Positions 1-64,000 of a stretch of DNA of 64,000 nt are shown here, piece after piece. Numbering within the stretch: the first letter of the stretch is position 1; every line of letters begins with the position of its first letter. The notes beneath the pieces were generated by a model. The model was not told the origin of the DNA. It did no database searches and saw nothing but the letters and a program-made list of their open reading frames with translations. The position numbers and the translations under genes were made by a program. Source of the DNA: an uncultured Lachnospiraceae bacterium (GTDB lineage: Bacteria > Bacillota > Clostridia > Lachnospirales > Lachnospiraceae); contig CAMWFQ010000007.1 in the NCBI GenBank assembly GCA_947173495.1, forward strand, positions 1 to 64,000, read 5' to 3'.

Positions 1-449
1 GGAGGGGAAGCGGCTGTCTGGAATGCACCTGCAGGGTATTGAACATCAGGCGCGGGCACAACAGAGATCTTATGGGGAAATGCCGGAGGCTGTGGGAATA
101 TTCCGAGTTTATATCGGAAATCGATGCAGGACTGCAGGCAGGTCAAAGCCGTCAGGAGGCGGTGCAGTCAGCCATAGACCGCTGCGTAGAGAGGGATATC
201 CTTACGGATGTCCTGCGGAAAGAGAAAAGCGAGGTGCTTCGTATGAGCTTGTTGACAGAATATGATGAGAAGAAACACTTACGGCATACATTTGAGGAGG
301 GACGCGAGGAAGGAAGGGCTGAGGGACGTGAAGCAACTTTACTTGACCTGATCCGCAAGAAAACAGCCAAAGGAAAAAGCCCGGAGGTAATTGCTGAGGA
401 GCTGGAGGAAGATGCAGCGACCATCCGCGAATTCCTCCGGAAGCTTTAA
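1..449 (+). CDS. Rpn/PD-(D/E)XK nuclease-type transposase protein, C-terminal part (5' end outside window)
   Basis: The reading frame is open from base 3 and has no proper start inside the window, so only the C-terminal part is present. The visible residues contain the family's typical VLNIRRGHN...LMGKCRRLWEYSEF block, then a helical region and a charged tail with the EEGREEGRAEGRE repeat and a final short helix. Those features are characteristic of the Rpn (recombination-promoting nuclease)/PD-(D/E)XK transposase family, which is abundant in gut Clostridia. The catalytic PD-(D/E)XK core would lie upstream and cannot be inspected. An internal ATG at 39 is not a convincing start because the conserved block begins before it. 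It ends 31 bp from the convergent MATE gene. Confidence 0.75.
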   Translation, partial: RGSGCLECTCRVLNIRRGHNRDLMGKCRRLWEYSEFISEIDAGLQAGQSRQEAVQSAIDRCVERDILTDVLRKEKSEVLRMSLLTEYDEKKHLRHTFEEGREEGRAEGREATLLDLIRKKTAKGKSPEVIAEELEEDAATIREFLRKL

Positions 450-480
450 GACTGGTTTTCTACGGAACAGTTCTTTCTTC

Positions 481-1830
481 TTAACGGGACGGATTCATCA
501 GTTTTTTGGGTGAAGACCTCCAATACATCACAATACATATTACAGTAAGAATACCTTCCACCGCCAGCTGCGTCAGGATAACGCCATTCAGTTGAAAGAA
601 GAGGTTCAAAATAGCAACGCCCGGAATAAACAGGAATACATTGCGGAGAAGGGTGATGGTGAGTGAGTTTGCCGCCTTCCCAAGCGCCTGGAAATAAGAT
701 GTCACCATATTGATAATTCCGAGAAGCGGCGCATGGAAACACAAAAGACGCAAAAACCACGCTGTCTGTACAATCAATGCTTCATCACTCAAAAAGATAC
801 CTGCAAACGCACGGCTGCCCGAAAACAGGACAGCTGTAAACACAGCACCCAGTGTTATGCCGTAAATGACTGCGATTCTCATTGCTTTCGCAAGATTTTT
901 TTCATCATTTTTTCCATAGTAATAGCCTAAAAGAGGCGCTGTTCCCTGAGAGAGTCCTACCGAAAGCATGATTGGGAACATATCAATCTTATACGCAATT
1001 CCATAGGAGGCAACCGCGTCAGACCCGTAAATTCCAATGTAATTATTCAGCACAATATTGGCAATACTCATAAGCACGGTAATCAGTGCACCGGGGATTC
1101 CGATCCGGATCACCTTACCTGCCATTACCCTGTCCGCCGTAAACTTCTTCGGCGAAATTGATATGAGTTCATTTTCTCTTTTTTCCTGAATGCACAGGCA
1201 GCCAATGTAATAGAGCGCTGCGCAGATAAAACCGATGGAGGTTGCCATAGCTGCTCCTTTGGTTCCCATTCTCATGAGTACAATGAACACCCAGTCGAGC
1301 ACTATGTTGACTGCATTTCCAAGAGCCAGCCCAATCGTTGCTTCCTTAATAAGACCTGCCGATCTGAAGGAATGGACCAGACCATTGGCCAGCATGATTG
1401 CCGGGGCTCCTATAAAAATCCACCGCAGATAATCACAGGTATATTCCATATTTTCCCTGTCCGCTCCCAGCACAGATGCGATGGGATGTAGCAATAACAG
1501 TCCCAGAACCAATACCAGAATGCCGCTGAATATCATTGCGTATGTACTGAAATTAAAGCATCTTGCAGATTCTTCTTTCCTGCCTTCCCCGATTTGTCTG
1601 GCAATCACCGAGCTTGCGCCCATACCAAATACGCAGGCAATTGACATAATAATAATTAGCGCCGGCACGCACAAAGTTACTGCCGCAATCTGCGCCGGAA
1701 CCTTTGTCAATGCAACAAAGTAAGTATCCGCCAGATTGTAGATCAGTGTGGTTAACTGGCCCAGCATTGCCGGTATGCCTATTCTCAGAATCGCCTTTGG
1801 TATATTCTTTTCTTCAAATACGTTTGACAT
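481..1830 (-). CDS. MATE family multidrug efflux transporter
   Basis: A 449-residue integral membrane protein with about twelve hydrophobic segments and both MATE repeats. The N-terminal part has the hallmark PAMLGQLTTLIYNLADTYFV, and the second repeat begins near IRIGIPGALITVLMSIANIVLN. Members export cationic drugs or metabolites using a Na+ or H+ gradient; the substrate here is unknown. The start is set at the ATG at 1830 because AAGGAGA lies 8 bases upstream; an in-frame ATG nine codons earlier has no such site. It is divergent from a Crp/Fnr regulator 88 bp away, and a perfect palindrome lies between them, so control by that regulator is likely but inferred. Confidence 0.9.
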   Translation of the reverse strand: MSNVFEEKNIPKAILRIGIPAMLGQLTTLIYNLADTYFVALTKVPAQIAAVTLCVPALIIIMSIACVFGMGASSVIARQIGEGRKEESARCFNFSTYAMIFSGILVLVLGLLLLHPIASVLGADRENMEYTCDYLRWIFIGAPAIMLANGLVHSFRSAGLIKEATIGLALGNAVNIVLDWVFIVLMRMGTKGAAMATSIGFICAALYYIGCLCIQEKRENELISISPKKFTADRVMAGKVIRIGIPGALITVLMSIANIVLNNYIGIYGSDAVASYGIAYKIDMFPIMLSVGLSQGTAPLLGYYYGKNDEKNLAKAMRIAVIYGITLGAVFTAVLFSGSRAFAGIFLSDEALIVQTAWFLRLLCFHAPLLGIINMVTSYFQALGKAANSLTITLLRNVFLFIPGVAILNLFFQLNGVILTQLAVEGILTVICIVMYWRSSPKKLMNPSR

Positions 1831-1891
1831 ATCTTGTCTCCTTTTTCTTGTAATCATCGAAAATATACCTTATAATTAAAACAAAAAACGA

Positions 1892-1901
1892 GACATATGT
1901 C
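1892..1901. promoter_or_regulatory. Palindrome GACATATGTC between MATE and Crp/Fnr genes
   Basis: A perfect 10-bp inverted repeat lies in the short divergent spacer between the MATE gene and the Crp/Fnr gene, beside AT-rich promoter-like sequence (TATAAT-type words at 1870-1880). A Crp/Fnr protein binds dyad sites, so this is a candidate operator; the match to any known consensus is not established. Confidence 0.35.
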
Positions 1902-1918
1902 CTGTTGCGAGGTTTTTT

Positions 1919-2635
1919 ATGAAAAAAATATACGCCCAGAATAGAATCAAAAAGGCACTGGATAACAGTATTTATAAAGAGATGCTGGATTTCATTCAGG
2001 TTCCGCTGTTTTTGATGGAATATGATCCCGGTGAAATTATCGCCGCCCCCTGGTGTGAGCCGCCGTATTTCCAAATCGTGTCAAGCGGAAGTCTGTCCAT
2101 CTATTACATCAGGGATGATGGAAGCCGGTACAGTTTGTCCAGCGGAGGCGCAAATTATATCATTGGCGAAATGAACTTATTTACCGGTGCGAAGGATAAT
2201 GTATACGCTGAGGCTTCGGACCGGCTTGTGACCATTGCGGCAGACAGCCGCTTATATAGAGACCGGTTGTTAAACAACCTATGCTTTCTGCGGTTTATTG
2301 CCTCTGTAATGGCTGATAAAATCACAGTCATAACGAAAATGGATGCCTCTACTTCCACTTTGTCCGAGCGGATTATGAATTATATACGGTTCAAATGCGA
2401 AAACCAGACGCTTCGCGGTGTGGAGAAGACTGCATTTGCGCTACACTGCAGTCCGAGACAGTTACAACGTTTACTGAACGAATTAGAGCAGCAGGGACTG
2501 ATTCAAAAAATCGGAAAGGGCAGTTATCAAATACGGGAGACAGTTTTTCCTGTCTCCCGCAGTCTTTCTGCTACTTCAAAAGCTCCCTCGCCCGCTCCTG
2601 CACATCGGCAATCTGCTCCGGCGTCAGATATTTGA
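1919..2635 (+). CDS. Crp/Fnr family transcriptional regulator
   Basis: A 238-residue protein with an N-terminal cyclic-nucleotide-binding-type beta-barrel (about residues 30-120, containing YFQIVSSGSLSIYYI and GGANYIIGEMNLFTG), a long dimer helix, and a C-terminal winged helix (RIMNYIRFKC...TAFALHCSPRQLQRLLNELEQQGLIQKIGKGSYQI). No cysteine cluster typical of Fnr is seen at the N terminus, so oxygen sensing is not supported. It is divergent from the MATE gene and probably regulates it. The fold should end near residue 206 (KGSYQI), but the frame runs on about 30 residues through a strong hairpin and overlaps the 3' end of the convergent cupin-like gene by 65 bp. Confidence 0.88.
   Translation: MKKIYAQNRIKKALDNSIYKEMLDFIQVPLFLMEYDPGEIIAAPWCEPPYFQIVSSGSLSIYYIRDDGSRYSLSSGGANYIIGEMNLFTGAKDNVYAEASDRLVTIAADSRLYRDRLLNNLCFLRFIASVMADKITVITKMDASTSTLSERIMNYIRFKCENQTLRGVEKTAFALHCSPRQLQRLLNELEQQGLIQKIGKGSYQIRETVFPVSRSLSATSKAPSPAPAHRQSAPASDI
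2535..2558. terminator. Hairpin, probable terminator of the ten-gene minus operon
   Basis: A 9-bp perfect stem (GGGAGACAG / CTGTCTCCC) with a 6-base loop lies just downstream of the minus-strand cupin-like gene stop at 2571, at the end of the long operon. There is no clean T-run after it. It lies inside the 3' extension of the convergent Crp/Fnr frame. Confidence 0.5.
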
Positions 2636-2984
2636 TCTCACTGTTTTCCATAGAACAGTCGGACCTCTGAATATATATGGTCTTAGTGTCCTTCTGGGTG
2701 ATAGAAAAGAACCACTGCTCCATAGGCACCTGCATCACCTTACCGATTTCCATGGGCGTAAGCTCAATATTGGAAAATACGCCATCCTTTTCATCCGCAG
2801 TGATCAGAAGCGCCTTTCCGGAAGTCAGGATAAACTGCTCGTCCGTGGTATGATGCACTTCCATTTTCCCAACGCCGGCAATATCATTATCTAGCTTCCA
2901 GTTTTTGATGCTCACACTCCACTGCTCATTTTTGTATACGACTTTAATACCTTCTTCGTTATTTTCATAAATTTCAGGTTTCAT
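2571..2984 (-). CDS. Small cupin-like protein of unknown function
   Basis: A 137-residue soluble protein. The middle (about residues 45-95) reads HHTTDEQFILTSGKALLITAD followed by a hydrophobic strand and a second histidine-poor half, which resembles a one-domain cupin/jelly-roll fold with the usual H-x-H-x-x-x-E-like start (HHTTDEQ). No activity can be assigned; such proteins in sugar loci are often ligand-binding or epimerase-like. The start at 2984 is chosen because GGAGG lies 7 bases before it; the ATG four codons upstream is part of that site. It is the last gene of the minus operon and follows the PfkB kinase by 63 bp. Its leader matches the RBS end of the dispersed repeat. Confidence 0.7.
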   Translation of the reverse strand: MKPEIYENNEEGIKVVYKNEQWSVSIKNWKLDNDIAGVGKMEVHHTTDEQFILTSGKALLITADEKDGVFSNIELTPMEIGKVMQVPMEQWFFSITQKDTKTIYIQRSDCSMENSEIKYLTPEQIADVQERARELLK

Positions 2985-2985
2985 C

Positions 2986-3010
2986 TTTTCCTCCATTTCT
3001 GTGCTGCTTT
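2986..3010 (-). repeat. Remnant of the dispersed structured repeat (RBS end)
   Basis: In gene direction the segment AAAGCAGCACAGAAATGGAGG just before the cupin-like gene differs from the end of the 6.1-kb repeat copy by one substitution and one inserted base. The rest of the element is missing. It still supplies the GGAGG of the downstream gene. Confidence 0.55.
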
Positions 3011-3047
3011 CCTCGTTCAGCTTTCTTTCTGTCTTTCTCTTCTTTTC

Positions 3048-3848
3048 TCATTCATAAGGGTTAAAAATCTGAATAATTTTGGTGGCCTGGTCCTTGCCTC
3101 TGCGCATGCAGGAAGCCACATCCTCACCCAGACTTAATCCATAAGTAAATCCGGCTATATAGGAATCTCCTGCGCCTACGGTATTACAGATCTTTACCTT
3201 TTCCGCCTTCTCCCGATAAAAACGGGTGCCGTCATAGGCCAGACTTCCGTACTCTCCCAGCATGGCGATCACACAGCCGGCGCCTTTCCTGCTGGTCTTA
3301 ACCAGAAAGTCCCGGATATAGTCGTCCTCTTTTTCATAGGAGAAAAACGCATAGTCCAGCCAGGGCAGGATCTGATCGTTTGTCTCCAGGGTCAGACGTT
3401 TGGAAAAATCATATACCCAGATCTGTCCCGGCCTTTTCAGCTCACTGATATAGCGGTGTACCTTACACCAGCGTTCGCAGTACACAATATCAAAGGTTTT
3501 GACAAATTCCTGATCCTCCCGGGAGAGCTCGATCTCTTCCATGGCATTGCCCCTAAAGTCCAGGTGCAGGCGGTCGCCGTCCACGATGGCCATTTTGGCC
3601 ATACCCGTTGGTTTGTCGGATCTTGCCAGCACCCGGAGGGGGATTCCCCTCTCCTTCAGCGTCTCTTCCAGCGCATCCGCAAAAACATCATTTCCCAGAA
3701 TGGTCATCTCTGTGACGTCTCCGCCCAGGGCCCGGTAATTAAACGCGAAGTCAATGCTGTTGCCCGTCACATAAAACCGGTCCTGCCTGTAATAAACGTC
3801 AATACAGTTATCCGCCATTGCCAGTGTTCTTTTCATTCTGATACCCAT
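3048..3848 (-). CDS. PfkB family carbohydrate kinase (FrlD-like), second copy
   Basis: A 266-residue ribokinase-fold sugar kinase. The C-terminal signature CNTVGAGDSYIAGFTYGL holds the anion hole and the catalytic Asp of GAGD. The N-terminal half has the sugar-binding strand VTGNSIDFAFNYRALGGD, where FrlD-like kinases read GG/GN. In the FrlD branch these enzymes phosphorylate fructosamines at C6 using ATP. The match is family level, and the exact sugar is inferred from the linked deglycase, epimerases and first kinase. Two starts are possible (3848 and 3836); AGAAAGG is either too near or 13 bases away. It shares an operon with YjbQ upstream and the cupin-like gene downstream. Confidence 0.85.
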   Translation of the reverse strand: MGIRMKRTLAMADNCIDVYYRQDRFYVTGNSIDFAFNYRALGGDVTEMTILGNDVFADALEETLKERGIPLRVLARSDKPTGMAKMAIVDGDRLHLDFRGNAMEEIELSREDQEFVKTFDIVYCERWCKVHRYISELKRPGQIWVYDFSKRLTLETNDQILPWLDYAFFSYEKEDDYIRDFLVKTSRKGAGCVIAMLGEYGSLAYDGTRFYREKAEKVKICNTVGAGDSYIAGFTYGLSLGEDVASCMRRGKDQATKIIQIFNPYE

Positions 3849-3887
3849 ACCTTTCTTTCATCCGCCGCCTGGAGCGGCAGACACAAA

Positions 3888-3962
3888 GCTGCTTCTTTTT
3901 GTTGCTTCTTTCTGCTGTTTCTTTCTGCTGTTTTTCTGTTGCTTCCTGCTGCTGTCTGCTCC
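3888..3962 (-). repeat. Degenerate short tandem repeat in an intercistronic gap
   Basis: The gap between YjbQ and the kinase is low-complexity. In gene direction units like CAGCAGAAAGAA, CAACAAAAAGAA and CAGCAGGAAGCA recur about five times, purine-rich with a period near 12-13 bases. Close by lies TTTGTGTCTGCCGC, which also resembles part of the dispersed repeat. Function unknown. Confidence 0.5.
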
Positions 3963-3970
3963 GACAGCCC

Positions 3971-4405
3971 CTATGCCTCTCCCATGCAGTAAACCAGATA
4001 TTTTCTTTTTTTGATGCCGTCGTATTCACAGAAATAAATATCCGCCGCATCGCCCAGCTTCAGTTTTCCGTCAATCAGCGGCAGTACGCAGTGATTTCCT
4101 GTCAGGAGGGACTTCAGATGCCCCGGAGCATTGCCGCCGATGGTTCCGTAGGAAGGCAGGTAATGATTATGGTGAAAAGGGTACTCTGTTGGGATCAGCC
4201 TCTCTAACTGTTCCTCTATATCCTTTTCCACACAGGGAAGGCTTTCATTGATGGTAATCCCTGTAGTGGTATGCTGGGTGATCACAAAGGCAATGCCGTT
4301 TTTCACGCCGCAGCCTTCTGCAAACGCTCTGACCTGCCCGGTAATTTTGATCAGCTCCACCTCTGCATCCGCAATGACAAAAAATTCTCCTAATCTGTAC
4401 TCCAT
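3971..4405 (-). CDS. YjbQ family (UPF0047) protein
   Basis: A 144-residue protein with the family signature near the middle, GIAFVITQHTTTGITINE, and the later HNHYLPSYGTIGGNAPGHLKSLLTG plus LGDAADIYFCEYDG near the C terminus. These are full-length YjbQ features. The family is conserved and trimeric; a weak thiamin-phosphate-synthase-like activity has been reported for members, but the physiological role is unknown. The start at 4405 has GGAGG 6 bases upstream and lies one base past the amidohydrolase stop, so the two are translationally coupled. Its presence inside a sugar-amine operon suggests a linked housekeeping or detoxifying role, which is inference. Confidence 0.88.
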   Translation of the reverse strand: MEYRLGEFFVIADAEVELIKITGQVRAFAEGCGVKNGIAFVITQHTTTGITINESLPCVEKDIEEQLERLIPTEYPFHHNHYLPSYGTIGGNAPGHLKSLLTGNHCVLPLIDGKLKLGDAADIYFCEYDGIKKRKYLVYCMGEA

Positions 4406-4406
4406 C

Positions 4407-5258
4407 CTATGCCTCCCTGCCAAGAAATCTAAGCGCATTCCTGTAATAAAGCTTCTCCTTAACCTCTGCCGAAAGACCAAGCGCATCCAGCCCCTTTTTA
4501 CTTCTCACCGGACGGATCCGGGGGCTGTCCGAACCGAACATGATCTTATCCGCCAGATTATGCTCCACCCAGTATTCCCCCATGTCCTCTTTGAAGACTT
4601 TGTGATAGAGCTGCACCGGTCCGTCAAAGCTCATCAGAGCCGTGTTGGCATACAGGTTTGGATATTTGATCAGCAGAGACGCCGTCTCCTGTACCCAGGG
4701 CCAGCCGAAATGAGCCAAGCAGAAGTTGATTTCCGGGAATTTATCCGCCAGCTCCTCAAAATCCGCCGGTCTTGCATAGCGGGAATACGCCTCCTTTTCC
4801 AGACACATTCCGCTGTGAAAAATAACCGGCTTTTTGTATTGCGCACAAATACGGCAAAGAGCTTTGATTCTGTCATCATAAGGAAACATTTTCAGCTTTG
4901 CCGTGTTCAGCTTCAGTCCCATAAGTCCCAGCGTCTCAAAAGCATTCTCCAGCTGTCCGGCAGCATTCTCATTCCTTGGATCCACACCGGCAAATCCTAC
5001 AAAAAGTGCAGGCTCCATACACATCAGTTCCGCAATCTCCTCATTGGAGATCGCCGCCTGCCCCTTTTCGAAGGAACAGTCCTCGGGCAGGAGAAAAACC
5101 CGCTCAATATCCGCCAGTCTCCACTGCTTTTTCAGAAGCGCCAGGTCAGAAGGCTTCATCAGATGATAGTTCATCTCTTCGCACCGGAAGGCCAGCTTTT
5201 TTTCATCCCGGCAGATTGGCGCAAACAGCGCGGGATGGATATGTGTGTCAATGACCAT
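4407..5258 (-). CDS. Amidohydrolase family (TIM-barrel metal-dependent hydrolase)
   Basis: A 283-residue amidohydrolase-2-type protein. Metal-site motifs appear in the usual order: DTHIHP at the N terminus, VIFHSG near residue 150, LAHFGWPW near 185 and FGSDSPR near 245, which supply the two first His, two later His and the catalytic Asp. The substrate is not evident; the group includes decarboxylases, lactonases and hydrolases of small acids or amides. It sits between an FrlC-like epimerase (6 bp upstream) and YjbQ (1 bp downstream), so it belongs to the same transcript. In an Amadori-product context it might act on a side product or amide, but this is inference only. Confidence 0.85.
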   Translation of the reverse strand: MVIDTHIHPALFAPICRDEKKLAFRCEEMNYHLMKPSDLALLKKQWRLADIERVFLLPEDCSFEKGQAAISNEEIAELMCMEPALFVGFAGVDPRNENAAGQLENAFETLGLMGLKLNTAKLKMFPYDDRIKALCRICAQYKKPVIFHSGMCLEKEAYSRYARPADFEELADKFPEINFCLAHFGWPWVQETASLLIKYPNLYANTALMSFDGPVQLYHKVFKEDMGEYWVEHNLADKIMFGSDSPRIRPVRSKKGLDALGLSAEVKEKLYYRNALRFLGREA

Positions 5259-5264
5259 ACCCTC

Positions 5265-6092
5265 TCACTCCTTATAATCTCTGAACTCATCCGTATTTGC
5301 AACCAGCCACTGTACACAGTCGTCGATGGCCTTGTCCGGATCCACATAATAGTGTCTGTCAATCAGCTCGAAGCAGCATACGCCGTCATAACGGTTTCTT
5401 TTCAGATCCTCATAATACTGCTTCATGGGGAAATCTGCATGGCCCGGCACCGTATGGCCTCTGTCGTTGAAATGAACGTAAGCCATTTTATCTCCCAGGC
5501 TATGGAAATAATCGTCAATGGTCTGACCCGCAAAGGTCATCTGGTCCGTATCCACCATGCCGAGCACATTGTCAAAGCCTGTTTCCTCGATCATCCTGGC
5601 AATATCGTCGCTGTAATTGAGCACCTGCGTGGTGGTCACCTTACATTCCTCCAAAAAGAGACGGATGCCCTTTTTCTTACTGTACTCCGCCAGGAGCTGC
5701 ATGGATTCTCTGGTATTGTCCCAGGCTTCCTGCCTGGGGGCGTCAAAGTAGCCAAAGCCGATACTGATCTGTACATTGGGGCAGTCCAGATACTCCGCCG
5801 TGTCGATGGCTCTCTGATAATAACGCAGGGAAGATTCCCTGGTCTCCCTGTTCTGGGTTGCAAAATTGCAGGGGTAGGAATTGTTCTCCGGCGTAATGGC
5901 ATACACCTTCAGATTGCGCCTTCTGATCTCCTGATCCAGCTGAATCAGATCCTTTAAGGAATAGTCAAAGGCATTCAGCTGGGGAGCGCACATATACAGG
6001 TCAAACATATCAAACGGGGAACGCTCCAGTTTATCCAGATACTGCTTTGGGCTGTATCTCATATAATGTAAGGTCATCGGAATAAATTTCAT
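5265..6092 (-). CDS. Sugar phosphate isomerase/epimerase, FrlC-like (copy 1)
   Basis: A 275-residue AP-endonuclease-2-type TIM barrel. The conserved metal ligands can be read in order: Glu in FLEECKVTTT, Asp in VDTDQM, His in YVHFNDRGHTVPGH and Glu in CCFELIDRHY. The start region MKFIPMTLHYMRY and the PQLNAFDY segment match fructoselysine 3-epimerase FrlC, which interconverts psicoselysine and fructoselysine. A very similar paralogue lies just upstream (6281-7090). The start at 6092 has GAGGAAAA 5-6 bases upstream, and this site is the end of a dispersed structured repeat. Its exact sugar is unproven. Confidence 0.85.
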   Translation of the reverse strand: MKFIPMTLHYMRYSPKQYLDKLERSPFDMFDLYMCAPQLNAFDYSLKDLIQLDQEIRRRNLKVYAITPENNSYPCNFATQNRETRESSLRYYQRAIDTAEYLDCPNVQISIGFGYFDAPRQEAWDNTRESMQLLAEYSKKKGIRLFLEECKVTTTQVLNYSDDIARMIEETGFDNVLGMVDTDQMTFAGQTIDDYFHSLGDKMAYVHFNDRGHTVPGHADFPMKQYYEDLKRNRYDGVCCFELIDRHYYVDPDKAIDDCVQWLVANTDEFRDYKE

Positions 6093-6098
6093 ACTTTT

Positions 6099-6225
6099 CC
6101 TCATTTCTGCGCTGCTTTGTTGCACAAAGCCATGATATGGCTCAATCCATAAAATGGCTTAACGAGTTTGTGGCAAGCAGCGCGCAGACACAAATCTCGC
6201 GATTGAAAATTTTAATTTTCAATCT
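6099..6225 (-). repeat. Dispersed structured repeat, copy A
   Basis: An intergenic element of about 125 bp between the two epimerase genes. In gene direction it contains an AT palindrome (GAAAATTAAAATTTTC), a stem TTTGTG/CACAAA, nested inverted repeats around AAGCCAT/ATGGCTT, and an outer pair TCTGCGC/GCGCAGA. It ends in AGAAATGAGGAAAAG, giving the RBS of the downstream gene. Close copies lie near 10.2, 26.8 and 51.5 kb. Confidence 0.88.
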
Positions 6226-6280
6226 TTCTCCCTTCCGCCGCCTGGCGGTCTTTCCTAAAAAGCGCTTTACGTAAAGCTGC

Positions 6281-7090
6281 TTAACCTCTCAATACGTCGT
6301 TAATGTAAGCAATATAGGCATCTGTAGCCTGATCCGGATCCGGGAAGTATTCCCGGCTGCACAGCTCGCAGGAAATCCATCCGTCATATCCGCCCTTCAC
6401 CAGCGTGTCATAATATTCCTTCATGGGCAGTCCTCCGGTACCCGGAATGGTATGCCCGGCGTCGCTGAAATGCACAAAGCCGTATTTATCGCCCAGATTG
6501 TCAAAATAATCCTGAATGGTCTCACCTGCCAGCGCCATCTGATCCGTATCGGAAAGTCCGATCAGATTGTCCGCGTCCACCTCCCGGATAAAACGGTTCA
6601 GCTCTTTGCTTGTCACAATCAGATTGGTAGTTGTCACCTTGCAGGTTTCCAGGAAGATGGTGACGCCCTTCTTTTTGGCGTAGCGGGTCAGAAGACCGAA
6701 GGCCTCCACCTGCCTGTTCCATCCTTCCTTCGCATCTCCGTCAAAATAGCTTGAGCCCGGACACACCTGAATATGGGGAAAATCCAGAAAGGCTGCCGTA
6801 TCGATCATCCGCTGGTAATACTGCAGTGTGGAATTCCAGGTGATGGGGTTTGAGGTTGCAAAATTCACCGGATAAGCACAGTTTTCCGCCGTAAGCACAT
6901 AAGGAGTCAGATGCCTGTCCTTTATGTCGCGGCTCAGCTGGATCAGATCGGAAAGCCGGTAGTCAAAAGGGTTCAGCTGGGGAGCCGTACAGTAAATGTC
7001 CAGGCCGTCCAGCTGGGAGCTTTCCACCTTGTCCAGGTATTTCCGGATGGGATATCTTAAATAGTGATAACTCATTAATGTAAATTTCAT
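6281..7090 (-). CDS. Sugar phosphate isomerase/epimerase, FrlC-like (copy 2)
   Basis: A 269-residue TIM-barrel epimerase and close paralogue of the gene at 5265-6092. It shares PQLNPFDYRLSDLIQL, FLETCKVTTTN (Glu), LSDTDQMALAG (Asp), FVHFSDAGHTIPG (His) and ISCELCSREYF (Glu), so all expected metal ligands are present. The start at 7090 is set by AAGGAGAA six bases upstream; the 25 residues in front of it do not resemble the family. It follows the Dcu-type transporter and precedes repeat copy A. The presence of two FrlC-like enzymes suggests two stereochemically different sugar-amines enter the pathway, which is inference. Confidence 0.85.
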   Translation of the reverse strand: MKFTLMSYHYLRYPIRKYLDKVESSQLDGLDIYCTAPQLNPFDYRLSDLIQLSRDIKDRHLTPYVLTAENCAYPVNFATSNPITWNSTLQYYQRMIDTAAFLDFPHIQVCPGSSYFDGDAKEGWNRQVEAFGLLTRYAKKKGVTIFLETCKVTTTNLIVTSKELNRFIREVDADNLIGLSDTDQMALAGETIQDYFDNLGDKYGFVHFSDAGHTIPGTGGLPMKEYYDTLVKGGYDGWISCELCSREYFPDPDQATDAYIAYINDVLRG

Positions 7091-7194
7091 TGCAGTTCTC
7101 CTTATTGAGAGCATCCTGCACAGACTTCTATGCAGGATGCCTGTGTCATAAACTCCCGTTTTCAAAAATGCCGTTTACTGTCATTGCAAAATCA

Positions 7195-8523
7195 TTACAG
7201 AATCACGCAGGCCAGTCCGTAGGCTACTGCAGCATCCACTACCGCCATAACCAGAGAAGGAAGCAGGTAACTGGTATTTACCACATACTTTCCGATCTTT
7301 GTAGTTCCCGCACTGTCAAATGCGATAGCGGCAAGGGCTTCGGAAGCGGTAGGAAGCAGGAAATGAGAACCTACCAGAACCCATCCGGCAATCAGTATGG
7401 GGGTATTGATGCCCAGGGCAATCCCGAGAGGCACAACAATAGCGGTTGTGGAAGCCTGAGAGGTTGTAATGTTAGCCACCAGATAACAGGCGATAATGAA
7501 AATCCAGGGATACTGGTTGGTAAAGCCGGATACCACTTCTGTCAGGAAAGCGGACTGTGAGCCGATGAAAATATTAACCATCCAGCACAGGCCGATTACC
7601 ATAACGCAGGCAAAAACACCTGACTTAAATACCTGAGTGTCCAGAACCGCATCGGGCTTTTTGTCCTTCATGATCAGACAGATCACCGTGGCGATTAGCA
7701 ACATGAAAATCTGAATAATATCGGTCATTCCCATCTGACTTCCGCTTTCCAGCATGGGCCGCAGAGCAGGAACCGCCCCCAGAACAACGATACAGAGCAT
7801 ACCAACCAGGAAGATCACAACAGAGAGCTTTGCTTCTTTGCTGAATCTTGAGAAATCTACCGTTTTTTCCTCATGCTTCTCAGAGAGCACCAGAGTTCCT
7901 TCCGCCACACGGCGCTGGAATTCAGGATCGTCCACCAGCTCTTTGCCCTTCTTAAGCATGATTACACCGGACATAATGGAACCGCACAGAGTGGCGGGAA
8001 TGGCAATCAGCAAAAGCTGTACCAGGCTGACGCCTGCAGACTCTTCCATGAAAGCGATCATTGCCGCCATCGCCGCTGCCAGCGGAGTGGCGCACACCGC
8101 ATTCTGACAGGAAACAATGGACGCCGCAATGGGACGCTCGGGACGGATCTTGTTTTCAATGGCGATCTCATTGATAATGGGAAGGATACTCCATACAATA
8201 TGGCCGGTACCTGTACAGAAAACAAAGATCCAGGTGATCAATGGTGCAAGAACGGTTACAGACTTCGGATATTTCCGAAGCAGCTTTTCGGCCACAGCCA
8301 CCAGAAAATCCACTCCTCCAATGGCCTGCATGGCGCCGCCCGCAATCACCACACACAGAATGATTCTCAGAACCGTAAGGGGCGGATCGGACATCTGCGC
8401 CTTAAACACAAATGTGAAAATAAAAGCGCCCACACCGCCGGCCAGCGTCAGGAAAAAGCCTCCCCTCCTGAGCCCCCAGAAGATCAGCAGCAACATCACT
8501 GCCAGTTCAATCCAAAACAACAT
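7195..8523 (-). CDS. Dcu-type anaerobic C4-dicarboxylate transporter family protein
   Basis: A 442-residue membrane protein with about ten to twelve hydrophobic segments. The layout FWIELAVMLLLIFWGLRRGG, LQ/MQAIGGVDFLVAVAEKLLRKYPK, FCTGTGHIVWSILPIINEIAI, NKIRPERPIAAS and the C-terminal LLPTASEALAAI closely follow DcuA/DcuB. Dcu proteins exchange or import aspartate, fumarate and malate. In Salmonella the fructose-asparagine transporter FraA has, as I recall, been placed in the Dcu group, so a glycated acidic amino acid is a plausible substrate here. It lies between the racemase (26 bp) and epimerase copy 2. The N terminus is hydrophobic with no separate signal peptide. Confidence 0.85.
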   Translation of the reverse strand: MLFWIELAVMLLLIFWGLRRGGFFLTLAGGVGAFIFTFVFKAQMSDPPLTVLRIILCVVIAGGAMQAIGGVDFLVAVAEKLLRKYPKSVTVLAPLITWIFVFCTGTGHIVWSILPIINEIAIENKIRPERPIAASIVSCQNAVCATPLAAAMAAMIAFMEESAGVSLVQLLLIAIPATLCGSIMSGVIMLKKGKELVDDPEFQRRVAEGTLVLSEKHEEKTVDFSRFSKEAKLSVVIFLVGMLCIVVLGAVPALRPMLESGSQMGMTDIIQIFMLLIATVICLIMKDKKPDAVLDTQVFKSGVFACVMVIGLCWMVNIFIGSQSAFLTEVVSGFTNQYPWIFIIACYLVANITTSQASTTAIVVPLGIALGINTPILIAGWVLVGSHFLLPTASEALAAIAFDSAGTTKIGKYVVNTSYLLPSLVMAVVDAAVAYGLACVIL

Positions 8524-8549
8524 AACTCATACCTCCTCTGTATACAATT

Positions 8550-9254
8550 TTATATTTTTCTGACAAGCGCGCCTCCAGCATAAGAGATAGCAGCTCTGGC
8601 CAGTATCTCAGCGGGGTCCGCCAGAGGACATCCCTCCAAAACAATCCCCTTTAATGCAATGGGCAGCTCCGTACATCCCAGAATGACGGCCTGCGCGCCT
8701 TGTGTCCGTAAATGGTTGAGAATTGCAGAGACCGGAATGCCGGTAATATCAGGCCGTCCGGCCTTGACCCTTTCATAGATGATCCGCATCACCTGTCTCT
8801 GTTCTTCCTCTGACGGATATACCGTCCTGATTCCCTGCTCTCCCAGCACTTTTTCATAAACGCCGGATTGTATCGTTCCATCTGTAGCTAGGACGCCTGC
8901 GCAGGAAATCTGCTTCTTTTTCAGACAGAGCGCTGTCTCTCCCGGCATGTGCAGCATCGGCACATCCAGGTACGAACAAAGCTCTTCATAAAAATAGTGA
9001 GCGGTATTGCAGGGCATAAGCAGTATCTGAGCCCCCATCTCCTCCAGCCTGAGCGCGCTCCTGATCATTTCAGGCAGCGGATCTTCCCCGCCGCCCAGGA
9101 TCGCTGCTGTCCGGTCGGGTATATTCGTGTTACAATCTATACAGACATGAATATGCTCCTGATCACGGGAAGCTCTTGTATTTGCGACAATCTTATTTGC
9201 CAGATCGTATGTTGCAAGAGGCCCCATACCGCCTACAATTCCAACGATTTTCAT
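8550..9254 (-). CDS. Aspartate/glutamate racemase family protein
   Basis: A 234-residue cofactor-independent racemase-fold protein. The two catalytic cysteines appear in LLMPCNTAH (about residue 81) and VILGCTELP (about residue 193), and the N terminus has the typical KIVGIVGGMGPLATYD. Such enzymes racemise aspartate or glutamate, sometimes with broad specificity. The start overlaps the upstream PfkB kinase stop as ATGA, so they are translationally coupled. Its place beside a deglycase and kinase suggests it processes the amino acid released from a glycated substrate, or a D-amino acid moiety. That is inference, but this linkage is the strongest clue to the substrate. Confidence 0.87.
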   Translation of the reverse strand: MKIVGIVGGMGPLATYDLANKIVANTRASRDQEHIHVCIDCNTNIPDRTAAILGGGEDPLPEMIRSALRLEEMGAQILLMPCNTAHYFYEELCSYLDVPMLHMPGETALCLKKKQISCAGVLATDGTIQSGVYEKVLGEQGIRTVYPSEEEQRQVMRIIYERVKAGRPDITGIPVSAILNHLRTQGAQAVILGCTELPIALKGIVLEGCPLADPAEILARAAISYAGGALVRKI

Positions 9255-10162
9255 AACCTGCCGGATTGCTTTCTGTTATCAATAATCCGCCCCTGCAGAG
9301 GGACGCCGTATCCGAAAGCCCCTTCCTCACAGCACACCTCTGCTGCAAAGGCCGCGCCGGCTTTCATTGCCTCTACCAGCACACCTGACAGATCCACACT
9401 GCCATCCAGACTGATCTGCCCCGAAACGCTGCGCTTGAGCACATAGGCCAGGAAAGTGGCAAAATAAGAATCGCCGGCTCCCATGGTGTCGATCACATTT
9501 TCCGCCTTTACCGCTTTGGCGTAATAGTATATTCCCCTGTAAAGCAGCCAGGATCCCTCTTCCCCGATGGTCCCCAGCACAATGGGAACGCCCAGATCAG
9601 CCGCCTTTTTCATTTCCGCCTCCCGGGTTTTGTCATCCAGATGAGCGCAACTCATCAGTGCGATCTGAATATGGGGACAGATCTGTTTCAGATACTCGTC
9701 CGTCCAGCGGAGGGAAAAGTCAAAGGCTACCGGCACGCCGCAGGATGCCACGGCAGAGAGCTCCTCTTCTATGTATGCATTTAAGTTTGTATAAACCAGA
9801 TCAAAGCCTTTGATATAGGCAAAGTCTTCCTCCGTAAAGGAATAGGGATGCTCTTTGGCTACACCGCCCTTATTGGAACCGATAAACACCCTGTCCGCCC
9901 CATCCAGCGTAATACAGGCAAAGCCGTTCTCCCCTTCATAGTAACGGCAATGACTGGTATCCACCTGCAGCTTCTGAAGCGTCCCTCTGACACAGTCAGC
10001 CGCCTCATCAGATCCGAACTTCCCGAGAAATGCCGCCTGGACACCGTTCCGCTGGGCATAGACACAGGTGTTTACACATTGCCCGCCCGGATACATTTTG
10101 CTTCGGGAAAGATATTTATCGCATACATTATCCCCAATCGCCAGTATTTTTGCTTTTCTCAT
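9251..10162 (-). CDS. PfkB family fructosamine-type kinase (FrlD/FraD-like), first copy
   Basis: A 303-residue ribokinase-fold kinase. It starts AKILAIGDNVCDKYL with the family's sugar-binding YPGGQCVNTCVYAQRNG and ends with the catalytic ENVIDTMGAGDSYFATFLAYVL. FrlD and FraD phosphorylate fructoselysine or fructose-aspartate at the C6 hydroxyl, making the substrate for the SIS deglycase. Here it follows that deglycase and is coupled to the racemase by a 4-bp overlap. The start codon at 10162 lies after GAGGG at the end of dispersed repeat copy B. Differs clearly from the second kinase at 3048-3848, so the two probably have different substrates. Confidence 0.88.
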   Translation of the reverse strand: MRKAKILAIGDNVCDKYLSRSKMYPGGQCVNTCVYAQRNGVQAAFLGKFGSDEAADCVRGTLQKLQVDTSHCRYYEGENGFACITLDGADRVFIGSNKGGVAKEHPYSFTEEDFAYIKGFDLVYTNLNAYIEEELSAVASCGVPVAFDFSLRWTDEYLKQICPHIQIALMSCAHLDDKTREAEMKKAADLGVPIVLGTIGEEGSWLLYRGIYYYAKAVKAENVIDTMGAGDSYFATFLAYVLKRSVSGQISLDGSVDLSGVLVEAMKAGAAFAAEVCCEEGAFGYGVPLQGRIIDNRKQSGRL

Positions 10163-10167
10163 GTCTT

Positions 10168-10277
10168 ACCCTCATTTCTGCGCTGCTTTGTTGCGCAAAG
10201 CCCTGAATGGCTTAACAAGTTTGTGGATGCAGCGCAGACACAAACTTGCAGAGGAAAGATTTGAAAAATCTTTCACT
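10168..10277 (-). repeat. Dispersed structured repeat, copy B
   Basis: About 110 bp between the deglycase and kinase genes. It carries the same modules as copy A in the same orientation: an AT-rich inverted repeat (GAAAGATTTTTCAAATCTTTC), TTTGTGTCTGCGC, AAGCCATTCAGGGCTTT and CAACAAAGCAGCGCAGAAATG. The AT palindrome sequence differs from copies A and D but still pairs, which looks compensatory. Confidence 0.85.
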
Positions 10278-10296
10278 CTTACCCCTTCCTTCTTCA

Positions 10297-11307
10297 TTAA
10301 TACGGAACCTTCCACATATAACGCCGTGTGGCAAGCGGATGCCTGCGCGCATTGGCAAGCGCATGGTTATAAATGGGATACACGTTGTTGAACAGGGAAT
10401 GATTGAAGTAATCCACTACGGAAGCCTTGATCACAGACAATCCCAGTTCTTTGGCATCCAGCACTTCCACTCTCTTCGCATAGGTTCTTAAGAAAGCAAG
10501 CGCTCTCTCATCCAGCGCTCTTGTACTGCCCTCTCCGATCTGGATCACAAAAGGACTGCTGTGGTCCGTCACTTCAAAAGGACCGTGGAAGAATTCGCCG
10601 GTATGGATACAGCCGGAATGAATCCACTGCATTTCCATAAAGATACAGATGCTTTCCATATAGGCCGCTCCGTATCCGGCTCCGCTCCCCATGGTATAAA
10701 TGAAGCTGTCATCCTTATACTCCTCGGCAAATGCAAGCGCACGTTCACCCACCTGTGCTCTTGCCCTGCGGATCACATCTGTAATGAGGGTAAGTCCTTC
10801 CTGGAGATCGTCATAATTTGCATAGCCTTCTGTCTGATTGACTACCTCTGCCGCGATCATCACTGCACACAGGGTTTTCTCACCGGCGTAGTCGATCTTA
10901 CCTTCCAGATGATCCGGGCTTGCGTCAAATTCGTACTGTACCACATAGTCTGCACAGGGAATAATTTCAGACTCTGAAAGCCAGGTCAGTACAATAACCG
11001 CTGCACCCTTTTCTTTTCCCAGCTTTGCCGCCGCAATCGTCTCAGGCGTATTTCCCTTGTGGCAGGACAAGCAGATGATGGAATTTTCACCAAAATCCTC
11101 AGGTGTATTATGTACAAATTCATTGCTGCTGATTAAAGCGCTGCGAATCGTTGTACATTCCTTTTCCATAAATATCTTTGCGGGAATCAGCGCACCGTAA
11201 GAACCGCCGCATCCTACAAAATAAAGGGATTTCACTCCACCCTTTTCCTGCTTTCGGGCAATGATCTCTCTGACGATCTCTTTGATCTGATCTGCCTGTT
11301 TTACCAT
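10297..11307 (-). CDS. SIS-domain fructosamine-6-phosphate deglycase (FrlB/FraB-like)
   Basis: A 336-residue protein with two sugar-isomerase (SIS) domains. The first has YFVGCGGSYGALIPAKIF and LSCHKGNTPETIAAAKLG; the second has YTMGSGAGYGAAYMESICIFMEMQWIHSGCIHTGEFFHGPFE, where Glu and His of the HTGEFFHG region match the catalytic area known in FraB. The family splits fructosamine 6-phosphate into glucose 6-phosphate and the free amino acid. It is the first gene of the minus operon, behind a strong promoter (11369-11397), with AGGAGG before the start. Whether the substrate is fructoselysine, fructose-aspartate or another is unresolved. Confidence 0.88.
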   Translation of the reverse strand: MVKQADQIKEIVREIIARKQEKGGVKSLYFVGCGGSYGALIPAKIFMEKECTTIRSALISSNEFVHNTPEDFGENSIICLSCHKGNTPETIAAAKLGKEKGAAVIVLTWLSESEIIPCADYVVQYEFDASPDHLEGKIDYAGEKTLCAVMIAAEVVNQTEGYANYDDLQEGLTLITDVIRRARAQVGERALAFAEEYKDDSFIYTMGSGAGYGAAYMESICIFMEMQWIHSGCIHTGEFFHGPFEVTDHSSPFVIQIGEGSTRALDERALAFLRTYAKRVEVLDAKELGLSVIKASVVDYFNHSLFNNVYPIYNHALANARRHPLATRRYMWKVPY

Positions 11308-11368
11308 CTCCTGATTACCTCCTTTGGTTTTTACTCGTATTGTTTTGTATTAATTTGTTCTGAAATGT

Positions 11369-11397
11369 ATTTTATTGTAAATGATACAATATGTCAA
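11369..11397 (-). promoter_or_regulatory. Promoter of the ten-gene minus operon
   Basis: On the minus strand TTGACA (11397-11392), a 17-base spacer and TAAAAT (11374-11369) form a near-consensus sigma-A promoter about 60 bp upstream of the deglycase start. The -10 region overlaps ATGTATTT, a half-site like those at the GntR gene. Confidence 0.7.
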
Positions 11398-11497
11398 CGT
11401 ATATTTCCTTGTTTTTTATGATTTATTTAATTTTTATAAATTTTATCTGTATTTTTTGTACAAATTTGTTAATTTTTTAGTTTTGTCATGTTCTTTC

Positions 11498-11527
11498 TTG
11501 ACATCATATTTTTTATCGTGTTATGTT
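11498..11527 (+). promoter_or_regulatory. Candidate promoter of the BtpA/FGGY/HAD operon
   Basis: TTGACA at 11498-11503 and TATGTT at 11522-11527 are separated by 18 bases. A better -10 word, TATAAT at 11533-11538, lies a few bases further and may be used instead. It faces away from the minus promoter across an AT-rich 285-bp intergenic region. Confidence 0.5.
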
Positions 11528-11532
11528 ATTAG

Positions 11533-11552
11533 TATAATACATTTTAATACAT
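11533..11552. promoter_or_regulatory. Candidate GntR-family operator half-sites
   Basis: TATAATACAT at 11533-11542 is the exact reverse complement of the ATGTATTATA 10-mer at the GntR gene's own promoter (14717-14726). A second AATACAT follows 10 bp later (11546-11552), about one helical turn. Together they suggest control of this divergent region by the linked GntR regulator. Confidence 0.45.
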
Positions 11553-11592
11553 ATTAACATCATCGCTTTCAGGCAAAAGGAGGAATCTTATC

Positions 11593-12438
11593 ATGTGGAC
11601 ACAGGAACTTTTTGGGGTGGAAAAACCCATCATTGCTCTGCTTCATCTGGACGCGCTTCCGGGAGATCCCGGATACTGCGGGGATATGGACATCGTACTG
11701 GCACACGCCCGGGAGGATCTTCTTGCCCTCCAGGAGGGAGGTGCAGATGGGATTTTGTTTGCCAATGAATTCAGCAAGCCTTATCAGGTCAAAGCGGATA
11801 TTGCCGTCATCTCAGCCATGGCTTACATCATCGGAAGTCTGAAGCCGCTGATCCGGATACCCTTCGGCGTCAACATTGTCAAAAACCCGCTCCCCACCAT
11901 TGAGCTTGCTGCGGCCACCGGCGCAAGCTTTGTGCGGAACAGCTTTTCCGGCGCTTATATGGGCGAATACGGACTCTTCGTTTCCGGCAGCGGCGAAGCC
12001 GTGCGCCGGCGCGCAGCTCTGGGTATTCCGGAGGTTAAGCTTCTTTTTAAAGTAAATGCCGAAGCAGACGCTTATCTGGCCGAACGCAATATTCAGATGG
12101 TAGCCAGATCTATTATGGCAGGCGGATATGCGGACGGTCTCTGCGTCTCCGGCCCCGCTGCCGGCAGCGAACCGGATACCTCTCTTCTGGAACAGGTTTA
12201 TCAGGTGGCAAAGCCCAAGGGTGTCCCCGTATTCTGCAATACCGGCTGCAATCACCAAAATGTCCGTGAAAAGCTTCCGTGCTGTGATGCCGTCTGCATG
12301 GGCACCGCTTTCAAGGATCCCGAAAGCGGGCGGGTAGATCAGGCGCTGGTTGCCGGTTTTATGGATATTGTCAGACAGATACGTGCACTTGACACTGACA
12401 GCCCCGGCTCTCCCGAGGCGGAACGGAGCCCGTCATGA
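11593..12438 (+). CDS. BtpA/SgcQ family protein
   Basis: A 281-residue TIM-barrel-type protein. It opens with IIALLHLDALPGDPGY and continues with HAREDLLALQEGGADGILFANEFSKPY, PFGVNIVKNP, FVRNSFSGAYMGEYG and CNTGCNHQNVREKLPCCDAVCMGTAFK, all typical of BtpA/SgcQ. BtpA was first tied to photosystem I stability in cyanobacteria, but in anaerobes the family sits in sugar-catabolic loci and its enzyme role is unclear. It is the first gene of the plus-strand operon, with AGGAGG before the start, and overlaps the FGGY kinase by 4 bp. It may be an aldolase- or epimerase-like enzyme, but there is no direct proof. Confidence 0.88.
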   Translation: MWTQELFGVEKPIIALLHLDALPGDPGYCGDMDIVLAHAREDLLALQEGGADGILFANEFSKPYQVKADIAVISAMAYIIGSLKPLIRIPFGVNIVKNPLPTIELAAATGASFVRNSFSGAYMGEYGLFVSGSGEAVRRRAALGIPEVKLLFKVNAEADAYLAERNIQMVARSIMAGGYADGLCVSGPAAGSEPDTSLLEQVYQVAKPKGVPVFCNTGCNHQNVREKLPCCDAVCMGTAFKDPESGRVDQALVAGFMDIVRQIRALDTDSPGSPEAERSPS

Positions 12439-14000
12439 AAGAGAAAGAATATTTTCTGGGTATTGATATAGGAACATTTGCATCCCGGGGAATGCTCATC
12501 GATGAAACCTTTCAGGTGGTGGCTGATGCATCCGTTCCCCACACCATGGAAAATCCCCGGCCCGGATGGTTTGAGCAGGATGCCATGGACATCTGGTGGC
12601 ATGATTTCTGTCTCCTTTCCCATATGCTCATAGAGCAAAGCGGCGTAATGCCTTCCCGGATCGCCTGTGTGGGAGCCAGCGCTCTGGGCACGGACTGTCT
12701 TCCTGTTGACGAATGCTGTACTCCTCTCCGCCCTGCCATCCTTTACGGGATAGACGCCCGGGCTGAGAAGGAGGCCGAATGGCTTACCTCTTATTACGGG
12801 AAAGAGAGGGTGCAGGCACTCTTTGGCCACCCCATCTGCTCCGGGGACACCGCCACGAAAATTCTCTGGCTCAAAAACCACGAACCGGAGGTTTATGCCC
12901 GAACCTATAAGTTCCTGACCGGCAGCTCCTTCCTGGCTGCCCGTCTGACCGGGAACTATGTGATCGACCAGTTTCTGGCCAAGGGATCCTTCCGCCCTCT
13001 TTACCGCACCGACGGGCAGATCAATGAGGAGGAATGTTCTCTGTACTGCCGCCCTGACCAGATAGCCGAAACTGCGCTCTCCACTGCCGTGATCGGAACC
13101 GTTACCCGAAAAGCCGCCTCAGAAAGCGGCCTTCTGGAGGGAACCCCTGTCATTGCGGGCACCGGGGATTCTACGGCGGAAGCAATCAGCGCAGGACTGA
13201 CAGAGGCCGGTACGGTGTTTTTCCAGTACGGCTCTTCCATGTATTATTACTACTGCACGGACAAACTGATCTCCAGCTATACCTCCCCCAACGGAAACGG
13301 ATCCTTAAACGGCGGAAAAATTTTTACCGTTCCCGGCACTTTTTGTCTGGGTGACGGCACCAATGCCGCAGGAACGCTGACCCGCTGGGTGCGGGATCTT
13401 TTTTACCAAAAGGAGCTGGCGGAACAAAATCTGGGCGGAGAAAACGCCTACAGCGTCATGGCCCGTGAAGCCGCCTCCCTATCACCCGGCTGCGACGGGC
13501 TTTTAATGCTTCCCTATATTTACGGTGAACGAAGCCCTCTCCAGGATCCTAAGGCATCCGGTATGCTCTTCGGCCTGAAAGGCTCACACACCAGGGCCCA
13601 TATCAACCGGGCAGCCTTGGAAGCCGTCGGCTTCTACACCTACCAGCATCTGCTTCTGTTCGAAGAGCTTGGAAGCCGTCCTTTTCGGCTGATCACTGCC
13701 GGAGGCGGCACCAGGAACGAGACCTGGATGCAGATCATTGCGGATATGGCCGGCATGGAGGTTCATATTCCGGAGCCTTTCCAGTGCTCTGCCTATGGAG
13801 ATGCCATGCTGGCGGCGGTAGGCGCCGGAAGGCTCAGCGGCTTTTCCGGTCTTTCCAGAGCGCTGCCTGTGGGGAAAATTCTTCGTCCTGACATGGCAAA
13901 CCATGCCTTTTATAAAAAGCGTTACCCTCTTTTCAGGGATCTGTATCTGGATAATCGAAACAAAATGTATTGCCTGTACGACGAAAAACCGGGAAAGTGA
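12435..14000 (+). CDS. FGGY family carbohydrate kinase
   Basis: A 521-residue xylulokinase/ribulokinase-type kinase. The N-terminal FLGIDIGTFASRGMLID is the phosphate-binding loop, GASALGTDCLPVD and the GYD/IYGID-like LYGIDARAEKEAEW lie in the substrate domain, and GTGDSTAEAISAG with ITAGGGTRNETWMQIIADM marks the ATP-binding C-terminal domain. FGGY enzymes phosphorylate ketoses, polyols or related sugars; the sugar here is not known. It overlaps BtpA (ATGA) and is followed by a HAD phosphatase 11 bp later. A kinase paired with BtpA and HAD suggests a second pathway, or a phosphorylated intermediate shared with the opposing operon. Inference. Confidence 0.9.
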   Translation: MKEKEYFLGIDIGTFASRGMLIDETFQVVADASVPHTMENPRPGWFEQDAMDIWWHDFCLLSHMLIEQSGVMPSRIACVGASALGTDCLPVDECCTPLRPAILYGIDARAEKEAEWLTSYYGKERVQALFGHPICSGDTATKILWLKNHEPEVYARTYKFLTGSSFLAARLTGNYVIDQFLAKGSFRPLYRTDGQINEEECSLYCRPDQIAETALSTAVIGTVTRKAASESGLLEGTPVIAGTGDSTAEAISAGLTEAGTVFFQYGSSMYYYYCTDKLISSYTSPNGNGSLNGGKIFTVPGTFCLGDGTNAAGTLTRWVRDLFYQKELAEQNLGGENAYSVMAREAASLSPGCDGLLMLPYIYGERSPLQDPKASGMLFGLKGSHTRAHINRAALEAVGFYTYQHLLLFEELGSRPFRLITAGGGTRNETWMQIIADMAGMEVHIPEPFQCSAYGDAMLAAVGAGRLSGFSGLSRALPVGKILRPDMANHAFYKKRYPLFRDLYLDNRNKMYCLYDEKPGK

Positions 14001-14011
14001 GGGATGATCAT

Positions 14012-14662
14012 ATGGAGCCAAAATGCGTACTGTTTGACTTTGACGGCGTCATTGCCGACACGGAAACCTCAAATGCAGATTATCTGGCCAGGGCCTTAAG
14101 TGTGTACGGAATCCCTCTGACCGAAAAAGACCGTCTGAAGCTGATCGGAAGAAATACCACAGAAGTGCTGCCCGGCCTCTTAGACCGCGCAGCCGTTCCG
14201 GTTACTCCCGAGGAGATCCTGGAGGTTCGCAAAAAGCAGGGCAACACCTACGAAAACAGCCCGCGGCTTAAAACCATGCCCGGGCTGTGCGATTTCCTGT
14301 ATCTGCTCCGAAAAAAGCAGTGCAAAATAGGGCTTGTCACCTCCACAAGCGCCCATCTGATTCTGGCGGCCTTAAACCGGCTTGAGCTGACCTCCTCCTT
14401 CGATGTGATCATCTGCGGCGATATGGTGCAGAACAGAAAGCCGGAACCGGAGGGCTATCAGAAGGCCATGCACATGCTCTCCGTAGAGCCTGCCGACTGC
14501 GTGATCATCGAGGACTCTCCCATCGGCATCCGGGCCGGCCTGCGCGCCGGCGCCACCGTAATCGGCTATACCGGCGCCAGCATAAAGCAGGACATTACAA
14601 AGGCACATTTTACTGTGGAAAGCTTTTCCGACTGCGCCCGCCTGCCCATGTTCAATTCCTGA
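14012..14662 (+). CDS. HAD family hydrolase (beta-phosphoglucomutase-like)
   Basis: A 216-residue HAD protein. Motif I CVLFDFDGVIADTE has both catalytic Asp residues, motif II is GLVTSTS, the Lys is in RKPEPEGY and motif IV is CVIIEDSPIGIRAG. The alpha-helical cap after motif I is like beta-phosphoglucomutase and related sugar phosphatases. Typical activity is dephosphorylation of, or phosphate transfer on, small sugar phosphates. The start at 14012 has GAGGG about 8-9 bases upstream; 14 extra upstream residues lack such support. Third gene of the BtpA operon, and probably acts with the FGGY kinase on the same compound. Confidence 0.9.
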   Translation: MEPKCVLFDFDGVIADTETSNADYLARALSVYGIPLTEKDRLKLIGRNTTEVLPGLLDRAAVPVTPEEILEVRKKQGNTYENSPRLKTMPGLCDFLYLLRKKQCKIGLVTSTSAHLILAALNRLELTSSFDVIICGDMVQNRKPEPEGYQKAMHMLSVEPADCVIIEDSPIGIRAGLRAGATVIGYTGASIKQDITKAHFTVESFSDCARLPMFNS

Positions 14663-14699
14663 CGCAGATGTCAGTTTTCGGGATATGCCAATAATTTGC

Positions 14700-14737
14700 T
14701 TGTTTTGATCATACAAATGTATTATAATATATTACAT
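14700..14737 (+). promoter_or_regulatory. GntR gene promoter with overlapping dyad operator
   Basis: TTGTTT (14700-14705), a 17-base spacer and TATAAT (14723-14728) form a good sigma-A promoter. A 21-bp near-palindrome with arms ATGTA and TTACAT spans 14717-14737 over the -10 box, suggesting autoregulation by the GntR protein. Confidence 0.6.
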
Positions 14738-14790
14738 CAAAAGTAATCATACATCTGTACTGCTCTGTCAGTATGAGAAAGAGGAATCAA

Positions 14791-15507
14791 ATGGCACTGG
14801 ACACAACGATCGCTACCCCGCTGTACAAACAGCTGGAAGAAACGCTGTTGGCGGAAATCGAAAACGGAACCTACAAAGCCGGGATGCAGATCCCCACGGA
14901 GAACGAGCTGAGCGAACATTATCAGGTAAGCCGGGTCACAGTGCGGAAAGCCCTGACCTCGCTGACAGAAGCGGGGTATCTGGAGCGTAAGCCCGGAAAA
15001 GGCACCTTTGTCGCCAATCCGAAGCTGACCCGCTCTATCTCCTCCAACATCCTGGGCTTTACGGAAATCTGCAGAATGATGGATATCGTACCCGGCGCCA
15101 AAACACTGAAAATTGCCCTGGAGGAGCCCACGGACAAGGAAGCGGAGCTTATGCATTTAAAGGAAGGGGACAGCATCATTGTTGTGGAGCGAATCCGCTA
15201 TGCGGACGGCAAACCCATCATGTTAGAGAGCAACAAGTATCCGGAATCCTTCAGCTTTCTTTTCCAGGAGAATTTAAACGATACCTCTCTTTACCAGATA
15301 CTGCGTACCAAGCACGGAATCAGTCTGGATCATACCACCAGAACCATAGACATTGTTTTTTCTACCGCCCAGGAGGCTAAGCTTCTGGAAATCAGCAAAG
15401 GTTATCCTCTGCTCCGTGTCAGCAGCATCATTACCGATGCCGCTTCCTCTTACACAAGCCTGGGCAAGCAGCTTTTTATCGGAGACCGCTACAAAATCAT
15501 CATCTGA
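14791..15507 (+). CDS. GntR family regulator, HutC/UTRA type (FrlR/FraR-like)
   Basis: A 238-residue repressor-type protein. The N-terminal winged helix (PLYKQLEETLLAEIENGTYKAGMQIPTENELSEHYQVSRVTVRKALTSL is the recognisable stretch) is followed by the KPGKGTFV wing and a C-terminal UTRA ligand domain (LKEGDSIIVVERIRYADGKPIMLES). FrlR and FraR of the fructosamine systems are in this subfamily, and UTRA domains bind phosphorylated sugars or amines. The start at 14791 has AGAGGA six bases upstream; an ATG six codons earlier does not. Its own promoter overlaps a dyad and similar half-sites occur in the 11.3-11.6 kb divergent region, so it probably controls both operons and itself. A GH2 gene follows 23 bp later. 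Confidence 0.88.
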   Translation: MALDTTIATPLYKQLEETLLAEIENGTYKAGMQIPTENELSEHYQVSRVTVRKALTSLTEAGYLERKPGKGTFVANPKLTRSISSNILGFTEICRMMDIVPGAKTLKIALEEPTDKEAELMHLKEGDSIIVVERIRYADGKPIMLESNKYPESFSFLFQENLNDTSLYQILRTKHGISLDHTTRTIDIVFSTAQEAKLLEISKGYPLLRVSSIITDAASSYTSLGKQLFIGDRYKIII

Positions 15508-15530
15508 GATGGGAAAAAGGGAACCATTCT

Positions 15531-17825
15531 ATGAATACAACAAAGATCCAACTGAACGAAAACTGGCGCTTTCATCTGGGAGAGTGTGAGGATGCCTGGT
15601 ATAAAGGGTACGATGACAGCAGCTGGCGGCAGGTCATGCTGCCTCATGACTGGTCGGTGGAAGCGCCCTTCTCCCGCACCTGCTCCAGCGGAACGGGGTA
15701 TCTGCCGGGAGGAACCGGCTGGTACAGAACGCGCTTTTGTCTGCCGGAGGAATACCGGGGCAAAAGGATCCGTCTCTGCTTTGACGGTGTATATAAGAAC
15801 AGCCAGGTCTTCTGCAACAGCTATTACCTGGGCAAAAGGCCCAATGGATATGTGTCTTTTTCCTATGATATCAGCGAACAGGTCCTCTTCGGAGATGAGG
15901 AGAATGAGATCAGCGTAAAGGTGGTACACAACGATCTGTCGGATTCCCGCTGGTTTACGGGCAGCGGTATCACCAGAAAGGTGACCATATCAGTGGAAGA
16001 GCCGGTGCATCCGGCGGAGTACGGATGCATCTTCCGAACGGAGGAAATCTTTGGTATCCCCTGCGGAGCAGAGAACGTTCCAAAATACGGGAACGTTCCA
16101 AAATGTGAGAACGCCCCGAAATCCGGGAACGCCCCAAAATCCGGGGCGGAAGATATTGCTGGCAGAGAATCTCAGATCCGTGCGCGAATCTCAGAGATCC
16201 ACCAGCCGGTAAATGACAGCAATCAGCCGGTCAGCCTGCAGATCAGAACGCTGCTGCTGGACGCCGATGAACATATATCAGCAGAATGCACCGGAGAGAT
16301 CAGTCTCTCCTGCGGGGAGCAGGGCAGTCTTACTCTGTCCGGCGATATGGAATCTCCCCAGCTCTGGTCCCCCGAATCCCCTTATCTTTACCGGATGCAG
16401 GTATGGTACCGTGTGAACGGAGGAGTCCCTTATCTGACATTTGAAGAAAAAGTGGGCGTCAGGAGTATTGCCTTTGTGCCGGATGAAGGTTTCTTTTTAA
16501 ATGGTATCAATCGCAAAATCAGGGGGGTCTGTGTCCACCATGACGGCGGAGTCCTGGGCGCGGCCATGAAGCCGGAGGTGTGGCAGAGGCGGCTGGCACT
16601 TTTGAAGGAATGCGGCTGTAATGCCATCCGGTGCAGTCACAACCCTCATATGCCGGAATTATATGAGCTCTGCGACGCCATGGGCTTTCTGATGATGGAC
16701 GAGGCCTTTGACGAGTGGGAGAATCCCAAAAACAAGTGGTCCACGGGACACAATGTCTATCCGCCGAAGCATCAGGGATATTATGAGGATTTTCCCATGT
16801 GGCATGAGGAGGATCTGCGCTCCATGGTGCGCCGGGACAGAAATCATCCCAGCGTGATTCTCTGGAGCATCGGGAACGAGATCGACTACCCCGGCGATCC
16901 CTACTGCCATCCCATGTTCCGGACCATGACGGGCAATAACGATGCCAACAAGCCGGCGGCGGAAATGCAGTATGATCCTCAAAAGCCCAATATGGAGCGT
17001 CTTGCCCCTCTGGCGGCGAAGCTTTCGTCAATCGTCAGGCAGGAGGATGACTCCCGGCCTGTAACGGTTGCGGCGGCCTTTCCCGAATTATCTTCTCAGC
17101 TGGGATTTTTCGACACCCTCTCTGTGGTGGGATATAATTATAAAGAGCATCTCTACGAAGCAGATCACAGACGTTTCCCGGATAAGACCTTTCTGGGGAG
17201 CGAAAACGGACACTCCGAAGAAGCCTGGCAGGCTGTGACAGAGCACCCTTATATCTGCGGTCAGTTCCTCTGGACAGGCATCGATTATCTGGGAGAGGCG
17301 CACGGATGGCCGGTACACGGATCACCGGCGGGACTGCTCACAACGGCAGGCTTTCCCAAACCGGAGTTCTACAGGCGAAAAAGAATGTGGCTAAACAAAG
17401 AATCCGAAGTCTCCTCCGCGCAAATCCAGACAGCTCCTGCTGCCGGAATGCAGGCTGCTGTCTGGAAAGAAAGAGATATTCTGACCGGGCTTTCATGGGA
17501 AGAGCGCTCCGCAAAGAACGGCTATCTGTATCAGATTCTGGTTCACCTCACGGACCGGAGCGGACGAAAGACGGCGACGGATGATCGGGAAGTCCGGGTA
17601 CAGGTACAGGGAGACGGCGCGCTTGCTGGGATCGACAACGGTGACCTGTCAGATGTCACGCCTTTTGGCAGTGAAATCAGGAAAACTTACCGGGGCGATC
17701 TGGCCGTGTATGTGCGCAGGACAGGACCGGAAGAAATCAACGTATTCCTGAAGCTTTCACTGGATGAGGGAAAGACTGTGACCCACAGGCTTACGCTGGA
17801 AAAGATCGAGCAGGAGGCAGGGTAA
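15531..17825 (+). CDS. Glycoside hydrolase family 2 protein (beta-galactosidase/glucuronidase group)
   Basis: A 764-residue enzyme without a signal peptide. It has the jelly-roll sugar-binding domain (NENWRFHLGECEDAW... LPHDWSVEAPF, GGTGWYRTRF), an Ig-like domain, and a TIM barrel with IRCSHNPHMPELYELCD, the acid/base Glu in ILWSIGNEIDYPGD and the nucleophile Glu in FLGSENGHSEEAW, then GQFLWTGIDYLGEA. Exact specificity is not readable; GH2 covers beta-galactosidases, glucuronidases and others. A linker of four 6-residue repeats (N-V/A-P-K-x-G) interrupts the Ig-like region at about residues 182-205. It may be cotranscribed with the GntR gene or belong to the downstream polysaccharide locus. 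RBS AAGGGA. Confidence 0.9.
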   Translation: MNTTKIQLNENWRFHLGECEDAWYKGYDDSSWRQVMLPHDWSVEAPFSRTCSSGTGYLPGGTGWYRTRFCLPEEYRGKRIRLCFDGVYKNSQVFCNSYYLGKRPNGYVSFSYDISEQVLFGDEENEISVKVVHNDLSDSRWFTGSGITRKVTISVEEPVHPAEYGCIFRTEEIFGIPCGAENVPKYGNVPKCENAPKSGNAPKSGAEDIAGRESQIRARISEIHQPVNDSNQPVSLQIRTLLLDADEHISAECTGEISLSCGEQGSLTLSGDMESPQLWSPESPYLYRMQVWYRVNGGVPYLTFEEKVGVRSIAFVPDEGFFLNGINRKIRGVCVHHDGGVLGAAMKPEVWQRRLALLKECGCNAIRCSHNPHMPELYELCDAMGFLMMDEAFDEWENPKNKWSTGHNVYPPKHQGYYEDFPMWHEEDLRSMVRRDRNHPSVILWSIGNEIDYPGDPYCHPMFRTMTGNNDANKPAAEMQYDPQKPNMERLAPLAAKLSSIVRQEDDSRPVTVAAAFPELSSQLGFFDTLSVVGYNYKEHLYEADHRRFPDKTFLGSENGHSEEAWQAVTEHPYICGQFLWTGIDYLGEAHGWPVHGSPAGLLTTAGFPKPEFYRRKRMWLNKESEVSSAQIQTAPAAGMQAAVWKERDILTGLSWEERSAKNGYLYQILVHLTDRSGRKTATDDREVRVQVQGDGALAGIDNGDLSDVTPFGSEIRKTYRGDLAVYVRRTGPEEINVFLKLSLDEGKTVTHRLTLEKIEQEAG
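16074..16145 (+). repeat. 18-bp tandem repeat, four units, inside GH2 gene
   Basis: Four 18-bp units beginning AACGTTCC or AACGCCCC and ending GGG encode NVPKYG, NVPKCE, NAPKSG and NAPKSG in frame. Units one and two are more alike, as are three and four. Such arrays can vary in length by slippage without losing the frame. Confidence 0.9.
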
Positions 17826-17836
17826 CTATTCAGCCA

Positions 17837-17933
17837 GGTCTGCGCATTGACTGCGCAGACCGTAAGAAAGCGTATATTCTGTCGAGAGTGAATCCGGCTC
17901 CTCGCCGAAGGCGAACTCTAATAGCCGGATTCA
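17837..17933. terminator. Two hairpins in convergent GH2/GH78 intergenic region
   Basis: First hairpin: GGTCTGCGCA (17837-17846), 5-base loop, TGCGCAGACC (17852-17861), a perfect 10-bp stem. Second: TGAATCCGGCT (17889-17899) pairs with AGCCGGATTCA (17923-17933) and encloses a TCGCC/GGCGA hairpin. They fit bidirectional termination between the two genes, although T-runs are poor. Confidence 0.55.
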
Positions 17934-17943
17934 GTAACTCTGA

Positions 17944-20019
17944 TCATCTTCCATGATCAGTATTTTTTTCTTCATAAGAGACTACTATCTCCTCCCCCAC
18001 TGCCAGTTTCCATTCTTTTCCGTTTATTTTCAGGGTTCCGCCCGGAATATCCGATTTCACCCGGATCTCCTTCTCATTTACGGAAACCTCTACTGCGCCT
18101 CCCGGTACAGGAACCCTGCCGCTGAAAGATTTCAGATCCCCCGGATTGGGACATACCTCAAATGTCTCATAGGCCACTCCCGTATTACGTACTCCCAGGC
18201 GAAAGGCGCCAAGCAGATAAATCGGGCTGGCGCTCCAGGCATGGCACAGGGATTTCTCATAAGGATTTCCATACATGGCATAATGCTCCGCTCCCTTCAT
18301 CCCGGGATCGTATTCCTCGTACAGAGTGGTCGCCCCCGTAGCCAGCATGTTCCCGTAATACTGCCGGATGGATTCCTCCAAAAGAGTACCATTCCCCTCC
18401 AGAGCATGCACCTGATTTTCATAAAATTTAAAATAAGGCGTAGTGATCTGTCTCACCTCGTCATTCAGAATCACCTTTTCATAAATATTCCTCTTCTGCT
18501 CCCTGTCGCAGGGCAGGAAAAGATAGGCCAGAATATTACTGTGACGGGTCACATTCCGCCTGCCGGACTCATAGCTGTCCACGTAGACCTCTTTTTCCTT
18601 ATCATAAAACCTTTCCCGGATCTGCTCCTGGAGCTTCTTCGCTTTCTGAAGGTATTTCTGCCCAATGTGTCCGGCCCGGCCCGGTCTGTCCTTTTCATCC
18701 GGAACCCGGTACGGCCCGCCCGCATCTTCCTCTGCTGAAATCACAACATCCGGTCCGGCTGCCTCCAGCAGATCTCCGTAGCATTCCAGCGCTCTGGCAT
18801 ACAGAATCTGTTCTCCGCACAAAGCTCCTTCCTTATCCATAGGCGCCCAGTCTATGAAGATCCAGTCTCCGGGCTTCTCCCTCATAAATCCGTCCGCACT
18901 CTCCCTGCTCTCGCAGAAGGCCATCACCTCCTGCATCTGGGGCAGCATCTGCCGCACAAATTTCCGGTCTCCATAGGTCTGATAATACTCTCTGATTCCC
19001 ATAATCCAGAAAAAGGTATAATCCATGATGGTATTGATATGCCGCTTAAAAGGCGCTTTTCCGCCCAGAGCAATCAATGTCCTCTTCTCAATCTCCGGAT
19101 CAAAAAACAGATAATGGTTTACAAACAGGCTCTGGTAGGCATCCGCAGACCACACCCACCGGTCACGCTTGATCCCATCCAGAAAAAACTCCCGGCTGTT
19201 CAAATGAAAAGTATAAACCGCCACATCCCACACCCGGTTTACCAGAGATTCCCCGCACCGAAAGCTTCCTCTGTATTCCAACGGAAGATACTCATACGCC
19301 GCCTCCACATCCGCTCCCTTATCGCTCACATACAGATAACGGAAGGCGCTGGGCTCAAAGGACAGCTCTCCCTCCTTCGGCTCCCTTACAAAATGGATCA
19401 CGCTCCACTCATCATCCAGTGCCTCTTCCCGGGATTCCCCGTAATTGATCCGCACTCTTTCCTCTGTCAGATGAAGGAGCTTCACAGCGGCAAAGGTTTC
19501 CTGCCCGAAATCAAACAGCACTCCTCCGCTCATCTCCTCCCTTTTATCGCAAAAAACAGCTTCATAGGCAAAAGGGAAGCTCTCCGGCGTTTTTTCCCTG
19601 TCCGTAAACAGAGGGCTGCTGCCCACCGGCGCAAAGTTCACCGACAGATCATCCGCCTCCCAGCTCTCATCACTCTCTATAATCCCATCCACATAAATGC
19701 AGGGAAAAGTCTTTGCGTTGGAAACCCGTATCTGCACCGTAGCGGTCCCGGCCTCCAGCGAAATTTCACTCTTTCCTCCGCATTTTATTGTCTCCCAGGG
19801 ATTCTCCCCTGTCTGAACGCTTGTGGATGCATGTCCGCAGGCACGGATGCGGAACACGCCCCCCTGTGTGGTCACCTTTTTCCGGAAAACCACCACCGGC
19901 TCCGGCGCATACATTTTCCAGACCACCGGCTCCGGAAAGCCGTACTGCTGCCGTCTGTCGTGCAGCATCAGACTGTGATAAATTTCAAGTTCCCCAAATT
20001 TCCAGATCCACTTTGCCAT
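17944..20019 (-). CDS. Alpha-L-rhamnosidase-like family 78 glycoside hydrolase
   Basis: A 691-residue cytoplasmic protein. The C-terminal (alpha/alpha)6 barrel starts at about residue 280 and has DGIKRDRWVWSADAYQSLFVNHYLFFD, the region that holds acidic catalytic residues in GH78, then WAPMDKEGALCGEQ and the later CHAWSASPIYLLGAFRLGV. The N-terminal beta-sandwich domains carry IWKFGELEIYHSLMLHDR. It would remove terminal rhamnose or related deoxysugars or uronates from oligosaccharides. The start at 20019 has GGAGG eight bases upstream; the 36 preceding residues lack family resemblance. It lies 183 bp downstream of the response regulator gene and may have its own promoter. Confidence 0.85.
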   Translation of the reverse strand: MAKWIWKFGELEIYHSLMLHDRRQQYGFPEPVVWKMYAPEPVVVFRKKVTTQGGVFRIRACGHASTSVQTGENPWETIKCGGKSEISLEAGTATVQIRVSNAKTFPCIYVDGIIESDESWEADDLSVNFAPVGSSPLFTDREKTPESFPFAYEAVFCDKREEMSGGVLFDFGQETFAAVKLLHLTEERVRINYGESREEALDDEWSVIHFVREPKEGELSFEPSAFRYLYVSDKGADVEAAYEYLPLEYRGSFRCGESLVNRVWDVAVYTFHLNSREFFLDGIKRDRWVWSADAYQSLFVNHYLFFDPEIEKRTLIALGGKAPFKRHINTIMDYTFFWIMGIREYYQTYGDRKFVRQMLPQMQEVMAFCESRESADGFMREKPGDWIFIDWAPMDKEGALCGEQILYARALECYGDLLEAAGPDVVISAEEDAGGPYRVPDEKDRPGRAGHIGQKYLQKAKKLQEQIRERFYDKEKEVYVDSYESGRRNVTRHSNILAYLFLPCDREQKRNIYEKVILNDEVRQITTPYFKFYENQVHALEGNGTLLEESIRQYYGNMLATGATTLYEEYDPGMKGAEHYAMYGNPYEKSLCHAWSASPIYLLGAFRLGVRNTGVAYETFEVCPNPGDLKSFSGRVPVPGGAVEVSVNEKEIRVKSDIPGGTLKINGKEWKLAVGEEIVVSYEEKNTDHGR

Positions 20020-20202
20020 GTAATCTACCTCCGATTTTCTATCCACTGGATGCGCACAGCCCTCATGTCCGGCGCCGGCAGCTCCCGCGTGAATGGTCTC
20101 TACTATACCATCTTTTACGGAAAGCATGCTATTTCTTTTATGCTGAAAATTAGTGATTTTGTGATTTCAAAGCGCTTCTGCGGACCGGATTAAGACGATG
20201 GG

Positions 20203-21687
20203 TCAAAGAGGGCGCATCTCCGAAGGCGGCATCCCCGTAATCCGCTTAAACACCTTACTGAAATAATAGACATCATTAAACCCAAGAGAATCCGATATTT
20301 CCCGCAGTGACAGACTGGGGAAATCCGCAAGCAGCTCTTTTGCCCTGGCAATCTTGAGACGGGTAAAATAGTCCATCGGCGTAGTATTTTGAAACTTTTT
20401 AAAAATCCGGCAGATATATACTTTGGAAACACCGGTTTTTTCTTCCAGATCCTGGAGCGTAACATTGGCGGAAAGGTGCTCCTTAAAATAGGCGATCAGG
20501 CTTTCCACCAGTTCCTCCGGTGAACCTGCCTCGGACTCGGAACCTGCGAACAATGTCGTCAGAAGCCGGTAAAAATTATCCGCCAGCTCACTGTTGTCCG
20601 ATGAAAAAGATATAATATTTTCAAGATAATATTGATTGCTGAGATCCGAAATCTTCTGGGCGGAAAGGCGGCGCTTTAAAATATCCATAATAAAGAGCAG
20701 GTCCTCCGTGATTGCCATACAGGTGCGTCGTTCCTTTTTCCAGCTTTCAAGAAGACGGACGATATTGGAGTGCAGCAAATCCAGCTGATTCTGGTCCAGC
20801 ATCATGGCATACAGATCAGCTCTTTCACCAAGCCCTGCAAACGCGCCGTATGCACCGGCAGGAGTCTGATAGATCCCGCTCTCACCCAGACGGACACAGC
20901 GTACTGCATTGCTACGGCATTCCCGGATCGTCGAGGAGATGGAACTGCCGCCGGCACAGGTCTGATAAACGGTAATAAACTTTCCGCTCTCTGCTTCCAA
21001 AGCTTTTACAAAATGAGGAAGATCTCCTGTCAGCAGTGCATTGCTTTTCTTATCACCGCTTAACAGCAGCATTTTTTCATTGGAAAAAAAGCCATCCAGA
21101 CATCTCAGGAAACGGCAGTTATGAAATCTGCGGAACATTTCCTCCAGCTCTCTATTGGGCAGATAGCGCACATTGGGATGAAGCATATTTTCCACACTGC
21201 TTAAAGGATTGGCGATGATCAGATAAAGAAACGTGATTGAATCCTGCAGGGAAGCCGCCTCAAAGGAAAAATGCTCTTCTCCTATCAGAAAAGAAATAAT
21301 ATTTTTCCGACGCTGTGCCAGTGTGCTGACGCAGTTTTTCAGACAAGATTCCAGTTCCGGCGGATTTACCGGCTTTAAAAGGTAATCCGCCGCTCCCAGC
21401 TTCATCGCCTGTTTGGCATATTCAAAATCCTGATACCCGCTGACAATAATGCAGAGCGATGGGCATCCTTTCTCCTGGAGCCTTGAGATCAACGTCAGTC
21501 CGTCCATGTCCGGCATGCGAATATCCGTCAGCACAATGTCCGGGCAAAGCACTTCGATCTGCTCCAGAGCAGTCACACCATTGTCTGCACTTCCCACGAT
21601 CACATAATCTTCTTTCAGATCCACGATCTTCTGTTGTAATGCCATCAATGCATAAATTTCATCTTCCACAAGATATACGCTCGTCAT
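20203..21687 (-). CDS. Response regulator with AraC-type DNA-binding domain (YesN-like)
   Basis: A 494-residue regulator. The N-terminal receiver domain has VYLVEDE, phosphoacceptor Asp in VLTDIRMPDMDG and Lys in LLKPVNP. A long middle region (about 130-380) has no strong motif and probably mediates dimerisation. The C-terminal AraC/XylS HTH has VTLQDLEEKTGVSKVYICRIFKKF and LREISDSLGFNDVYYFSKVFKRITG, both helix-turn-helix motifs. It overlaps the upstream histidine kinase gene by 29 bp, so the two form one transcript. It probably activates the adjacent polysaccharide genes (GH78 and the binding protein operon). Confidence 0.92.
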   Translation of the reverse strand: MTSVYLVEDEIYALMALQQKIVDLKEDYVIVGSADNGVTALEQIEVLCPDIVLTDIRMPDMDGLTLISRLQEKGCPSLCIIVSGYQDFEYAKQAMKLGAADYLLKPVNPPELESCLKNCVSTLAQRRKNIISFLIGEEHFSFEAASLQDSITFLYLIIANPLSSVENMLHPNVRYLPNRELEEMFRRFHNCRFLRCLDGFFSNEKMLLLSGDKKSNALLTGDLPHFVKALEAESGKFITVYQTCAGGSSISSTIRECRSNAVRCVRLGESGIYQTPAGAYGAFAGLGERADLYAMMLDQNQLDLLHSNIVRLLESWKKERRTCMAITEDLLFIMDILKRRLSAQKISDLSNQYYLENIISFSSDNSELADNFYRLLTTLFAGSESEAGSPEELVESLIAYFKEHLSANVTLQDLEEKTGVSKVYICRIFKKFQNTTPMDYFTRLKIARAKELLADFPSLSLREISDSLGFNDVYYFSKVFKRITGMPPSEMRPL

Positions 21688-23461
21688 GTGATTCCTCCTG
21701 CGTAACTGTTATGTTAATGCATCCGCCTCCGTTTTCCCGGTTTCCCACCTGCATCCGGAAACGCCGGCCATACAGGATCCTGCCGCGGACATAGATATTG
21801 GAAAGCCCCAGATTCCCGATTTTGGTATTGATCACATCCTGATGCCGCATCAGGCTCCTGTCACACTCCTCAAACTGCCTGCGTACTTTCTCCAGAGCTT
21901 CCTGCGTAAATCCCGGACCGTTATCCTCCACTTTGAGAGACCAGCCGCCTTCAGAAAGTACTGTCAGTTCCACGCAAATGGATAAGGAGGCAATCCGCGT
22001 GGCGAAGCTGTGCTTTACAGCGTTTTCCACCAGCGGCTGTATGGTAAATTTGGGAATGATAACCGAAAGCAGAGCCGGATCCGCATGAACCGTAATCTCC
22101 AGCTTTCCTTCATAGCGCTTTTGCACCAGTGTAGCATATTGTTCCAGATGGGTCAGTTCGTCCTGCACAGTATACTCCCTTTTGGAATAATCGGAAATAT
22201 AACGGAGCATCTGGGAAAGGCAGACACAGAGCCCGGAGACCTCCTTATCCCCGTGCATATAGCTTACAGACTCTATCATAGACAGGGTATTATACAGCGT
22301 ATGAGGGTGCATCTGTGCCTGAAGGGCAAGATAATTGGCACGTTCTTCCCCGGCCTGAGACTGAATACTTCTGGCAATGGCTTCCTGGAGATGCTCCAGC
22401 ATCTGCTGAAAGGACTGGTTGATATTGTTGATCTCCGAGATGGACGTTACAATATGGGGCTGAAAGGTCATATTCTCCAGCGTCACCTCACTTATGGCAT
22501 GGTTCAGCTCCATAAGAGGTGCCGCCATACGCCTGGCTGTACGGCCGATCATAAACAGCGAAAATACCGCCAGCAACACATACACGGCCAGCGTCATAAG
22601 AATCAGATTCATGCCGTAGGGGATAAAGGAGATCACCGGACAGTACACGATGGAGATCCATCCGGAATAGTCCGAAATCTGATAGGAAATCTGATGCCCC
22701 TTCCGGCGGAAGGAGCCTGCAGAAGCCTGTTGCCTGCCGATCTCCTGAAAAATATTCTCAAAAAGGATCCTCTCATCCTCCCCGCAGTCCGCCGGATAAA
22801 GCACCTCCCCATGGGCAGAATACAAAACCACAGACCCGGAGGCCGGATTCAAAGAGCAGATCTCTTCTAGATGGGAATAGAGATTCTGTACCTCGACAAA
22901 TCCGAAGTGATACTTGCCGTCAGAGATGGTACGGGCAACGGAATAAACCTTCTCTCCCGTGTCGTCAAAATCATCCGGATGGGGCGGCAGTATCACCTTT
23001 TTGCCATCGGCGGCAAGAACCTCATCCTTCCACCTGTAGGTCCTGCCGGCTTCCTTGATATAAGAGGAAGATTCTCCTGTTTTGGTCAGCGTATAATAAG
23101 CATTGTCGTTAAAGGCAATGATTCGGAAGGTAGAAAAAAGCGGCGCATCCAGAGAAATAAAGTTTTCCATCATCTGATTGTTATAGTCGATATACTCCGC
23201 GGAGGAGCTTGTCTCCTTCATGGCCTGCACAAAAGACTTGTTAAACAGAAGTCCGTTGATGATCTTATCCATCTCCTTCAGAGAACTGTCAATCTGATTT
23301 TGTACATTTACCGACAGCTGGGACTGCACCTCGATATTCTGCAGATATTGCTCTCTGTACAGAACAGCCATGGCAAACACAATGATCACCGTCAGAGACA
23401 GCAGCACCACCAGCGAATAATTATAGAACTGCTTTTTCAGATAATTTTGATTTTTACGCAT
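21659..23461 (-). CDS. Sensor histidine kinase, YesM-like (His_kinase family)
   Basis: A 600-residue membrane sensor. TM1 is near residues 15-40 (YSLVVLLSLTVIIVFAMAVLY), an extracellular sensor domain of about 240 residues follows, TM2 is LILMTLAVYVLLAVFSLFMIG, then a HAMP linker. The phosphoacceptor box reads LQAQMHPHTLYNTLSMIES, where MHPHTLYN replaces the usual INPHFLYN but keeps PH. The ATP domain has FTIQPLVENAVKH and VEDNGPGFTQE. It overlaps the response regulator by 29 bp. The start at 23461 has GGGGGAA upstream. Probably senses oligosaccharides, perhaps through the first binding protein encoded divergently. Confidence 0.9.
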   Translation of the reverse strand: MRKNQNYLKKQFYNYSLVVLLSLTVIIVFAMAVLYREQYLQNIEVQSQLSVNVQNQIDSSLKEMDKIINGLLFNKSFVQAMKETSSSAEYIDYNNQMMENFISLDAPLFSTFRIIAFNDNAYYTLTKTGESSSYIKEAGRTYRWKDEVLAADGKKVILPPHPDDFDDTGEKVYSVARTISDGKYHFGFVEVQNLYSHLEEICSLNPASGSVVLYSAHGEVLYPADCGEDERILFENIFQEIGRQQASAGSFRRKGHQISYQISDYSGWISIVYCPVISFIPYGMNLILMTLAVYVLLAVFSLFMIGRTARRMAAPLMELNHAISEVTLENMTFQPHIVTSISEINNINQSFQQMLEHLQEAIARSIQSQAGEERANYLALQAQMHPHTLYNTLSMIESVSYMHGDKEVSGLCVCLSQMLRYISDYSKREYTVQDELTHLEQYATLVQKRYEGKLEITVHADPALLSVIIPKFTIQPLVENAVKHSFATRIASLSICVELTVLSEGGWSLKVEDNGPGFTQEALEKVRRQFEECDRSLMRHQDVINTKIGNLGLSNIYVRGRILYGRRFRMQVGNRENGGGCINITVTQEESHDERISCGR

Positions 23462-23553
23462 GAAATATTCCCCCGCATCCCTGTCGTACAACCATAAGCC
23501 GGCATCCCGCTTCTTCGCATCTGCCCGGCTCACTGCCCGCCGGAATCATGGTC

Positions 23554-23583
23554 AGTGTATCACAGAAAAATGGAGAAATACAA
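23554..23583 (-). promoter_or_regulatory. Candidate promoter of the kinase/regulator pair
   Basis: On the minus strand TTGTAT (23583-23578), an 18-base spacer and TACACT (23559-23554) precede the kinase start by about 90 bases. The match is moderate. Confidence 0.4.
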
Positions 23584-23654
23584 GCCCCGTGCAAAAGAAA
23601 AAAACTTCTGCCTCCAGTTTACTATTTTGCATGGAAGCTGTTTATTTTTTTCTA

Positions 23655-23682
23655 TTTTCACATTATAAAAAATCTTTATAAT
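23655..23682 (+). promoter_or_regulatory. Candidate promoter of the binding protein/ABC/lyase operon
   Basis: TTTTCA (23655-23660), a 16-base spacer and TATAAT (23677-23682) lie in the 394-bp gene-free stretch 23462-23855. The start of transcription would be near 23690, leaving a leader of about 165 bases that contains the structured element described next. Confidence 0.45.
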
Positions 23683-23722
23683 AAATTTATGGGGAATATT
23701 ATCCTCTATGGAGGTTCAGGTC

Positions 23723-23842
23723 GAAAAATCACACTGATGTGCTGATTTTTCACACGGCTATTTGTGCCGGAGCGTCACAAATAAGCCTTGATGGCAGACG
23801 CAAATTTGAGATTTGCGTCGCTCCGTCGCGTAAACGCTCCGG
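23723..23842 (+). ncRNA. Structured 5' leader of the polysaccharide operon
   Basis: Three stem-loops lie in a row: GAAAAATCA/TGATTTTTC (23723-23751), GGCTATTTGTG/CACAAATAAGCC (23756-23787) and GACGCAAAT/ATTTGCGTC (23797-23819). The loop of the second, CCGGAGCGT (23767-23775), is perfectly complementary to ACGCTCCGG (23834-23842), which would form a pseudoknot or an alternative fold. It ends 13 bases before the ATG. No known riboswitch class is recognised; a REP-like repeat is the other option. Confidence 0.5.
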
Positions 23843-23855
23843 AATGGGGATTCTT

Positions 23856-25124
23856 ATGAAAAAAACAGTATGGTTACTCTTAAGCTTTACACTGCTTCTC
23901 TGCAGCTGCAGCCGGACGGTACAGTCAGAGGATACGGCAGAAAACGTCACTCTCACCTTTATGATGCCCCAGTCCCATGCAAAGGACTTTCTTCTGGAAC
24001 TGATCGGCGAGTTTGAAACCGAAAATCCGGATATCACCATTGAAGTACAGCGTATTCCCGACGACCAGTGGATCGATCTCGTGCACTCCAAGGCCGCCGT
24101 GGGAGAAATGCCGGATATCATACGGATTGACAAATGGGTGCTGGAAGCCGTGGGCACCAGGCATTTTGTGGAATTCGGAGAGGAAACCTCCTGGTATGAG
24201 CGGGTTCTCCCCCAGCAGCTGAAAAACAAACTGATCGGCGGCAGGCTCTACGGGCTTCCCATAGCTTCTACCAGCGGTCTGGGGCTGATTTATAATGAAG
24301 AAATATTTGAGCGCCTGGAGCTTCCGGTTCCTGCCACCATAGAAGATCTTTATCAGGTGTGCGAGCAGCTCTCACAGGCCGGCATCATCCCCTTATATGC
24401 TTCCGACAAAGAGGCCTGGACCATACAGGTCGCCTTTAACTGCATGGTCATGCAGAGTACAGATGAAGCTTCCTGGCAGAAGCTGAAAACCAATCGGCTG
24501 AAGTGGGCGGATGTGGAGGAATATCATGAAATCTTAAACCAGATCGCCGATCTGCGCAGACTGGGCTATACCAATGCGGATCATATGGAAGCCACCTACA
24601 ACAGCGCGGTGGAAGCCGTGGCCGGTCAAAAGGCCGCCATGTATGTGATGGGACAGTTTTTTATTGCGGATGTGCTGCAGAAGAATCCGGAATGCAGACT
24701 TCGGATGGCTCCTTTCCCTTATAACGGAAGCGATCTGTTATCTGTGGTCAGCGGAGCCGGCATGTTCTCCGTATGCAGAGACTCGGAGCATGTGGCGGAA
24801 GCGGAGCGTTTTCTGGAGTGGTTTTCACAGCCGGAGCACATGAACCGCTTCAATGAGGGCTGGAATCATCCGCCTGTCTTTCAGGAGCAGAATCTACATA
24901 TGGCGGACTGGCAACAGGCCATTTATGACAAATATATCGTTCCCGGCAAAACGGTGGTGCAAATCGACGAAACCTTAAACGGCATCAACCTGAACGGGCT
25001 GTGGAACAATTTAAAGGAAATGCTGGCGGGCAGAATGGATTCCGCAGAAGTGCTGCAGAGCTGGGATGAAGATTTTGGCGAGCAGATGCGGTACCGGGAA
25101 GAGCCCGGATGGCAGCCGGGATAA
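23856..25124 (+). CDS. ABC transporter extracellular solute-binding protein, family 1 (first of two)
   Basis: A 422-residue lipoprotein. The signal peptide is MKKTVWLLLSFTLLLCSCS, with the lipobox cysteine after CS, about residue 18. The mature part has the family's NVTLTFMMPQSHAKDF start, FETENPDITIEVQRIP and GLPIASTSGLGLIYNEEIFERL, which are typical of sugar-binding proteins. The start at 23856 is set by GGGGA and the signal peptide; the in-frame extension upstream lies in the structured leader. It is the first gene after the leader and is divergent from the kinase. A second binding protein follows, so this one may serve the sensor or have another specificity. Inference. Confidence 0.9.
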   Translation: MKKTVWLLLSFTLLLCSCSRTVQSEDTAENVTLTFMMPQSHAKDFLLELIGEFETENPDITIEVQRIPDDQWIDLVHSKAAVGEMPDIIRIDKWVLEAVGTRHFVEFGEETSWYERVLPQQLKNKLIGGRLYGLPIASTSGLGLIYNEEIFERLELPVPATIEDLYQVCEQLSQAGIIPLYASDKEAWTIQVAFNCMVMQSTDEASWQKLKTNRLKWADVEEYHEILNQIADLRRLGYTNADHMEATYNSAVEAVAGQKAAMYVMGQFFIADVLQKNPECRLRMAPFPYNGSDLLSVVSGAGMFSVCRDSEHVAEAERFLEWFSQPEHMNRFNEGWNHPPVFQEQNLHMADWQQAIYDKYIVPGKTVVQIDETLNGINLNGLWNNLKEMLAGRMDSAEVLQSWDEDFGEQMRYREEPGWQPG

Positions 25125-25260
25125 TCTCCGGATCGCGGTTTAATATTTTCCATTATGCCGGTATAGGATTTTACATTTCAGAAGCCGTATGTTTCCTCTA
25201 CAATATGCGTATAACAAAGCCGCAGACGAAAGCGGCTGCCATGAAAGAGAGGAAAAATCT

Positions 25261-26667
25261 ATGAAAAAGATGAAACTGTTTACGGCTCTGCTGCTGAGCT
25301 CCGCCATGATACTGGGCGGCTGCGGCGGCGCAAATGAGAGCGCTGATACAGGCGCTCAGCAAAATTCTTCCGCTCAGGAGGAAGCATCCACTGATACATC
25401 CGCTGCAGAAACGGCAGAAGAAGAGACGGCAGATGACGGAGAGGCTTCCGCCGAAGAAGAGGCAGCTCCCAAAGAGCTCTCCGGAGAGCTCACCTATTGG
25501 TCCATGTGGAATGACACCGAGCCTCAGGGCGAGGCCTGGCAGGAGATCATTGACGGATTCATGGCCAAGTATCCCGCTGTAAAGGTTAACGTACAGTGGT
25601 GCGGACGTGACAACAAGAAGATCTTGAAACCGGCCCTGGAAGGCGGCGAAGTCATTGATATTTTTGAATATCCGCTGGAAATCGACCTGAACGAGTATAT
25701 CCTGGATCTGAGTCCCTATGTGGATGTGGCCTATGACACCACAGGTGGAAAGACCTTCCGTGAGACGCTGCTTCCCAGCCTTCTGACCACCCCTCAGGAT
25801 ATGACCGGAAGATCCGACATCATCCCGGCCATCGGATACAAGCCCTGGATCTCCGTATTTATGTATAATCAGAGCATTTTTGAGGAGGCAAACGTAACCG
25901 CCGAGCCCAAAACCTGGGAAGAGCTGGATGCGGCCTGCGCCAAGATCAAGGAAGCCGGCTACTCTCCCATTACCTTTGACGATGCCTACGCCTCCTGGCT
26001 GCCGGGCATGTACCTTGCAAGAGCAAAGGGACAGGATTGGGTAAGAGAGCTGGTAAAAGATACCACCGGAGAAATGTGGCAGGACGAAGCCGTGGTTTCC
26101 ATGGCAAAGGCTTTTGAAGATTTTGCATCAAAGGGTTATTTCGATGAGAATGTAGGTGGAAACAAGTGGCCTGCAGGACAGATTGACTTTGGTAACAGCA
26201 AGGTTGCCATGTACTACAACCTTTCCGGTCTGCCCACCGAGGTGGCCGACATTACAGGACCCGACTTTAAATGGGGCGGCTTCTCCTATCCCGATGTTCC
26301 CGGCGGACTGGGCACCTGCGGCAAAGAAGACCCTGCCGGCTGCACCCTCCTTGCCGTCAACAAGAATACTGCCGATCCTGATCTTGCCATGGCATTTGTC
26401 ACCTACGCACTGAGCGTTGAAAACGACGCGCTTATGGTGGAAAAGGCGGGAATCACACCTGCTACCTTAGATACCGCATGGCCCTCTACTTTAGTAAATT
26501 TAAAACCTGCCTTTGAATCCGTGGAGGTTTCCCTGAAATCAGGCGGAGACATCGGTTCCAACGCTGATGTGGCCCCCACTATTTCCGAGAACTTTATCAA
26601 ACTGGCTGCCGGACAGATCTCCGCAGACGATTTTGTTGCTAACATGGTAGCCGCTACCAAACAGTAA
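25261..26667 (+). CDS. ABC transporter extracellular solute-binding protein, family 1 (second)
   Basis: A 468-residue lipoprotein with signal peptide KLFTALLLSSAMILGGCGG (lipobox LGGC). A long acidic, Ala/Glu/Thr-rich linker (about residues 25-75) separates the lipid anchor from the folded part, which has LTYWSMWNDTEPQGEAW and FMYNQSIFEEANVTAEPKTWEELD. It delivers an oligosaccharide to the two permeases encoded next. The start has AGAGGAAAA upstream. A strong hairpin (26677-26708) just after the stop probably protects its mRNA and makes it more abundant than the permeases. Confidence 0.92.
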   Translation: MKKMKLFTALLLSSAMILGGCGGANESADTGAQQNSSAQEEASTDTSAAETAEEETADDGEASAEEEAAPKELSGELTYWSMWNDTEPQGEAWQEIIDGFMAKYPAVKVNVQWCGRDNKKILKPALEGGEVIDIFEYPLEIDLNEYILDLSPYVDVAYDTTGGKTFRETLLPSLLTTPQDMTGRSDIIPAIGYKPWISVFMYNQSIFEEANVTAEPKTWEELDAACAKIKEAGYSPITFDDAYASWLPGMYLARAKGQDWVRELVKDTTGEMWQDEAVVSMAKAFEDFASKGYFDENVGGNKWPAGQIDFGNSKVAMYYNLSGLPTEVADITGPDFKWGGFSYPDVPGGLGTCGKEDPAGCTLLAVNKNTADPDLAMAFVTYALSVENDALMVEKAGITPATLDTAWPSTLVNLKPAFESVEVSLKSGGDIGSNADVAPTISENFIKLAAGQISADDFVANMVAATKQ

Positions 26668-26676
26668 TTTTTTAGC

Positions 26677-26708
26677 ATCGAGCAGGGAAGATTTTCTCCC
26701 TGCTCGAT
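26677..26708 (+). terminator. Intercistronic hairpin after the second binding protein (hairpin family copy 1)
   Basis: ATCGAGCAGGGA (26677-26688) and TCCCTGCTCGAT (26697-26708) form a perfect 12-bp stem with an 8-base AGATTTTC loop. There is no T-run, so it is more likely an mRNA-stabilising or attenuating element than a full terminator. The core recurs at 47.1, 57.5 and 61.7 kb. Confidence 0.6.
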
Positions 26709-26728
26709 ACGCGTCATGAAGGTAAAAA

Positions 26729-26837
26729 CTCTGCAAGTTTGTGTCTGCGCGTTGCTTGCCACAAACTCGTTAATCCATTTTATGGATTTAGCCATATTAT
26801 GGATTTGCGCAACAAAGCAGCGCAGAAATGAGGAAAA
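26729..26837 (+). repeat. Dispersed structured repeat, copy C
   Basis: This is the plus-strand copy, in the same orientation relative to its downstream gene as the others. Modules: TTTGTGTCTGCGCGTTGCTTGCCACAAA, CATTTTATGG..CCATATTATGG and TTTGCGCAACAAAGCAGCGCAG, ending with AAATGAGGAAAAATATG. The initial AT palindrome of copies A and D is missing. Confidence 0.88.
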
Positions 26838-26839
26838 AT

Positions 26840-27742
26840 ATGCATAAAAAGAAATGGTTTGTCATTCGTTTTCTCACGCCGGCAATGCTTTGTCTGCTGG
26901 TTATTTTTCTCTATCCCATGGTAAGAACCGTCCTGATGAGCTTTCACAAAGTGGGCTTTGTCACCGACAGCATGAAGGAATGGAAATTTGTCAGACTGGA
27001 CAATTACGTCAAGCTGATGACCAGTCCGCTCTTCCGGCAGTCTCTCGTCAACATCCTGAAAATATGGCTGATCGGCGGCGTGGTTATTCTGGGTCTTGCC
27101 ATGCTCTATTCCGTGATCATCACATCCGGTATCAAGGGCAAAAATTTCTGGCGCTCCATGCTTTATCTGCCCCACATTATCAGCTCTGTTGCGCTGGCTA
27201 CCATGTGGCTTCAATATGTATTCGACAATCAGTACGGACTGTTAAAGCGCCTCTTTACCTTTCTCTACTGGGACGCTATGGCGCAGTTTCAATGGACTGC
27301 ACCGGAAAATCTCTTCCTCTCCATGATGATCGCCTACGGCTATGCGGGTGTGGGCTTCTACATGCTGATCATGGTGGCCGGTATCGACGGCATCAGCGAA
27401 GATTATTATGAGGCTTCCCGGATTGAGGGCGCCGGAATGGTGAAGCAGTTTTTCTATATCACTCTTCCCATGTTAAAGGACATCATCAAACGGACCATTA
27501 TTCTGTATTCTGCGGCGGCTGCCGGATTTTTCGTGTATTCCACGCTGTTTTCCTTCAATATGGAAAACGCAACGGTGACCCCCATGGTCTACATGTATGA
27601 GGTGGTATTCGGCTCCAGCATCGGAACCACCGCAGAAGATCTGAACGTGGGCGCCGGCGCGGCGGCAGGCGTTCTGATCATGGCTCTGGTACTGATCGTA
27701 AATGCGGTGCTAAACCGCCTGATTCCCACAGAGAGTGAATAG
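26840..27742 (+). CDS. ABC transporter sugar permease (UgpA/MalF-type)
   Basis: A 300-residue permease with six membrane segments. The N terminus (KWFVIRFLTPAMLCLLVIFLYPMVRTVLMSF) is the first, and the EAA loop reads EDYYEASRIEGAGMVKQFFYITLPML. It forms the membrane channel with the next gene product and takes up oligosaccharide from the binding proteins. The start at 26840 has GAGG six bases upstream; that site comes from dispersed repeat copy C. No ATPase gene is present in the locus, so a shared MsmK/UgpC-type ATPase elsewhere is expected. Confidence 0.92.
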   Translation: MHKKKWFVIRFLTPAMLCLLVIFLYPMVRTVLMSFHKVGFVTDSMKEWKFVRLDNYVKLMTSPLFRQSLVNILKIWLIGGVVILGLAMLYSVIITSGIKGKNFWRSMLYLPHIISSVALATMWLQYVFDNQYGLLKRLFTFLYWDAMAQFQWTAPENLFLSMMIAYGYAGVGFYMLIMVAGIDGISEDYYEASRIEGAGMVKQFFYITLPMLKDIIKRTIILYSAAAAGFFVYSTLFSFNMENATVTPMVYMYEVVFGSSIGTTAEDLNVGAGAAAGVLIMALVLIVNAVLNRLIPTESE

Positions 27743-27753
27743 GAGGAGAGAAC

Positions 27754-28614
27754 ATGAAGAACAAAGAGAGCAATTTCAGACGTGAAACCAGAAAGCAGGC
27801 ACGTTTTTTCCCTGGTTATCTGCTCCTGCTTCTGTGGCTGGCATTTACCGTGGCCATGATCGGATGGATTGTGCTGGCATCCTTCAGCACCACAAAGGAG
27901 ATCTTCAACAATGAGATTCTCCACAGCGGCTTCCATTTCGAAAACTACGCCAATGTTTTGTCGAAGCACAAAATGTCCGTGTATTTTATCAACAGTATCA
28001 TATACAGCTTAAGCGGATGCGCCGGCATTATCCTGATCTCGGCCCCGGCGGCCTATGTGCTGGCCAGAGTGGTTTTCAAAGGTAAAAACCTGGTGAACAA
28101 CGTATTCGTTGTGTCCATGTCCATCCCTTCCGTGATGCTGATCCTTCCGCTGTTTAAAATGGCCACCTCCCTTGGCCTGATCGGTTCCCGCTGGACCCTG
28201 ATCATCCTGTATATCTGCACCAATGTGCCATTCGGCGTGTTCTTTCTGATCGGCTTTTTCGCCTCCCTTCCAAAGGCTCTGGAGGAGGCGGCGGAGATCG
28301 ACGGATGCACCCCTGACCAGGCCTTCTGGAAGATCATGTTCCCCCTGGCACAGCCCGGTATCATGACGCTGACCATCTTTAATTTTATCACCATCTGGAA
28401 CGAATATTTCATGGCTCTGATCTTTGCCAACAAGACCGAGCTGCGCACCGTATCCACCGGTCTGCAGGCCATCGTGCAGTCCATGAAATATTCCGGAGAC
28501 TGGGCGGGACTGTTCGCCGGCGTTATTATCGTCTTTCTGCCCACCTTCCTGCTCTATCTTTTCCTGTCGAAACGGATCATTGCAGGCGTCACCGGCGGTG
28601 CCGTGAAAGGATAA
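27754..28614 (+). CDS. ABC transporter sugar permease (MalG/UgpE-type)
   Basis: A 286-residue permease with six membrane segments. The EAA loop LPKALEEAAEIDGCTPDQAFWKIMFPLAQPG and a typical C terminus (FLSKRIIAGVTGGAVKG) show the MalG type. It starts 11 bp after the other permease with AGGAGG upstream. It forms the channel with that permease. Substrate is inferred from the downstream lyase and GH88 enzyme. Confidence 0.93.
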   Translation: MKNKESNFRRETRKQARFFPGYLLLLLWLAFTVAMIGWIVLASFSTTKEIFNNEILHSGFHFENYANVLSKHKMSVYFINSIIYSLSGCAGIILISAPAAYVLARVVFKGKNLVNNVFVVSMSIPSVMLILPLFKMATSLGLIGSRWTLIILYICTNVPFGVFFLIGFFASLPKALEEAAEIDGCTPDQAFWKIMFPLAQPGIMTLTIFNFITIWNEYFMALIFANKTELRTVSTGLQAIVQSMKYSGDWAGLFAGVIIVFLPTFLLYLFLSKRIIAGVTGGAVKG

Positions 28615-28623
28615 GGAGGAAGA

Positions 28624-30672
28624 TTGGTTACGATGTCCAAACAAAATTTTTTTAACAGAATCCGTCCCCTTTTCGGAGTGGATAATCCTCGGAAAATAAC
28701 GGAATATTGCAAAAATTACTGGCCGGATGATACAGAGCATGTGGTTCTGACTGCTGATAATGCCTGCAACAATTGCTTTTTGTTTGATTTCCGCTGGGAT
28801 ATGGAGCGGACCTGGCAGCCGGTATCCTTTGAGGACGAGATCGACTGGAGCCTGATCCCTTTCGGAGACAGAGAATTTCTCTGGCAGTTTAACCGCCACC
28901 GCTTTTTGCTCTGCCTTGGACAGTCCTATCTCATCACAGGAGAGGAAGCATATGCCTTTCATTATGCCCGGCTTCTGCGGGACTGGATCCTGCATGTGCA
29001 GGAAGGGGAAAATATAGACCTGGGGCCCTGGCGCACACTGGAAACCGGACTTCGGGCGGAGATCTGGCTGCGTTCCCTCTGCATGGTGGAACAGAGTCCG
29101 TCGGTGGATGATGCGCTGTGCGCTCTTGTGGAAACGTGTATCCTGAAGCATATTGAACGGCTCGCCGGGCACTTTTCTTCCCATAAATATATCAGCAACT
29201 GGGGCGTTTTGGAGAGCTGCGGCCTGCTTCTGTTTTCCCTTACTCTCCAGGAAGAGCATCCCCGGAAGGAGGAATGGATACAGACTGCCCTGAAGCGTCT
29301 TTCGCTTGCCGCCGGGATACAGGTTCTGGAGGATGGCACCCAGTGGGAACAATCGCCCATGTACCACAATGAGGTGTATCAGTGCTTCCGAAGCGCTCTG
29401 TATTATGGAAAAAGAGCCGGAATCGCCATCCCTCCTCTGCTTACAGACACCCTCCGGAAAATGGCATATGTCAACGGAATATGGAAAAAACCGGACCATA
29501 CTCAGTTTACTCAGGGCGACAGCGACGCCTCGGACCTGAGAGACCAGATCACGGCAGGCGCTTATGTGCTTCAGGATCCGGTTCTGAAATATCTCGGATA
29601 CGAGCGGCTGGACTATGAAAGCGCATGGCAGTTCGGATATCAGGCATGCGAAACTTATTTTCTCATGCAGTCCCGGAAACCGGATTTCCTTTCCGCCGAA
29701 CTCCCTTTCAGCGGCAATTATTACTTCAGAAGCAGCTGGTGCGAAGATGGGAATCTTCTTCATTTCCATTGCGGAGACACCGGCGGAGGCCACGGCCATG
29801 CCGATAAGCTTCACATAGATCTGGTTCTTGGCGGAGAGGATGTGCTGACTGACAGCGGGCGTTATACCTATGTAGATGGCTCTGCCCGTTATTTTCTGAA
29901 AGAACCCGGCGCCCATAATGTGGTCCTGGTGGATGAACGCAGCTATTCTGTCTGCCAGGATTCCTGGGTCTATCAGAATCTCTGCAGCTGCATGAAGCAA
30001 CAGTATTTTGACGGAAAAAAGGGCTCTTTTGTGGAGGGCAGTCATATGGGATACCTGAAAGAAGGTGTCCTGACAAACCGCAGGATCATCTGGATCAAAC
30101 CGGATATCTATGTGCTGGCGGATTATTTCTATGCGGCAGGCCTTCACAGCTATGAATCTCTTTTCCATTTCGGAGGACAGGGCAGACTTTCCCTGTGCGG
30201 AAATATACCGGAAGAGGGACCGGTTCATTTTGAAGGCAAAAAAATCCACGCCTGGCTTCAGAACGTTTCCGGAGGCGGTAAGTGCGAGGTGATCCGCACC
30301 CAAATCTCCCATCACTATAATCAGATCGCGGAGAATCCTTCCCTTGTCATCCGCAGTGAGGCAGAAGGGGATTTTCACCGGATCCTGGTCATAAACGGCG
30401 GGAAAAAGGGAGCCGCCAGGCCTGTTTTAACCGAAAGAGTCCCTGTCCGGTCTGTTGTACACCAGAAGGAAATCCCGCCTCAGGATGCGGAGGCATTCCG
30501 GATCCTTTCGGGAAAAAAGGAGTATATCCTGCTGCTGTGCCAGAGGGAAATCATGACTCCCACGGATATTTTTCAATGTGAAAACTGCATCGGCTACGGA
30601 AAGGCTGTCCTCTTTGACCGGTCGAAAGAAAAACAGGATCCTCTCTCCGGCGAGGTGCTTGCCTGGTGGTAA
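28624..30672 (+). CDS. Heparinase II/III family protein (polysaccharide lyase, PL12-type fold)
   Basis: A 682-residue cytoplasmic protein without a signal peptide. The N-terminal alpha/alpha toroid has GPWRTLETGLRAEIWLRSL, HKYISNWGVLESCGLLLFS and EDGTQWEQSPMYHNEVYQCF, which hold the usual Asn, Tyr and His of the active site. The C-terminal beta-sandwich has GGGHGHADKLHIDLVLGGEDVLTDSGRYTY. Family members cleave uronate-containing glycans by beta-elimination to give unsaturated ends. Because it is intracellular it would act on imported oligosaccharides. The start is uncertain: a TTG at 28624 is 4 bases from AGGAGG, an ATG at 28633 is 13 bases away. Confidence 0.88.
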   Translation: MVTMSKQNFFNRIRPLFGVDNPRKITEYCKNYWPDDTEHVVLTADNACNNCFLFDFRWDMERTWQPVSFEDEIDWSLIPFGDREFLWQFNRHRFLLCLGQSYLITGEEAYAFHYARLLRDWILHVQEGENIDLGPWRTLETGLRAEIWLRSLCMVEQSPSVDDALCALVETCILKHIERLAGHFSSHKYISNWGVLESCGLLLFSLTLQEEHPRKEEWIQTALKRLSLAAGIQVLEDGTQWEQSPMYHNEVYQCFRSALYYGKRAGIAIPPLLTDTLRKMAYVNGIWKKPDHTQFTQGDSDASDLRDQITAGAYVLQDPVLKYLGYERLDYESAWQFGYQACETYFLMQSRKPDFLSAELPFSGNYYFRSSWCEDGNLLHFHCGDTGGGHGHADKLHIDLVLGGEDVLTDSGRYTYVDGSARYFLKEPGAHNVVLVDERSYSVCQDSWVYQNLCSCMKQQYFDGKKGSFVEGSHMGYLKEGVLTNRRIIWIKPDIYVLADYFYAAGLHSYESLFHFGGQGRLSLCGNIPEEGPVHFEGKKIHAWLQNVSGGGKCEVIRTQISHHYNQIAENPSLVIRSEAEGDFHRILVINGGKKGAARPVLTERVPVRSVVHQKEIPPQDAEAFRILSGKKEYILLLCQREIMTPTDIFQCENCIGYGKAVLFDRSKEKQDPLSGEVLAWW

Positions 30673-30724
30673 TGGATCGGCTTGTATAAAGGACAGCTGC
30701 AAAACTGGAAAGGAAAAAGGATAT

Positions 30725-31840
30725 ATGGACAGAGAAAAAATCAAAAAAGCCTTTGATACGGCACAGGAAATCGTAAAAATGCACCTGGAGGAGTTCCAGG
30801 GCGGTTTTCCGGCTCCCGCAAGCCGGAATCAGATTTATCCCAAAATAGAAAATAACGACTGGACGGCAGGCTTCTACACGGGCATGTTGTGGATGTTTTA
30901 TGAAGAGAGCCGGGAGAGAGTCTTTTTGGAGACGGCCCGGGAACATCTGATCAGCTTTGATGCGCGGATCGATAGGAGAATCTGGGTGGATCACCATGAT
31001 ATGGGATTTATTTTCAGCCCCTCCTGCGTGGCTGCCTTTCAGCTGACAGGGGATGAGAGGGCCAGAAGCACTGCCCTGAAAGCCGCAGACAATCTGCACA
31101 GCCGTTTTCAGGAAAAAGGGCAGTTCATCCAGGCATGGGGACTTCTGGGAAATCCCGACGAATACAGGCTGATCATAGACTGTCTTTTGAACCTCCCTCT
31201 TCTTTACTGGGCCTCAAAAGAAACCGGGGACATGAGTTATCAGGATGTGGCCCTGCGCCACTTACAGACAGCTCTTTCTGTTCTGGTGCGAAAGGACTTC
31301 TCCACCTATCACACCTACTACTTTGACAGGGAAACCGGCTCTCCCGCCTGCGGCGCCACCAAGCAGGGATATTCCGATGAATCCGCATGGGCAAGAGGGC
31401 AGGCCTGGGGCGTATACGGCATTGCCCTGAACTATCCTCACTGCCCGGGGGATGAGCTGAAGCACCTCTGGAAGGGCGTGACGGATTATTTCCTGACGCA
31501 TCTGCCGGCAGATCTGGCCGCCTACTGGGACCTGTATTTCATGGATGGAAACGAACCCAGAGACAGCTCCGCCTCCGCCATTGCCGTGTGCGGCATTCTG
31601 GAGGCATACCGCCAGGGCATGTGCGATTCCTCCTATGTGGAGAAAGCGGAGGAAATTCTGGAAAGTCTGATCGACCACTATGCGGCCTCCCCCACCGACA
31701 CCGGAAACGGCCTTCTGAAACACGCCACCTACGGCCGGCTGCTGGGCGAGGGAATTGACGAATACTGCCTGTGGGGAGACTACTTCTACGTGGAAGCACT
31801 GATGCGCTGTCTCCATCCCGGATGGCACGCCTACTGGTAG
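30725..31840 (+). CDS. GH88 unsaturated glucuronyl hydrolase
   Basis: A 371-residue (alpha/alpha)6-barrel enzyme. The two key acidic residues lie in NNDWTAGFYTGMLWMFYEES and VDHHDMGFIFSPSC, as in bacterial unsaturated glucuronyl hydrolase; ESAWARGQAWGVYGIA and GNEPRDSSASAIAVCGILEA are also family features. It hydrates and so releases the 4,5-unsaturated uronic acid left by lyases such as the preceding heparinase-like enzyme. Start at 30725 has AAAGG before it, 52 bp after the lyase. GH105 is the alternative family, but the HDMGF motif favours GH88. Confidence 0.88.
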   Translation: MDREKIKKAFDTAQEIVKMHLEEFQGGFPAPASRNQIYPKIENNDWTAGFYTGMLWMFYEESRERVFLETAREHLISFDARIDRRIWVDHHDMGFIFSPSCVAAFQLTGDERARSTALKAADNLHSRFQEKGQFIQAWGLLGNPDEYRLIIDCLLNLPLLYWASKETGDMSYQDVALRHLQTALSVLVRKDFSTYHTYYFDRETGSPACGATKQGYSDESAWARGQAWGVYGIALNYPHCPGDELKHLWKGVTDYFLTHLPADLAAYWDLYFMDGNEPRDSSASAIAVCGILEAYRQGMCDSSYVEKAEEILESLIDHYAASPTDTGNGLLKHATYGRLLGEGIDEYCLWGDYFYVEALMRCLHPGWHAYW

Positions 31841-31925
31841 CAGATCCTATCAGTTTGACGTTATCCGACTGAAATAATCTGATTGAAAAGAAACGAAGCA
31901 TCTATGGAACGGAGACGAGGAAATT

Positions 31926-34900
31926 ATGAACAACATGCAACCACATACCATCTGCTTTCAAAATACGGAAAACGACTGGAGCAATGCTCTTTTTGTGGGA
32001 AACGGCAGGCTTGGGGCCATGGTTTTTTATCAGGATCATACCCTCCATATTTCCATGAATCATTATGACTGCTATTACCGGCTGCTGCCCAGACCGAAAG
32101 GAGCGGAGGCTGCTCAGAAAACAGACGCCAGGACGAAAGGCTCTGGGGACGCCCAGGAAGCAGACGCCATGATGAAAGGCTCTGAGGACGCCCAGGAAGC
32201 AGGCGAAGAGACCGGGGAGTCCTCCTCCCGGGTCTTTCAGGATCCTGCCCTCTTCCGGGAAACTTACGATGAACTGTGCCGCAAAACAGAGCTTCTCCGT
32301 CAGAAGGGCGAAACCGGCCGGATGCATTACGCCCGGATGCTTCACCCCGTCGGGGAAATAAGAAGGCCCTCCTATCAGGGCGCCCGTTACCCCGAAGGGG
32401 CAGAGCTGATGCTGCACCTGAAAAAAGACCTGAATCCCGACAGCTCCTGCCTGAAGCTGATCATAGAGGAGGCGCGGATTCTGTTTGAGGCGGGAGATCA
32501 CAGGGATTTCGTCCGGGCGGAGATCATCGCCTCAAGGGCGCCGGACGGGATTCTTCTGACCCTCTTCCAGACCCGGAGCGGACTCTGGAGCAAAAGGTCC
32601 TGGCGACATGATGTACATACGGGAGCTGCCGTTTCCGCATCTTCCTTCCGGAAATCTCCGGAGGGTATGACGCAGACTGTGGCTCTTACCCTGCTTCCGG
32701 AGGATAAGGATGCTCCGGCAGTCACAAGAAGTATCCTGAAGCAAAAAAATACCCTTCTTTGCCGTCATCGGGCGTACTGGAAGGATTTCTGGCACAGCGC
32801 CGTGCATCTTCCGGATTCCTTTCTGGAGCATCTCTGGTATCTGCAGCTCTATCTCCTGGAATGCTCCAATGCCCGGGGCAGCCGATATCCGGAACAGTCA
32901 TGGGGACTGAGCGGACTCTGGGATATCCGCAAACCCAATATGTGGGGAAGTATGTGGTACTGGGATGTGAATATCCAAAGCTCCTTCTGGGGAACCTGTT
33001 CCGCCGCTCACCCGGAGCTTTTAAAGCTGTTCTGTGACGGGTATCTTTCCTACGAGCAGGATATCCGGCTCTATACCAGAGAGGTTTACGGGCGGGATGG
33101 ATGGGCGTTGGATTATCCCCATACCCTGTATCACTGCATCCAGCCCTGGTGCGCTCAGTTTTTGTGGCTGTACTATCAGTATACCGGCGATCTTCTCTTT
33201 CTGGAGCAGAAGGCTTATCCCGTTTTCCGCAGTCAGGTGGATTTTTTCCGGTTTCTTGCCAGACGGGATGAACAGGGCATATGGCATATCCCCTACGACA
33301 TCTCCCCGGAGCAGGGGCCTGTCACCTGCGATTCCGTCATTACCATCTCCTGCATCAGAAAGCTCCTCTCCATGACCCTTGAGGCAGCCCAAATCCTGAA
33401 CCGCCCAGAGGAGGAGATCTCCGAAGCTGAGGGGATTCTGTCTCATCTTCCTCCTTATCCGAAAACGGCAGATCAGAGCAGATACAAGGATTCCGCCCTG
33501 GCCCAGGATCATCTTTTCCTGCGGCACCCTTCTCTGCTTATGCCTCTGTTTCCGGCGGAGGAGACGGACTGCGGCGTCCTTACTGAGACAGCGGAACAGG
33601 AGACGGAACACTTTACCGACCGTCCTCCTGTCAAAAAAGACACGTCTGCAGAGGAATATCTTCTGTGGAAGGAAACACTGCAGTATGCGGCAACGCATAC
33701 AGAGACAGGCACCTTCGGCATGGGATGGCTCTCCGCCGCGGCGGCCAGGCTGGGGCTGGGAAAAGATGCCCTTATGCTCCTGTATGAAAGAGGACTGGAT
33801 CATGTGCTTCATGACAACGGACTCGCCTATGAAGAGTCGCCCGGATTTCTCAATTACTGTCACCTCACCAAGCCTGCCCACTATCTTCCCGTCATGATGG
33901 AAGCCGCCGGCGGGATCCTTAATGCGGTGAATCTGATGTTGCTACAGACATCCTCAGAGGGAGAAATTCTGGTTTTTCCCGCGGTGCCCGGGAAAAACGC
34001 CGCGCTTACCCTCCGCAGCATACAATATCAGGAGGATCTGGAGGAAGTAAAGGGAGAATATGAAGAATGGACCGATGTGAGCTTTGACTCTCTGATGGCC
34101 CCGGGAGGGTTTCTTATCTCCGCAGTGCGGAAAAACAGCCGGACTGTATTTATCATGGTCAAAAGCACCCGGGATGCCTTCCTCAGGCTTTCCCTGCCGG
34201 AGGAGCTTTCTCCTTCCGGAAAGCGCTGCCGGGTCGAGAAAGCCATGCAGGCAGGCGATACGCTCCGTTTCGGAGACCCCCTCCTCGCCTCACCCGGAAC
34301 GCAGACTCTGTCACAGGCAAATCCCGGTTCTCAGGCGCAGCCTCCCTCACCGAAGGCTCCCGTTTTCCCGCCTCAGAGTCCGGTTCTCTGCCATACGGCT
34401 GCCATAACACACCGGCGAATCTTCCTGGGGGCGGATCCCGACGCCAGATTCCGGCAGGCCGTGGACGCCTTCACCTGTCCCCTCCTGTTCGGAAACGAGC
34501 TCCGCTATCCCCGGACACCCTGTATCTTTGACTTTGGCGCATCCTCTCAGAAACAGACCGCCTGCAAGGATTATGACAATACCTATCCCCGGCAGATCAT
34601 TCTCTCAGGACAATGTATCCTGTACTGCGCCGGCCCGAAGCCCGTGGGGGCCGAACCCTATACTCCCGAAAAGGGCTATGGTTTTCTGGATACGGAAGGA
34701 ATCTGCGGAAAAAAGAAAAACGGCCCCGACGATCTCAGGGCGGATTTTCTGGAAGGAAGCAGACCTGCCGTTTTTGTCCTGGACCTGCCCCGGGGAAAAT
34801 ACGACCTGCTCATCGTCAGCGGGGATGAGGAAGAGGCATCCGGGACCCGTTTCTCTCTGAAAGAGCAGGGGACGAAAGCAGATACCGGAATTCTCCCGCC

Positions 34901-35024
34901 GGGCCGCTACGGCTGCATGCACCTGCCGCTGATCCATGCACGGGATGGGCAAATGCTGCTGTCCATCTCACCCTCTCCCGGATACCACTGGAAGCTGAAT
35001 GCCATCTTTGTCAATAAGGACTGA
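31926..35024 (+). CDS. GH95-like glycoside hydrolase (six-hairpin type)
   Basis: A 1032-residue protein without a signal peptide. It begins NDWSNALFVGNGRLGAMVF, the typical GH95 start, and the barrel region has SRYPEQSWGLSGLWDIRKPNMWGSMWYWDVNIQ, IPYDISPEQGPVTCDS and the C-terminal NAVNLMLLQTSSEGEILVFPAVPG. GH95 holds alpha-fucosidases and alpha-galactosidases. Two features are odd: a 39-bp tandem duplication near the N terminus (about residues 66-91) and a Pro/Ser/Gln-rich linker (about 790-820) before a C-terminal beta domain. RBS GAGGAAATT. Last gene of the operon; the true substrate is unclear. Confidence 0.75.
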   Translation: MNNMQPHTICFQNTENDWSNALFVGNGRLGAMVFYQDHTLHISMNHYDCYYRLLPRPKGAEAAQKTDARTKGSGDAQEADAMMKGSEDAQEAGEETGESSSRVFQDPALFRETYDELCRKTELLRQKGETGRMHYARMLHPVGEIRRPSYQGARYPEGAELMLHLKKDLNPDSSCLKLIIEEARILFEAGDHRDFVRAEIIASRAPDGILLTLFQTRSGLWSKRSWRHDVHTGAAVSASSFRKSPEGMTQTVALTLLPEDKDAPAVTRSILKQKNTLLCRHRAYWKDFWHSAVHLPDSFLEHLWYLQLYLLECSNARGSRYPEQSWGLSGLWDIRKPNMWGSMWYWDVNIQSSFWGTCSAAHPELLKLFCDGYLSYEQDIRLYTREVYGRDGWALDYPHTLYHCIQPWCAQFLWLYYQYTGDLLFLEQKAYPVFRSQVDFFRFLARRDEQGIWHIPYDISPEQGPVTCDSVITISCIRKLLSMTLEAAQILNRPEEEISEAEGILSHLPPYPKTADQSRYKDSALAQDHLFLRHPSLLMPLFPAEETDCGVLTETAEQETEHFTDRPPVKKDTSAEEYLLWKETLQYAATHTETGTFGMGWLSAAAARLGLGKDALMLLYERGLDHVLHDNGLAYEESPGFLNYCHLTKPAHYLPVMMEAAGGILNAVNLMLLQTSSEGEILVFPAVPGKNAALTLRSIQYQEDLEEVKGEYEEWTDVSFDSLMAPGGFLISAVRKNSRTVFIMVKSTRDAFLRLSLPEELSPSGKRCRVEKAMQAGDTLRFGDPLLASPGTQTLSQANPGSQAQPPSPKAPVFPPQSPVLCHTAAITHRRIFLGADPDARFRQAVDAFTCPLLFGNELRYPRTPCIFDFGASSQKQTACKDYDNTYPRQIILSGQCILYCAGPKPVGAEPYTPEKGYGFLDTEGICGKKKNGPDDLRADFLEGSRPAVFVLDLPRGKYDLLIVSGDEEEASGTRFSLKEQGTKADTGILPPGRYGCMHLPLIHARDGQMLLSISPSPGYHWKLNAIFVNKD
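32122..32199 (+). repeat. 39-bp tandem repeat inside the GH95-like gene
   Basis: Two 39-bp units (32122-32160 and 32161-32199), starting CAGACGCCA and ending CCCAGGAAG, differ by few bases and encode similar 13-residue stretches of the type TDARTKGSGDAQE / ADAMMKGSEDAQE. A degenerate partial unit precedes them and another partial unit follows. Confidence 0.9.
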
Positions 35025-35032
35025 AAGCTCTT

Positions 35033-35565
35033 TTACTCCAGCTTCCTGTACACCTGCACATACATGGTGATGAAGCTCGCGAGCCCTCCGATCAGATTGG
35101 AGATGGGCTCCGCAAGAAACACCCCGTTTACCCCCAGCCCTATGCAGGGCAGCAGAAGGGTCAGGGGCGCCACAATGATTGCCTTGCGCAACAGAGAGAA
35201 GAAGACCACCTGTTTGGAACGCCCCAGCGCCACAAAGGTGGACTGGCCGCTGAACAGCGCAGCAGCATGGAAAGCGTGTTTCCCATAATCAGCTTTACCC
35301 TCTCCTGCTGCCCGGCGCCTCTGGCCATGGAAAAAAGAGGCGTGCCGCCCATGCCGAGCAGCTGGGTAAAGGCCATGATCAGGGAAGTCAGGGGAAATAC
35401 CAGCCCGATCCCTGTCAGCGCCAGACCATCGGTTCCCGGAAAATGCCCGATATAGATCCGGTCCACCACATTGTAAAGCATCTGCACCACCTGCGCCAAA
35501 ATCAGCGGAAATGCCTGCGACATAATATTTTTGGACACACTGCCCTGTGAAAAATCCGTTGCCAT
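35033..35565 (-). pseudogene. MATE transporter pseudogene, internally deleted and frameshifted
   Basis: The N-terminal 90 residues of a MATE transporter (FPLILAQVVQMLYNVVDRIYIG, ending NTLSMLL) are encoded at 35565-35290. The next conserved block, VALGRSKQVVFFSLLRKAIIV...LAEPISNLIGGLASF, which in intact members lies some 270 residues later, follows directly but in another frame. So about 800 bp has been lost and the frame broken at about 35270. The start ATG at 35565 is MATDFSQGS. The product would be non-functional. Confidence 0.85.
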
Positions 35566-35606
35566 TTTTTTCTCCGAGGATCATCCCTGACGACACTCAC
35601 ATGCCG

Positions 35607-36944
35607 TTAAGGATACATAATAAACTGCGTCATATAAACCGGTACGCAGAGGATATCCTTATCCCTGCACATATCCTTGGTATAGATCAGATATTTCTCC
35701 AGAATTCTGTCGGAAAACTTTTCTGAAAAAGCGTCCAAAGAAGCGTGGGTTTTGTACCCCGATGATTTCACTTCTATGGGGCAGATTTTATTCCTCTTTG
35801 CAAGCAGAAAATCGATTTCATAATTATGGCGTGATGCCGGATTCAAAAACGTATGGTAATACAGTCCGCTGCCGTTTGCCGTTAAAATCTGGGCAACGAC
35901 ATTTTCATACAGATATCCGAGATTCGCGCCCAGTTTATCGCTCAGCAGCTTTTCATATATAATATTTTCCGTAAAATCTCTGTCTTTAAATACCAACGTG
36001 GTAAACAGACCGGTATCTGCCAGAAACAGCTTAAATCTGCTCAGATCTCTGCTGTTTGCCATCCCCGCATTCGGATCATTTGCATGATAGGCAGCGATCA
36101 CCGTTTTAGAATCCTTCATCTCAGATATCAGTTCCAGAATTGTATCCGCTCTCTCATTTGCCAGTACACTCGATACCTGATATCTGGATGCATTTTTATT
36201 CAGCTGAGCCGGAATGGCATCAAACAAAAGAGAGAGTCTTCCGGTAGCGTCTATTTTGTGAAAATCATCCTCATACAAGTTGAGAATGTCTCTTTTTACT
36301 GCATCAACTCTCCTAAAATTGTTTGTACTTATATATTCCTCAACTGCCTGAGGCATTCCCCCGATCAGCATATATAGCCGAAAGGTCCGCATGAGCCTGC
36401 GATGAAGCATCTCGCCGACAGGCTGCCTGCGTTCAAACACCTGTTTTAAAATCGGAATTGTCACCGTATCGCCAATCGCCCAGAGAAACTCCTCAAAGTC
36501 CATGGGATACATATTTATTTTTCTCTCCTCACTGGGAATCAGAATATCCTTTACATTGCGCCTGATACTGATCAGAGATCCTGTTTCTATATAATCATAC
36601 CTGCCATCCTTTACAAGAAATTTGATGGCCTGTCTCGCCTGCGGGCAAAGCTGTACTTCATCAAATATCAGTAATGATCTTCTTTCAAAAAGTTCAGCCC
36701 TGTACTGCAGCTGAAGCTGGAGAAAAATATAATTCAGGTCTGAAACATCTGAAAACAGTTCGCGTACTTCTCTGGATGCCACGGCAAAGTCTATTAAGAT
36801 ATAGCTGTCATACTCTTTTTCGGCAAACTCTGTGACAATGGTAGATTTACCAACCCGCCTTGCCCCTTCTATCAGCAATGCAGACCTTCCTTCTGACTCT
36901 CTCTTCCATTCCAACAGCCTGTCGTATATTTTTCTTTTATACAT
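35607..36944 (-). CDS. ATP-binding protein, AAA_14/DUF4143 family
   Basis: A 445-residue ATPase. Walker A is IEGARRVGKSTIV near residue 26, Walker B is LLIFDEVQLCP near 94, and the C-terminal DUF4143 domain has EIDFLLAKRNKICPIEVKSSG, with an E-I-D-x-x...I-E-V-K pattern like a PD-(D/E)XK nuclease. The family is common in gut anaerobes; the function is unclear, perhaps genome maintenance or defence. The start at 36944 has GGAGTGG upstream. An AT-rich promoter with three 33-bp-spaced copies of a 13-bp word precedes it, pointing to tight autoregulation. Confidence 0.88.
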   Translation of the reverse strand: MYKRKIYDRLLEWKRESEGRSALLIEGARRVGKSTIVTEFAEKEYDSYILIDFAVASREVRELFSDVSDLNYIFLQLQLQYRAELFERRSLLIFDEVQLCPQARQAIKFLVKDGRYDYIETGSLISIRRNVKDILIPSEERKINMYPMDFEEFLWAIGDTVTIPILKQVFERRQPVGEMLHRRLMRTFRLYMLIGGMPQAVEEYISTNNFRRVDAVKRDILNLYEDDFHKIDATGRLSLLFDAIPAQLNKNASRYQVSSVLANERADTILELISEMKDSKTVIAAYHANDPNAGMANSRDLSRFKLFLADTGLFTTLVFKDRDFTENIIYEKLLSDKLGANLGYLYENVVAQILTANGSGLYYHTFLNPASRHNYEIDFLLAKRNKICPIEVKSSGYKTHASLDAFSEKFSDRILEKYLIYTKDMCRDKDILCVPVYMTQFIMYP

Positions 36945-36996
36945 AAATCCACTCCCGCATGCATGCTATAGCAAACGCCATTGCAAATGCCATAAC

Positions 36997-37080
36997 AAAA
37001 TCGTTATTTTGTTTTTATCATTTTTCCTCAAAATCGTTATTTTTATTTATTAATTATAACACGAAATCGTTATTTTTCAA
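36997..37080 (-). promoter_or_regulatory. Promoter with three repeats spaced exactly 33 bp
   Basis: The word AAATCGTTATTTT occurs at 36998, 37031 and 37064, so its TCG falls at 37001, 37034 and 37067. One copy lies between the -35 TTGAAA (37080-37075) and -10 TATAAT (37058-37053) on the minus strand, and two lie downstream. The exact spacing is about three helical turns, as expected for cooperative operator binding. Confidence 0.6.
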
Positions 37081-37207
37081 TCTCATTCGTGCTGGAAATC
37101 CCCCATACATACGCAGAGAGCAGATTAAAGGTCTCCGCCCATAACCTGCTCTCCCAAACCTTCCATATCTTTATGATATGCTTAGAATTTCATATTTACA
37201 GCTGCTC

Positions 37208-38644
37208 TTATTCCACTGCATAATATTCCGCCTTCAGATCCCCCAAGATACAGATCTTCTCATAAGACCTGCGTGGGTACACACTTGTGGTGACCGGCGT
37301 CAGTCCGTCATCGGCCAGTATCTCCAGAATGCATTTATCCATGATGATCTCCATTTCGGTTGCTCCCTCAGGAGATTTCGCAAAGGATCTGGGCGCATGG
37401 GTCCTCTCGTATCCCGGCAGTGCAAATTCTCTGTTAAAGTCGCTCTGGCCGGCCTGAGATCTGTCAACGATAATCTCCGACCCGGTAACTTTGACGGCCA
37501 GCACCTCGCCGGCCTGGTTTTTCAGTACCACAGAGCCGCTTCCCTCCACCTTTACCTTCAGGCCGAAGCTCCGGGCACGCAGTCTGTTTTCTCCCTGCAT
37601 GAGAGGGTAAGAGGCGCTGCGCAATCTCTCGAGTCCTTCAAAGGAATAAGCAAGACGCCACCCCTCCAAAGTTCGGATCAGCTTCATTTTGCGCGCAAGA
37701 GTCATTTTACCCCGGAAACCGTCAAGGTCGCTGGGGGCAAAATTGGCGTAATCCCAGTTATCGGCCCACCCGATCAGAACCTTTTCCTCCAGATTCTGGA
37801 AGGTAACTGCCGCATAATTGTCGGTGCCGAAGTCCAGAAGCAGCGGCTTATCCGCTTCTTCCGTATCATGGAAGGTATCCCCATCAAACTCTCCCACATA
37901 ATACTGCGTAATGTGCGTCATCCGGTCATAAACATCGTTTTGGATGCCGATGTCGCCTGCAGGAAGAATCATGCTGATAATCAGAACCCACTTTTCCCCT
38001 TCCTCTGTCTGAATCGGGAAACAGTCCGGGCATTCGCAGGTTCCTCTCAGGCCATGGCTGCCTGCCTTGAATTCTCCGGTCTTCTTCCATTTTTTCAGAT
38101 CATGGGAGGCATAAAACTCCACATTCTCTCCGGCCGCCAGCACCAGGCTGTAGCATTTCTTTACAGGATTCCAGAATACCTTCGGGTCTCTGAAATCCTT
38201 CTGTCCGGGATTGGGGATAACCGGGTTGCCGTAATATTTTTCAAAATGCTCGTAATCCGTACTGTAGGCAAGTCCCTGATGCTCCGTATGCCTGCCGTCC
38301 ATGCTGTGGAGGGTAAAGACCGCCACAAGCGGCGGTTTCTCCTCGCTCCCGAAGCCGGAGGCATTATACTTGTCATAAACACAGGAACCGGAAAAAATAC
38401 ATCCCAGCTCGTCCGGATACAGAGCGATGGGTAGATGCTGCCAGTGAAGCAGATCCTCCGAAACGGCATGCCCCCAATGCATCGGTCCCCAATGAGGCGC
38501 CTTGGGATAATGCTGATAAAAGAGATGATATTTACCATCCAGATATACCATACCATTGGGATCATTTATCCAGTTTTGCGGAGCTGTAAAGTGGATAACG
38601 GGTCTGTAGTCAATCTTTTCTTTGGGTTCGGGAAATTTGTTCAT
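37208..38644 (-). CDS. Glycoside hydrolase family 32 (sucrose/fructan hydrolase)
   Basis: A 478-residue enzyme without a signal peptide. The nucleophile is in WINDPNGMVYLDGKYHLFYQ, the transition-state Asp in FRDPKVFW and the acid/base Glu in GTCECPDCFPI, all in order on a five-bladed propeller, followed by a beta-sandwich. It hydrolyses terminal beta-fructosides such as sucrose or inulin-type oligosaccharides. Its place next to an ABC importer and LacI regulator supports intracellular action on imported oligosaccharide. The start has AGGAGTGG upstream. A strong hairpin separates it from the upstream binding protein gene. Confidence 0.93.
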   Translation of the reverse strand: MNKFPEPKEKIDYRPVIHFTAPQNWINDPNGMVYLDGKYHLFYQHYPKAPHWGPMHWGHAVSEDLLHWQHLPIALYPDELGCIFSGSCVYDKYNASGFGSEEKPPLVAVFTLHSMDGRHTEHQGLAYSTDYEHFEKYYGNPVIPNPGQKDFRDPKVFWNPVKKCYSLVLAAGENVEFYASHDLKKWKKTGEFKAGSHGLRGTCECPDCFPIQTEEGEKWVLIISMILPAGDIGIQNDVYDRMTHITQYYVGEFDGDTFHDTEEADKPLLLDFGTDNYAAVTFQNLEEKVLIGWADNWDYANFAPSDLDGFRGKMTLARKMKLIRTLEGWRLAYSFEGLERLRSASYPLMQGENRLRARSFGLKVKVEGSGSVVLKNQAGEVLAVKVTGSEIIVDRSQAGQSDFNREFALPGYERTHAPRSFAKSPEGATEMEIIMDKCILEILADDGLTPVTTSVYPRRSYEKICILGDLKAEYYAVE

Positions 38645-38696
38645 GATATATCCACTCCTTTCTGATTTCCTTATGCGGGCCTGCGCAAAAATGAAA

Positions 38697-38728
38697 CATC
38701 CGGGTAAGCCCGCAGGCTTACCCGGATG
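38697..38728 (-). terminator. Hairpin between binding protein and GH32 genes
   Basis: CATCCGGGTAAGCC and GGCTTACCCGGATG form a perfect 14-bp stem with a 4-base loop (38697-38710 / 38715-38728). On the minus strand it is followed by TTTCATTTTT, so it works as a partial or full terminator and would lower GH32 relative to the binding protein. Confidence 0.65.
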
Positions 38729-38743
38729 CCGGCAAGTTTATAT

Positions 38744-40561
38744 TTATTTGGTACTTCTGTCTACAGCTGTCTGATAAATGGATACTACATCTTCTACACC
38801 TGCTGCCTGCAGTTCGCCCAGATAAGCATTCCAGTTATCATCTGTCACGCCTCCGGTTACCCATGTGTTAATATATCTGTCAACAATGTCGGAAACGGTG
38901 GGCTGGATCTGAGCCAGTCTGGTCAGCTCATCTACGGTCATCATAACACGGGGAATGGTATCATACTCTTCCATGATCTCATCCTTACCATTCACTCTCT
39001 GGTTCTCCAGGAGCTGTACTGCGTCATAAGCATAACCTGCGTACTTCTCATAATACTCATCCAGTACGATCATAGATCCGCGGGCTGTTGTGGAGTTGGA
39101 ACGTGCCTTACCAAAATCTTCGTAGTCTTTGCCTTCCTGCTGTGCCACATATCTTCCCTGATCATCGAGAGGTGTTCTCAGAATTCCGTTTTCGTCCTTC
39201 TTGTAATTGTAGCCCTCTGCGCCCCAGTTGGACTGAATGGAAATAGCCGGGTCACCAACCATATAGTCCACGAATCTTGCGATCACATGAGGGAACTTAC
39301 AGGTAGTTGTAATAGCGGTATCGGAAGAATCCTGAAGCTCGGAGTAGTTGTTCTCGAAGCCTGTCATTCCTCCCTCACCCTGCAGACGGGGAAGTGCAAC
39401 ATATTCATCATGTACGTCAAGGTTTGTGATCTCCTGATCCGTCCAGGTACAGAAGCATCCGATCCTTGCAACCTCTTCCTTGATCAGGGAGGTCTTGTAG
39501 GAAGCGCTTTCGTCCGCCTCGAAGGAGCCGTTCCAGATCAGGTTCTCATTGTAAAGCATATTGAAGAACTCGGCTGTCTTTCTGAAAGCTTCGTCCTGTG
39601 CGGTAAAGGTAACCTTACCGTCGATCAGTCTCAAGTGGTCCGCATACGCATTACCTCCGCAGTAGGAGTCTGCGCATCCGAATGCACCTGTAAAACGGTA
39701 GAACATATTGTAGGAACCAAAGCTGTCGGTTGCGCCAAACCATGTTGCCATGGGAATTTCATCTGCTTCGCCGTTGCCGTTTAAGTCGCCGCCGTCACGG
39801 AATGCCTTCAGGCACTCTACCCACTCGTCAACCGTGGTGGGAACTTCCAGATTCAGCTGATCCAGCCATGTCTTGTTGATCAGCATAGGGCCGCCGGTAA
39901 GAACCAGACCGTACATCTCCTCGATGTAAGGGAAGCCGTATGTATGGCCGTTGGGAGCGGTGATCTCCGCACGGTAATTCGGACGCTCGTCAAGAATCTT
40001 CTTTAAGTTGGGCATATAATCGTTGATCAGTCCCTCGGTGGGAAGGAAGATATCCTGATCGGCGTACTGTACTACGATGTTACCGGACTTGCCGTCACCG
40101 AAGTTCCAGAACGCATCGGGAAGATCGTCACCGGAGGCCAGCATCAGGTTGATCTTCTCCTGAGCGCCCTCGTTGGGAATGGACTGCCATTCAAATTCTA
40201 CGCCGGTGTCTTCAAACCATTTCTGGCACATTGCCAGCTCGCCTACGGGAACCACACGATCAGGATTGTTGATGAAAAGCATGGAAATTTTTCCATATTT
40301 TTCTTCAAAAGCCGCGGGGTCTTTAATAATAGGAAGAGATCCATCCAGAGCGATCAATCCTGCGTCAACAGCTTCCTGCTCTTCGGGAGTAAGTCCCGTA
40401 TCCTCTGCAGTTGCAGCGGAATCCACTGCTTCCTGAATGTCATCCACATTCTCCTGGGGAATGGAGCTGCTGCCTGCGCTGTCACTTCCGCCTCCGCAGC
40501 CTGAGAGCAGGCCTGCAACCATGGTGAGGGAAAGTAAAATTGAAATAATTCTCTTTTTCAT
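38744..40561 (-). CDS. ABC transporter extracellular solute-binding protein, family 1 (LplA-like)
   Basis: A 605-residue lipoprotein, long like the LplA group. The signal peptide KKRIISILLSLTMVAGLLSG ends at lipobox SGC. The mature part has WQSIPNEGAQEKINLMLASGDDLPDAF, an EF-hand-like acidic GGDLNGNGEADEIPMATWFG (typical of this group) and a later AGYAYDAVQLLENQ. It feeds imported fructan-like sugars to the two permeases. A hairpin at 40596-40622 lies before its start, and AGGAGG-type RBS is present. Confidence 0.92.
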   Translation of the reverse strand: MKKRIISILLSLTMVAGLLSGCGGGSDSAGSSSIPQENVDDIQEAVDSAATAEDTGLTPEEQEAVDAGLIALDGSLPIIKDPAAFEEKYGKISMLFINNPDRVVPVGELAMCQKWFEDTGVEFEWQSIPNEGAQEKINLMLASGDDLPDAFWNFGDGKSGNIVVQYADQDIFLPTEGLINDYMPNLKKILDERPNYRAEITAPNGHTYGFPYIEEMYGLVLTGGPMLINKTWLDQLNLEVPTTVDEWVECLKAFRDGGDLNGNGEADEIPMATWFGATDSFGSYNMFYRFTGAFGCADSYCGGNAYADHLRLIDGKVTFTAQDEAFRKTAEFFNMLYNENLIWNGSFEADESASYKTSLIKEEVARIGCFCTWTDQEITNLDVHDEYVALPRLQGEGGMTGFENNYSELQDSSDTAITTTCKFPHVIARFVDYMVGDPAISIQSNWGAEGYNYKKDENGILRTPLDDQGRYVAQQEGKDYEDFGKARSNSTTARGSMIVLDEYYEKYAGYAYDAVQLLENQRVNGKDEIMEEYDTIPRVMMTVDELTRLAQIQPTVSDIVDRYINTWVTGGVTDDNWNAYLGELQAAGVEDVVSIYQTAVDRSTK

Positions 40562-40595
40562 TGTGTCCTCCTTTTAATTGGTTTTTATAAAACAT

Positions 40596-40622
40596 CCCTG
40601 TGATGCTTCCAGACGCACAGGG
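40596..40622 (-). other. Intercistronic hairpin before LplA-like gene
   Basis: CCCTGTG (40596-40602) pairs with CACAGGG (40616-40622), a 7-bp stem with a 13-base loop, between the permease and binding protein genes. It may stabilise the downstream mRNA after processing. Confidence 0.45.
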
Positions 40623-40660
40623 CGTCTTTCGTATTAACAGATCATAATTGTTGTAGCAGA

Positions 40661-41578
40661 TCAGCCCTTGACTGCTCCAATGGTAACGCCCTTTGCAAAG
40701 TATTTCTGAACGAAAGGATATACCATTAAGAGAGGAGCTGCGGATACAACCACGATACAATATTTCAGCTGCTCCGCCAGCTTCTGCTTGGTGATCATGG
40801 CATCGCCCGATGATCCCATCTGGTTGGCCTGATTCATCAGCACCAGATTACGAAGCACTACCTGCAGAGGCATTCTGCTGTCATCCTGCAAATACATCAG
40901 AGCATTGAAGAACTGATTCCACATGGCTGTGGCATAGAAAAGAGCCATAACTGCGATGATGGTACTGGAGAGCGGAATGGCGATCTTGAAGAAGAACCCA
41001 AAATCCGAACATCCGTCTACCTTGGATGCCTCCAGAAGCTCATCCGGAATACCGGACTCAAAGAAGGAACGGCATACGATCAGGTTGTAGGCGGATACTG
41101 CTACCGGAAGCACCATGGCCCAGATGGAATTGTAGATGCCCAGGTTTCTGATGGTCAGGTACAGGGGGATAATACCGCCGCTGAAGAACATGGTAAAGGT
41201 AAATACGAAGATCAGTCCGCGCCTGCCTACCAGATCCTTTCTGGAAAGGGCATAGCCTGCGGGGATGGTGGCAACCAGGGAAACCAGGGTGCCTACCAAG
41301 GTGTAAACAATGGTGTTTTTGTAGGAAGTCCAGAGAGGCATATAGGATAATGTCGTCTTATAGCCCTCGAAATAAGGTTTCACCGGATAAAAGAGAACCC
41401 TGCCGGAATTTACGATAACCGGATCCGTCATGGACGCAATCACCACATAATACAGAGGATATACGATCACAATACAGATAAACGCCATGATCAGAATATT
41501 GACGGTATTAAAAATCTTATCACCGGTGGAAAGCTTCATTTTCGTCTTGTGAACTGCCACATCTTTATTTTTGCTCAT
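40661..41578 (-). CDS. ABC transporter sugar permease (YtcP/LplC-type)
   Basis: A 305-residue permease with six membrane segments. EAA loop: GIPDELLEASKVDGCSDFGFFFKIAIPLSSTIIAV; C terminus PFVQKYFAKGVTIGAVKG. It forms a channel with the product of the gene upstream (41602-42534), which is separated by 23 bp. Belongs to the LacI-controlled GH32 locus. Confidence 0.93.
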   Translation of the reverse strand: MSKNKDVAVHKTKMKLSTGDKIFNTVNILIMAFICIVIVYPLYYVVIASMTDPVIVNSGRVLFYPVKPYFEGYKTTLSYMPLWTSYKNTIVYTLVGTLVSLVATIPAGYALSRKDLVGRRGLIFVFTFTMFFSGGIIPLYLTIRNLGIYNSIWAMVLPVAVSAYNLIVCRSFFESGIPDELLEASKVDGCSDFGFFFKIAIPLSSTIIAVMALFYATAMWNQFFNALMYLQDDSRMPLQVVLRNLVLMNQANQMGSSGDAMITKQKLAEQLKYCIVVVSAAPLLMVYPFVQKYFAKGVTIGAVKG

Positions 41579-41601
41579 TGAAAATTCCTCCTGTTCCCGA
41601 A

Positions 41602-42534
41602 TTAGAAGATGCTGATATCGCTGACTTTCTTGGCAACCTTGTTGGCAATTACCAGGATAATGAAGTTCGCAACGGAGTTAAACAGACCTACTGCCGTAGC
41701 GAAGCTGTACTGTGCGGTCTGGAGACCTACTTTATACACATAAGTGGAAATCAGCTCACTGACGATCGTATTGGAACCGTTCTGCATCAGATATGCCTTC
41801 TCATAACCGACGTTCATGATATTACCTACCTGCAGGATCAGCATCAGGATAACCGTAGGCATGATCATGGGAACGTCTATGTAAAGCACACGCTGGAACC
41901 GGGACGCCCCGTCAATGGTGGCCGCCTCATAGTAGTCCGGGCTGATGGCCGTCAGGGCTGCAATGAAGATAACTGCGTTAAAGCCCATGGTCTGCCAGAT
42001 GTTGGTACCGATAAACAGAGTTCTGAACCATTCCGGTACGGAGGTAAAGAGGACCTCCTTGTTTCCTGTGGAAGTGATGATTCCGTTTACCACGCCGTTT
42101 GCGGAAAAGAATACGGAAATAAGGCTTACCACTACTACGTTTGACATAAAGTAGGGAGCGTAACTTATGGTTTGGATCGCCTTGGTCGCCCGTTTGCTTC
42201 TCACCTGATTTAAGAGCAGTGCGAAAATAACCGGAATCGGGAAAGCGATCACCAGGCTCTCCAGACTGATAACAATGGTGTTCTTGATTGCGTTCACCGC
42301 AATACTGGTACTGAAAAATTCCGTGAAATACTTAAACAGAGGCGATGCCCAGGGGCTTCCCAAAATACCCTGCCGAATCTTATAATCCTTGAAGGCAATG
42401 ATGACGCCGTACATGGGATAGTAGGCAAAGATGATCGCCCACAGCAGCGCGGGGATCAGCAGAACATACAACTGCCAGCACTTCGCCGCCTCTTTCAGAT
42501 AGTACTTGAACATTCCACTCTTTTTTTGTTTCAT
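41602..42534 (-). CDS. ABC transporter sugar permease (YteP/LplB-type)
   Basis: A 310-residue permease with six membrane segments. The N terminus has LYVLLIPALLWAIIFAYYPMYGVIIAFKDY, typical of the LplB group, and the EAA loop is ISPDYYEAATIDGASRFQRVLYIDVPMI. It is the first gene of the fructan operon, behind a good sigma-A promoter (42581-42609). The start follows AGGAGG with 8 bases. Confidence 0.93.
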   Translation of the reverse strand: MKQKKSGMFKYYLKEAAKCWQLYVLLIPALLWAIIFAYYPMYGVIIAFKDYKIRQGILGSPWASPLFKYFTEFFSTSIAVNAIKNTIVISLESLVIAFPIPVIFALLLNQVRSKRATKAIQTISYAPYFMSNVVVVSLISVFFSANGVVNGIITSTGNKEVLFTSVPEWFRTLFIGTNIWQTMGFNAVIFIAALTAISPDYYEAATIDGASRFQRVLYIDVPMIMPTVILMLILQVGNIMNVGYEKAYLMQNGSNTIVSELISTYVYKVGLQTAQYSFATAVGLFNSVANFIILVIANKVAKKVSDISIF

Positions 42535-42559
42535 ATCGTATCCTCCTCATTTCGTGATG

Positions 42560-42572
42560 TGGAACATGTTTT
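42560..42572. promoter_or_regulatory. Candidate LacI operator at the fructan operon promoter
   Basis: TGGAACATGTTTT contains the palindrome AACATGTT and lies just downstream of the predicted start of transcription. The same 13 bases occur inverted at 43822-43834 upstream of the lacI-type gene, so both are probable sites of that regulator. Confidence 0.55.
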
Positions 42573-42580
42573 ATAAACTC

Positions 42581-42609
42581 ATGATATTTAATCAAACGGC
42601 TGTTGTCAA
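42581..42609 (-). promoter_or_regulatory. Promoter of the fructan ABC/GH32 operon
   Basis: TTGACA (42609-42604), a 17-base spacer and TATCAT (42586-42581) on the minus strand; near consensus. Confidence 0.7.
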
Positions 42610-42701
42610 CGGGAAATATACATTTCGTACATATGAATAATTTTTAGCTTTATTTTTTGGTGAAAATGACGGATTTTATTGAAGATATTCCAGAAATAAG
42701 C

Positions 42702-42739
42702 GAACGGACTGCTTCAAATGCTTATGAAACAGCCCGTTC
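42702..42739 (-). terminator. Terminator of the LacI gene
   Basis: An inverted repeat GAACGGACTGCTTC / GAAACAGCCCGTTC with a 10-base loop (42702-42715 / 42726-42739) lies 30 bp after the LacI stop. A couple of bases mismatch and the T-run is weak. Confidence 0.45.
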
Positions 42740-42768
42740 CTTGTATAAGATTAAGTTTTAATTTGTCC

Positions 42769-43734
42769 CTATGTTGTTCCACGTTTCTTAAGTTTCACAG
42801 GAATCAACGTAAGCATTTCCGGGATTGTTTCACCCCGCAACAACTGCAACAGCCTGTCTACACAGGCTTCCGCCAGCGCCGTACAGTCCTGTTCCACAAC
42901 GGAAAGCTCCGGATGGCAGAGCCTGGTGATGCCTGTTCCGTCATAACCGATAATCCGCAGCTCTTCCGGAACCCGGACTCCCATTTCCAGGGCAATGGAA
43001 AGACAGCTCAGCGCCGCAATATCATTGGTCATGCAGCCGTCCATTTCCCGGACCACATTCCAGTAGCTCCTGATCACATTCCTGTCATAGGAATATCCCA
43101 TCATATTCCATGGCGTGCGGACGGACGTGACCTCGCATCCGTTATCCCGCAGGACCTTTTCCATAACGGCGTGCCTGTCGTTTGCGCCTGCATCCAGATT
43201 GGCTCCCATGAACTGAATGACTCTGCGGCAGCCGCTCTCTAAAAAGGCCTCCGCAGCCAGGCGGCCGCCCTGGGCATGATCGGAACGGATCACCGGCACA
43301 TTTTCTCCCCATCCTCTGTCCATACTGACGATGGCTTTTCCTTTTCTTCCCAGAAAGTCGGAAGGGGGATCGGCAAGCGAGATCAGTCCGGCCAGAATTC
43401 CCGTATCCAGCATATAAATAACGCCTGTGGGGTCCGCTTCATTTCCGCAGTTATTAAAAATCATGCATTTGTAACCGTGTTTATAAAGCTCTGCTTCCAG
43501 GCAATCGGTCATTTTGGCAAAAAAAGGATGCTCCAGCAATGGAACCATTACACCGATTATTCCTGTTTTGACCGGGGATTTGGATGCGGAATCATACGCA
43601 TATCCCATCTCATCTGCAGCTGCAAAAATCTTTTCGCGCGTGGCTTTCGCTGTGTAACCGGTGTCGCTGAGGGCTCTTGATACGGTACCCACTCCGACCC
43701 CGGCTTTTTTTGCGACATCTCTCATCGTTGTCAT
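42769..43734 (-). CDS. LacI family transcriptional regulator
   Basis: A 321-residue repressor. The N-terminal HTH is TMRDVAKKAGVGVGTVSRALSD plus hinge TAKATREKIFAAADEMGY; the C-terminal ligand domain has the sugar-binding-protein-like fold, with GIIGVMVPLLEHPFF, VRSPWNMMGY and DIAALSCLSIALEMG. It probably represses the ABC/GH32 operon and itself; matching candidate operators occur at both promoters. The start has GAGGGA eight bases upstream. Inducer is probably a fructan-derived sugar, which is inference. Confidence 0.93.
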   Translation of the reverse strand: MTTMRDVAKKAGVGVGTVSRALSDTGYTAKATREKIFAAADEMGYAYDSASKSPVKTGIIGVMVPLLEHPFFAKMTDCLEAELYKHGYKCMIFNNCGNEADPTGVIYMLDTGILAGLISLADPPSDFLGRKGKAIVSMDRGWGENVPVIRSDHAQGGRLAAEAFLESGCRRVIQFMGANLDAGANDRHAVMEKVLRDNGCEVTSVRTPWNMMGYSYDRNVIRSYWNVVREMDGCMTNDIAALSCLSIALEMGVRVPEELRIIGYDGTGITRLCHPELSVVEQDCTALAEACVDRLLQLLRGETIPEMLTLIPVKLKKRGTT

Positions 43735-43773
43735 GTGGTATCCCTCTCTTTATGTTCCATTTCGTTCCAATCT

Positions 43774-43834
43774 ACTATACCACATAATTACACAAAAAAG
43801 CAATTGTGAAAGGGAACAAAGAAAACATGTTCCA
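43774..43834 (-). promoter_or_regulatory. LacI gene promoter and candidate operator
   Basis: TTGCTT (43803-43798), an 18-base spacer and TATAGT (43779-43774) form a minus-strand promoter. AAAACATGTTCCA at 43822-43834 is the inverse of the site at 42560-42572; a weaker GGAAC-type pair lies at 43752-43768. Confidence 0.5.
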
Positions 43835-43891
43835 TATATGCAATTTGTATCTGCCCGCCAAAAAAGTGGAACAGAATACAGGAGCGCCCTG

Positions 43892-45262
43892 TCAGTTGAT
43901 TTTAGCCTTTATTGCCTCAATATCCTTGAGTTTTTCAGCCTCGCTGAGCTCGGAAAAGGGAATCAGACAGTTATGTACACGCTTTGCACTGTCCGTGACA
44001 GGATCATATTTCCAGTTATGCAAATAATGGTACCGGCACCATCTGATATGCTCCAGCTCTGCAATTTTGTCCAGGCTCACGCCCCTTGCAAGCAGCCTGT
44101 TTATGGTGAACATATAATCCGATGAGCTTACATTTGAGTAGCGTTTGAAAGCGTCCAGCTTCTCCCAGGGCGTTCCCCCGTATTTTTTGAAATAGAATTC
44201 ATGCTGTCTGCGGGCATCCTCCATTGATTTCTCATTGAAAATGATATCAGCGGAAGCTGTTTCCTCCGCTCTTCCGAAGCAGATCAGCCTCTCGCTCCCG
44301 AAAAGATTGGTTATGATATCCCCGTTGGGCGCATAAAGGTAGATCTGATGGCCTACCGGCGCCGATACGAGGAGCTTGCTTGCCACGGCAATGTTGCGGC
44401 CCTCTTCCCTGCTACTGCATATGATGATCCGGTCAAAATCCGCCATCTCTGCAAATTCATAGCTCCCATCATCGTGGAATATGATTTCATCGGGAGCCAT
44501 TTGGGCAAGCTCCGTGTGCTCCCTGCAAAATTCCCTTCCGTCGCCGTAAATATGATATACAAGATGCTGTCCGGGATCGATCAGATTCATCTGAAGACCA
44601 TACAGCAGGATATTTTTCCCCACATTTTCAAATCCGATGATGGCGATTTTTTCATCCCCGGTGACGGGATAATCCTTCCAGTACTGCCTGGCGCAGTTCT
44701 CTGCAATACTGAAAACCGTGATCCGCGGGTTTTCAATATTCTGCCTGGCGATATCCTCCAGCATAATATATACGTTTCTGTCCTTGAGCGATTCGTAATT
44801 TCTGTTGTAAAATTCAAGATTTCGGGTATCGTCCGCAAACATAATCAGGTATCTTGCAGCGCCCTCTATCAGCTTTTCCTCTCCCCGTATTCTCAGTCGC
44901 GGAGGCAGGCTCTCAAATATATATTCCGCATAATCGGAATCGCCGTAAACCACCGTCACCCTGTTGTTAAAAAGCTTGAGCCAGTTGATCAGATCGTTCA
45001 TCCTGTTGAGGGCGTTTATCACAATGCTGAGGGTAGCCGCCAGCGCCAGAAAACGAGCCAGCTGCAGAAGCGCACCCACCGGGATTCCGCTTTCGGTGGA
45101 GCCGGAATAGAGTTTGATGGACGAGTAAATCGAGTCCAGAAAAGGAAAGGGACGGTCCTGAAGGATAAATTCCGGATAATAACAGTACATTCCGATAAAA
45201 AACGGAAGAATTTTATACATGATACTTATAAACCTTCTCAAAGCAGAAAGAATTTTTTTCAT
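43892..45262 (-). CDS. Membrane protein with RCK-like nucleotide-binding region and C-terminal RyR-like domain
   Basis: A 456-residue protein. Two hydrophobic segments lie near residues 12-32 and 70-90; between them is a short extracellular part. A first soluble domain begins VTVVYGDSDYAEYIFESLPP and a second begins KIAIIGFENVGKNILLYGLQ, which resembles a Rossmann fold of the TrkA-N/RCK kind. The C-terminal region, DKIAELEHIRWCRYHYLHNWKYDP, matches the start of a RyR domain (Glu-His-x-Arg-Trp). RyR and RCK parts occur in predicted ion channel and nucleotide-signal sensors. A role in ion transport or defence is only inferred. Start at 45262 has GGAGG five bases upstream. Confidence 0.65.
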   Translation of the reverse strand: MKKILSALRRFISIMYKILPFFIGMYCYYPEFILQDRPFPFLDSIYSSIKLYSGSTESGIPVGALLQLARFLALAATLSIVINALNRMNDLINWLKLFNNRVTVVYGDSDYAEYIFESLPPRLRIRGEEKLIEGAARYLIMFADDTRNLEFYNRNYESLKDRNVYIMLEDIARQNIENPRITVFSIAENCARQYWKDYPVTGDEKIAIIGFENVGKNILLYGLQMNLIDPGQHLVYHIYGDGREFCREHTELAQMAPDEIIFHDDGSYEFAEMADFDRIIICSSREEGRNIAVASKLLVSAPVGHQIYLYAPNGDIITNLFGSERLICFGRAEETASADIIFNEKSMEDARRQHEFYFKKYGGTPWEKLDAFKRYSNVSSSDYMFTINRLLARGVSLDKIAELEHIRWCRYHYLHNWKYDPVTDSAKRVHNCLIPFSELSEAEKLKDIEAIKAKIN

Positions 45263-45552
45263 AGTAACCTCCATGCTGCCAATACCTGCAAATTTGGGCG
45301 TCAGCACAATATTTGCAAAACGAACAAGGTCGTAACTCCTTTTTTTGACATATTCTGCGTCCCTGTCATCATACTATATTCCCTCTGAACCTGTCAATGT
45401 AACGATTCTGGCTGCCGGTTGAGAAATCCGTGGTTTTATGGTATATTTAGTCATCAGATACTTTTCACAGGACGGTCAGAGTTTACGCCTGTCCGGGCTG
45501 TGGCTTTGCCAGGCCTGCATAAAACAGAAATGAAATCAGGGAGGAATGATAT

Positions 45553-47121
45553 ATGCACTTAAGGGATCTGCTGCCCTTCGACAACATCGCTATTCAATGC
45601 CACAATGACCCCGACGCGGACGCGATCGCCAGCGGCTACGGTGTTTATCTTTATCTGCGCAGTCACGCAAAAAAGGTCCGCCTGATCTACGGCGGAACTC
45701 CTGTCCAAAAGGCCAATCTTGTTTTAATGATTGCAGAACTGGGCATTCCCATAGAGCATACTGCGTCGCTGGATCAGGAACCGGATCTGCTGTTGACGGT
45801 AGACTGCCAGTACGGCGAAAAGAATGTGCAGCAATTTTCCGGCAAAACCATTGCCGTAATCGACCACCATATGGTCAGAAATCCGGGCTCCCTCCCACAG
45901 CTGCGGGAGGTACGGAGCAATTACGGCGCCTGTTCTGTGATCGTATGGGATCTGCTGTGTGAAGCGGGTTTCAACGTATCTGCAAACGAAAATCTTTCCA
46001 CTGCTCTGTACTACGGCCTGTTTATGGACACAAACCGGATGCAGGAGCTTCGTCATCCAAAGGACCGGGATCTGCGGGATGAACTGGAGCCGGTATGCAG
46101 CCAGGGAAAGCTCTTTCGGTTTCAAAACTGCAATCTGTCGCTGAACGAGCTGAAGCTCACGGGTCAGGCGCTGGCCGGCTACGATTACTATGAATACAGC
46201 GAGGGCCATGGTTTTGCCATTGTGGGCGCGGAAGAATGCGATCCCAATATCCTGGGGATCATCAGCGACATGCTCGTTGAGGTGGACATAATTGACGTCT
46301 GTGTTGTGTACTGTATGCAGAATAAAGGGGTGAAGCTCTCTGTCCGAAGCTGTATCAGAGAAACGCGGGCCGATGAGCTGGCAGGCTTCCTTACCAATGG
46401 CCTGGGGAACGGCGGTGGACATATGCGCAAATCCGGCGGTTTCCTGGAAAAAGACGCCTTAATTGCAGAATATAGTCGGATATACGGTCACAAACCGGCA
46501 CAGACAAGAATCGGTGCCCGGCGGATTATCGCCGCACGTCTGGAGCAGTATTTCCTGAATCAGGATGTGATTCATCCCGGCTCCAAAGACGCGCCTGATT
46601 TATCGGAGGATGCACTTTACCAGAAAAAGCGGCTGACCATCGGTTACGTGCGGGCAACAGATATGTATCCGGCCGGAACCCGGGTAGATGTGCGGATGCT
46701 GGAGGGTGACCAGGGATTTTCTGTGGAGGAAGACACCTATTTTATGATCGGTGTCGAGGGCGAAGTTTATATCAGTAAAGAATCGGTATTTCGGGCGAAC
46801 AACGAAGCTGTTCCCGCCCCTTATCAGTTCCGGGGAGAATATGCTCCCCTCATCCACAAGGCGGTCCGCATGAAGGGCCTTGATGCAGAAGTTCTGGAGC
46901 CCAAAAGCCTGAAGGATTATGCCAGAGCCTGCATAACAAAGCCGGGACGCCGGATTCATGCACGTCCCATTGAGCGCATCACCAAGGTCGCCGCTCCCTG
47001 GAGCGACAGCTATTTTCTGGGGCTGCCAGGAGACTACCTGGCAGCCCGGGAAGACGACCTGACGGATATTTACGTCATCAAACGGGATATTTTTCTGAAA
47101 ACATACGAGCCTGTATGCTGA
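45553..47121 (+). CDS. DHH family phosphoesterase
   Basis: A 522-residue protein. The N-terminal DHH domain has NDPDADAIASGYG (a variant of DHDAD), LLLTVDCQYG and AVIDHHMV; the DHHA1 substrate motif is GNGGGHMRKSGG near residue 290. The family includes RecJ, nano-RNases and cyclic-di-AMP phosphodiesterases. A C-terminal part of about 200 residues with SYFLGLPGDYLAAREDDLTDIYVIKRDIFLKTYE is not part of the usual fold. It stands alone, followed by a convergent serine hydrolase gene. RBS GGGAGGA. The exact substrate cannot be read. Confidence 0.88.
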   Translation: MHLRDLLPFDNIAIQCHNDPDADAIASGYGVYLYLRSHAKKVRLIYGGTPVQKANLVLMIAELGIPIEHTASLDQEPDLLLTVDCQYGEKNVQQFSGKTIAVIDHHMVRNPGSLPQLREVRSNYGACSVIVWDLLCEAGFNVSANENLSTALYYGLFMDTNRMQELRHPKDRDLRDELEPVCSQGKLFRFQNCNLSLNELKLTGQALAGYDYYEYSEGHGFAIVGAEECDPNILGIISDMLVEVDIIDVCVVYCMQNKGVKLSVRSCIRETRADELAGFLTNGLGNGGGHMRKSGGFLEKDALIAEYSRIYGHKPAQTRIGARRIIAARLEQYFLNQDVIHPGSKDAPDLSEDALYQKKRLTIGYVRATDMYPAGTRVDVRMLEGDQGFSVEEDTYFMIGVEGEVYISKESVFRANNEAVPAPYQFRGEYAPLIHKAVRMKGLDAEVLEPKSLKDYARACITKPGRRIHARPIERITKVAAPWSDSYFLGLPGDYLAAREDDLTDIYVIKRDIFLKTYEPVC

Positions 47122-47137
47122 CATTTTTCCTCTGGAT

Positions 47138-47166
47138 GCGAGCAGGGAAAGTCTCCCCCTACTCGC
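47138..47166. terminator. Bidirectional hairpin (hairpin family copy 2)
   Basis: GCGAGCAGGGA (47138-47148) pairs with CCCTACTCGC (47157-47166) with one mismatch, between the convergent DHH and serine hydrolase genes. It overlaps the last codons of the latter. Confidence 0.6.
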
Positions 47167-48337
47167 TTTCCTCTGTCGCTCCGTAAGCTGCCATTTTAAG
47201 TCTCCGCACAAAGGGTGTGGTTCCTGCTCCACACCTCTGCATGAAATACAGAAATACCAGATCCTCCTGCATGCTTACAGACATATAGTTTCCTGTCCAT
47301 CCGTCCCATCCAAACTCTCCCGGCGGCGTGCTCTCACAGGCCAGGGTCTGATCTGTCAGCACACGCATCAGACAGCCGTAACCATAGCCTTTTAAGGCAT
47401 CCCAATTAAAGGTTCTCTGCTGCTGTCCGCTCAGATGATTCTGCGCCATAAACGCCACCGTCTTGGGTCCCAGAATACGTCTGCCCTGCCAGATTCCCTT
47501 ATGTGTCAGCATGGATGCGAAATGCGCATAATCATCCAACGTGGACACCAGTCCTGCGCCGCCGGATTCAAAGGCCACATCTTCCCCGTAATATTCTCCC
47601 AGATGGCTTCCTTCAAAGGGTACCAGCTTTCCATCCTCCGCTTCCATATATCTCTGCGCTCTTCTTTCCCGCTTGCTTTGAGGTACAAAGAAACCGGTAT
47701 CCTTCATATCCAGAGGCTCAAATAATTCTTCCTTCAAAAACCTTCCAAATCGTTTTCCGGATACTGCCTCCACGATCCCGCCAAGCACATCCGCCGAAAA
47801 GCCATACTGCCATTCTGCTCCGGGCTGAAAACACAACGGTACAGAAGCGATCCCTTTTACTACTTCCTGCGTATCCACCCTCTCCCCGGCGGCCATACGC
47901 TCCAGTATGGGATCCAATATCTGCTTCATACGTCTGCCCGGTTCTGTCAGCTCTCCGGGATACACGATCCCTGATGTCATATTCAGCAGATCGAACACTG
48001 TAACCTTTCTGTCAGGAGAGACCTCTCCTGTTCCTTCCACCCAGACCTTCTGCCCTTCAAAGCAGGGAAGATATTCCGATACAGGGTCTTTGAGATCCAG
48101 TTCTCCGCGCTCTGCCAGGATCATCACGGCTGCAGATGTAATGGGCTTGGACATGGAATAAAGATGAATGATGGTATCCCGCTTCATCAAATAGCCCTTC
48201 TCCTCATCCGCATACCCGAAGGCATTATAATAAAGCTCCTTTCCCCTGTGCAGTACCAGGGCGCTCGCCCCTTTTACCCGGCCGGACTCTACCTCCCGGC
48301 TGATCAGCCTGTCCATTGTTTTCTTAAGATCGTACAT
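47159..48337 (-). CDS. Serine hydrolase of the beta-lactamase/class C (EstB) family
   Basis: A 392-residue protein without a signal peptide. The nucleophile Ser and its Lys are in LYSMSKPITSA, the Tyr is in WQYGFSADVLGGIVEA and later residues include GGAGLVSTLDDYAHFASML. Family members are esterases, peptidases or D-amino-acid-type hydrolases, and this cytoplasmic one is probably an esterase. It lies downstream of the beta-propeller gene and may be in the same transcript, 73 bp later. Its substrate is unknown; deacetylation of an imported glycan is possible. Confidence 0.85.
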   Translation of the reverse strand: MYDLKKTMDRLISREVESGRVKGASALVLHRGKELYYNAFGYADEEKGYLMKRDTIIHLYSMSKPITSAAVMILAERGELDLKDPVSEYLPCFEGQKVWVEGTGEVSPDRKVTVFDLLNMTSGIVYPGELTEPGRRMKQILDPILERMAAGERVDTQEVVKGIASVPLCFQPGAEWQYGFSADVLGGIVEAVSGKRFGRFLKEELFEPLDMKDTGFFVPQSKRERRAQRYMEAEDGKLVPFEGSHLGEYYGEDVAFESGGAGLVSTLDDYAHFASMLTHKGIWQGRRILGPKTVAFMAQNHLSGQQQRTFNWDALKGYGYGCLMRVLTDQTLACESTPPGEFGWDGWTGNYMSVSMQEDLVFLYFMQRCGAGTTPFVRRLKMAAYGATEESE

Positions 48338-48410
48338 ACCTTTTCCGCTCCTTCCTTTCTCCCCTTATACTATGGCAGGCACGGAAATATGTCAATTACA
48401 TTTCCCCCTT

Positions 48411-50429
48411 TCAAAGCACCAGCTCATATACACATCCCAGACGATCCTTCATACCTACCGCGATTCTCGTTCCATCCGGCGAAACGGCAATACAGCAGGG
48501 CTCACAGCTGACTCCTATGCTTTCCTCACCGGCGCCATCCTCAAAATGGTTCCAGCCCAGCAGCTGCAGTCCGCTTTCGCTGTCGTAAACAAAGATCATT
48601 CCAAGGCTGTCGGGATCTCCCGCCACACCGTACACCTTCCTGCCGTCAGGGGATGTTGCCATATCATGTACCTCTCCGCCATCGCAGACCGATCCCAGTC
48701 CAAAGACCTTCCCCTCTCTGATCAGCCCCAGCATGCCGTCCTTTGTACCCACAAGCATACTTCCATCCGCCAGACTCGCACAGGCTGTGGCCACAGCAAG
48801 ATACTGCCGCCCCGGCTGAGCCGGAAGAGAATATCCTGCAACATTCCATTCCGCCACATTTCCATTCTTCACCGGAATATCTCCGTCCTTTTCCTGCTTT
48901 AAAATTTCTCCGTCTCTGACGGTGACACAGATTCCGCCCTCCGCTCCGATCCGTGCCAGAACATTTCCCTCATCGTTGTAGGAGACGGCCAGGACCTGAG
49001 ACCCTTCTGTGCCGAAGGTTTTCCAGAGCTTGCACACATACCGCTCCTTCCCCACGCGGAAGGGATTTTCGCTCAGATAACGGCTATCCCTTGCACACTG
49101 GTCAAGGAAGGCTCTGTAGGAACTGCTGTCCGCCATAAAATCTCCCCGGTACAGCTTCTCAATCTCAGGATCCTGCTTCATGGCATTCCAGAATATGATC
49201 ACATCCTGACACAATTCCCGGGGTTCTTTCGCCCGCTTCCTTACCTCGGCAAGATCGATGGACACAACCCCCGGGCAGTCCGGGCCGTGATTGGTGTCGG
49301 ACAGATACAGCACATCCTCCCGGATAAAAATGTTTTCCGCAGCTGTCTGGATCCGGTTCGGCACTCCGATCAGTCCCATATCCTCCGGCATGGCGCCGGG
49401 ACTCATGATATCCAGGCAGAACAGCCGAAGACCTGTGGGATCGCTGCCACAGCCATACCATAGCTTCCCGTATTGATCAAAGGCCATTCCCAGGATCATG
49501 GCATAGGGTATTCTTTCTTCCAGCACTTCCGGAAGAACAGGCCCCAGCATTTCCAGCTGATTGGTTTTGGGATCATATACAAAAAATCTGCTGTTGATAT
49601 GAACCGTAAAATACAGACGTCCATCGGTTCCGGTTGCCGAATAGGCCATCATGTTCCGGTTGACGCCGCAGTTGGGCTTTCCCTTCGCCCGGATCTTTGC
49701 AGCATCCTCCGGCACGTTTACCCCCATATATTCCGGCACAAGGGTGGTGGTGTTGAATCTCCACATGGCGCCTCCCCGGGTTGTAAAGTAAATATTTCCG
49801 TCGGAAGCCTTCGCCAGGTGATACACGCCGAACTCCGTACACTGGCCGAAATCTTTCACGCTGCGGTCTTTTAAGTCAAAGAGATAAGCATGTCCGCGTA
49901 TATAGGTGGTAAAGAACAGGCAGTTATGCGCGGCCAGATATTTTGCGCCGTATATGGTATCCCTGGGAACCGGAATTCCCAGATCCTCCACCTTGCCGGT
50001 ATCCGGATCATAAATGATCACATTAGAGCCCTTATATCCTTCCCACAGATGGGAATAGTAGGCTTCCGGCATCCAGCAGGGATGGGAAGGCGCACTGGCT
50101 GTGGTGTGCGTGGTCATAATCAGTCTGCCATCCGGCATGGGATTGATAGAGGTATGTATTTTACTGGGTCTTATCGTCCTTGGGTAGACCACCAGACTTT
50201 TTTCCATATCAAAGCAGAGTTTCATCTCGTCTTCTTCCGGCAGATATTCATAAAGCTTTACATACTCGGGAAATGTCCCTTCTGCACAGCAGGAGATGAA
50301 ATGGCGTCCCTGGGGCGTGATGCAGTAATCCCATGCGGCATTATAGCCGGGCGCCTCAATAAAACGCTGCCTTACGGCGCTCTGGGGAATCATCCCCAGA
50401 TATTCTTCAGCGGTGTATGTGTGTTTCAT
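48411..50429 (-). CDS. Beta-propeller protein of unknown function in an oligosaccharide import locus
   Basis: A 672-residue cytoplasmic protein, without signal peptide. Repeated blade-like strands appear, for example SNVIIYDPDTGKVEDLGIPVP, GHAYLFDLKDRSVKDFG, SRFFVYDPKTNQLEMLG and SPDGRKVYGVAGDPDSLGMIFVYDSE, with about seven or more blades. TTHTTASAPSHPCWM and other His residues could bind metal. Intracellular propeller enzymes include oligogalacturonate lyases and related polysaccharide lyases, but no catalytic signature is certain here. It is downstream of the ABC importer by 134 bp, so it likely acts on the imported compound. The start has AAAGGAGAA. Confidence 0.6.
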   Translation of the reverse strand: MKHTYTAEEYLGMIPQSAVRQRFIEAPGYNAAWDYCITPQGRHFISCCAEGTFPEYVKLYEYLPEEDEMKLCFDMEKSLVVYPRTIRPSKIHTSINPMPDGRLIMTTHTTASAPSHPCWMPEAYYSHLWEGYKGSNVIIYDPDTGKVEDLGIPVPRDTIYGAKYLAAHNCLFFTTYIRGHAYLFDLKDRSVKDFGQCTEFGVYHLAKASDGNIYFTTRGGAMWRFNTTTLVPEYMGVNVPEDAAKIRAKGKPNCGVNRNMMAYSATGTDGRLYFTVHINSRFFVYDPKTNQLEMLGPVLPEVLEERIPYAMILGMAFDQYGKLWYGCGSDPTGLRLFCLDIMSPGAMPEDMGLIGVPNRIQTAAENIFIREDVLYLSDTNHGPDCPGVVSIDLAEVRKRAKEPRELCQDVIIFWNAMKQDPEIEKLYRGDFMADSSSYRAFLDQCARDSRYLSENPFRVGKERYVCKLWKTFGTEGSQVLAVSYNDEGNVLARIGAEGGICVTVRDGEILKQEKDGDIPVKNGNVAEWNVAGYSLPAQPGRQYLAVATACASLADGSMLVGTKDGMLGLIREGKVFGLGSVCDGGEVHDMATSPDGRKVYGVAGDPDSLGMIFVYDSESGLQLLGWNHFEDGAGEESIGVSCEPCCIAVSPDGTRIAVGMKDRLGCVYELVL

Positions 50430-50563
50430 TCAGATTCTCCTTTCACGGACGCTTTTTTCCTGCACTGTCCGTCAGATCTTTTTGCAGGCAGCGTAGATTA
50501 CTTTTTTTGCCGGTGCGCGGCTTTCCTGCCGATACAGACCTCTCCTGCCGGCATCATACATGT

Positions 50564-51418
50564 TTAGCCCTTTACGCCTCCCACATTCATCCCCTGAACG
50601 ATATATTTCTGTCCGATCATGAAGATCATCAGGGTGGACAAAAGGGCAATGACCAGCGCTGCAAACAGAGTTCCCCAGTCGGTGGCATACCGTTGAACCT
50701 CATACAGATGCGCCATAGCCACCGCCAGTGTCTTCTTCTTTTCATCCGTCAGCATCACCATGGCCGTCATATATTCATTCCAGGAACCGATGGCCGAAAA
50801 CATACAGACCGTAACGATTCCCGGCCTGGCCAGCGGTACTACTACATTTATCAGAATACGGAACGGACCGCACCCGTCGATCATTGCCGCTTCCTCGTAA
50901 TCTCTTGGGATCTTGCTTAAGAATCCGGAGAGAAGAAAGACTGGAAACGCCACGCCTGTAGCCGCGTACAGCAGCGCCAGCGCCGCCCGGCTGTTCAGAA
51001 GATGAAGATTTCTCATCAATAGAAACAGCTGGATCAGGGTAGAGGAATCCGGGATAAACAGCAAAGCCATGTATACCTTCAGAATCAGCTTCGCGCCGGG
51101 AAAACGGTACCGCACCAGACAGTAGGTACAGGGGATGGTGAGAAGTGCCAGAATCGCTGTGGATACAATCACAATTCCAATGGAATTCAGGATGCTGACC
51201 CCCAGATTGGTCTCTGAGATGGCACGGATATAATTATCCCACATCAGATGCTCCGGCAGCTTCATGGCGTCTCCCAAAAACTCTGTATTTGTTTTAAAAG
51301 AGGAATAAAGGTTCCAGATCAGCGGGTAGATCATAACCGCAGATAACAGGATCATGATAACCCTGAGGATCCAGGACACCAGAATTCTTTTCCATTTGCC
51401 CGCTCGTTTTCCAACCAT
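50564..51418 (-). CDS. ABC transporter sugar permease (MalG-type)
   Basis: A 284-residue permease with six membrane segments; EAA loop KIPRDYEEAAMIDGCGPFRILINVVVPLARPG and C-terminal GQKYIVQGMNVGGVKG. The start at 51418 has GGGGA six bases upstream, supplied by the end of dispersed repeat copy D; an ATG four codons before is part of that element. Pairs with the permease gene upstream. Confidence 0.92.
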   Translation of the reverse strand: MVGKRAGKWKRILVSWILRVIMILLSAVMIYPLIWNLYSSFKTNTEFLGDAMKLPEHLMWDNYIRAISETNLGVSILNSIGIVIVSTAILALLTIPCTYCLVRYRFPGAKLILKVYMALLFIPDSSTLIQLFLLMRNLHLLNSRAALALLYAATGVAFPVFLLSGFLSKIPRDYEEAAMIDGCGPFRILINVVVPLARPGIVTVCMFSAIGSWNEYMTAMVMLTDEKKKTLAVAMAHLYEVQRYATDWGTLFAALVIALLSTLMIFMIGQKYIVQGMNVGGVKG

Positions 51419-51421
51419 ACT

Positions 51422-51533
51422 TATCCCCATTTCTGCGCTGCTTTGTTGTGCAAAGCCATGAATGGCTTAACGAGTTTGTGGCAAGCAACGCGCAGACACA
51501 AATCTCGCGATTGAAAATTTTAATTTTCAATCT
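51422..51533 (-). repeat. Dispersed structured repeat, copy D
   Basis: In gene direction: AAAATTAAAATTTTCAATC palindrome, GCGAGATTTGTGTCTGCGCG, TTGCTTGCCACAAACTCG, TTAAGCCATTCATGGCTTTG, then CAACAAAGCAGCGCAGAAATGGGG. Nearly identical to copy A except for an 18-base difference in the middle. Confidence 0.88.
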
Positions 51534-51543
51534 TGTCAGCTCC

Positions 51544-52431
51544 TTATTCTTTTTCCGTAATCGCCTCTGTCAGAAAAGACAGCCCAAGCGACATGATCAG
51601 CGTAAAAACGGTGATCGCCATTGCATACCCGAAATTTCCCTGCATCATTCCCTGTTGAAACATATAATAGGTCAGAACAGAAGATGCGCCGTTGGGACCG
51701 CCGCCGGTCATCACCTTGGCCAGCGAAAGGCTCATACCCAGCGTCCCTGAGATCGCAAGGATAAAGGTTCTGCCAATGATATTTTTGATCAGGGGAACTG
51801 TGATACTGAGCAGCTGCCTTACCTTCCCTGCACCGTCTATTATGGCTGCTTCATAGATCTCCTGGGAAATCCCGTCGATGGCAGCAATATGCATGATCAT
51901 ATAATATCCTACGGCCTGCCAGATCATCACCACTCCGATACACCACAGCGCCGTGTTCGAATCTCCCAGCCAGTCCCTTTTGAGCATTCCCAGGCCGACG
52001 CTGTCCAGAAAGCTGTTGACAATTCCCATTCGGGCATTGAAAACGAAAGCCCAGATCACGGCAACCACAGAGAGCGAAATCACGTTGGGAATATAGAGAA
52101 TGGTCCGGTAGATCCCGGCCTCCCTCAGCCTGGACTGAGTGAGAATGAAGGCCAGGATCAGACTGAACGCTATGGTGACTACCGATACCACTGCCAGGAG
52201 TTTTACCGTATTCTTCAGTGCAAGGATAAAGTATTTATCCTGAAACATATACGTATAATTATGCAGCCCCACAAAGGTTCCCGAACCCAGCAGATTGGCA
52301 TCAGTAAACGACATTATCAGGGTATTCACCGTAGGGTATATTTTGAATATCAGAGTCAGTACCACAGTCGGAATCACGCAGATACCTATAAACAGTACGG
52401 GCAGCTTTTTCTTTTTCTGTTTTTTGCCCAT
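51544..52431 (-). CDS. ABC transporter sugar permease (MalF/UgpA-type)
   Basis: A 295-residue permease with six membrane segments; EAA loop ISQEIYEAAIIDGAGKVRQLLSITVPLI and N-terminal PVLFIGICVIPTVVLTLIFKIYPTV. It follows the binding protein gene by 19 bp, with GAGGTGA upstream of its start. Forms the channel with the 50564-51418 product. Confidence 0.93.
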   Translation of the reverse strand: MGKKQKKKKLPVLFIGICVIPTVVLTLIFKIYPTVNTLIMSFTDANLLGSGTFVGLHNYTYMFQDKYFILALKNTVKLLAVVSVVTIAFSLILAFILTQSRLREAGIYRTILYIPNVISLSVVAVIWAFVFNARMGIVNSFLDSVGLGMLKRDWLGDSNTALWCIGVVMIWQAVGYYMIMHIAAIDGISQEIYEAAIIDGAGKVRQLLSITVPLIKNIIGRTFILAISGTLGMSLSLAKVMTGGGPNGASSVLTYYMFQQGMMQGNFGYAMAITVFTLIMSLGLSFLTEAITEKE

Positions 52432-52450
52432 ATTTCACCTCATTTCGCGA

Positions 52451-53896
52451 TTATTTATAGGAATTAATCTCTGTAAATGCGCCCTCTACTCCGTCTATCC
52501 ACTCTTCCACGCTCATCTTTCCTGTCAGGACGTCCGCAATCACACTGTACATGTAGTTGGTTATGGCGATATTACATCCTGAGGGCATTACCTCCCAGCT
52601 GACAGAGAAGAAGTTTGCGTTATCATAGATCTCATAGATATTCTTCATGTCCTCCGACAGATACTCGCTGGCCAGATCATACCCCTGCTTCAGGGCCATC
52701 ACGTCGTCTGACTTCTCTGCAAGTAATTTGACAGATTCATCTGAATACAGGAAGCGTATAAATTCCATTGCCAGCTCCGGGTTCTTTGCGTTAGTTGGTA
52801 TAGCCAGAGAATTTGCGGTTGCGGAAGTATAAGGCAGCTGTCCTTCTTCCAGAACCGGGGGTGCGCAGATTCCAAAGCTGAAGCCTTCCGTGCGGGGCGC
52901 ATCCGCCATCTCCGCCACAATATAGGAACCGCATGGAATAAAGAGCGCTCTGTCCATCATCATCTCCGACTGAGACTGGGTGTGATTCATACTCAGGGTT
53001 CCTTCCAGAAGATATCCTTCTGTGGCGATCTTCTGCACATTGGTCAGGATCTCAACGATCTCCGGCTTATTAAAGGAGCCTTCCTTATAGGAATAAATAT
53101 CTGTCAGTCCTTCGACGCCAAGGGCGGAAACGATCTGAGCGGGAATCATAATCTCCATATAGCTGGGATAAATCCCCTGAAAAGTAAACAATGCAATTCC
53201 CTTTTCCTTCGCCTTATCTCCCAGTGCAAAGAAATCGTCCCAGGTAACCGGAACTTCCCACTGGTTTTCCTCAAACAGCGTTTTGTTATAGAACAGTCCG
53301 TTGGGCGCCGCTGAGGTCGGTGCAAAATACGGCACGCCATCGCCGTACGGTGCATAAGCGGTGGAATCCAGAAGCCCGTCCAGCATCTGATCCTTAAGAG
53401 GCGCCTCATTATCTATCCCCGGTTTCTCAAAAAGAGCTGTCAGGTCCATAAGCGCATGATCCTCTACCACAGCGTTTGCAATAGCCGAACCGTCATAGGT
53501 AAGGACCGCTACATCGGGCACATCCCCTGATGCAAATTTGGTCTGAAGGAGATCATTGACCTGTGGAGTCATTTCCATGTTTACGGTCACTTTGTAAGCT
53601 TCCTCAAATTTCTTTACGATCTCCTCCCAGTACTCCGAATATCCGCCGCCTCCAAAGGCCACAAAGCTCATCTCCTGTCCCTCAAAAGAGACTGCCTCCG
53701 CTTCTTCTGCTGCGTTATCCGTTCCGGTCTGGGCATCCGCCTGCTCTTCCTCTGTCCCGGTTTCCTGAGCCTGATTACTTTCCTCCCCGGCCTGATCCGT
53801 TCCGGCCGTTTCCTTCTGGCTGCTGTTGCCGCATCCCGCCAGCATCCCTGCACACATGCATACGACCAGCATGATACTGATTATTTTCCTCGTCAT
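52451..53896 (-). CDS. ABC transporter extracellular solute-binding protein, family 1
   Basis: A 481-residue lipoprotein. The signal peptide RKIISIMLVVCMCAGMLAG ends at lipobox AGC. An acidic Gln/Glu/Thr-rich linker (about residues 25-65) is followed by MSFVAFGGGGYSEYWEEIVKKF and PNGLFYNKTLFEENQWEVPVTWDDFF. It is followed by two permeases in one operon. The regulator and kinase genes upstream (54068-57487) probably control it. Substrate unknown. Confidence 0.93.
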   Translation of the reverse strand: MTRKIISIMLVVCMCAGMLAGCGNSSQKETAGTDQAGEESNQAQETGTEEEQADAQTGTDNAAEEAEAVSFEGQEMSFVAFGGGGYSEYWEEIVKKFEEAYKVTVNMEMTPQVNDLLQTKFASGDVPDVAVLTYDGSAIANAVVEDHALMDLTALFEKPGIDNEAPLKDQMLDGLLDSTAYAPYGDGVPYFAPTSAAPNGLFYNKTLFEENQWEVPVTWDDFFALGDKAKEKGIALFTFQGIYPSYMEIMIPAQIVSALGVEGLTDIYSYKEGSFNKPEIVEILTNVQKIATEGYLLEGTLSMNHTQSQSEMMMDRALFIPCGSYIVAEMADAPRTEGFSFGICAPPVLEEGQLPYTSATANSLAIPTNAKNPELAMEFIRFLYSDESVKLLAEKSDDVMALKQGYDLASEYLSEDMKNIYEIYDNANFFSVSWEVMPSGCNIAITNYMYSVIADVLTGKMSVEEWIDGVEGAFTEINSYK

Positions 53897-54029
53897 AGTT
53901 TTTCCTCCATTCTGTTGCTTCGTGCTTCATTGTGTCTTAGTTATTTCTATTATAGGCTTTTTCTGTTTCATATCCATTCTTGAAGTTTACCGCTTCATGG
54001 ATGATATTGACTTTTTGTAAACAGCGCAC

Positions 54030-54053
54030 AAAAAAAGGCGCTTTCTGCGCCTT
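54030..54053 (-). terminator. Intrinsic terminator after the response regulator gene
   Basis: On the minus strand AAGGCGC, a 5-base AGAAA loop and GCGCCTT are followed by TTTTTT (54053-54030), 15 bp after the regulator stop. A clear rho-independent terminator. Confidence 0.85.
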
Positions 54054-54067
54054 CATTTTGTCATTTT

Positions 54068-55651
54068 TTATTTTAAATGCTTTTCATTCATTTCATTTGC
54101 ATACTCACTGGGGCTTTTTCCAAAATATGCTTTAAATCTCCTTGTAAAATATAGCGGATCCTCCATTCCCAGAAGAGAAGCTATCTCCTTGATACTGTAT
54201 CCCTTCTCATGGCTCCGGATGTACTGCGCTCCCTTCTCCATACGAATCTGATTCAGATAGGCAAAGACACTTTTTCCTGTCTCCTGCTTAAAGAGCCGGC
54301 AAAGATAGCTTTTGTTCAGATTCACATACTGTGCAATTTCTTCCAGCGTAACCGCCTCCGTATAATGCTCCAGCATATAGAAAATGGCATCCTGAACCTC
54401 CTTTTTGGAAGAAACCGTGATATCCCCCATAACCTCCTTAATCGTACTCTGAGACAGAAGCGGCAGTGCCGCCTCAATCAACTGGGAAGCGTTTTCACTG
54501 CCGCGCAGCTTCTCAAGGGTAGCCGGCTGATCCGTGCCTCCAGGATCCGAATCTGACATAAACAACTGATATTCTCCATAATGGCAGAACAACTCCACCA
54601 CCCATTCCGGACTGATCCGCCTGCTGCGGCATTCCTGAATAAAATTCTGGAGGGCCTCCGCCATAAGGATTCCCTGTCCCTTCTCTGCTTCCCCGCGTAC
54701 TCCGGAGACTTCCTTCCAGAAATTCTGCCCCAGAGAAAGCGTTCCCTCCTCAAATGCACCATACTCGGGAACCGGGAACACAAAGGTCTCCGGATAATAA
54801 AAAGAATATTTCAGGGCTGAATGACACAGCTCATAATGCTTCTGAATCATCCGGGGATTTATGGCATGGCAGGCATAGGAAATGACCGGCATAATATTGA
54901 AATAGGTCGTAAAATGTCTCTGTATCATCCGGATCTGCGCAGAGACATCCGCAATCTCCGCTATCACCGGGACAATACAGCAGATCTCATATGTGTCCGT
55001 CTGAAGGCAGAGAATATACTCCGGAATCTCAAAGATATCAAGCAAAACCTCCCTCATCTGAGGAATCAGCCTCTTCTTCCGTTCAGAAGAAAGAGACGCA
55101 TTTTCAATACTCACCAGCACGAGCCGGTATTCCCGTCTTTCTCCTGTATCAGGAAAAAGAAGCTGCCTTGCGTCCGTCTGTAATGCGCCGGTACCCTTTA
55201 AATAATCCTGCCATTTTGAACATAGCAGCTGTTTTTCATTAGCCAGAAGCTTTTCCTTTTTCTGTGCCTCATGCTTCTGTGAGCTCAGGTTACGGGAGAG
55301 CTTATCCAGACGTTCCAAAAGGTACGGCCTTGTAATCTCCGCCTTTAAAAGATAATCAAAGGCTCCCTCTCTCAAGGCATCTCTTACCAGGTCAAAATCC
55401 GAATAGTTGGAGAGTACCAGGATCATTCCCGGAAAATCGGAAGCCTTCAGCTGCCGGATTAATTCTATGCCATCCATGACCGGCATTTTCAGATCCGTAA
55501 TGACAATGTCCACAGACACCACCCCCAGAAGCGACAGCGCCTCCATGCCGTTTCCCGCGGTAGCGGAGATATGGTACTCTGAATCTTCCAGAAGCTTGCG
55601 AATGCCAAGCTTGATCATTGGCTCATCGTCAATCAGTAAAATATGATACAT
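54068..55651 (-). CDS. Response regulator with AraC-type DNA-binding domain (YesN-like)
   Basis: A 527-residue regulator. Receiver: YHILLIDDEPMIKLGIRKLL, phosphoacceptor Asp in VITDLKMPVMDG, Lys in LLKAEITRPYL. A long linker domain (about 135-420) contains KWQDYLKGTGALQ. The C-terminal HTH has VTLEEIAQYVNLNKSYLCRLFKQETG and YSIKEIASLLGMEDPLYFTRRFK. The kinase gene lies 6 bp upstream, so they are coupled. Probably regulates the ABC/propeller genes. Confidence 0.93.
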   Translation of the reverse strand: MYHILLIDDEPMIKLGIRKLLEDSEYHISATAGNGMEALSLLGVVSVDIVITDLKMPVMDGIELIRQLKASDFPGMILVLSNYSDFDLVRDALREGAFDYLLKAEITRPYLLERLDKLSRNLSSQKHEAQKKEKLLANEKQLLCSKWQDYLKGTGALQTDARQLLFPDTGERREYRLVLVSIENASLSSERKKRLIPQMREVLLDIFEIPEYILCLQTDTYEICCIVPVIAEIADVSAQIRMIQRHFTTYFNIMPVISYACHAINPRMIQKHYELCHSALKYSFYYPETFVFPVPEYGAFEEGTLSLGQNFWKEVSGVRGEAEKGQGILMAEALQNFIQECRSRRISPEWVVELFCHYGEYQLFMSDSDPGGTDQPATLEKLRGSENASQLIEAALPLLSQSTIKEVMGDITVSSKKEVQDAIFYMLEHYTEAVTLEEIAQYVNLNKSYLCRLFKQETGKSVFAYLNQIRMEKGAQYIRSHEKGYSIKEIASLLGMEDPLYFTRRFKAYFGKSPSEYANEMNEKHLK

Positions 55652-55657
55652 GCTTTT

Positions 55658-57487
55658 TCATGGTTCTGCCGGAATCATGATGCGGCAGAGCGTCCCCTTT
55701 CCTTCCTCACTTATGATCTGCAGCAGATCCTCCCGTCCATAATGAAGCCGTAACCGCTCCTTTATGTTTTGGATTCCAATGCCGGGCGATTTTCGACTCT
55801 TATCTTCCGTCTTCTTTTCCCCGGCTTCTCTTTTCTTACTCCCATTTGTCTCTGCCTCTTTTCTGTCAAATGCGGCTTCAGAAAATCCCTTTCCATTATC
55901 CCTGATTTCAATGACCAGTCCCTCTTGTCCATGTCGGCTTGAAACAGCGATGAACACCACATCCGCAGAGCCGGAGGCGCCATGCACAATAGCGTTCTCG
56001 GCCAGGGGCTGCAGGATCAGGCGCGGAAGTCTGTACTGCAGTGTATCTGGCTCCAGAACATAATCCACATCAAAAGAATTTCCATAGCGTATCTTCTGAA
56101 TCACAAAATAGTGCTTCAGATTGCTGATCTCCTCCTCCAACGTAATCAGCTCATCCTCTTTCATCAGCGTATTTTTCAGCAGCGTACTCAGAGAAGAAAT
56201 TCCTTCCGCCAGCACCGGAACATCATTGATCACTGCAACCCACTGCAGAGAATTCAGGGTATTAAACAAAAAATGCGGATTGATCTGATACTGCAGCATC
56301 TGAAGCTCAAGCCTTCGCTTTCTGTGCTCATCCTCCCTGTTCTGTTCCATTGACTTCTGCAGATCGCAAAGCATCGACTCCATGGTCACAGCCAAAAATC
56401 CCAGTTCATCCGGGCTCTCATCATGTATCTCAGGCAGCGCCATCTGTTCAACCGGGGTTTCACAGAAATCTACCATATTCTTTATAGGCGTCACAATGCT
56501 GAAATAAACCACCATGGTACAGACCAGAGACAGCAGAATCAGCAGCAGAGATAAGAGCAGAAGGACTGTATTAATGGTACGGACCTCGCTGGTAATATAG
56601 CTCTCAGGAATCTGTCCTACCAGATAATATTCATACTTATCATTGTAGGTAAATATGATCAGCGAATGATTTCCCGCCTCCTTCAGATTAAAAATCATAT
56701 CCCCATCCTTTGCATGCTCCTGCAGATCCGCAAATAAGGAGGTACCCGAAAAGCTGCTTCCCACCAGCTCTTTGTTCCGGGCAGACAGCACAGTTCCGGA
56801 AGAATCCAGCATCATAATATCAGATTCTTCTCCAAAAGAGACATTGGAAAATACTTTTTCATAAATCAAAGGTTCGTCAATAAAAAGAAGAATATAGCCA
56901 AAGGACACATCTGAAAACCCCAGGGAATAGCATCTGCTTCCCAGAACCATCCTGTCCCTGCCGCGATAGGATCTGATATATTTCAGGCTCTGCCGGGGCG
57001 CTACCCGGTCAATCTCGTCTAATATTTCCGGAAAAACCTCCTCCGAAAAAATTTCGTACCCCAGATCATAAATCATTGTTCCCGAAGCGCTCATAATACG
57101 CACATTTCTCAGATACTCGGAATAGACAATATTATTTCTGATCTCCTGGCCGGCATAACCGAAATCTTCATCTATGTGAGGCGAATCTGAATCCGAATAT
57201 AAATGCAGGATCTCCTGGACCTCCTGGGAGCGGGCAAGTGTGATTGCAACCGTCTGGATCTTTTCCAGCTCCAGGATCATATTCTGATTCAAAGACAATA
57301 TAGACTGATAAACCGACTCGCTCAGCTTGTTGTTAATAGAATACGTGTAAACATGGTAGGCATACATGCCCACACAGATGACGGGAACAAGAGAGATAAA
57401 ACAAAAAATGGCAAGCAGACGATACTGGATTTTACTTTTGCGCAGAAGCCGGATAAGATGTACCCAAAATTCCGTATTACGCCGCAT
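55658..57487 (-). CDS. Sensor histidine kinase, YesM-like
   Basis: A 609-residue membrane sensor. TM1 is LLAIFCFISLVPVICVGMYAYH, an extracellular region of about 250 residues follows, TM2 is TVLLLLSLLLILLSLVCTMVVYF, then a HAMP-like linker. The phosphoacceptor box is MLQYQINPHFLFNTLNSLQW and the ATPase domain has LILQPLAENAIVHG and IEIRDNGKGFSE. A Lys/Glu/Arg-rich insertion (about residues 545-572) lies before the G2 box GIGIQNIKERLRLHYG. The start has GGGGGA upstream. It precedes the response regulator. Confidence 0.92.
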   Translation of the reverse strand: MRRNTEFWVHLIRLLRKSKIQYRLLAIFCFISLVPVICVGMYAYHVYTYSINNKLSESVYQSILSLNQNMILELEKIQTVAITLARSQEVQEILHLYSDSDSPHIDEDFGYAGQEIRNNIVYSEYLRNVRIMSASGTMIYDLGYEIFSEEVFPEILDEIDRVAPRQSLKYIRSYRGRDRMVLGSRCYSLGFSDVSFGYILLFIDEPLIYEKVFSNVSFGEESDIMMLDSSGTVLSARNKELVGSSFSGTSLFADLQEHAKDGDMIFNLKEAGNHSLIIFTYNDKYEYYLVGQIPESYITSEVRTINTVLLLLSLLLILLSLVCTMVVYFSIVTPIKNMVDFCETPVEQMALPEIHDESPDELGFLAVTMESMLCDLQKSMEQNREDEHRKRRLELQMLQYQINPHFLFNTLNSLQWVAVINDVPVLAEGISSLSTLLKNTLMKEDELITLEEEISNLKHYFVIQKIRYGNSFDVDYVLEPDTLQYRLPRLILQPLAENAIVHGASGSADVVFIAVSSRHGQEGLVIEIRDNGKGFSEAAFDRKEAETNGSKKREAGEKKTEDKSRKSPGIGIQNIKERLRLHYGREDLLQIISEEGKGTLCRIMIPAEP

Positions 57488-57523
57488 AAATGATCATCCC
57501 CCTTCCCGTTTTCCATATAAAAT

Positions 57524-57553
57524 CGAGTAGGGGGATGCTTTTTCCCCTACTCG
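57524..57553. other. Hairpin (hairpin family copy 3)
   Basis: CGAGTAGGGG (57524-57533) pairs with CCCCTACTCG (57544-57553), a perfect 10-bp stem with a loop GATGCTTTTT, between asnS and the kinase gene. A nested inverted repeat around CCCCATGC/GCATGGGG follows at 57562-57602. Confidence 0.6.
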
Positions 57554-57611
57554 CCGCGCGCCCCATGCGCCGCTTTAGCGGCATGCTTCCTCTGCATGGG
57601 GCTGCGCATAT

Positions 57612-57659
57612 AAAAAGAACAGGGAGCTTCCGCACAGTTTTTCTGTGCCAAAACTCCCC
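57612..57659 (-). terminator. Terminator of asnS
   Basis: On the minus strand GGGGAG and CTCCC enclose a stem GCACAG/CTGTGC with a 5-base A loop; the structure is followed by TGTTCTTTTT. It lies 72 bp after the asnS stop. Confidence 0.6.
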
Positions 57660-57730
57660 TTTTTCATTCTGACTTACCTTTCTCCCGCTTGCTCAGGCAC
57701 AAATCAGTAATGAAACAGCAAGCTTTGTGA

Positions 57731-59122
57731 TTACAGCTCACAGTTTTTCACTGTTCTGGGGAAAGGAACCACATCTCTGATATTTCCCATGCCGGTGAGA
57801 TACATCACACATCTCTCGAATCCCAGGCCAAAGCCTGCATGTCGGGCAGATCCGTAACGCCGCAGATCCAGATAAAATTCATAATCTTCCTTATTCAGCT
57901 TCATCTCTTCCATCCGCTGCTCCAAAACCTCCAGCCTGTCCTCCCTCTGGCTTCCGCCAATGATCTCTCCGATTCCCGGGACCAGACAGTCCATAGCCGC
58001 CACGGTTCTGTTATCCTCATTCAGCTTCATATAAAAGGCCTTGATCTCCTTCGGATAATCCGTCACAAATACGGGACGCTTAAATTCCTTTTCCGTGAGA
58101 TATCTCTCATGCTCGGTCTGGAGATCGCATCCCCACTGTACCTTATATTCAAATTCGTCATTGTGCTTTTCCAGAATCTCAATGGCCTGGGTGTAGGTCA
58201 CATGGCCGAATTCAGAGTTCAGCACATGCTGCAGCCTTTCAATCAGTCCCTTATCCACAAACTGGTTGAAAAACGCCATTTCCTCCGGCGCGTTCTCCAG
58301 TACGTAACGGATCACATATTTCAGCATGTCCTCAGCCAGCATCATATCATCCTTCAGATCCGCAAAGCACATCTCCGGCTCGATCATCCAGAATTCCGCC
58401 GCATGACGGGTGGTGTTGGAATTTTCCGCCCGGAAAGTGGGACCAAAGGTATATACATTCCGGAAGGCAAAGGCATAGGTTTCCGCATCCAGCTGTCCAC
58501 TCACCGTCAGATTCGTGGGCTTGCCGAAAAAGTCCTGGCTGTAGTCCGCCTTTCCCTCCTCCGTCTTCGGAACCTGATCCAGATCCAGCGTCGTCACCTT
58601 GAACATTTCTCCGGCACCCTCACAGTCGCTTCCGGTAATCAAAGGCGTATGCACATACACGAATCCTCTTTCCTGGAAAAAGCAGTGAATGGCATATGCC
58701 GCCAGAGACCGTACCCGGAACACTGCCTGAAACGTATTGGTACGCGCGCGCAAATGAGATATGGTACGAAGATACTCAAAGCTGTGACGCTTTTTCTGCA
58801 GGGGATAATCGGACGGAGAAGCGCCCTCCACCAGTACTTCCTGAGCCTGCATCTCCAGCGGCTGTTTCGCCCCCGGCGTCATCACAATCTTCCCTGTCAC
58901 GATCACTGCCGCCCCCACACCGATCCTTGCTATCTCCTCAAAATCTGCCAGCTCATCTGAATATACCACCTGCAGCGGCTCAAAAAAGCTGCCGTCATTC
59001 ACCACCAGAAATCCGAAATTTTTGGAATCCCTGTTGCTCCTTACCCAGCCTCCCACTCTCACCTGGCTGTCCGCATATTTTTCTTTTTCGCGGAATAAGT
59101 CTTTAATGTTCGTCAGTTCCAT
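57731..59122 (-). CDS. asnS: Asparagine--tRNA ligase
   Basis: A 463-residue class IIb aminoacyl-tRNA synthetase, the usual length. The N-terminal OB-fold has [25 protein letters not shown], class II motif 2 is [22 protein letters not shown] and motif 3 is [28 protein letters not shown]. It attaches asparagine to its tRNA in the cytoplasm. The AsnRS rather than AspRS assignment rests on the short OB-fold and overall match; no GAD domain is present. Monocistronic, with a downstream terminator. Confidence 0.96.
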
Positions 59123-59346
59123 ACCTGTCTTACCTTCCTCCTGTGCAGATTTCTATCATAGAAAACCCAGTCATTTGTCGTTCGTTGTTATAGTTTACCA
59201 CACTTTTTCCCGCCCTAAAACCCTTTTACAGGATTTTTGTGTGCCTGCGGACGGATATATGTTATACTGTTACAGAAAGGACTGAAAGAATGCGCTTTCA
59301 TTACGTCAGGGATGGAAAGATATGCTTTCATTGCGGAAAGGTGATT

Positions 59347-60339
59347 ATGGATAACAGAGGAAGATTGAAAGGACTGGATGGCCTGCGGGCAGTCTTTTGT
59401 ATCGCAATTGTCATATATCATGTGAATCTGTCTTTTGACTCTGTCTTTTCCCCATGGCTTGATCCCATCTACAGCTACGGCGGTTATTTTGGCAATTATA
59501 TGTTTTTTATCCTGAGCGGCTTTCTGACCGCTTACCATTATAAAAAAAAGATAATCGATAAAAGCTGTCGGATTCACACTTTTTTCGGCAAAAAGCTCCT
59601 GAAGCTGTATCCGGTTTACTTCTGTTCCAATCTCGCTGTCCTGCTTCTGGATACGGATCGCTTTACCATAAAAAAGACTCTCTCGACTTTACTGATGATA
59701 TCAAACGGCTGGTTTGACGGAACAGACACCCCTTATAATCATCCGGCGTGGTTTGTCTGTATTCTGATGATCTGTTACGTCCTGTACTGCATTACCTGTA
59801 TGCTCGCACGAAGATCCTCCGTCTTATATCCGCCCGTGTGCTGTTTTATGGTTTTCTGGGGTATGTTTCTGGAAAAGGCGGACTGGAATCTGCCTCTGCA
59901 CTATCGTACCTGTGGGGAAGGATACCTGAATTTCTTTCTGGGCGTACTTCTTTTTGAGCTACTGATGACGGACAGGATCAGCAAAAAGCGAATATTGACG
60001 GCTGCTTATGCCGGGACAGGCCTGTCCGCTGTTCTGATGGTTCTTTCCGTCTCAGGAGGAGCTCCCGGCGATATGCGCTGGTGGATTTCAGCTCTATGCG
60101 CCTGTATTCTTTCCCTGGCAGTATATGAGGAGCATCTGATCAGGCTGCTGTCATTGCCCCTTTTACAGAGAGCGGGAAAATTTAGTCTCTCTGTCTATTT
60201 CTGGCATGTTCCCGCTGTCCGCTGTTTCATTCGTCTCAAAGAAAAGACCGGTTTTCCGGCTACAGACCAGAGGAGTAAACTTCTGTTTCTATTTCCTTTT
60301 TCTGGGTCTGATCGCCATATTGTCTTTCTACAGCCTTGA
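59347..60339 (+). CDS. Acyltransferase family 3 membrane protein, probably frameshifted at the 3' end
   Basis: A 330-residue membrane protein with about ten hydrophobic segments. The start GRLKGLDGLRAVFCIAIVIYHVN and FFILSGFLTAYHYKKK match OafA/acyltransferase-3 proteins that O-acylate cell-surface sugars. After about residue 310 the frame gives an unfamiliar tail (SKLLFLFPFSGSDRHIV). The expected last helix, YFLFLGLIAILSFYSLEKPF, is in the +1 frame and remains open to 60448, overlapping the next gene. So a one-base change near 60270 probably disrupted the gene, unless it is a sequencing error. The start at 59347 has AAAGG six bases upstream. Confidence 0.7.
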   Translation: MDNRGRLKGLDGLRAVFCIAIVIYHVNLSFDSVFSPWLDPIYSYGGYFGNYMFFILSGFLTAYHYKKKIIDKSCRIHTFFGKKLLKLYPVYFCSNLAVLLLDTDRFTIKKTLSTLLMISNGWFDGTDTPYNHPAWFVCILMICYVLYCITCMLARRSSVLYPPVCCFMVFWGMFLEKADWNLPLHYRTCGEGYLNFFLGVLLFELLMTDRISKKRILTAAYAGTGLSAVLMVLSVSGGAPGDMRWWISALCACILSLAVYEEHLIRLLSLPLLQRAGKFSLSVYFWHVPAVRCFIRLKEKTGFPATDQRSKLLFLFPFSGSDRHIVFLQP

Positions 60340-60380
60340 AAAACCTTTTTATAATTTTAAACATGCGGAAAGGAGTACAG

Positions 60381-61733
60381 ATGATTCCGATGAAACCTTT
60401 ATTTTCCGGGAAGGATCTGCGGAAGCTGATCATTCCTCTGATTTTTGAACAGGCGCTGGCCATTACGGTTGGTATGGCCGACACCATGATGATTTCCTCT
60501 GTAGGAGAAGCCGCCGTATCCGGCGTCTCTCTGGTGGACATGATCAATATGCTGATGTTTAATATTCTGGCGGCATTGTCTACCGGCGGCGCTGTGGTTT
60601 CCTCCCAGTGTCTGGGAGCCCGGCGAAAAGAAGAGGCCCGGAAATCCGCCAGACAGCTTTTATATACTGTGATCATCGCCGGTCTGCTGCTGGGTCTTAT
60701 AGTGATTCTGGTCAGAAAGCCCATGCTGGGCCTCTTTTTCGGAAGCATCGAGGCGGACGTTATGGAAAATGCCCTGATTTATCTGACCATATCCGCGCTT
60801 TCCTTTCCGTTTCTGGCAGTGTACAATGCCTGCGCGGCTCTGTTCCGCTCCATGGGAAATTCTCAGATCACCCTGAAGGTTTCCGTGCTGATCAATCTGA
60901 TCAACGTGGCAGGCAATGCCATCTGCATTTTCGGCCTACACATGGGAGCTGCCGGAGTGGCAATTCCCTCTCTGATCTCCAGAGCTGCAGGTGGTATTGT
61001 CCTTTATATTCTTCTGCGGAATCCCGAGCTGGATATCTGCTTTTTGCCGGAGCCTTTCCATATTGATTTCGGAATGGTCAGAAAGATCCTTTCCATTGGA
61101 ATTCCAAGTGGTGTGGAAAACGGGATTTTTCAGTTAGGGCGTGTACTGGTAGTGAGCATTATTTCCGGGTTCGGGACTGTCCAGATCGCTGCCAACGGCG
61201 TTGCCAATAACCTGGACAGTGTAGGCGTTCTCATTGGCGGGGCTGTCAATCTGGCCATGATCACCGTAATCGGCCAATGTGTGGGAGCCGGCGATGAAGA
61301 TCAGATCCGCTTATATACCAAAAAGCTTCTCCTCATCGCATATGTCCCTACCCTCATCCTGAATGTGATCGTCTTTTTGAATCTGAACTGGATCCTGGAT
61401 CTGTACGGCCTGAGCGCGGATACCACTCAGCTGGCGCGGATACTGGTCTTCATTCACAATGGATGCGCCTGCCTGTTGTGGCCTTTGTCCTTCACCTTTC
61501 CAAATATGCTCAGGGCCTGCAATGATGTGCGCTATACCATGGTGGTATCCATTGCTTCCATGTTTATTTTCCGGATCGGGTTCAGTTATCTGATCGGCGT
61601 ATACTGGGGATACGGCGCCATCGGCGTGTGGATCGCCATGGTGCTGGACTGGATCTGCCGGGTCATCTGCTTTCTCATCCGGTACCGTCGGGGGAAGTGG
61701 CGAAAGCTGGCGGGTCTGCTTCCTGCAGACTAA
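60381..61733 (+). CDS. MATE family efflux transporter
   Basis: A 450-residue membrane protein with about twelve segments and both halves of MATE: LIIPLIFEQALAITVGMADTMMIS and GIPSGVENGIFQLGRVLVVSIIS. The start at 60381 has AAAGGAG five bases upstream; earlier in-frame codons are not supported. It follows the acyltransferase closely and may be cotranscribed. A strong hairpin starts at its stop codon. Confidence 0.93.
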   Translation: MIPMKPLFSGKDLRKLIIPLIFEQALAITVGMADTMMISSVGEAAVSGVSLVDMINMLMFNILAALSTGGAVVSSQCLGARRKEEARKSARQLLYTVIIAGLLLGLIVILVRKPMLGLFFGSIEADVMENALIYLTISALSFPFLAVYNACAALFRSMGNSQITLKVSVLINLINVAGNAICIFGLHMGAAGVAIPSLISRAAGGIVLYILLRNPELDICFLPEPFHIDFGMVRKILSIGIPSGVENGIFQLGRVLVVSIISGFGTVQIAANGVANNLDSVGVLIGGAVNLAMITVIGQCVGAGDEDQIRLYTKKLLLIAYVPTLILNVIVFLNLNWILDLYGLSADTTQLARILVFIHNGCACLLWPLSFTFPNMLRACNDVRYTMVVSIASMFIFRIGFSYLIGVYWGYGAIGVWIAMVLDWICRVICFLIRYRRGKWRKLAGLLPAD

Positions 61734-61767
61734 ACGGGCAGGGAAGATTTTTTCCCTGCCCGTTTAG
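61730..61767. terminator. Hairpin at MATE stop codon (hairpin family copy 4)
   Basis: CTAAACGGGCAGGGAA (61730-61745) and TTCCCTGCCCGTTTAG (61752-61767) form a perfect 16-bp stem with a 6-base GATTTT loop. The TAA stop is inside the stem. It probably terminates the MATE gene and may also serve the convergent reductase. Confidence 0.75.
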
Positions 61768-61844
61768 TGTGGAAGCGTCTGCTGCTCTGAGCCGCAAGGC
61801 TCCTTTTCCCGTATTCTCTTATTTTTGTCGTGACCGGCAAATCG

Positions 61845-64000
61845 TCAGCAGGTGGCGCCTCCGATCACGGTCTTCTTCAGAATCTCTTCCCGGTCTATCC
61901 TGCTGTTTAAAAGCTTATCCTGCACATAGTCAAATCCCAGACGGGCTATGGTATCTGCAAAGCGCTCGCCGGAAAGTCCCTCGTCGCGGAAGAACAGGAT
62001 GGCGCGCTCAGTCACCCCGATCACTTCTTCCTCTGAGGTAAAAATCTTATCCAGCGGACGGCCTTCCGCCACCTTCTTGCCCCAGCGTCCTCCGATGTAT
62101 ACCTTATATCCCACTGCAGATTCATTCACGGCTCCGAACGGACATTTTGAGATACAGCGTCCGCAATGGTTGCAGGCGTCCGTATCAATCCGGATCTTTC
62201 CATCCGCCATCTGCGCCACACGGATGGGACAGTTATTCGCCACCTGGCAGACCTTGCAGCCGCGGCATTTGGACAGGTCAATCTCCGGCACTCTCTGGCC
62301 GATAATACCCAGATCGTTCAGATTCGGTTTTACGCAGTTATTCGGGCATCCTCCCACCGCGATCTTGAACTTGTGTGGCAGGGATACATCGTGATATCCG
62401 GTATAATACAGATCATGCAGCTTCTGAGAGAGCGCAAAGGTATCAATCAGTCCGTACTGGCAGGTGGTTCCCTTACAGGATACCACCGGACGGACCTTTG
62501 ATCCGGTCCCGCCCGTTTCCAGTCCGGCCTCCGCCAGAAACGCCATCAGCTCCTCCAGATGGTCATAGGAAACCCCCTGAATCTCCAGCGTCAGACGAGT
62601 GGTCATAGTGACCTCTCCGGATCCAAAGCGTTCCGCGGCCTCCGCAATCTTCTTCTGCTCTTCAGCAGTTATTTTCCCGTTCCGCGTAATGACCCGGACA
62701 TTAAACACATCCTCATAGCGTTTATCCTGAAGGCAACCCAGCCCCTTGACCCGTTTGATATCCTCCGGGGAGAGCTTTTGCCCGTTCCGGGGTACTCTGA
62801 CCTCGTTAAACATAACGCCGCCTTCCAGAACCCGTGTATTGGTATACCCTGCCGCCTTCAGGCGGTTCTGCAGAAAATATCCTCTCTTGCCCTTTGTGCA
62901 GACCAGCAAAAGCTTTTGATCCTTTTCCAGTCCCTCTACCGGTCCCGTGACCGCAGAGAGATTGATCCAGCGGGCATTGGAAATTCCCGGCTGCGGCTGT
63001 ACATCCAGAACCGTATATTCCTTTGCCGCTCCGGCAGCATATTCCGCAGGACTCATGCTTTCCAATGTACCATCTATCTTATTTTCCAATATGTAGCAGG
63101 CCGTCGCAAAAGGATGAATTGCGGTGGAAAAAGGAGGAGCATAGGCAAAATCCAGCGTATCAAAATCATCCAGCTTCATTCCCCTGGAAATCCCGGTTAC
63201 TGCAATATCCACCATTTTGTCCACTGCGCCGGCGCCCAGAACCTGAATGCCGAGAACTTTGCGGCTCTTCGTTTCAGCTGTCAGCTTTATGATAAAGGAA
63301 GAAGCTCCCGGATAATAGTGGGCTTTGTCGTCCAGAATGCAGACCACGGAGGTCGTCTCATATCCTGCCGTCTTCGCCTGCTGTTCTGTCAATCCTGTCC
63401 TTCCGCCGTTTAAAGCAGGGAGGAGCCGAACCACGCCAGTTCCCAGGCACCCGCCATACCCCGCACCGAAACCATATAACTTCTTTGCCATGGCACGCGC
63501 CGCCAGATTGGCTGTCGAGCCCATAGCCGACCACTGCGGCTGTCCTGTGAGGGAATTGCGCACCATGGCACAGTCGCCTGCCGCATAGATATCCGGAAGA
63601 TTTGTCTTCATATTTTCATCCACGATGATCGTTCCCTTAAACATTTCGATCCCGGAATCCGCCAGAAAGCCTGTTGCAGGCCTGACACCGATGGCCAGAA
63701 TCACCAGATCTGACGGAAGAACGCCTGCGTCTGTCGCCACGCTCTCGGCATGAACGCTTCCGCCGATCCCCTTCAGACTGACAGAGGTCAGAACCCGCAT
63801 TCCTCTTTCTTTCAGCTGTCTTTTGGCATAGCCTGCCATCTCCTTGTCAAAGGCGTTGGGCATGATCTGAGAGGCTGCATCGATCACTGTCACCTCCAGG
63901 TTCAGCGCAAGCAGGTTCTCTGCAACCTCCAGTCCAATAAAGCCGGCGCCGCACACAACCGCCCTGCGGCATTTGTTTTGTTCGGCATATTCCCTGATCT
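61845..64000 (-). CDS. CoA-disulfide-reductase-like/rhodanese/sulfite-reductase-like fusion with ferredoxin domain (N terminus outside window)
   Basis: The frame is open to the right edge; only the C-terminal 719 residues or so are visible. From N to C: an FAD/NAD(P) pyridine-nucleotide disulfide oxidoreductase (GAGFIGLEVAENL; IYAAGDCAMV; dimerisation domain), a rhodanese-type domain with active-site LLLVCTKGKRGYF, a sulfite/nitrite reductase-like part (KGLGCLQ, VVSCKGTTCQYGL, GGCPNNCVKPN, the siroheme-Fe4S4 cysteine region, with C-x4-C for the first pair), and two Fe4S4 ferredoxin motifs (CRGCKVCQVANNCP, CNHCGRCISKCPFGA). It would move electrons from NAD(P)H to a sulfur compound. Substrate unproven. 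Confidence 0.85.
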   Translation of the reverse strand, partial: IREYAEQNKCRRAVVCGAGFIGLEVAENLLALNLEVTVIDAASQIMPNAFDKEMAGYAKRQLKERGMRVLTSVSLKGIGGSVHAESVATDAGVLPSDLVILAIGVRPATGFLADSGIEMFKGTIIVDENMKTNLPDIYAAGDCAMVRNSLTGQPQWSAMGSTANLAARAMAKKLYGFGAGYGGCLGTGVVRLLPALNGGRTGLTEQQAKTAGYETTSVVCILDDKAHYYPGASSFIIKLTAETKSRKVLGIQVLGAGAVDKMVDIAVTGISRGMKLDDFDTLDFAYAPPFSTAIHPFATACYILENKIDGTLESMSPAEYAAGAAKEYTVLDVQPQPGISNARWINLSAVTGPVEGLEKDQKLLLVCTKGKRGYFLQNRLKAAGYTNTRVLEGGVMFNEVRVPRNGQKLSPEDIKRVKGLGCLQDKRYEDVFNVRVITRNGKITAEEQKKIAEAAERFGSGEVTMTTRLTLEIQGVSYDHLEELMAFLAEAGLETGGTGSKVRPVVSCKGTTCQYGLIDTFALSQKLHDLYYTGYHDVSLPHKFKIAVGGCPNNCVKPNLNDLGIIGQRVPEIDLSKCRGCKVCQVANNCPIRVAQMADGKIRIDTDACNHCGRCISKCPFGAVNESAVGYKVYIGGRWGKKVAEGRPLDKIFTSEEEVIGVTERAILFFRDEGLSGERFADTIARLGFDYVQDKLLNSRIDREEILKKTVIGGATC

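Follow-up and report, generated by a model that had tools for sequence, protein, structure and literature searches.

REP/BIME and IS200/IS605-derived palindromes are hairpin-forming sequences that stand in a fixed orientation to a short target motif and leave no target duplication; to our knowledge, neither a Shine-Dalgarno (SD)-start target nor a donated SD belongs to the features of REP. In preQ1, SAM-II type, and ribosomal-protein leaders, an H-type pseudoknot is found whose 3' strand abuts the SD.

The element considered here occurs as four copies and one remnant in a single 64,000-nucleotide stretch of DNA (the window) from an uncultured Lachnospiraceae bacterium, whose assembly is referred to as the source genome. 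The above features of REP/BIME are shared by the element, the difference being that no Y1 transposase was found in the source genome or in three related ones (G241, G209, and G317). Also held in common, in this case with BOX, RUP, SPRITE, ERIC, and Correia repeats as presented in excerpts of PMC3049150, are a length of about 100-200 bp, a structured, multi-copy, and intergenic nature, possible residence within operons, and a presumed lack of autonomy. According to the same excerpts, pneumococcal repeats are over-represented between convergent genes and MITEs are defined by target duplications (PMC3049150); unlike either, the element appears to occupy the SD-start gap in one orientation, carries its own predicted SD and pseudoknot, and shows no target duplication outside tandem copies. 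The pseudoknots of preQ1, SAM-II type, and ribosomal-protein leaders have a comparable SD-abutting fold, from which the element is set apart by up to about 120 copies, by unrelated downstream genes, and by apparent mobility; it matches no Rfam family. The mobile/repeat sequence candidates (MRSC) of an intergenic survey of 50 genomes are structured multi-copy motifs that are thought to be selfish (excerpts of PMC11109978), with inconsistent orientation and nearby transposases, whereas orientation and spacing are nearly fixed in the element; "Lachno" does not occur in the main text of that survey. No description of the element was found in the literature searched, where excerpts of PMC11109978, PMC3049150, and PMC6429828 treat other repeats and motifs, and it looks like a mobile translation-start cassette of an undescribed kind, present in certain gut bacteria in up to about a hundred copies.

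Window Copies and Element Architecture

A full copy would comprise, in order, a P0 hairpin starting with (AAGA)NTG-AAA, the stem P1, a variable P3, the 3' strand of P2, and an SD of the form AATGRGG (Table 1). A preliminary description of the window had reported four similar elements and a remnant, each ending in the SD of the downstream gene, and this account is borne out by inspection of the sequence and by the R2 covariance model: copies A-D lie where they had been placed (E 8.8e-21 to 1.2e-17), the remnant falls within a match at 2993-3073 (E 5.5e-4) and retains the 3' end alone (AGCAGCACAGAAATGGAGG, then a start), and all five terminate in the SD of the gene that follows. As had likewise been reported, the leading palindrome of copy B is exchanged for a different sequence that still pairs; P0 occurs in A and B types and, elsewhere, in other pairing forms, while P3 is modular and sometimes absent. 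Two ABC permeases and a kinase are recovered by Pfam among the downstream genes, but the "cupin-like" assignment is not, the gene after the remnant being without a Pfam match. Copy C (26729-26769) joins a B-type 5' arm (TGCAAG) to an A-type loop and 3' arm (CTCG), which leaves a mismatch in P1.

Table 1. Predicted features of the element copies in the window and of the genes that follow them.
Feature	Position	Strand	Remark
Copy A, host SD region (AAGGGAGAAA)	6225..6234	-	directly 5' of element
Copy A, P0, A-type AT hairpin GATTGAAAATTAAAATTTTCAATC	6201..6224	-	
Copy A, P1	6163..6199	-	arms 6199-6189 / 6172-6163; family pairing tests
Copy A, P1 loop	6188-6173	-	contains 5' strand of pseudoknot helix P2
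Copy A, variable central hairpins (P3) and P2 3' strand	6106..6162	-	family pairing test (P2)
Copy A, P2 3' strand AAAGCAGCGCAGA	6118-6106	-	
Copy A, element-borne SD region AATGAGG	6099..6105	-	start codon from 6092
Gene after copy A, xylose-isomerase-like TIM barrel (PF01261)	5268..6092	-	Pfam
Copy B, whole	10168..10278	-	B-type P0 10278-10251; start codon from 10162
Copy B, P1, then P3, P2 3' strand, SD	P1 10249-10239 / 10225-10216	-	
Gene after copy B, PfkB-family carbohydrate kinase (PF00294)	9254..10162	-	Pfam
Copy C, whole, without P0	26732..26837	+	start codon from 26840
Copy C, P1, P3, P2 3' strand, SD	P1 26732-26743 / 26760-26769; P2 3' strand within 26816-26826	+	
Gene after copy C, ABC permease (PF00528)	26840..27739	+	Pfam
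Copy D, whole	51422..51532	-	A-type P0 51532-51509; start codon from 51418
Copy D, P1, then P3, P2 3' strand, SD	P1 51507-51497 / 51480-51471	-	
Copy D, host SD region AGGAGCTGACAA	51544-51533	-	
Gene after copy D, ABC permease (PF00528)	50567..51418	-	Pfam
3'-end remnant (AGCAGCACAGAAATGGAGG region)	2993..3010	-	precedes gene 2574-2984
Gene after remnant	2574-2984		no Pfam match

Copy Number and Distribution

The family numbers about 110-120 copies in the source genome. A 3' motif (AGCRGCGCAGAAATG, at most one mismatch) has 111 matches in its 4.58 Mb and the reversed pattern has none; the count does not hang on this motif alone, since a 5' motif (TTTGTGTCTGCGC, at most one mismatch) gives 84 matches against 7 for its reversed control. 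The covariance model returns 120 matches at E<=0.01, and a chance origin of the window copies is excluded. Grouped within 200 bases, the matches listed fall into 116 places, of which 63 have both motifs, 33 the 3' motif only, and 20 the 5' motif only; by eye, several of these 20 are complete elements whose 3' end has diverged, three or more are chance occurrences, and inspection of the hits with a single motif revealed no longer element bearing both ends. The same 62-nt 5' half, one base apart, is common to 17 copies, a near-identity from which recent spread follows. At L077, L095, L106, and L132, copies are arranged in tandem or nested with a spacing of about 97 nt, the second beginning directly after the SD of the first, and at L133 an apparently part-inverted P1 adjoins a normal 3' part. 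In genome G514 (L301), four copies lie in about 7 kb, each before similar neighbouring genes, and this similarity makes gene duplication carrying the element probable, rather than four insertions.

Beyond the source genome, the element was detected at E<=0.001 in at least 29 of 299 Lachnospiraceae genomes (at least 28 of 298 sampled genera; lower bounds, with the best 15 candidates per genome scored). A survey of the order, likewise a lower bound with the best 12 candidates per genome scored, found at least 24 of 392 genomes positive, 21 of them in Lachnospiraceae, together with one strong match (G030, E 6.9e-13) and two weak ones outside that family. Between 7 and 120 model matches per genome were obtained in 18 chosen element-bearing genomes, for each of which up to 150 candidates were scored. 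The exact 3' motif is present in 11 of 40 sampled genomes (source included), all 11 in the genus, and in none of the 16 sampled genomes of other families. When a 19-base pattern was searched for in named genomes, 22 stretches matched and 16 of these lay before a start codon (by eye); the six that did not, five of them outside Lachnospiraceae, look like chance matches.

Covarying Helices and a Predicted Pseudoknot

P1 is composed of TTTGTG/CACAAA and a variable lower stem, and P2 of the P1 loop with GCAGCGCAGA before the SD. As P1 and P2 cross, the predicted fold is an H-type pseudoknot; TTTGTG/CACAAA and TCTGCGC/GCGCAGA had been read as "nested" inverted repeats, a reading that has to be given up. 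The helices were assessed through duplex energies of matched versus swapped strands, relatedness remaining after swapping; the P1 and P2 tests left out nine weak, truncated, or antisense members of the 103 aligned matches, and duplicates were merged. Over 85 distinct pairs, P2 has an energy of -16.8 matched versus -15.0 swapped (z=-10.4; 0 of 10000 permutations), with z=-9.2 on the 45 off-consensus tails, and the lower and upper stems of P1 yield z=-9.7 and z=-3.9, the latter with 2 of 10000 permutations as low. An alternative local 3' hairpin, considered as a switch partner for P2 and doubling as an internal negative control for the swapping test, was rejected for want of covariation (z=-1.4 for all tails, -0.3 for off-consensus tails). 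The cognate loop outperforms the average other loop in 37 of the 45 off-consensus tails and is worse in 8; relative to the GC-rich consensus tail on the same loop, these tails are better in 18 cases, tied in 1, and worse in 26. Clear double changes in P2 are seen at L224, L279, L272, L239, and L232, and for six copies the z of single-strand folds, which are blind to pseudoknots, ranges from -1.6 to -5.1.

The structured RNA foreseen in the preliminary description, for which covariation had been named as a check, is thus upheld: P1 and P2 covary, and the strand comparisons show what is best modelled as a covarying H-type pseudoknot immediately before the new SD. Rfam has no match above the gathering threshold in the window; at E<=5, a search of six loci gave three matches below threshold, each of them in L224 but off the element. 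At L070 and L043 the P1 loop is seemingly inverted (TGCAGCGCA, not TGCGCTGCA), an arrangement that should break P2.

Position Between an Old and a New SD

Nearly all copies examined are shown to lie in one orientation, with a 3' end that provides a predicted SD at normal start-codon spacing. In the loci fetched from the source genome, which derive from about 100 of the 111 motif places listed and contain 122 matches at no more than 2 mismatches, a start codon followed by an open frame of 50 codons or more lies 11-13 nt past the A of GAAATG in 97 matches and at another distance within 3-39 nt in 10; by eye, the 15 matches with none include seven chance occurrences inside genes, two upstream tandem members, and one that runs off the stretch, while in the remaining five the frame is short or broken or a start is missing at that point. 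Defined through the 5' half instead, 75 distinct hits were obtained, 68 of them with the P1 3' arm, and 66 of the 68 are then followed by an SD and a start under a loose rule that 12 of 85 control windows and 5 of 85 opposite-strand windows also pass (controls not de-duplicated); the arrangement is retained in the two exceptions, L089 and L105, where the frame is very short or AGG replaces ATG. Among 103 matches from related genomes and some of the source genome's own copies, a start codon follows 10-14 nt past the A of GAAATG in 93. It follows at 9-15 nt, with a frame of at least 62 codons, in all 27 of a further set, from which 4 of 31 matches (weak antisense or partial) had been set aside, in which L300 and L307 are one place, and of which 4 rows come from one G514 region. 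A fixed orientation before start codons, also named at the outset as a check, accordingly holds in the source and related genomes.

At the opposite end, most copies with an intact 5' end are shown to be directly preceded by what reads as the gene's own SD. GGAG, GAGG, or AGGA stands 4-16 nt upstream of the P0 TTG/GTG, beginning most often at -11 to -9, in 51 of 65 copies with intact P0 (a total that includes the minus strand of L089, an antisense read of the palindrome). In a consensus alignment, an SD is found within 14 nt upstream of 53 of 66 intact-5'-end copies versus 11, 8, and 5 of 66 in control windows, 13 copies being without a clear upstream SD; the element therefore sits between the old SD and the start codon. 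No clear enrichment is seen in 5'-truncated copies (14 of 44 versus 10, 4, and 8 in controls). Flanking 10-mers of 55 non-tandem copies matched at 5.91 versus 5.98 when swapped, so that no target duplication is seen, and the new SD is taken as the element's own because old and new SDs are no more alike than swapped pairs; in four tandem loci, unlike in single copies, the SD sequence is identical on both sides. Insertion between SD and start with donation of a second SD is the key feature that the preliminary description lacked.

Orthologous loci in congeners suggest that the element is a new insertion. The source genome carries it at leuC, whereas 28 of 29 genus loci read with an uninterrupted SD-ATG (G001, TTTTTGCAGGAGGTAAAAATC-ATG; source genome, TTTTTGCAGGAGGAGATAA-element-TTATG); at trpB, 17 of 19 loci are without it, the exceptions being the source genome and, with a different copy, G007 (G012, CACAGAAACGAGGTATGAAA-ATG; source genome, CACAGAAAAGAGGTTATAA-element-AAATG). 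Both comparisons point to insertion within the gap from SD to start. Orthologues are occupied sporadically, most of those examined lacking the element. Among 28 leuD loci, the element is present in the source genome; by eye, G045 (L154) and G044 (L174) hold in the same SD-start gap a related but different-looking hairpin element, similar in P0 and/or P1 and different at the 3' end.

Interpretation and Competing Explanations

The family is probably a short interspersed element that amplifies in copy number with the ribosome-binding site (RBS) as its niche, that is, a selfish or tolerated mobile RNA leader that replaces RBSs, as far as genome comparison can tell. Its spread would be that of a mobile element, selfish or close to neutral, for which the SD/start region serves as the target, and it would be tolerated because the gene receives a working RBS. 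The NTG-AAA at its 5' edge would face the old SD and the new SD would face the old start codon; ribosomes may start at the old SD, traverse the element, and stop near the new SD (coupling). It is put forward more tentatively, as a proposition somewhat short of an even chance, that the element targets the SD-start region in such a way that the old SD drives the element's own 5' NTG and a new SD is gated by the pseudoknot, the starts of about 100 genes having been rewritten and RBS remnants left behind, whereby RBSs and translational control would evolve by insertion. AGAAANGRGG around the new SD appears to resemble the extended complement of the 16S tail. Since in the mRNA the pseudoknot would fall within or beside the 30S footprint, each insertion probably retunes the translation of one gene, often within an operon; many copies are probably inside operons, as in 55 of 108 copies a frame of 80 codons or more on the same strand ends no more than 150 nt upstream. 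If this reading is right, RBSs can be an insertion niche and whole gene sets can gain a structured translation leader by mobile spread, and a natural experiment is at hand in which one pseudoknot stands before about a hundred unrelated genes, with element-free orthologues as controls.

A mobile, largely tolerated element is favoured here over its main rival, translational control through the pseudoknot, although the two could hold simultaneously. According to this rival, the SD is exposed or masked when a protein, small RNA, or metabolite binds the pseudoknot, and copies were recruited into a large regulon for their usefulness, an account that appears unlikely, if far from negligible. It accommodates the covarying pseudoknot that abuts the SD, the near-constant orientation and spacing, an architecture common across genera, and, in some genomes, matches before core genes (L20-like, RNase III-like, and glycyl-tRNA-synthetase-like starts, by eye). 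Against it, the genes downstream genome-wide are of many kinds (leuC, leuD, trpB, purine genes, proB, ABC permeases, regulators, and more, by eye), and no single pathway or evident common function emerged among them; this variety, together with the sporadic occupancy of orthologues (1 of 29 leuC, 2 of 19 trpB), argues against one regulon. Copy number, moreover, varies within the genus (0 to 65 exact 3' motifs per genome; 7 to 120 model matches across the nine members searched), and the near-identical copies imply recent spread. Nevertheless, as the fold is retained across genera, either the element or its host probably benefits from it, and strict neutrality may not be correct.

Two options had been put forward in the preliminary description, a mobile element of the MITE/REP-like kind and one that controls translation. 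What endures of this pair is a structured RNA of fixed orientation and evident spread (near-identical copies, empty orthologous sites); the MITE/REP-like option loses its target duplication (55 non-tandem copies) and its REP/IS200-IS605 machinery (no Y1 in the source genome), and the control option keeps its covarying structure by the SD but has to contend with many downstream gene kinds and with orthologues that mostly lack the element.

That the element is an IS200/IS605- or REP-type single-strand MITE, with the SD (GGRGNAA) as target or cleavage motif and a Y1 (HuH) transposase acting in trans, is very unlikely. Its fixed orientation beside a short target motif, the hairpins near its ends, the 3' end that mimics the target, and the lack of target duplication outside tandems would all suit such a MITE; Y1_Tnp is, however, missing from the source genome (0 matches, 97% complete assembly) and from G241, G209, and G317, which have 43, 43, and 26 element matches, a Y1 transposase is encoded in 8 of 16 element-bearing relatives, TnpB occurs in just 2 of 7 genomes tested and not in the source genome, and a DNA motif alone predicts insertions at non-genic SD-like sites, none of which appeared among the matches examined. 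Least likely of all is a retro-element, in which a reverse transcriptase would turn the RNA back into DNA with priming close to the start codon, in the manner of target-primed reverse transcription. The RNA-level fold, the junction at the SD/start, a host SD directly at the break of several 5'-truncated copies (L121, L062, L111, and L004), and two RVT_1 matches in the source genome would fit. On the other side, truncated copies as a group have no clear SD enrichment, 5' loss is also expected from selection to keep the SD, and RVT_1 occurs in 6 of 10 element-bearing genomes, with none in G218, G317, G023, and G001, while 9 of 10 congeners that lack the exact 3' motif encode it. Accordingly, 5' truncation was dropped as a mark of reverse transcription, and Y1 transposase, TnpB, and reverse transcriptase were each rejected as a consistent mobiliser, each being missing from some high-copy genomes.

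Reading Frames Within the Element

An NTG at SD spacing recurs at the 5' edge of the element. A coding role for the mini-ORF that it opens was considered and rejected, as the frame through P1 differs between A- and B-type copies, and so do the peptides; neither peptide nor frame of the uORF is conserved, and the openness of its frame relative to the other two is partly trivial because TTGA and AAATTAA give stops there. At the 3' end, the ATG in GAAATGRGG opens at least 50 codons in 53 of 122 matches and is often in frame with the gene (window 26828-26840, many copies), which calls for caution in annotation, as open reading frame calls are thereby mis-extended at the N-terminus and predicted proteins lengthened.
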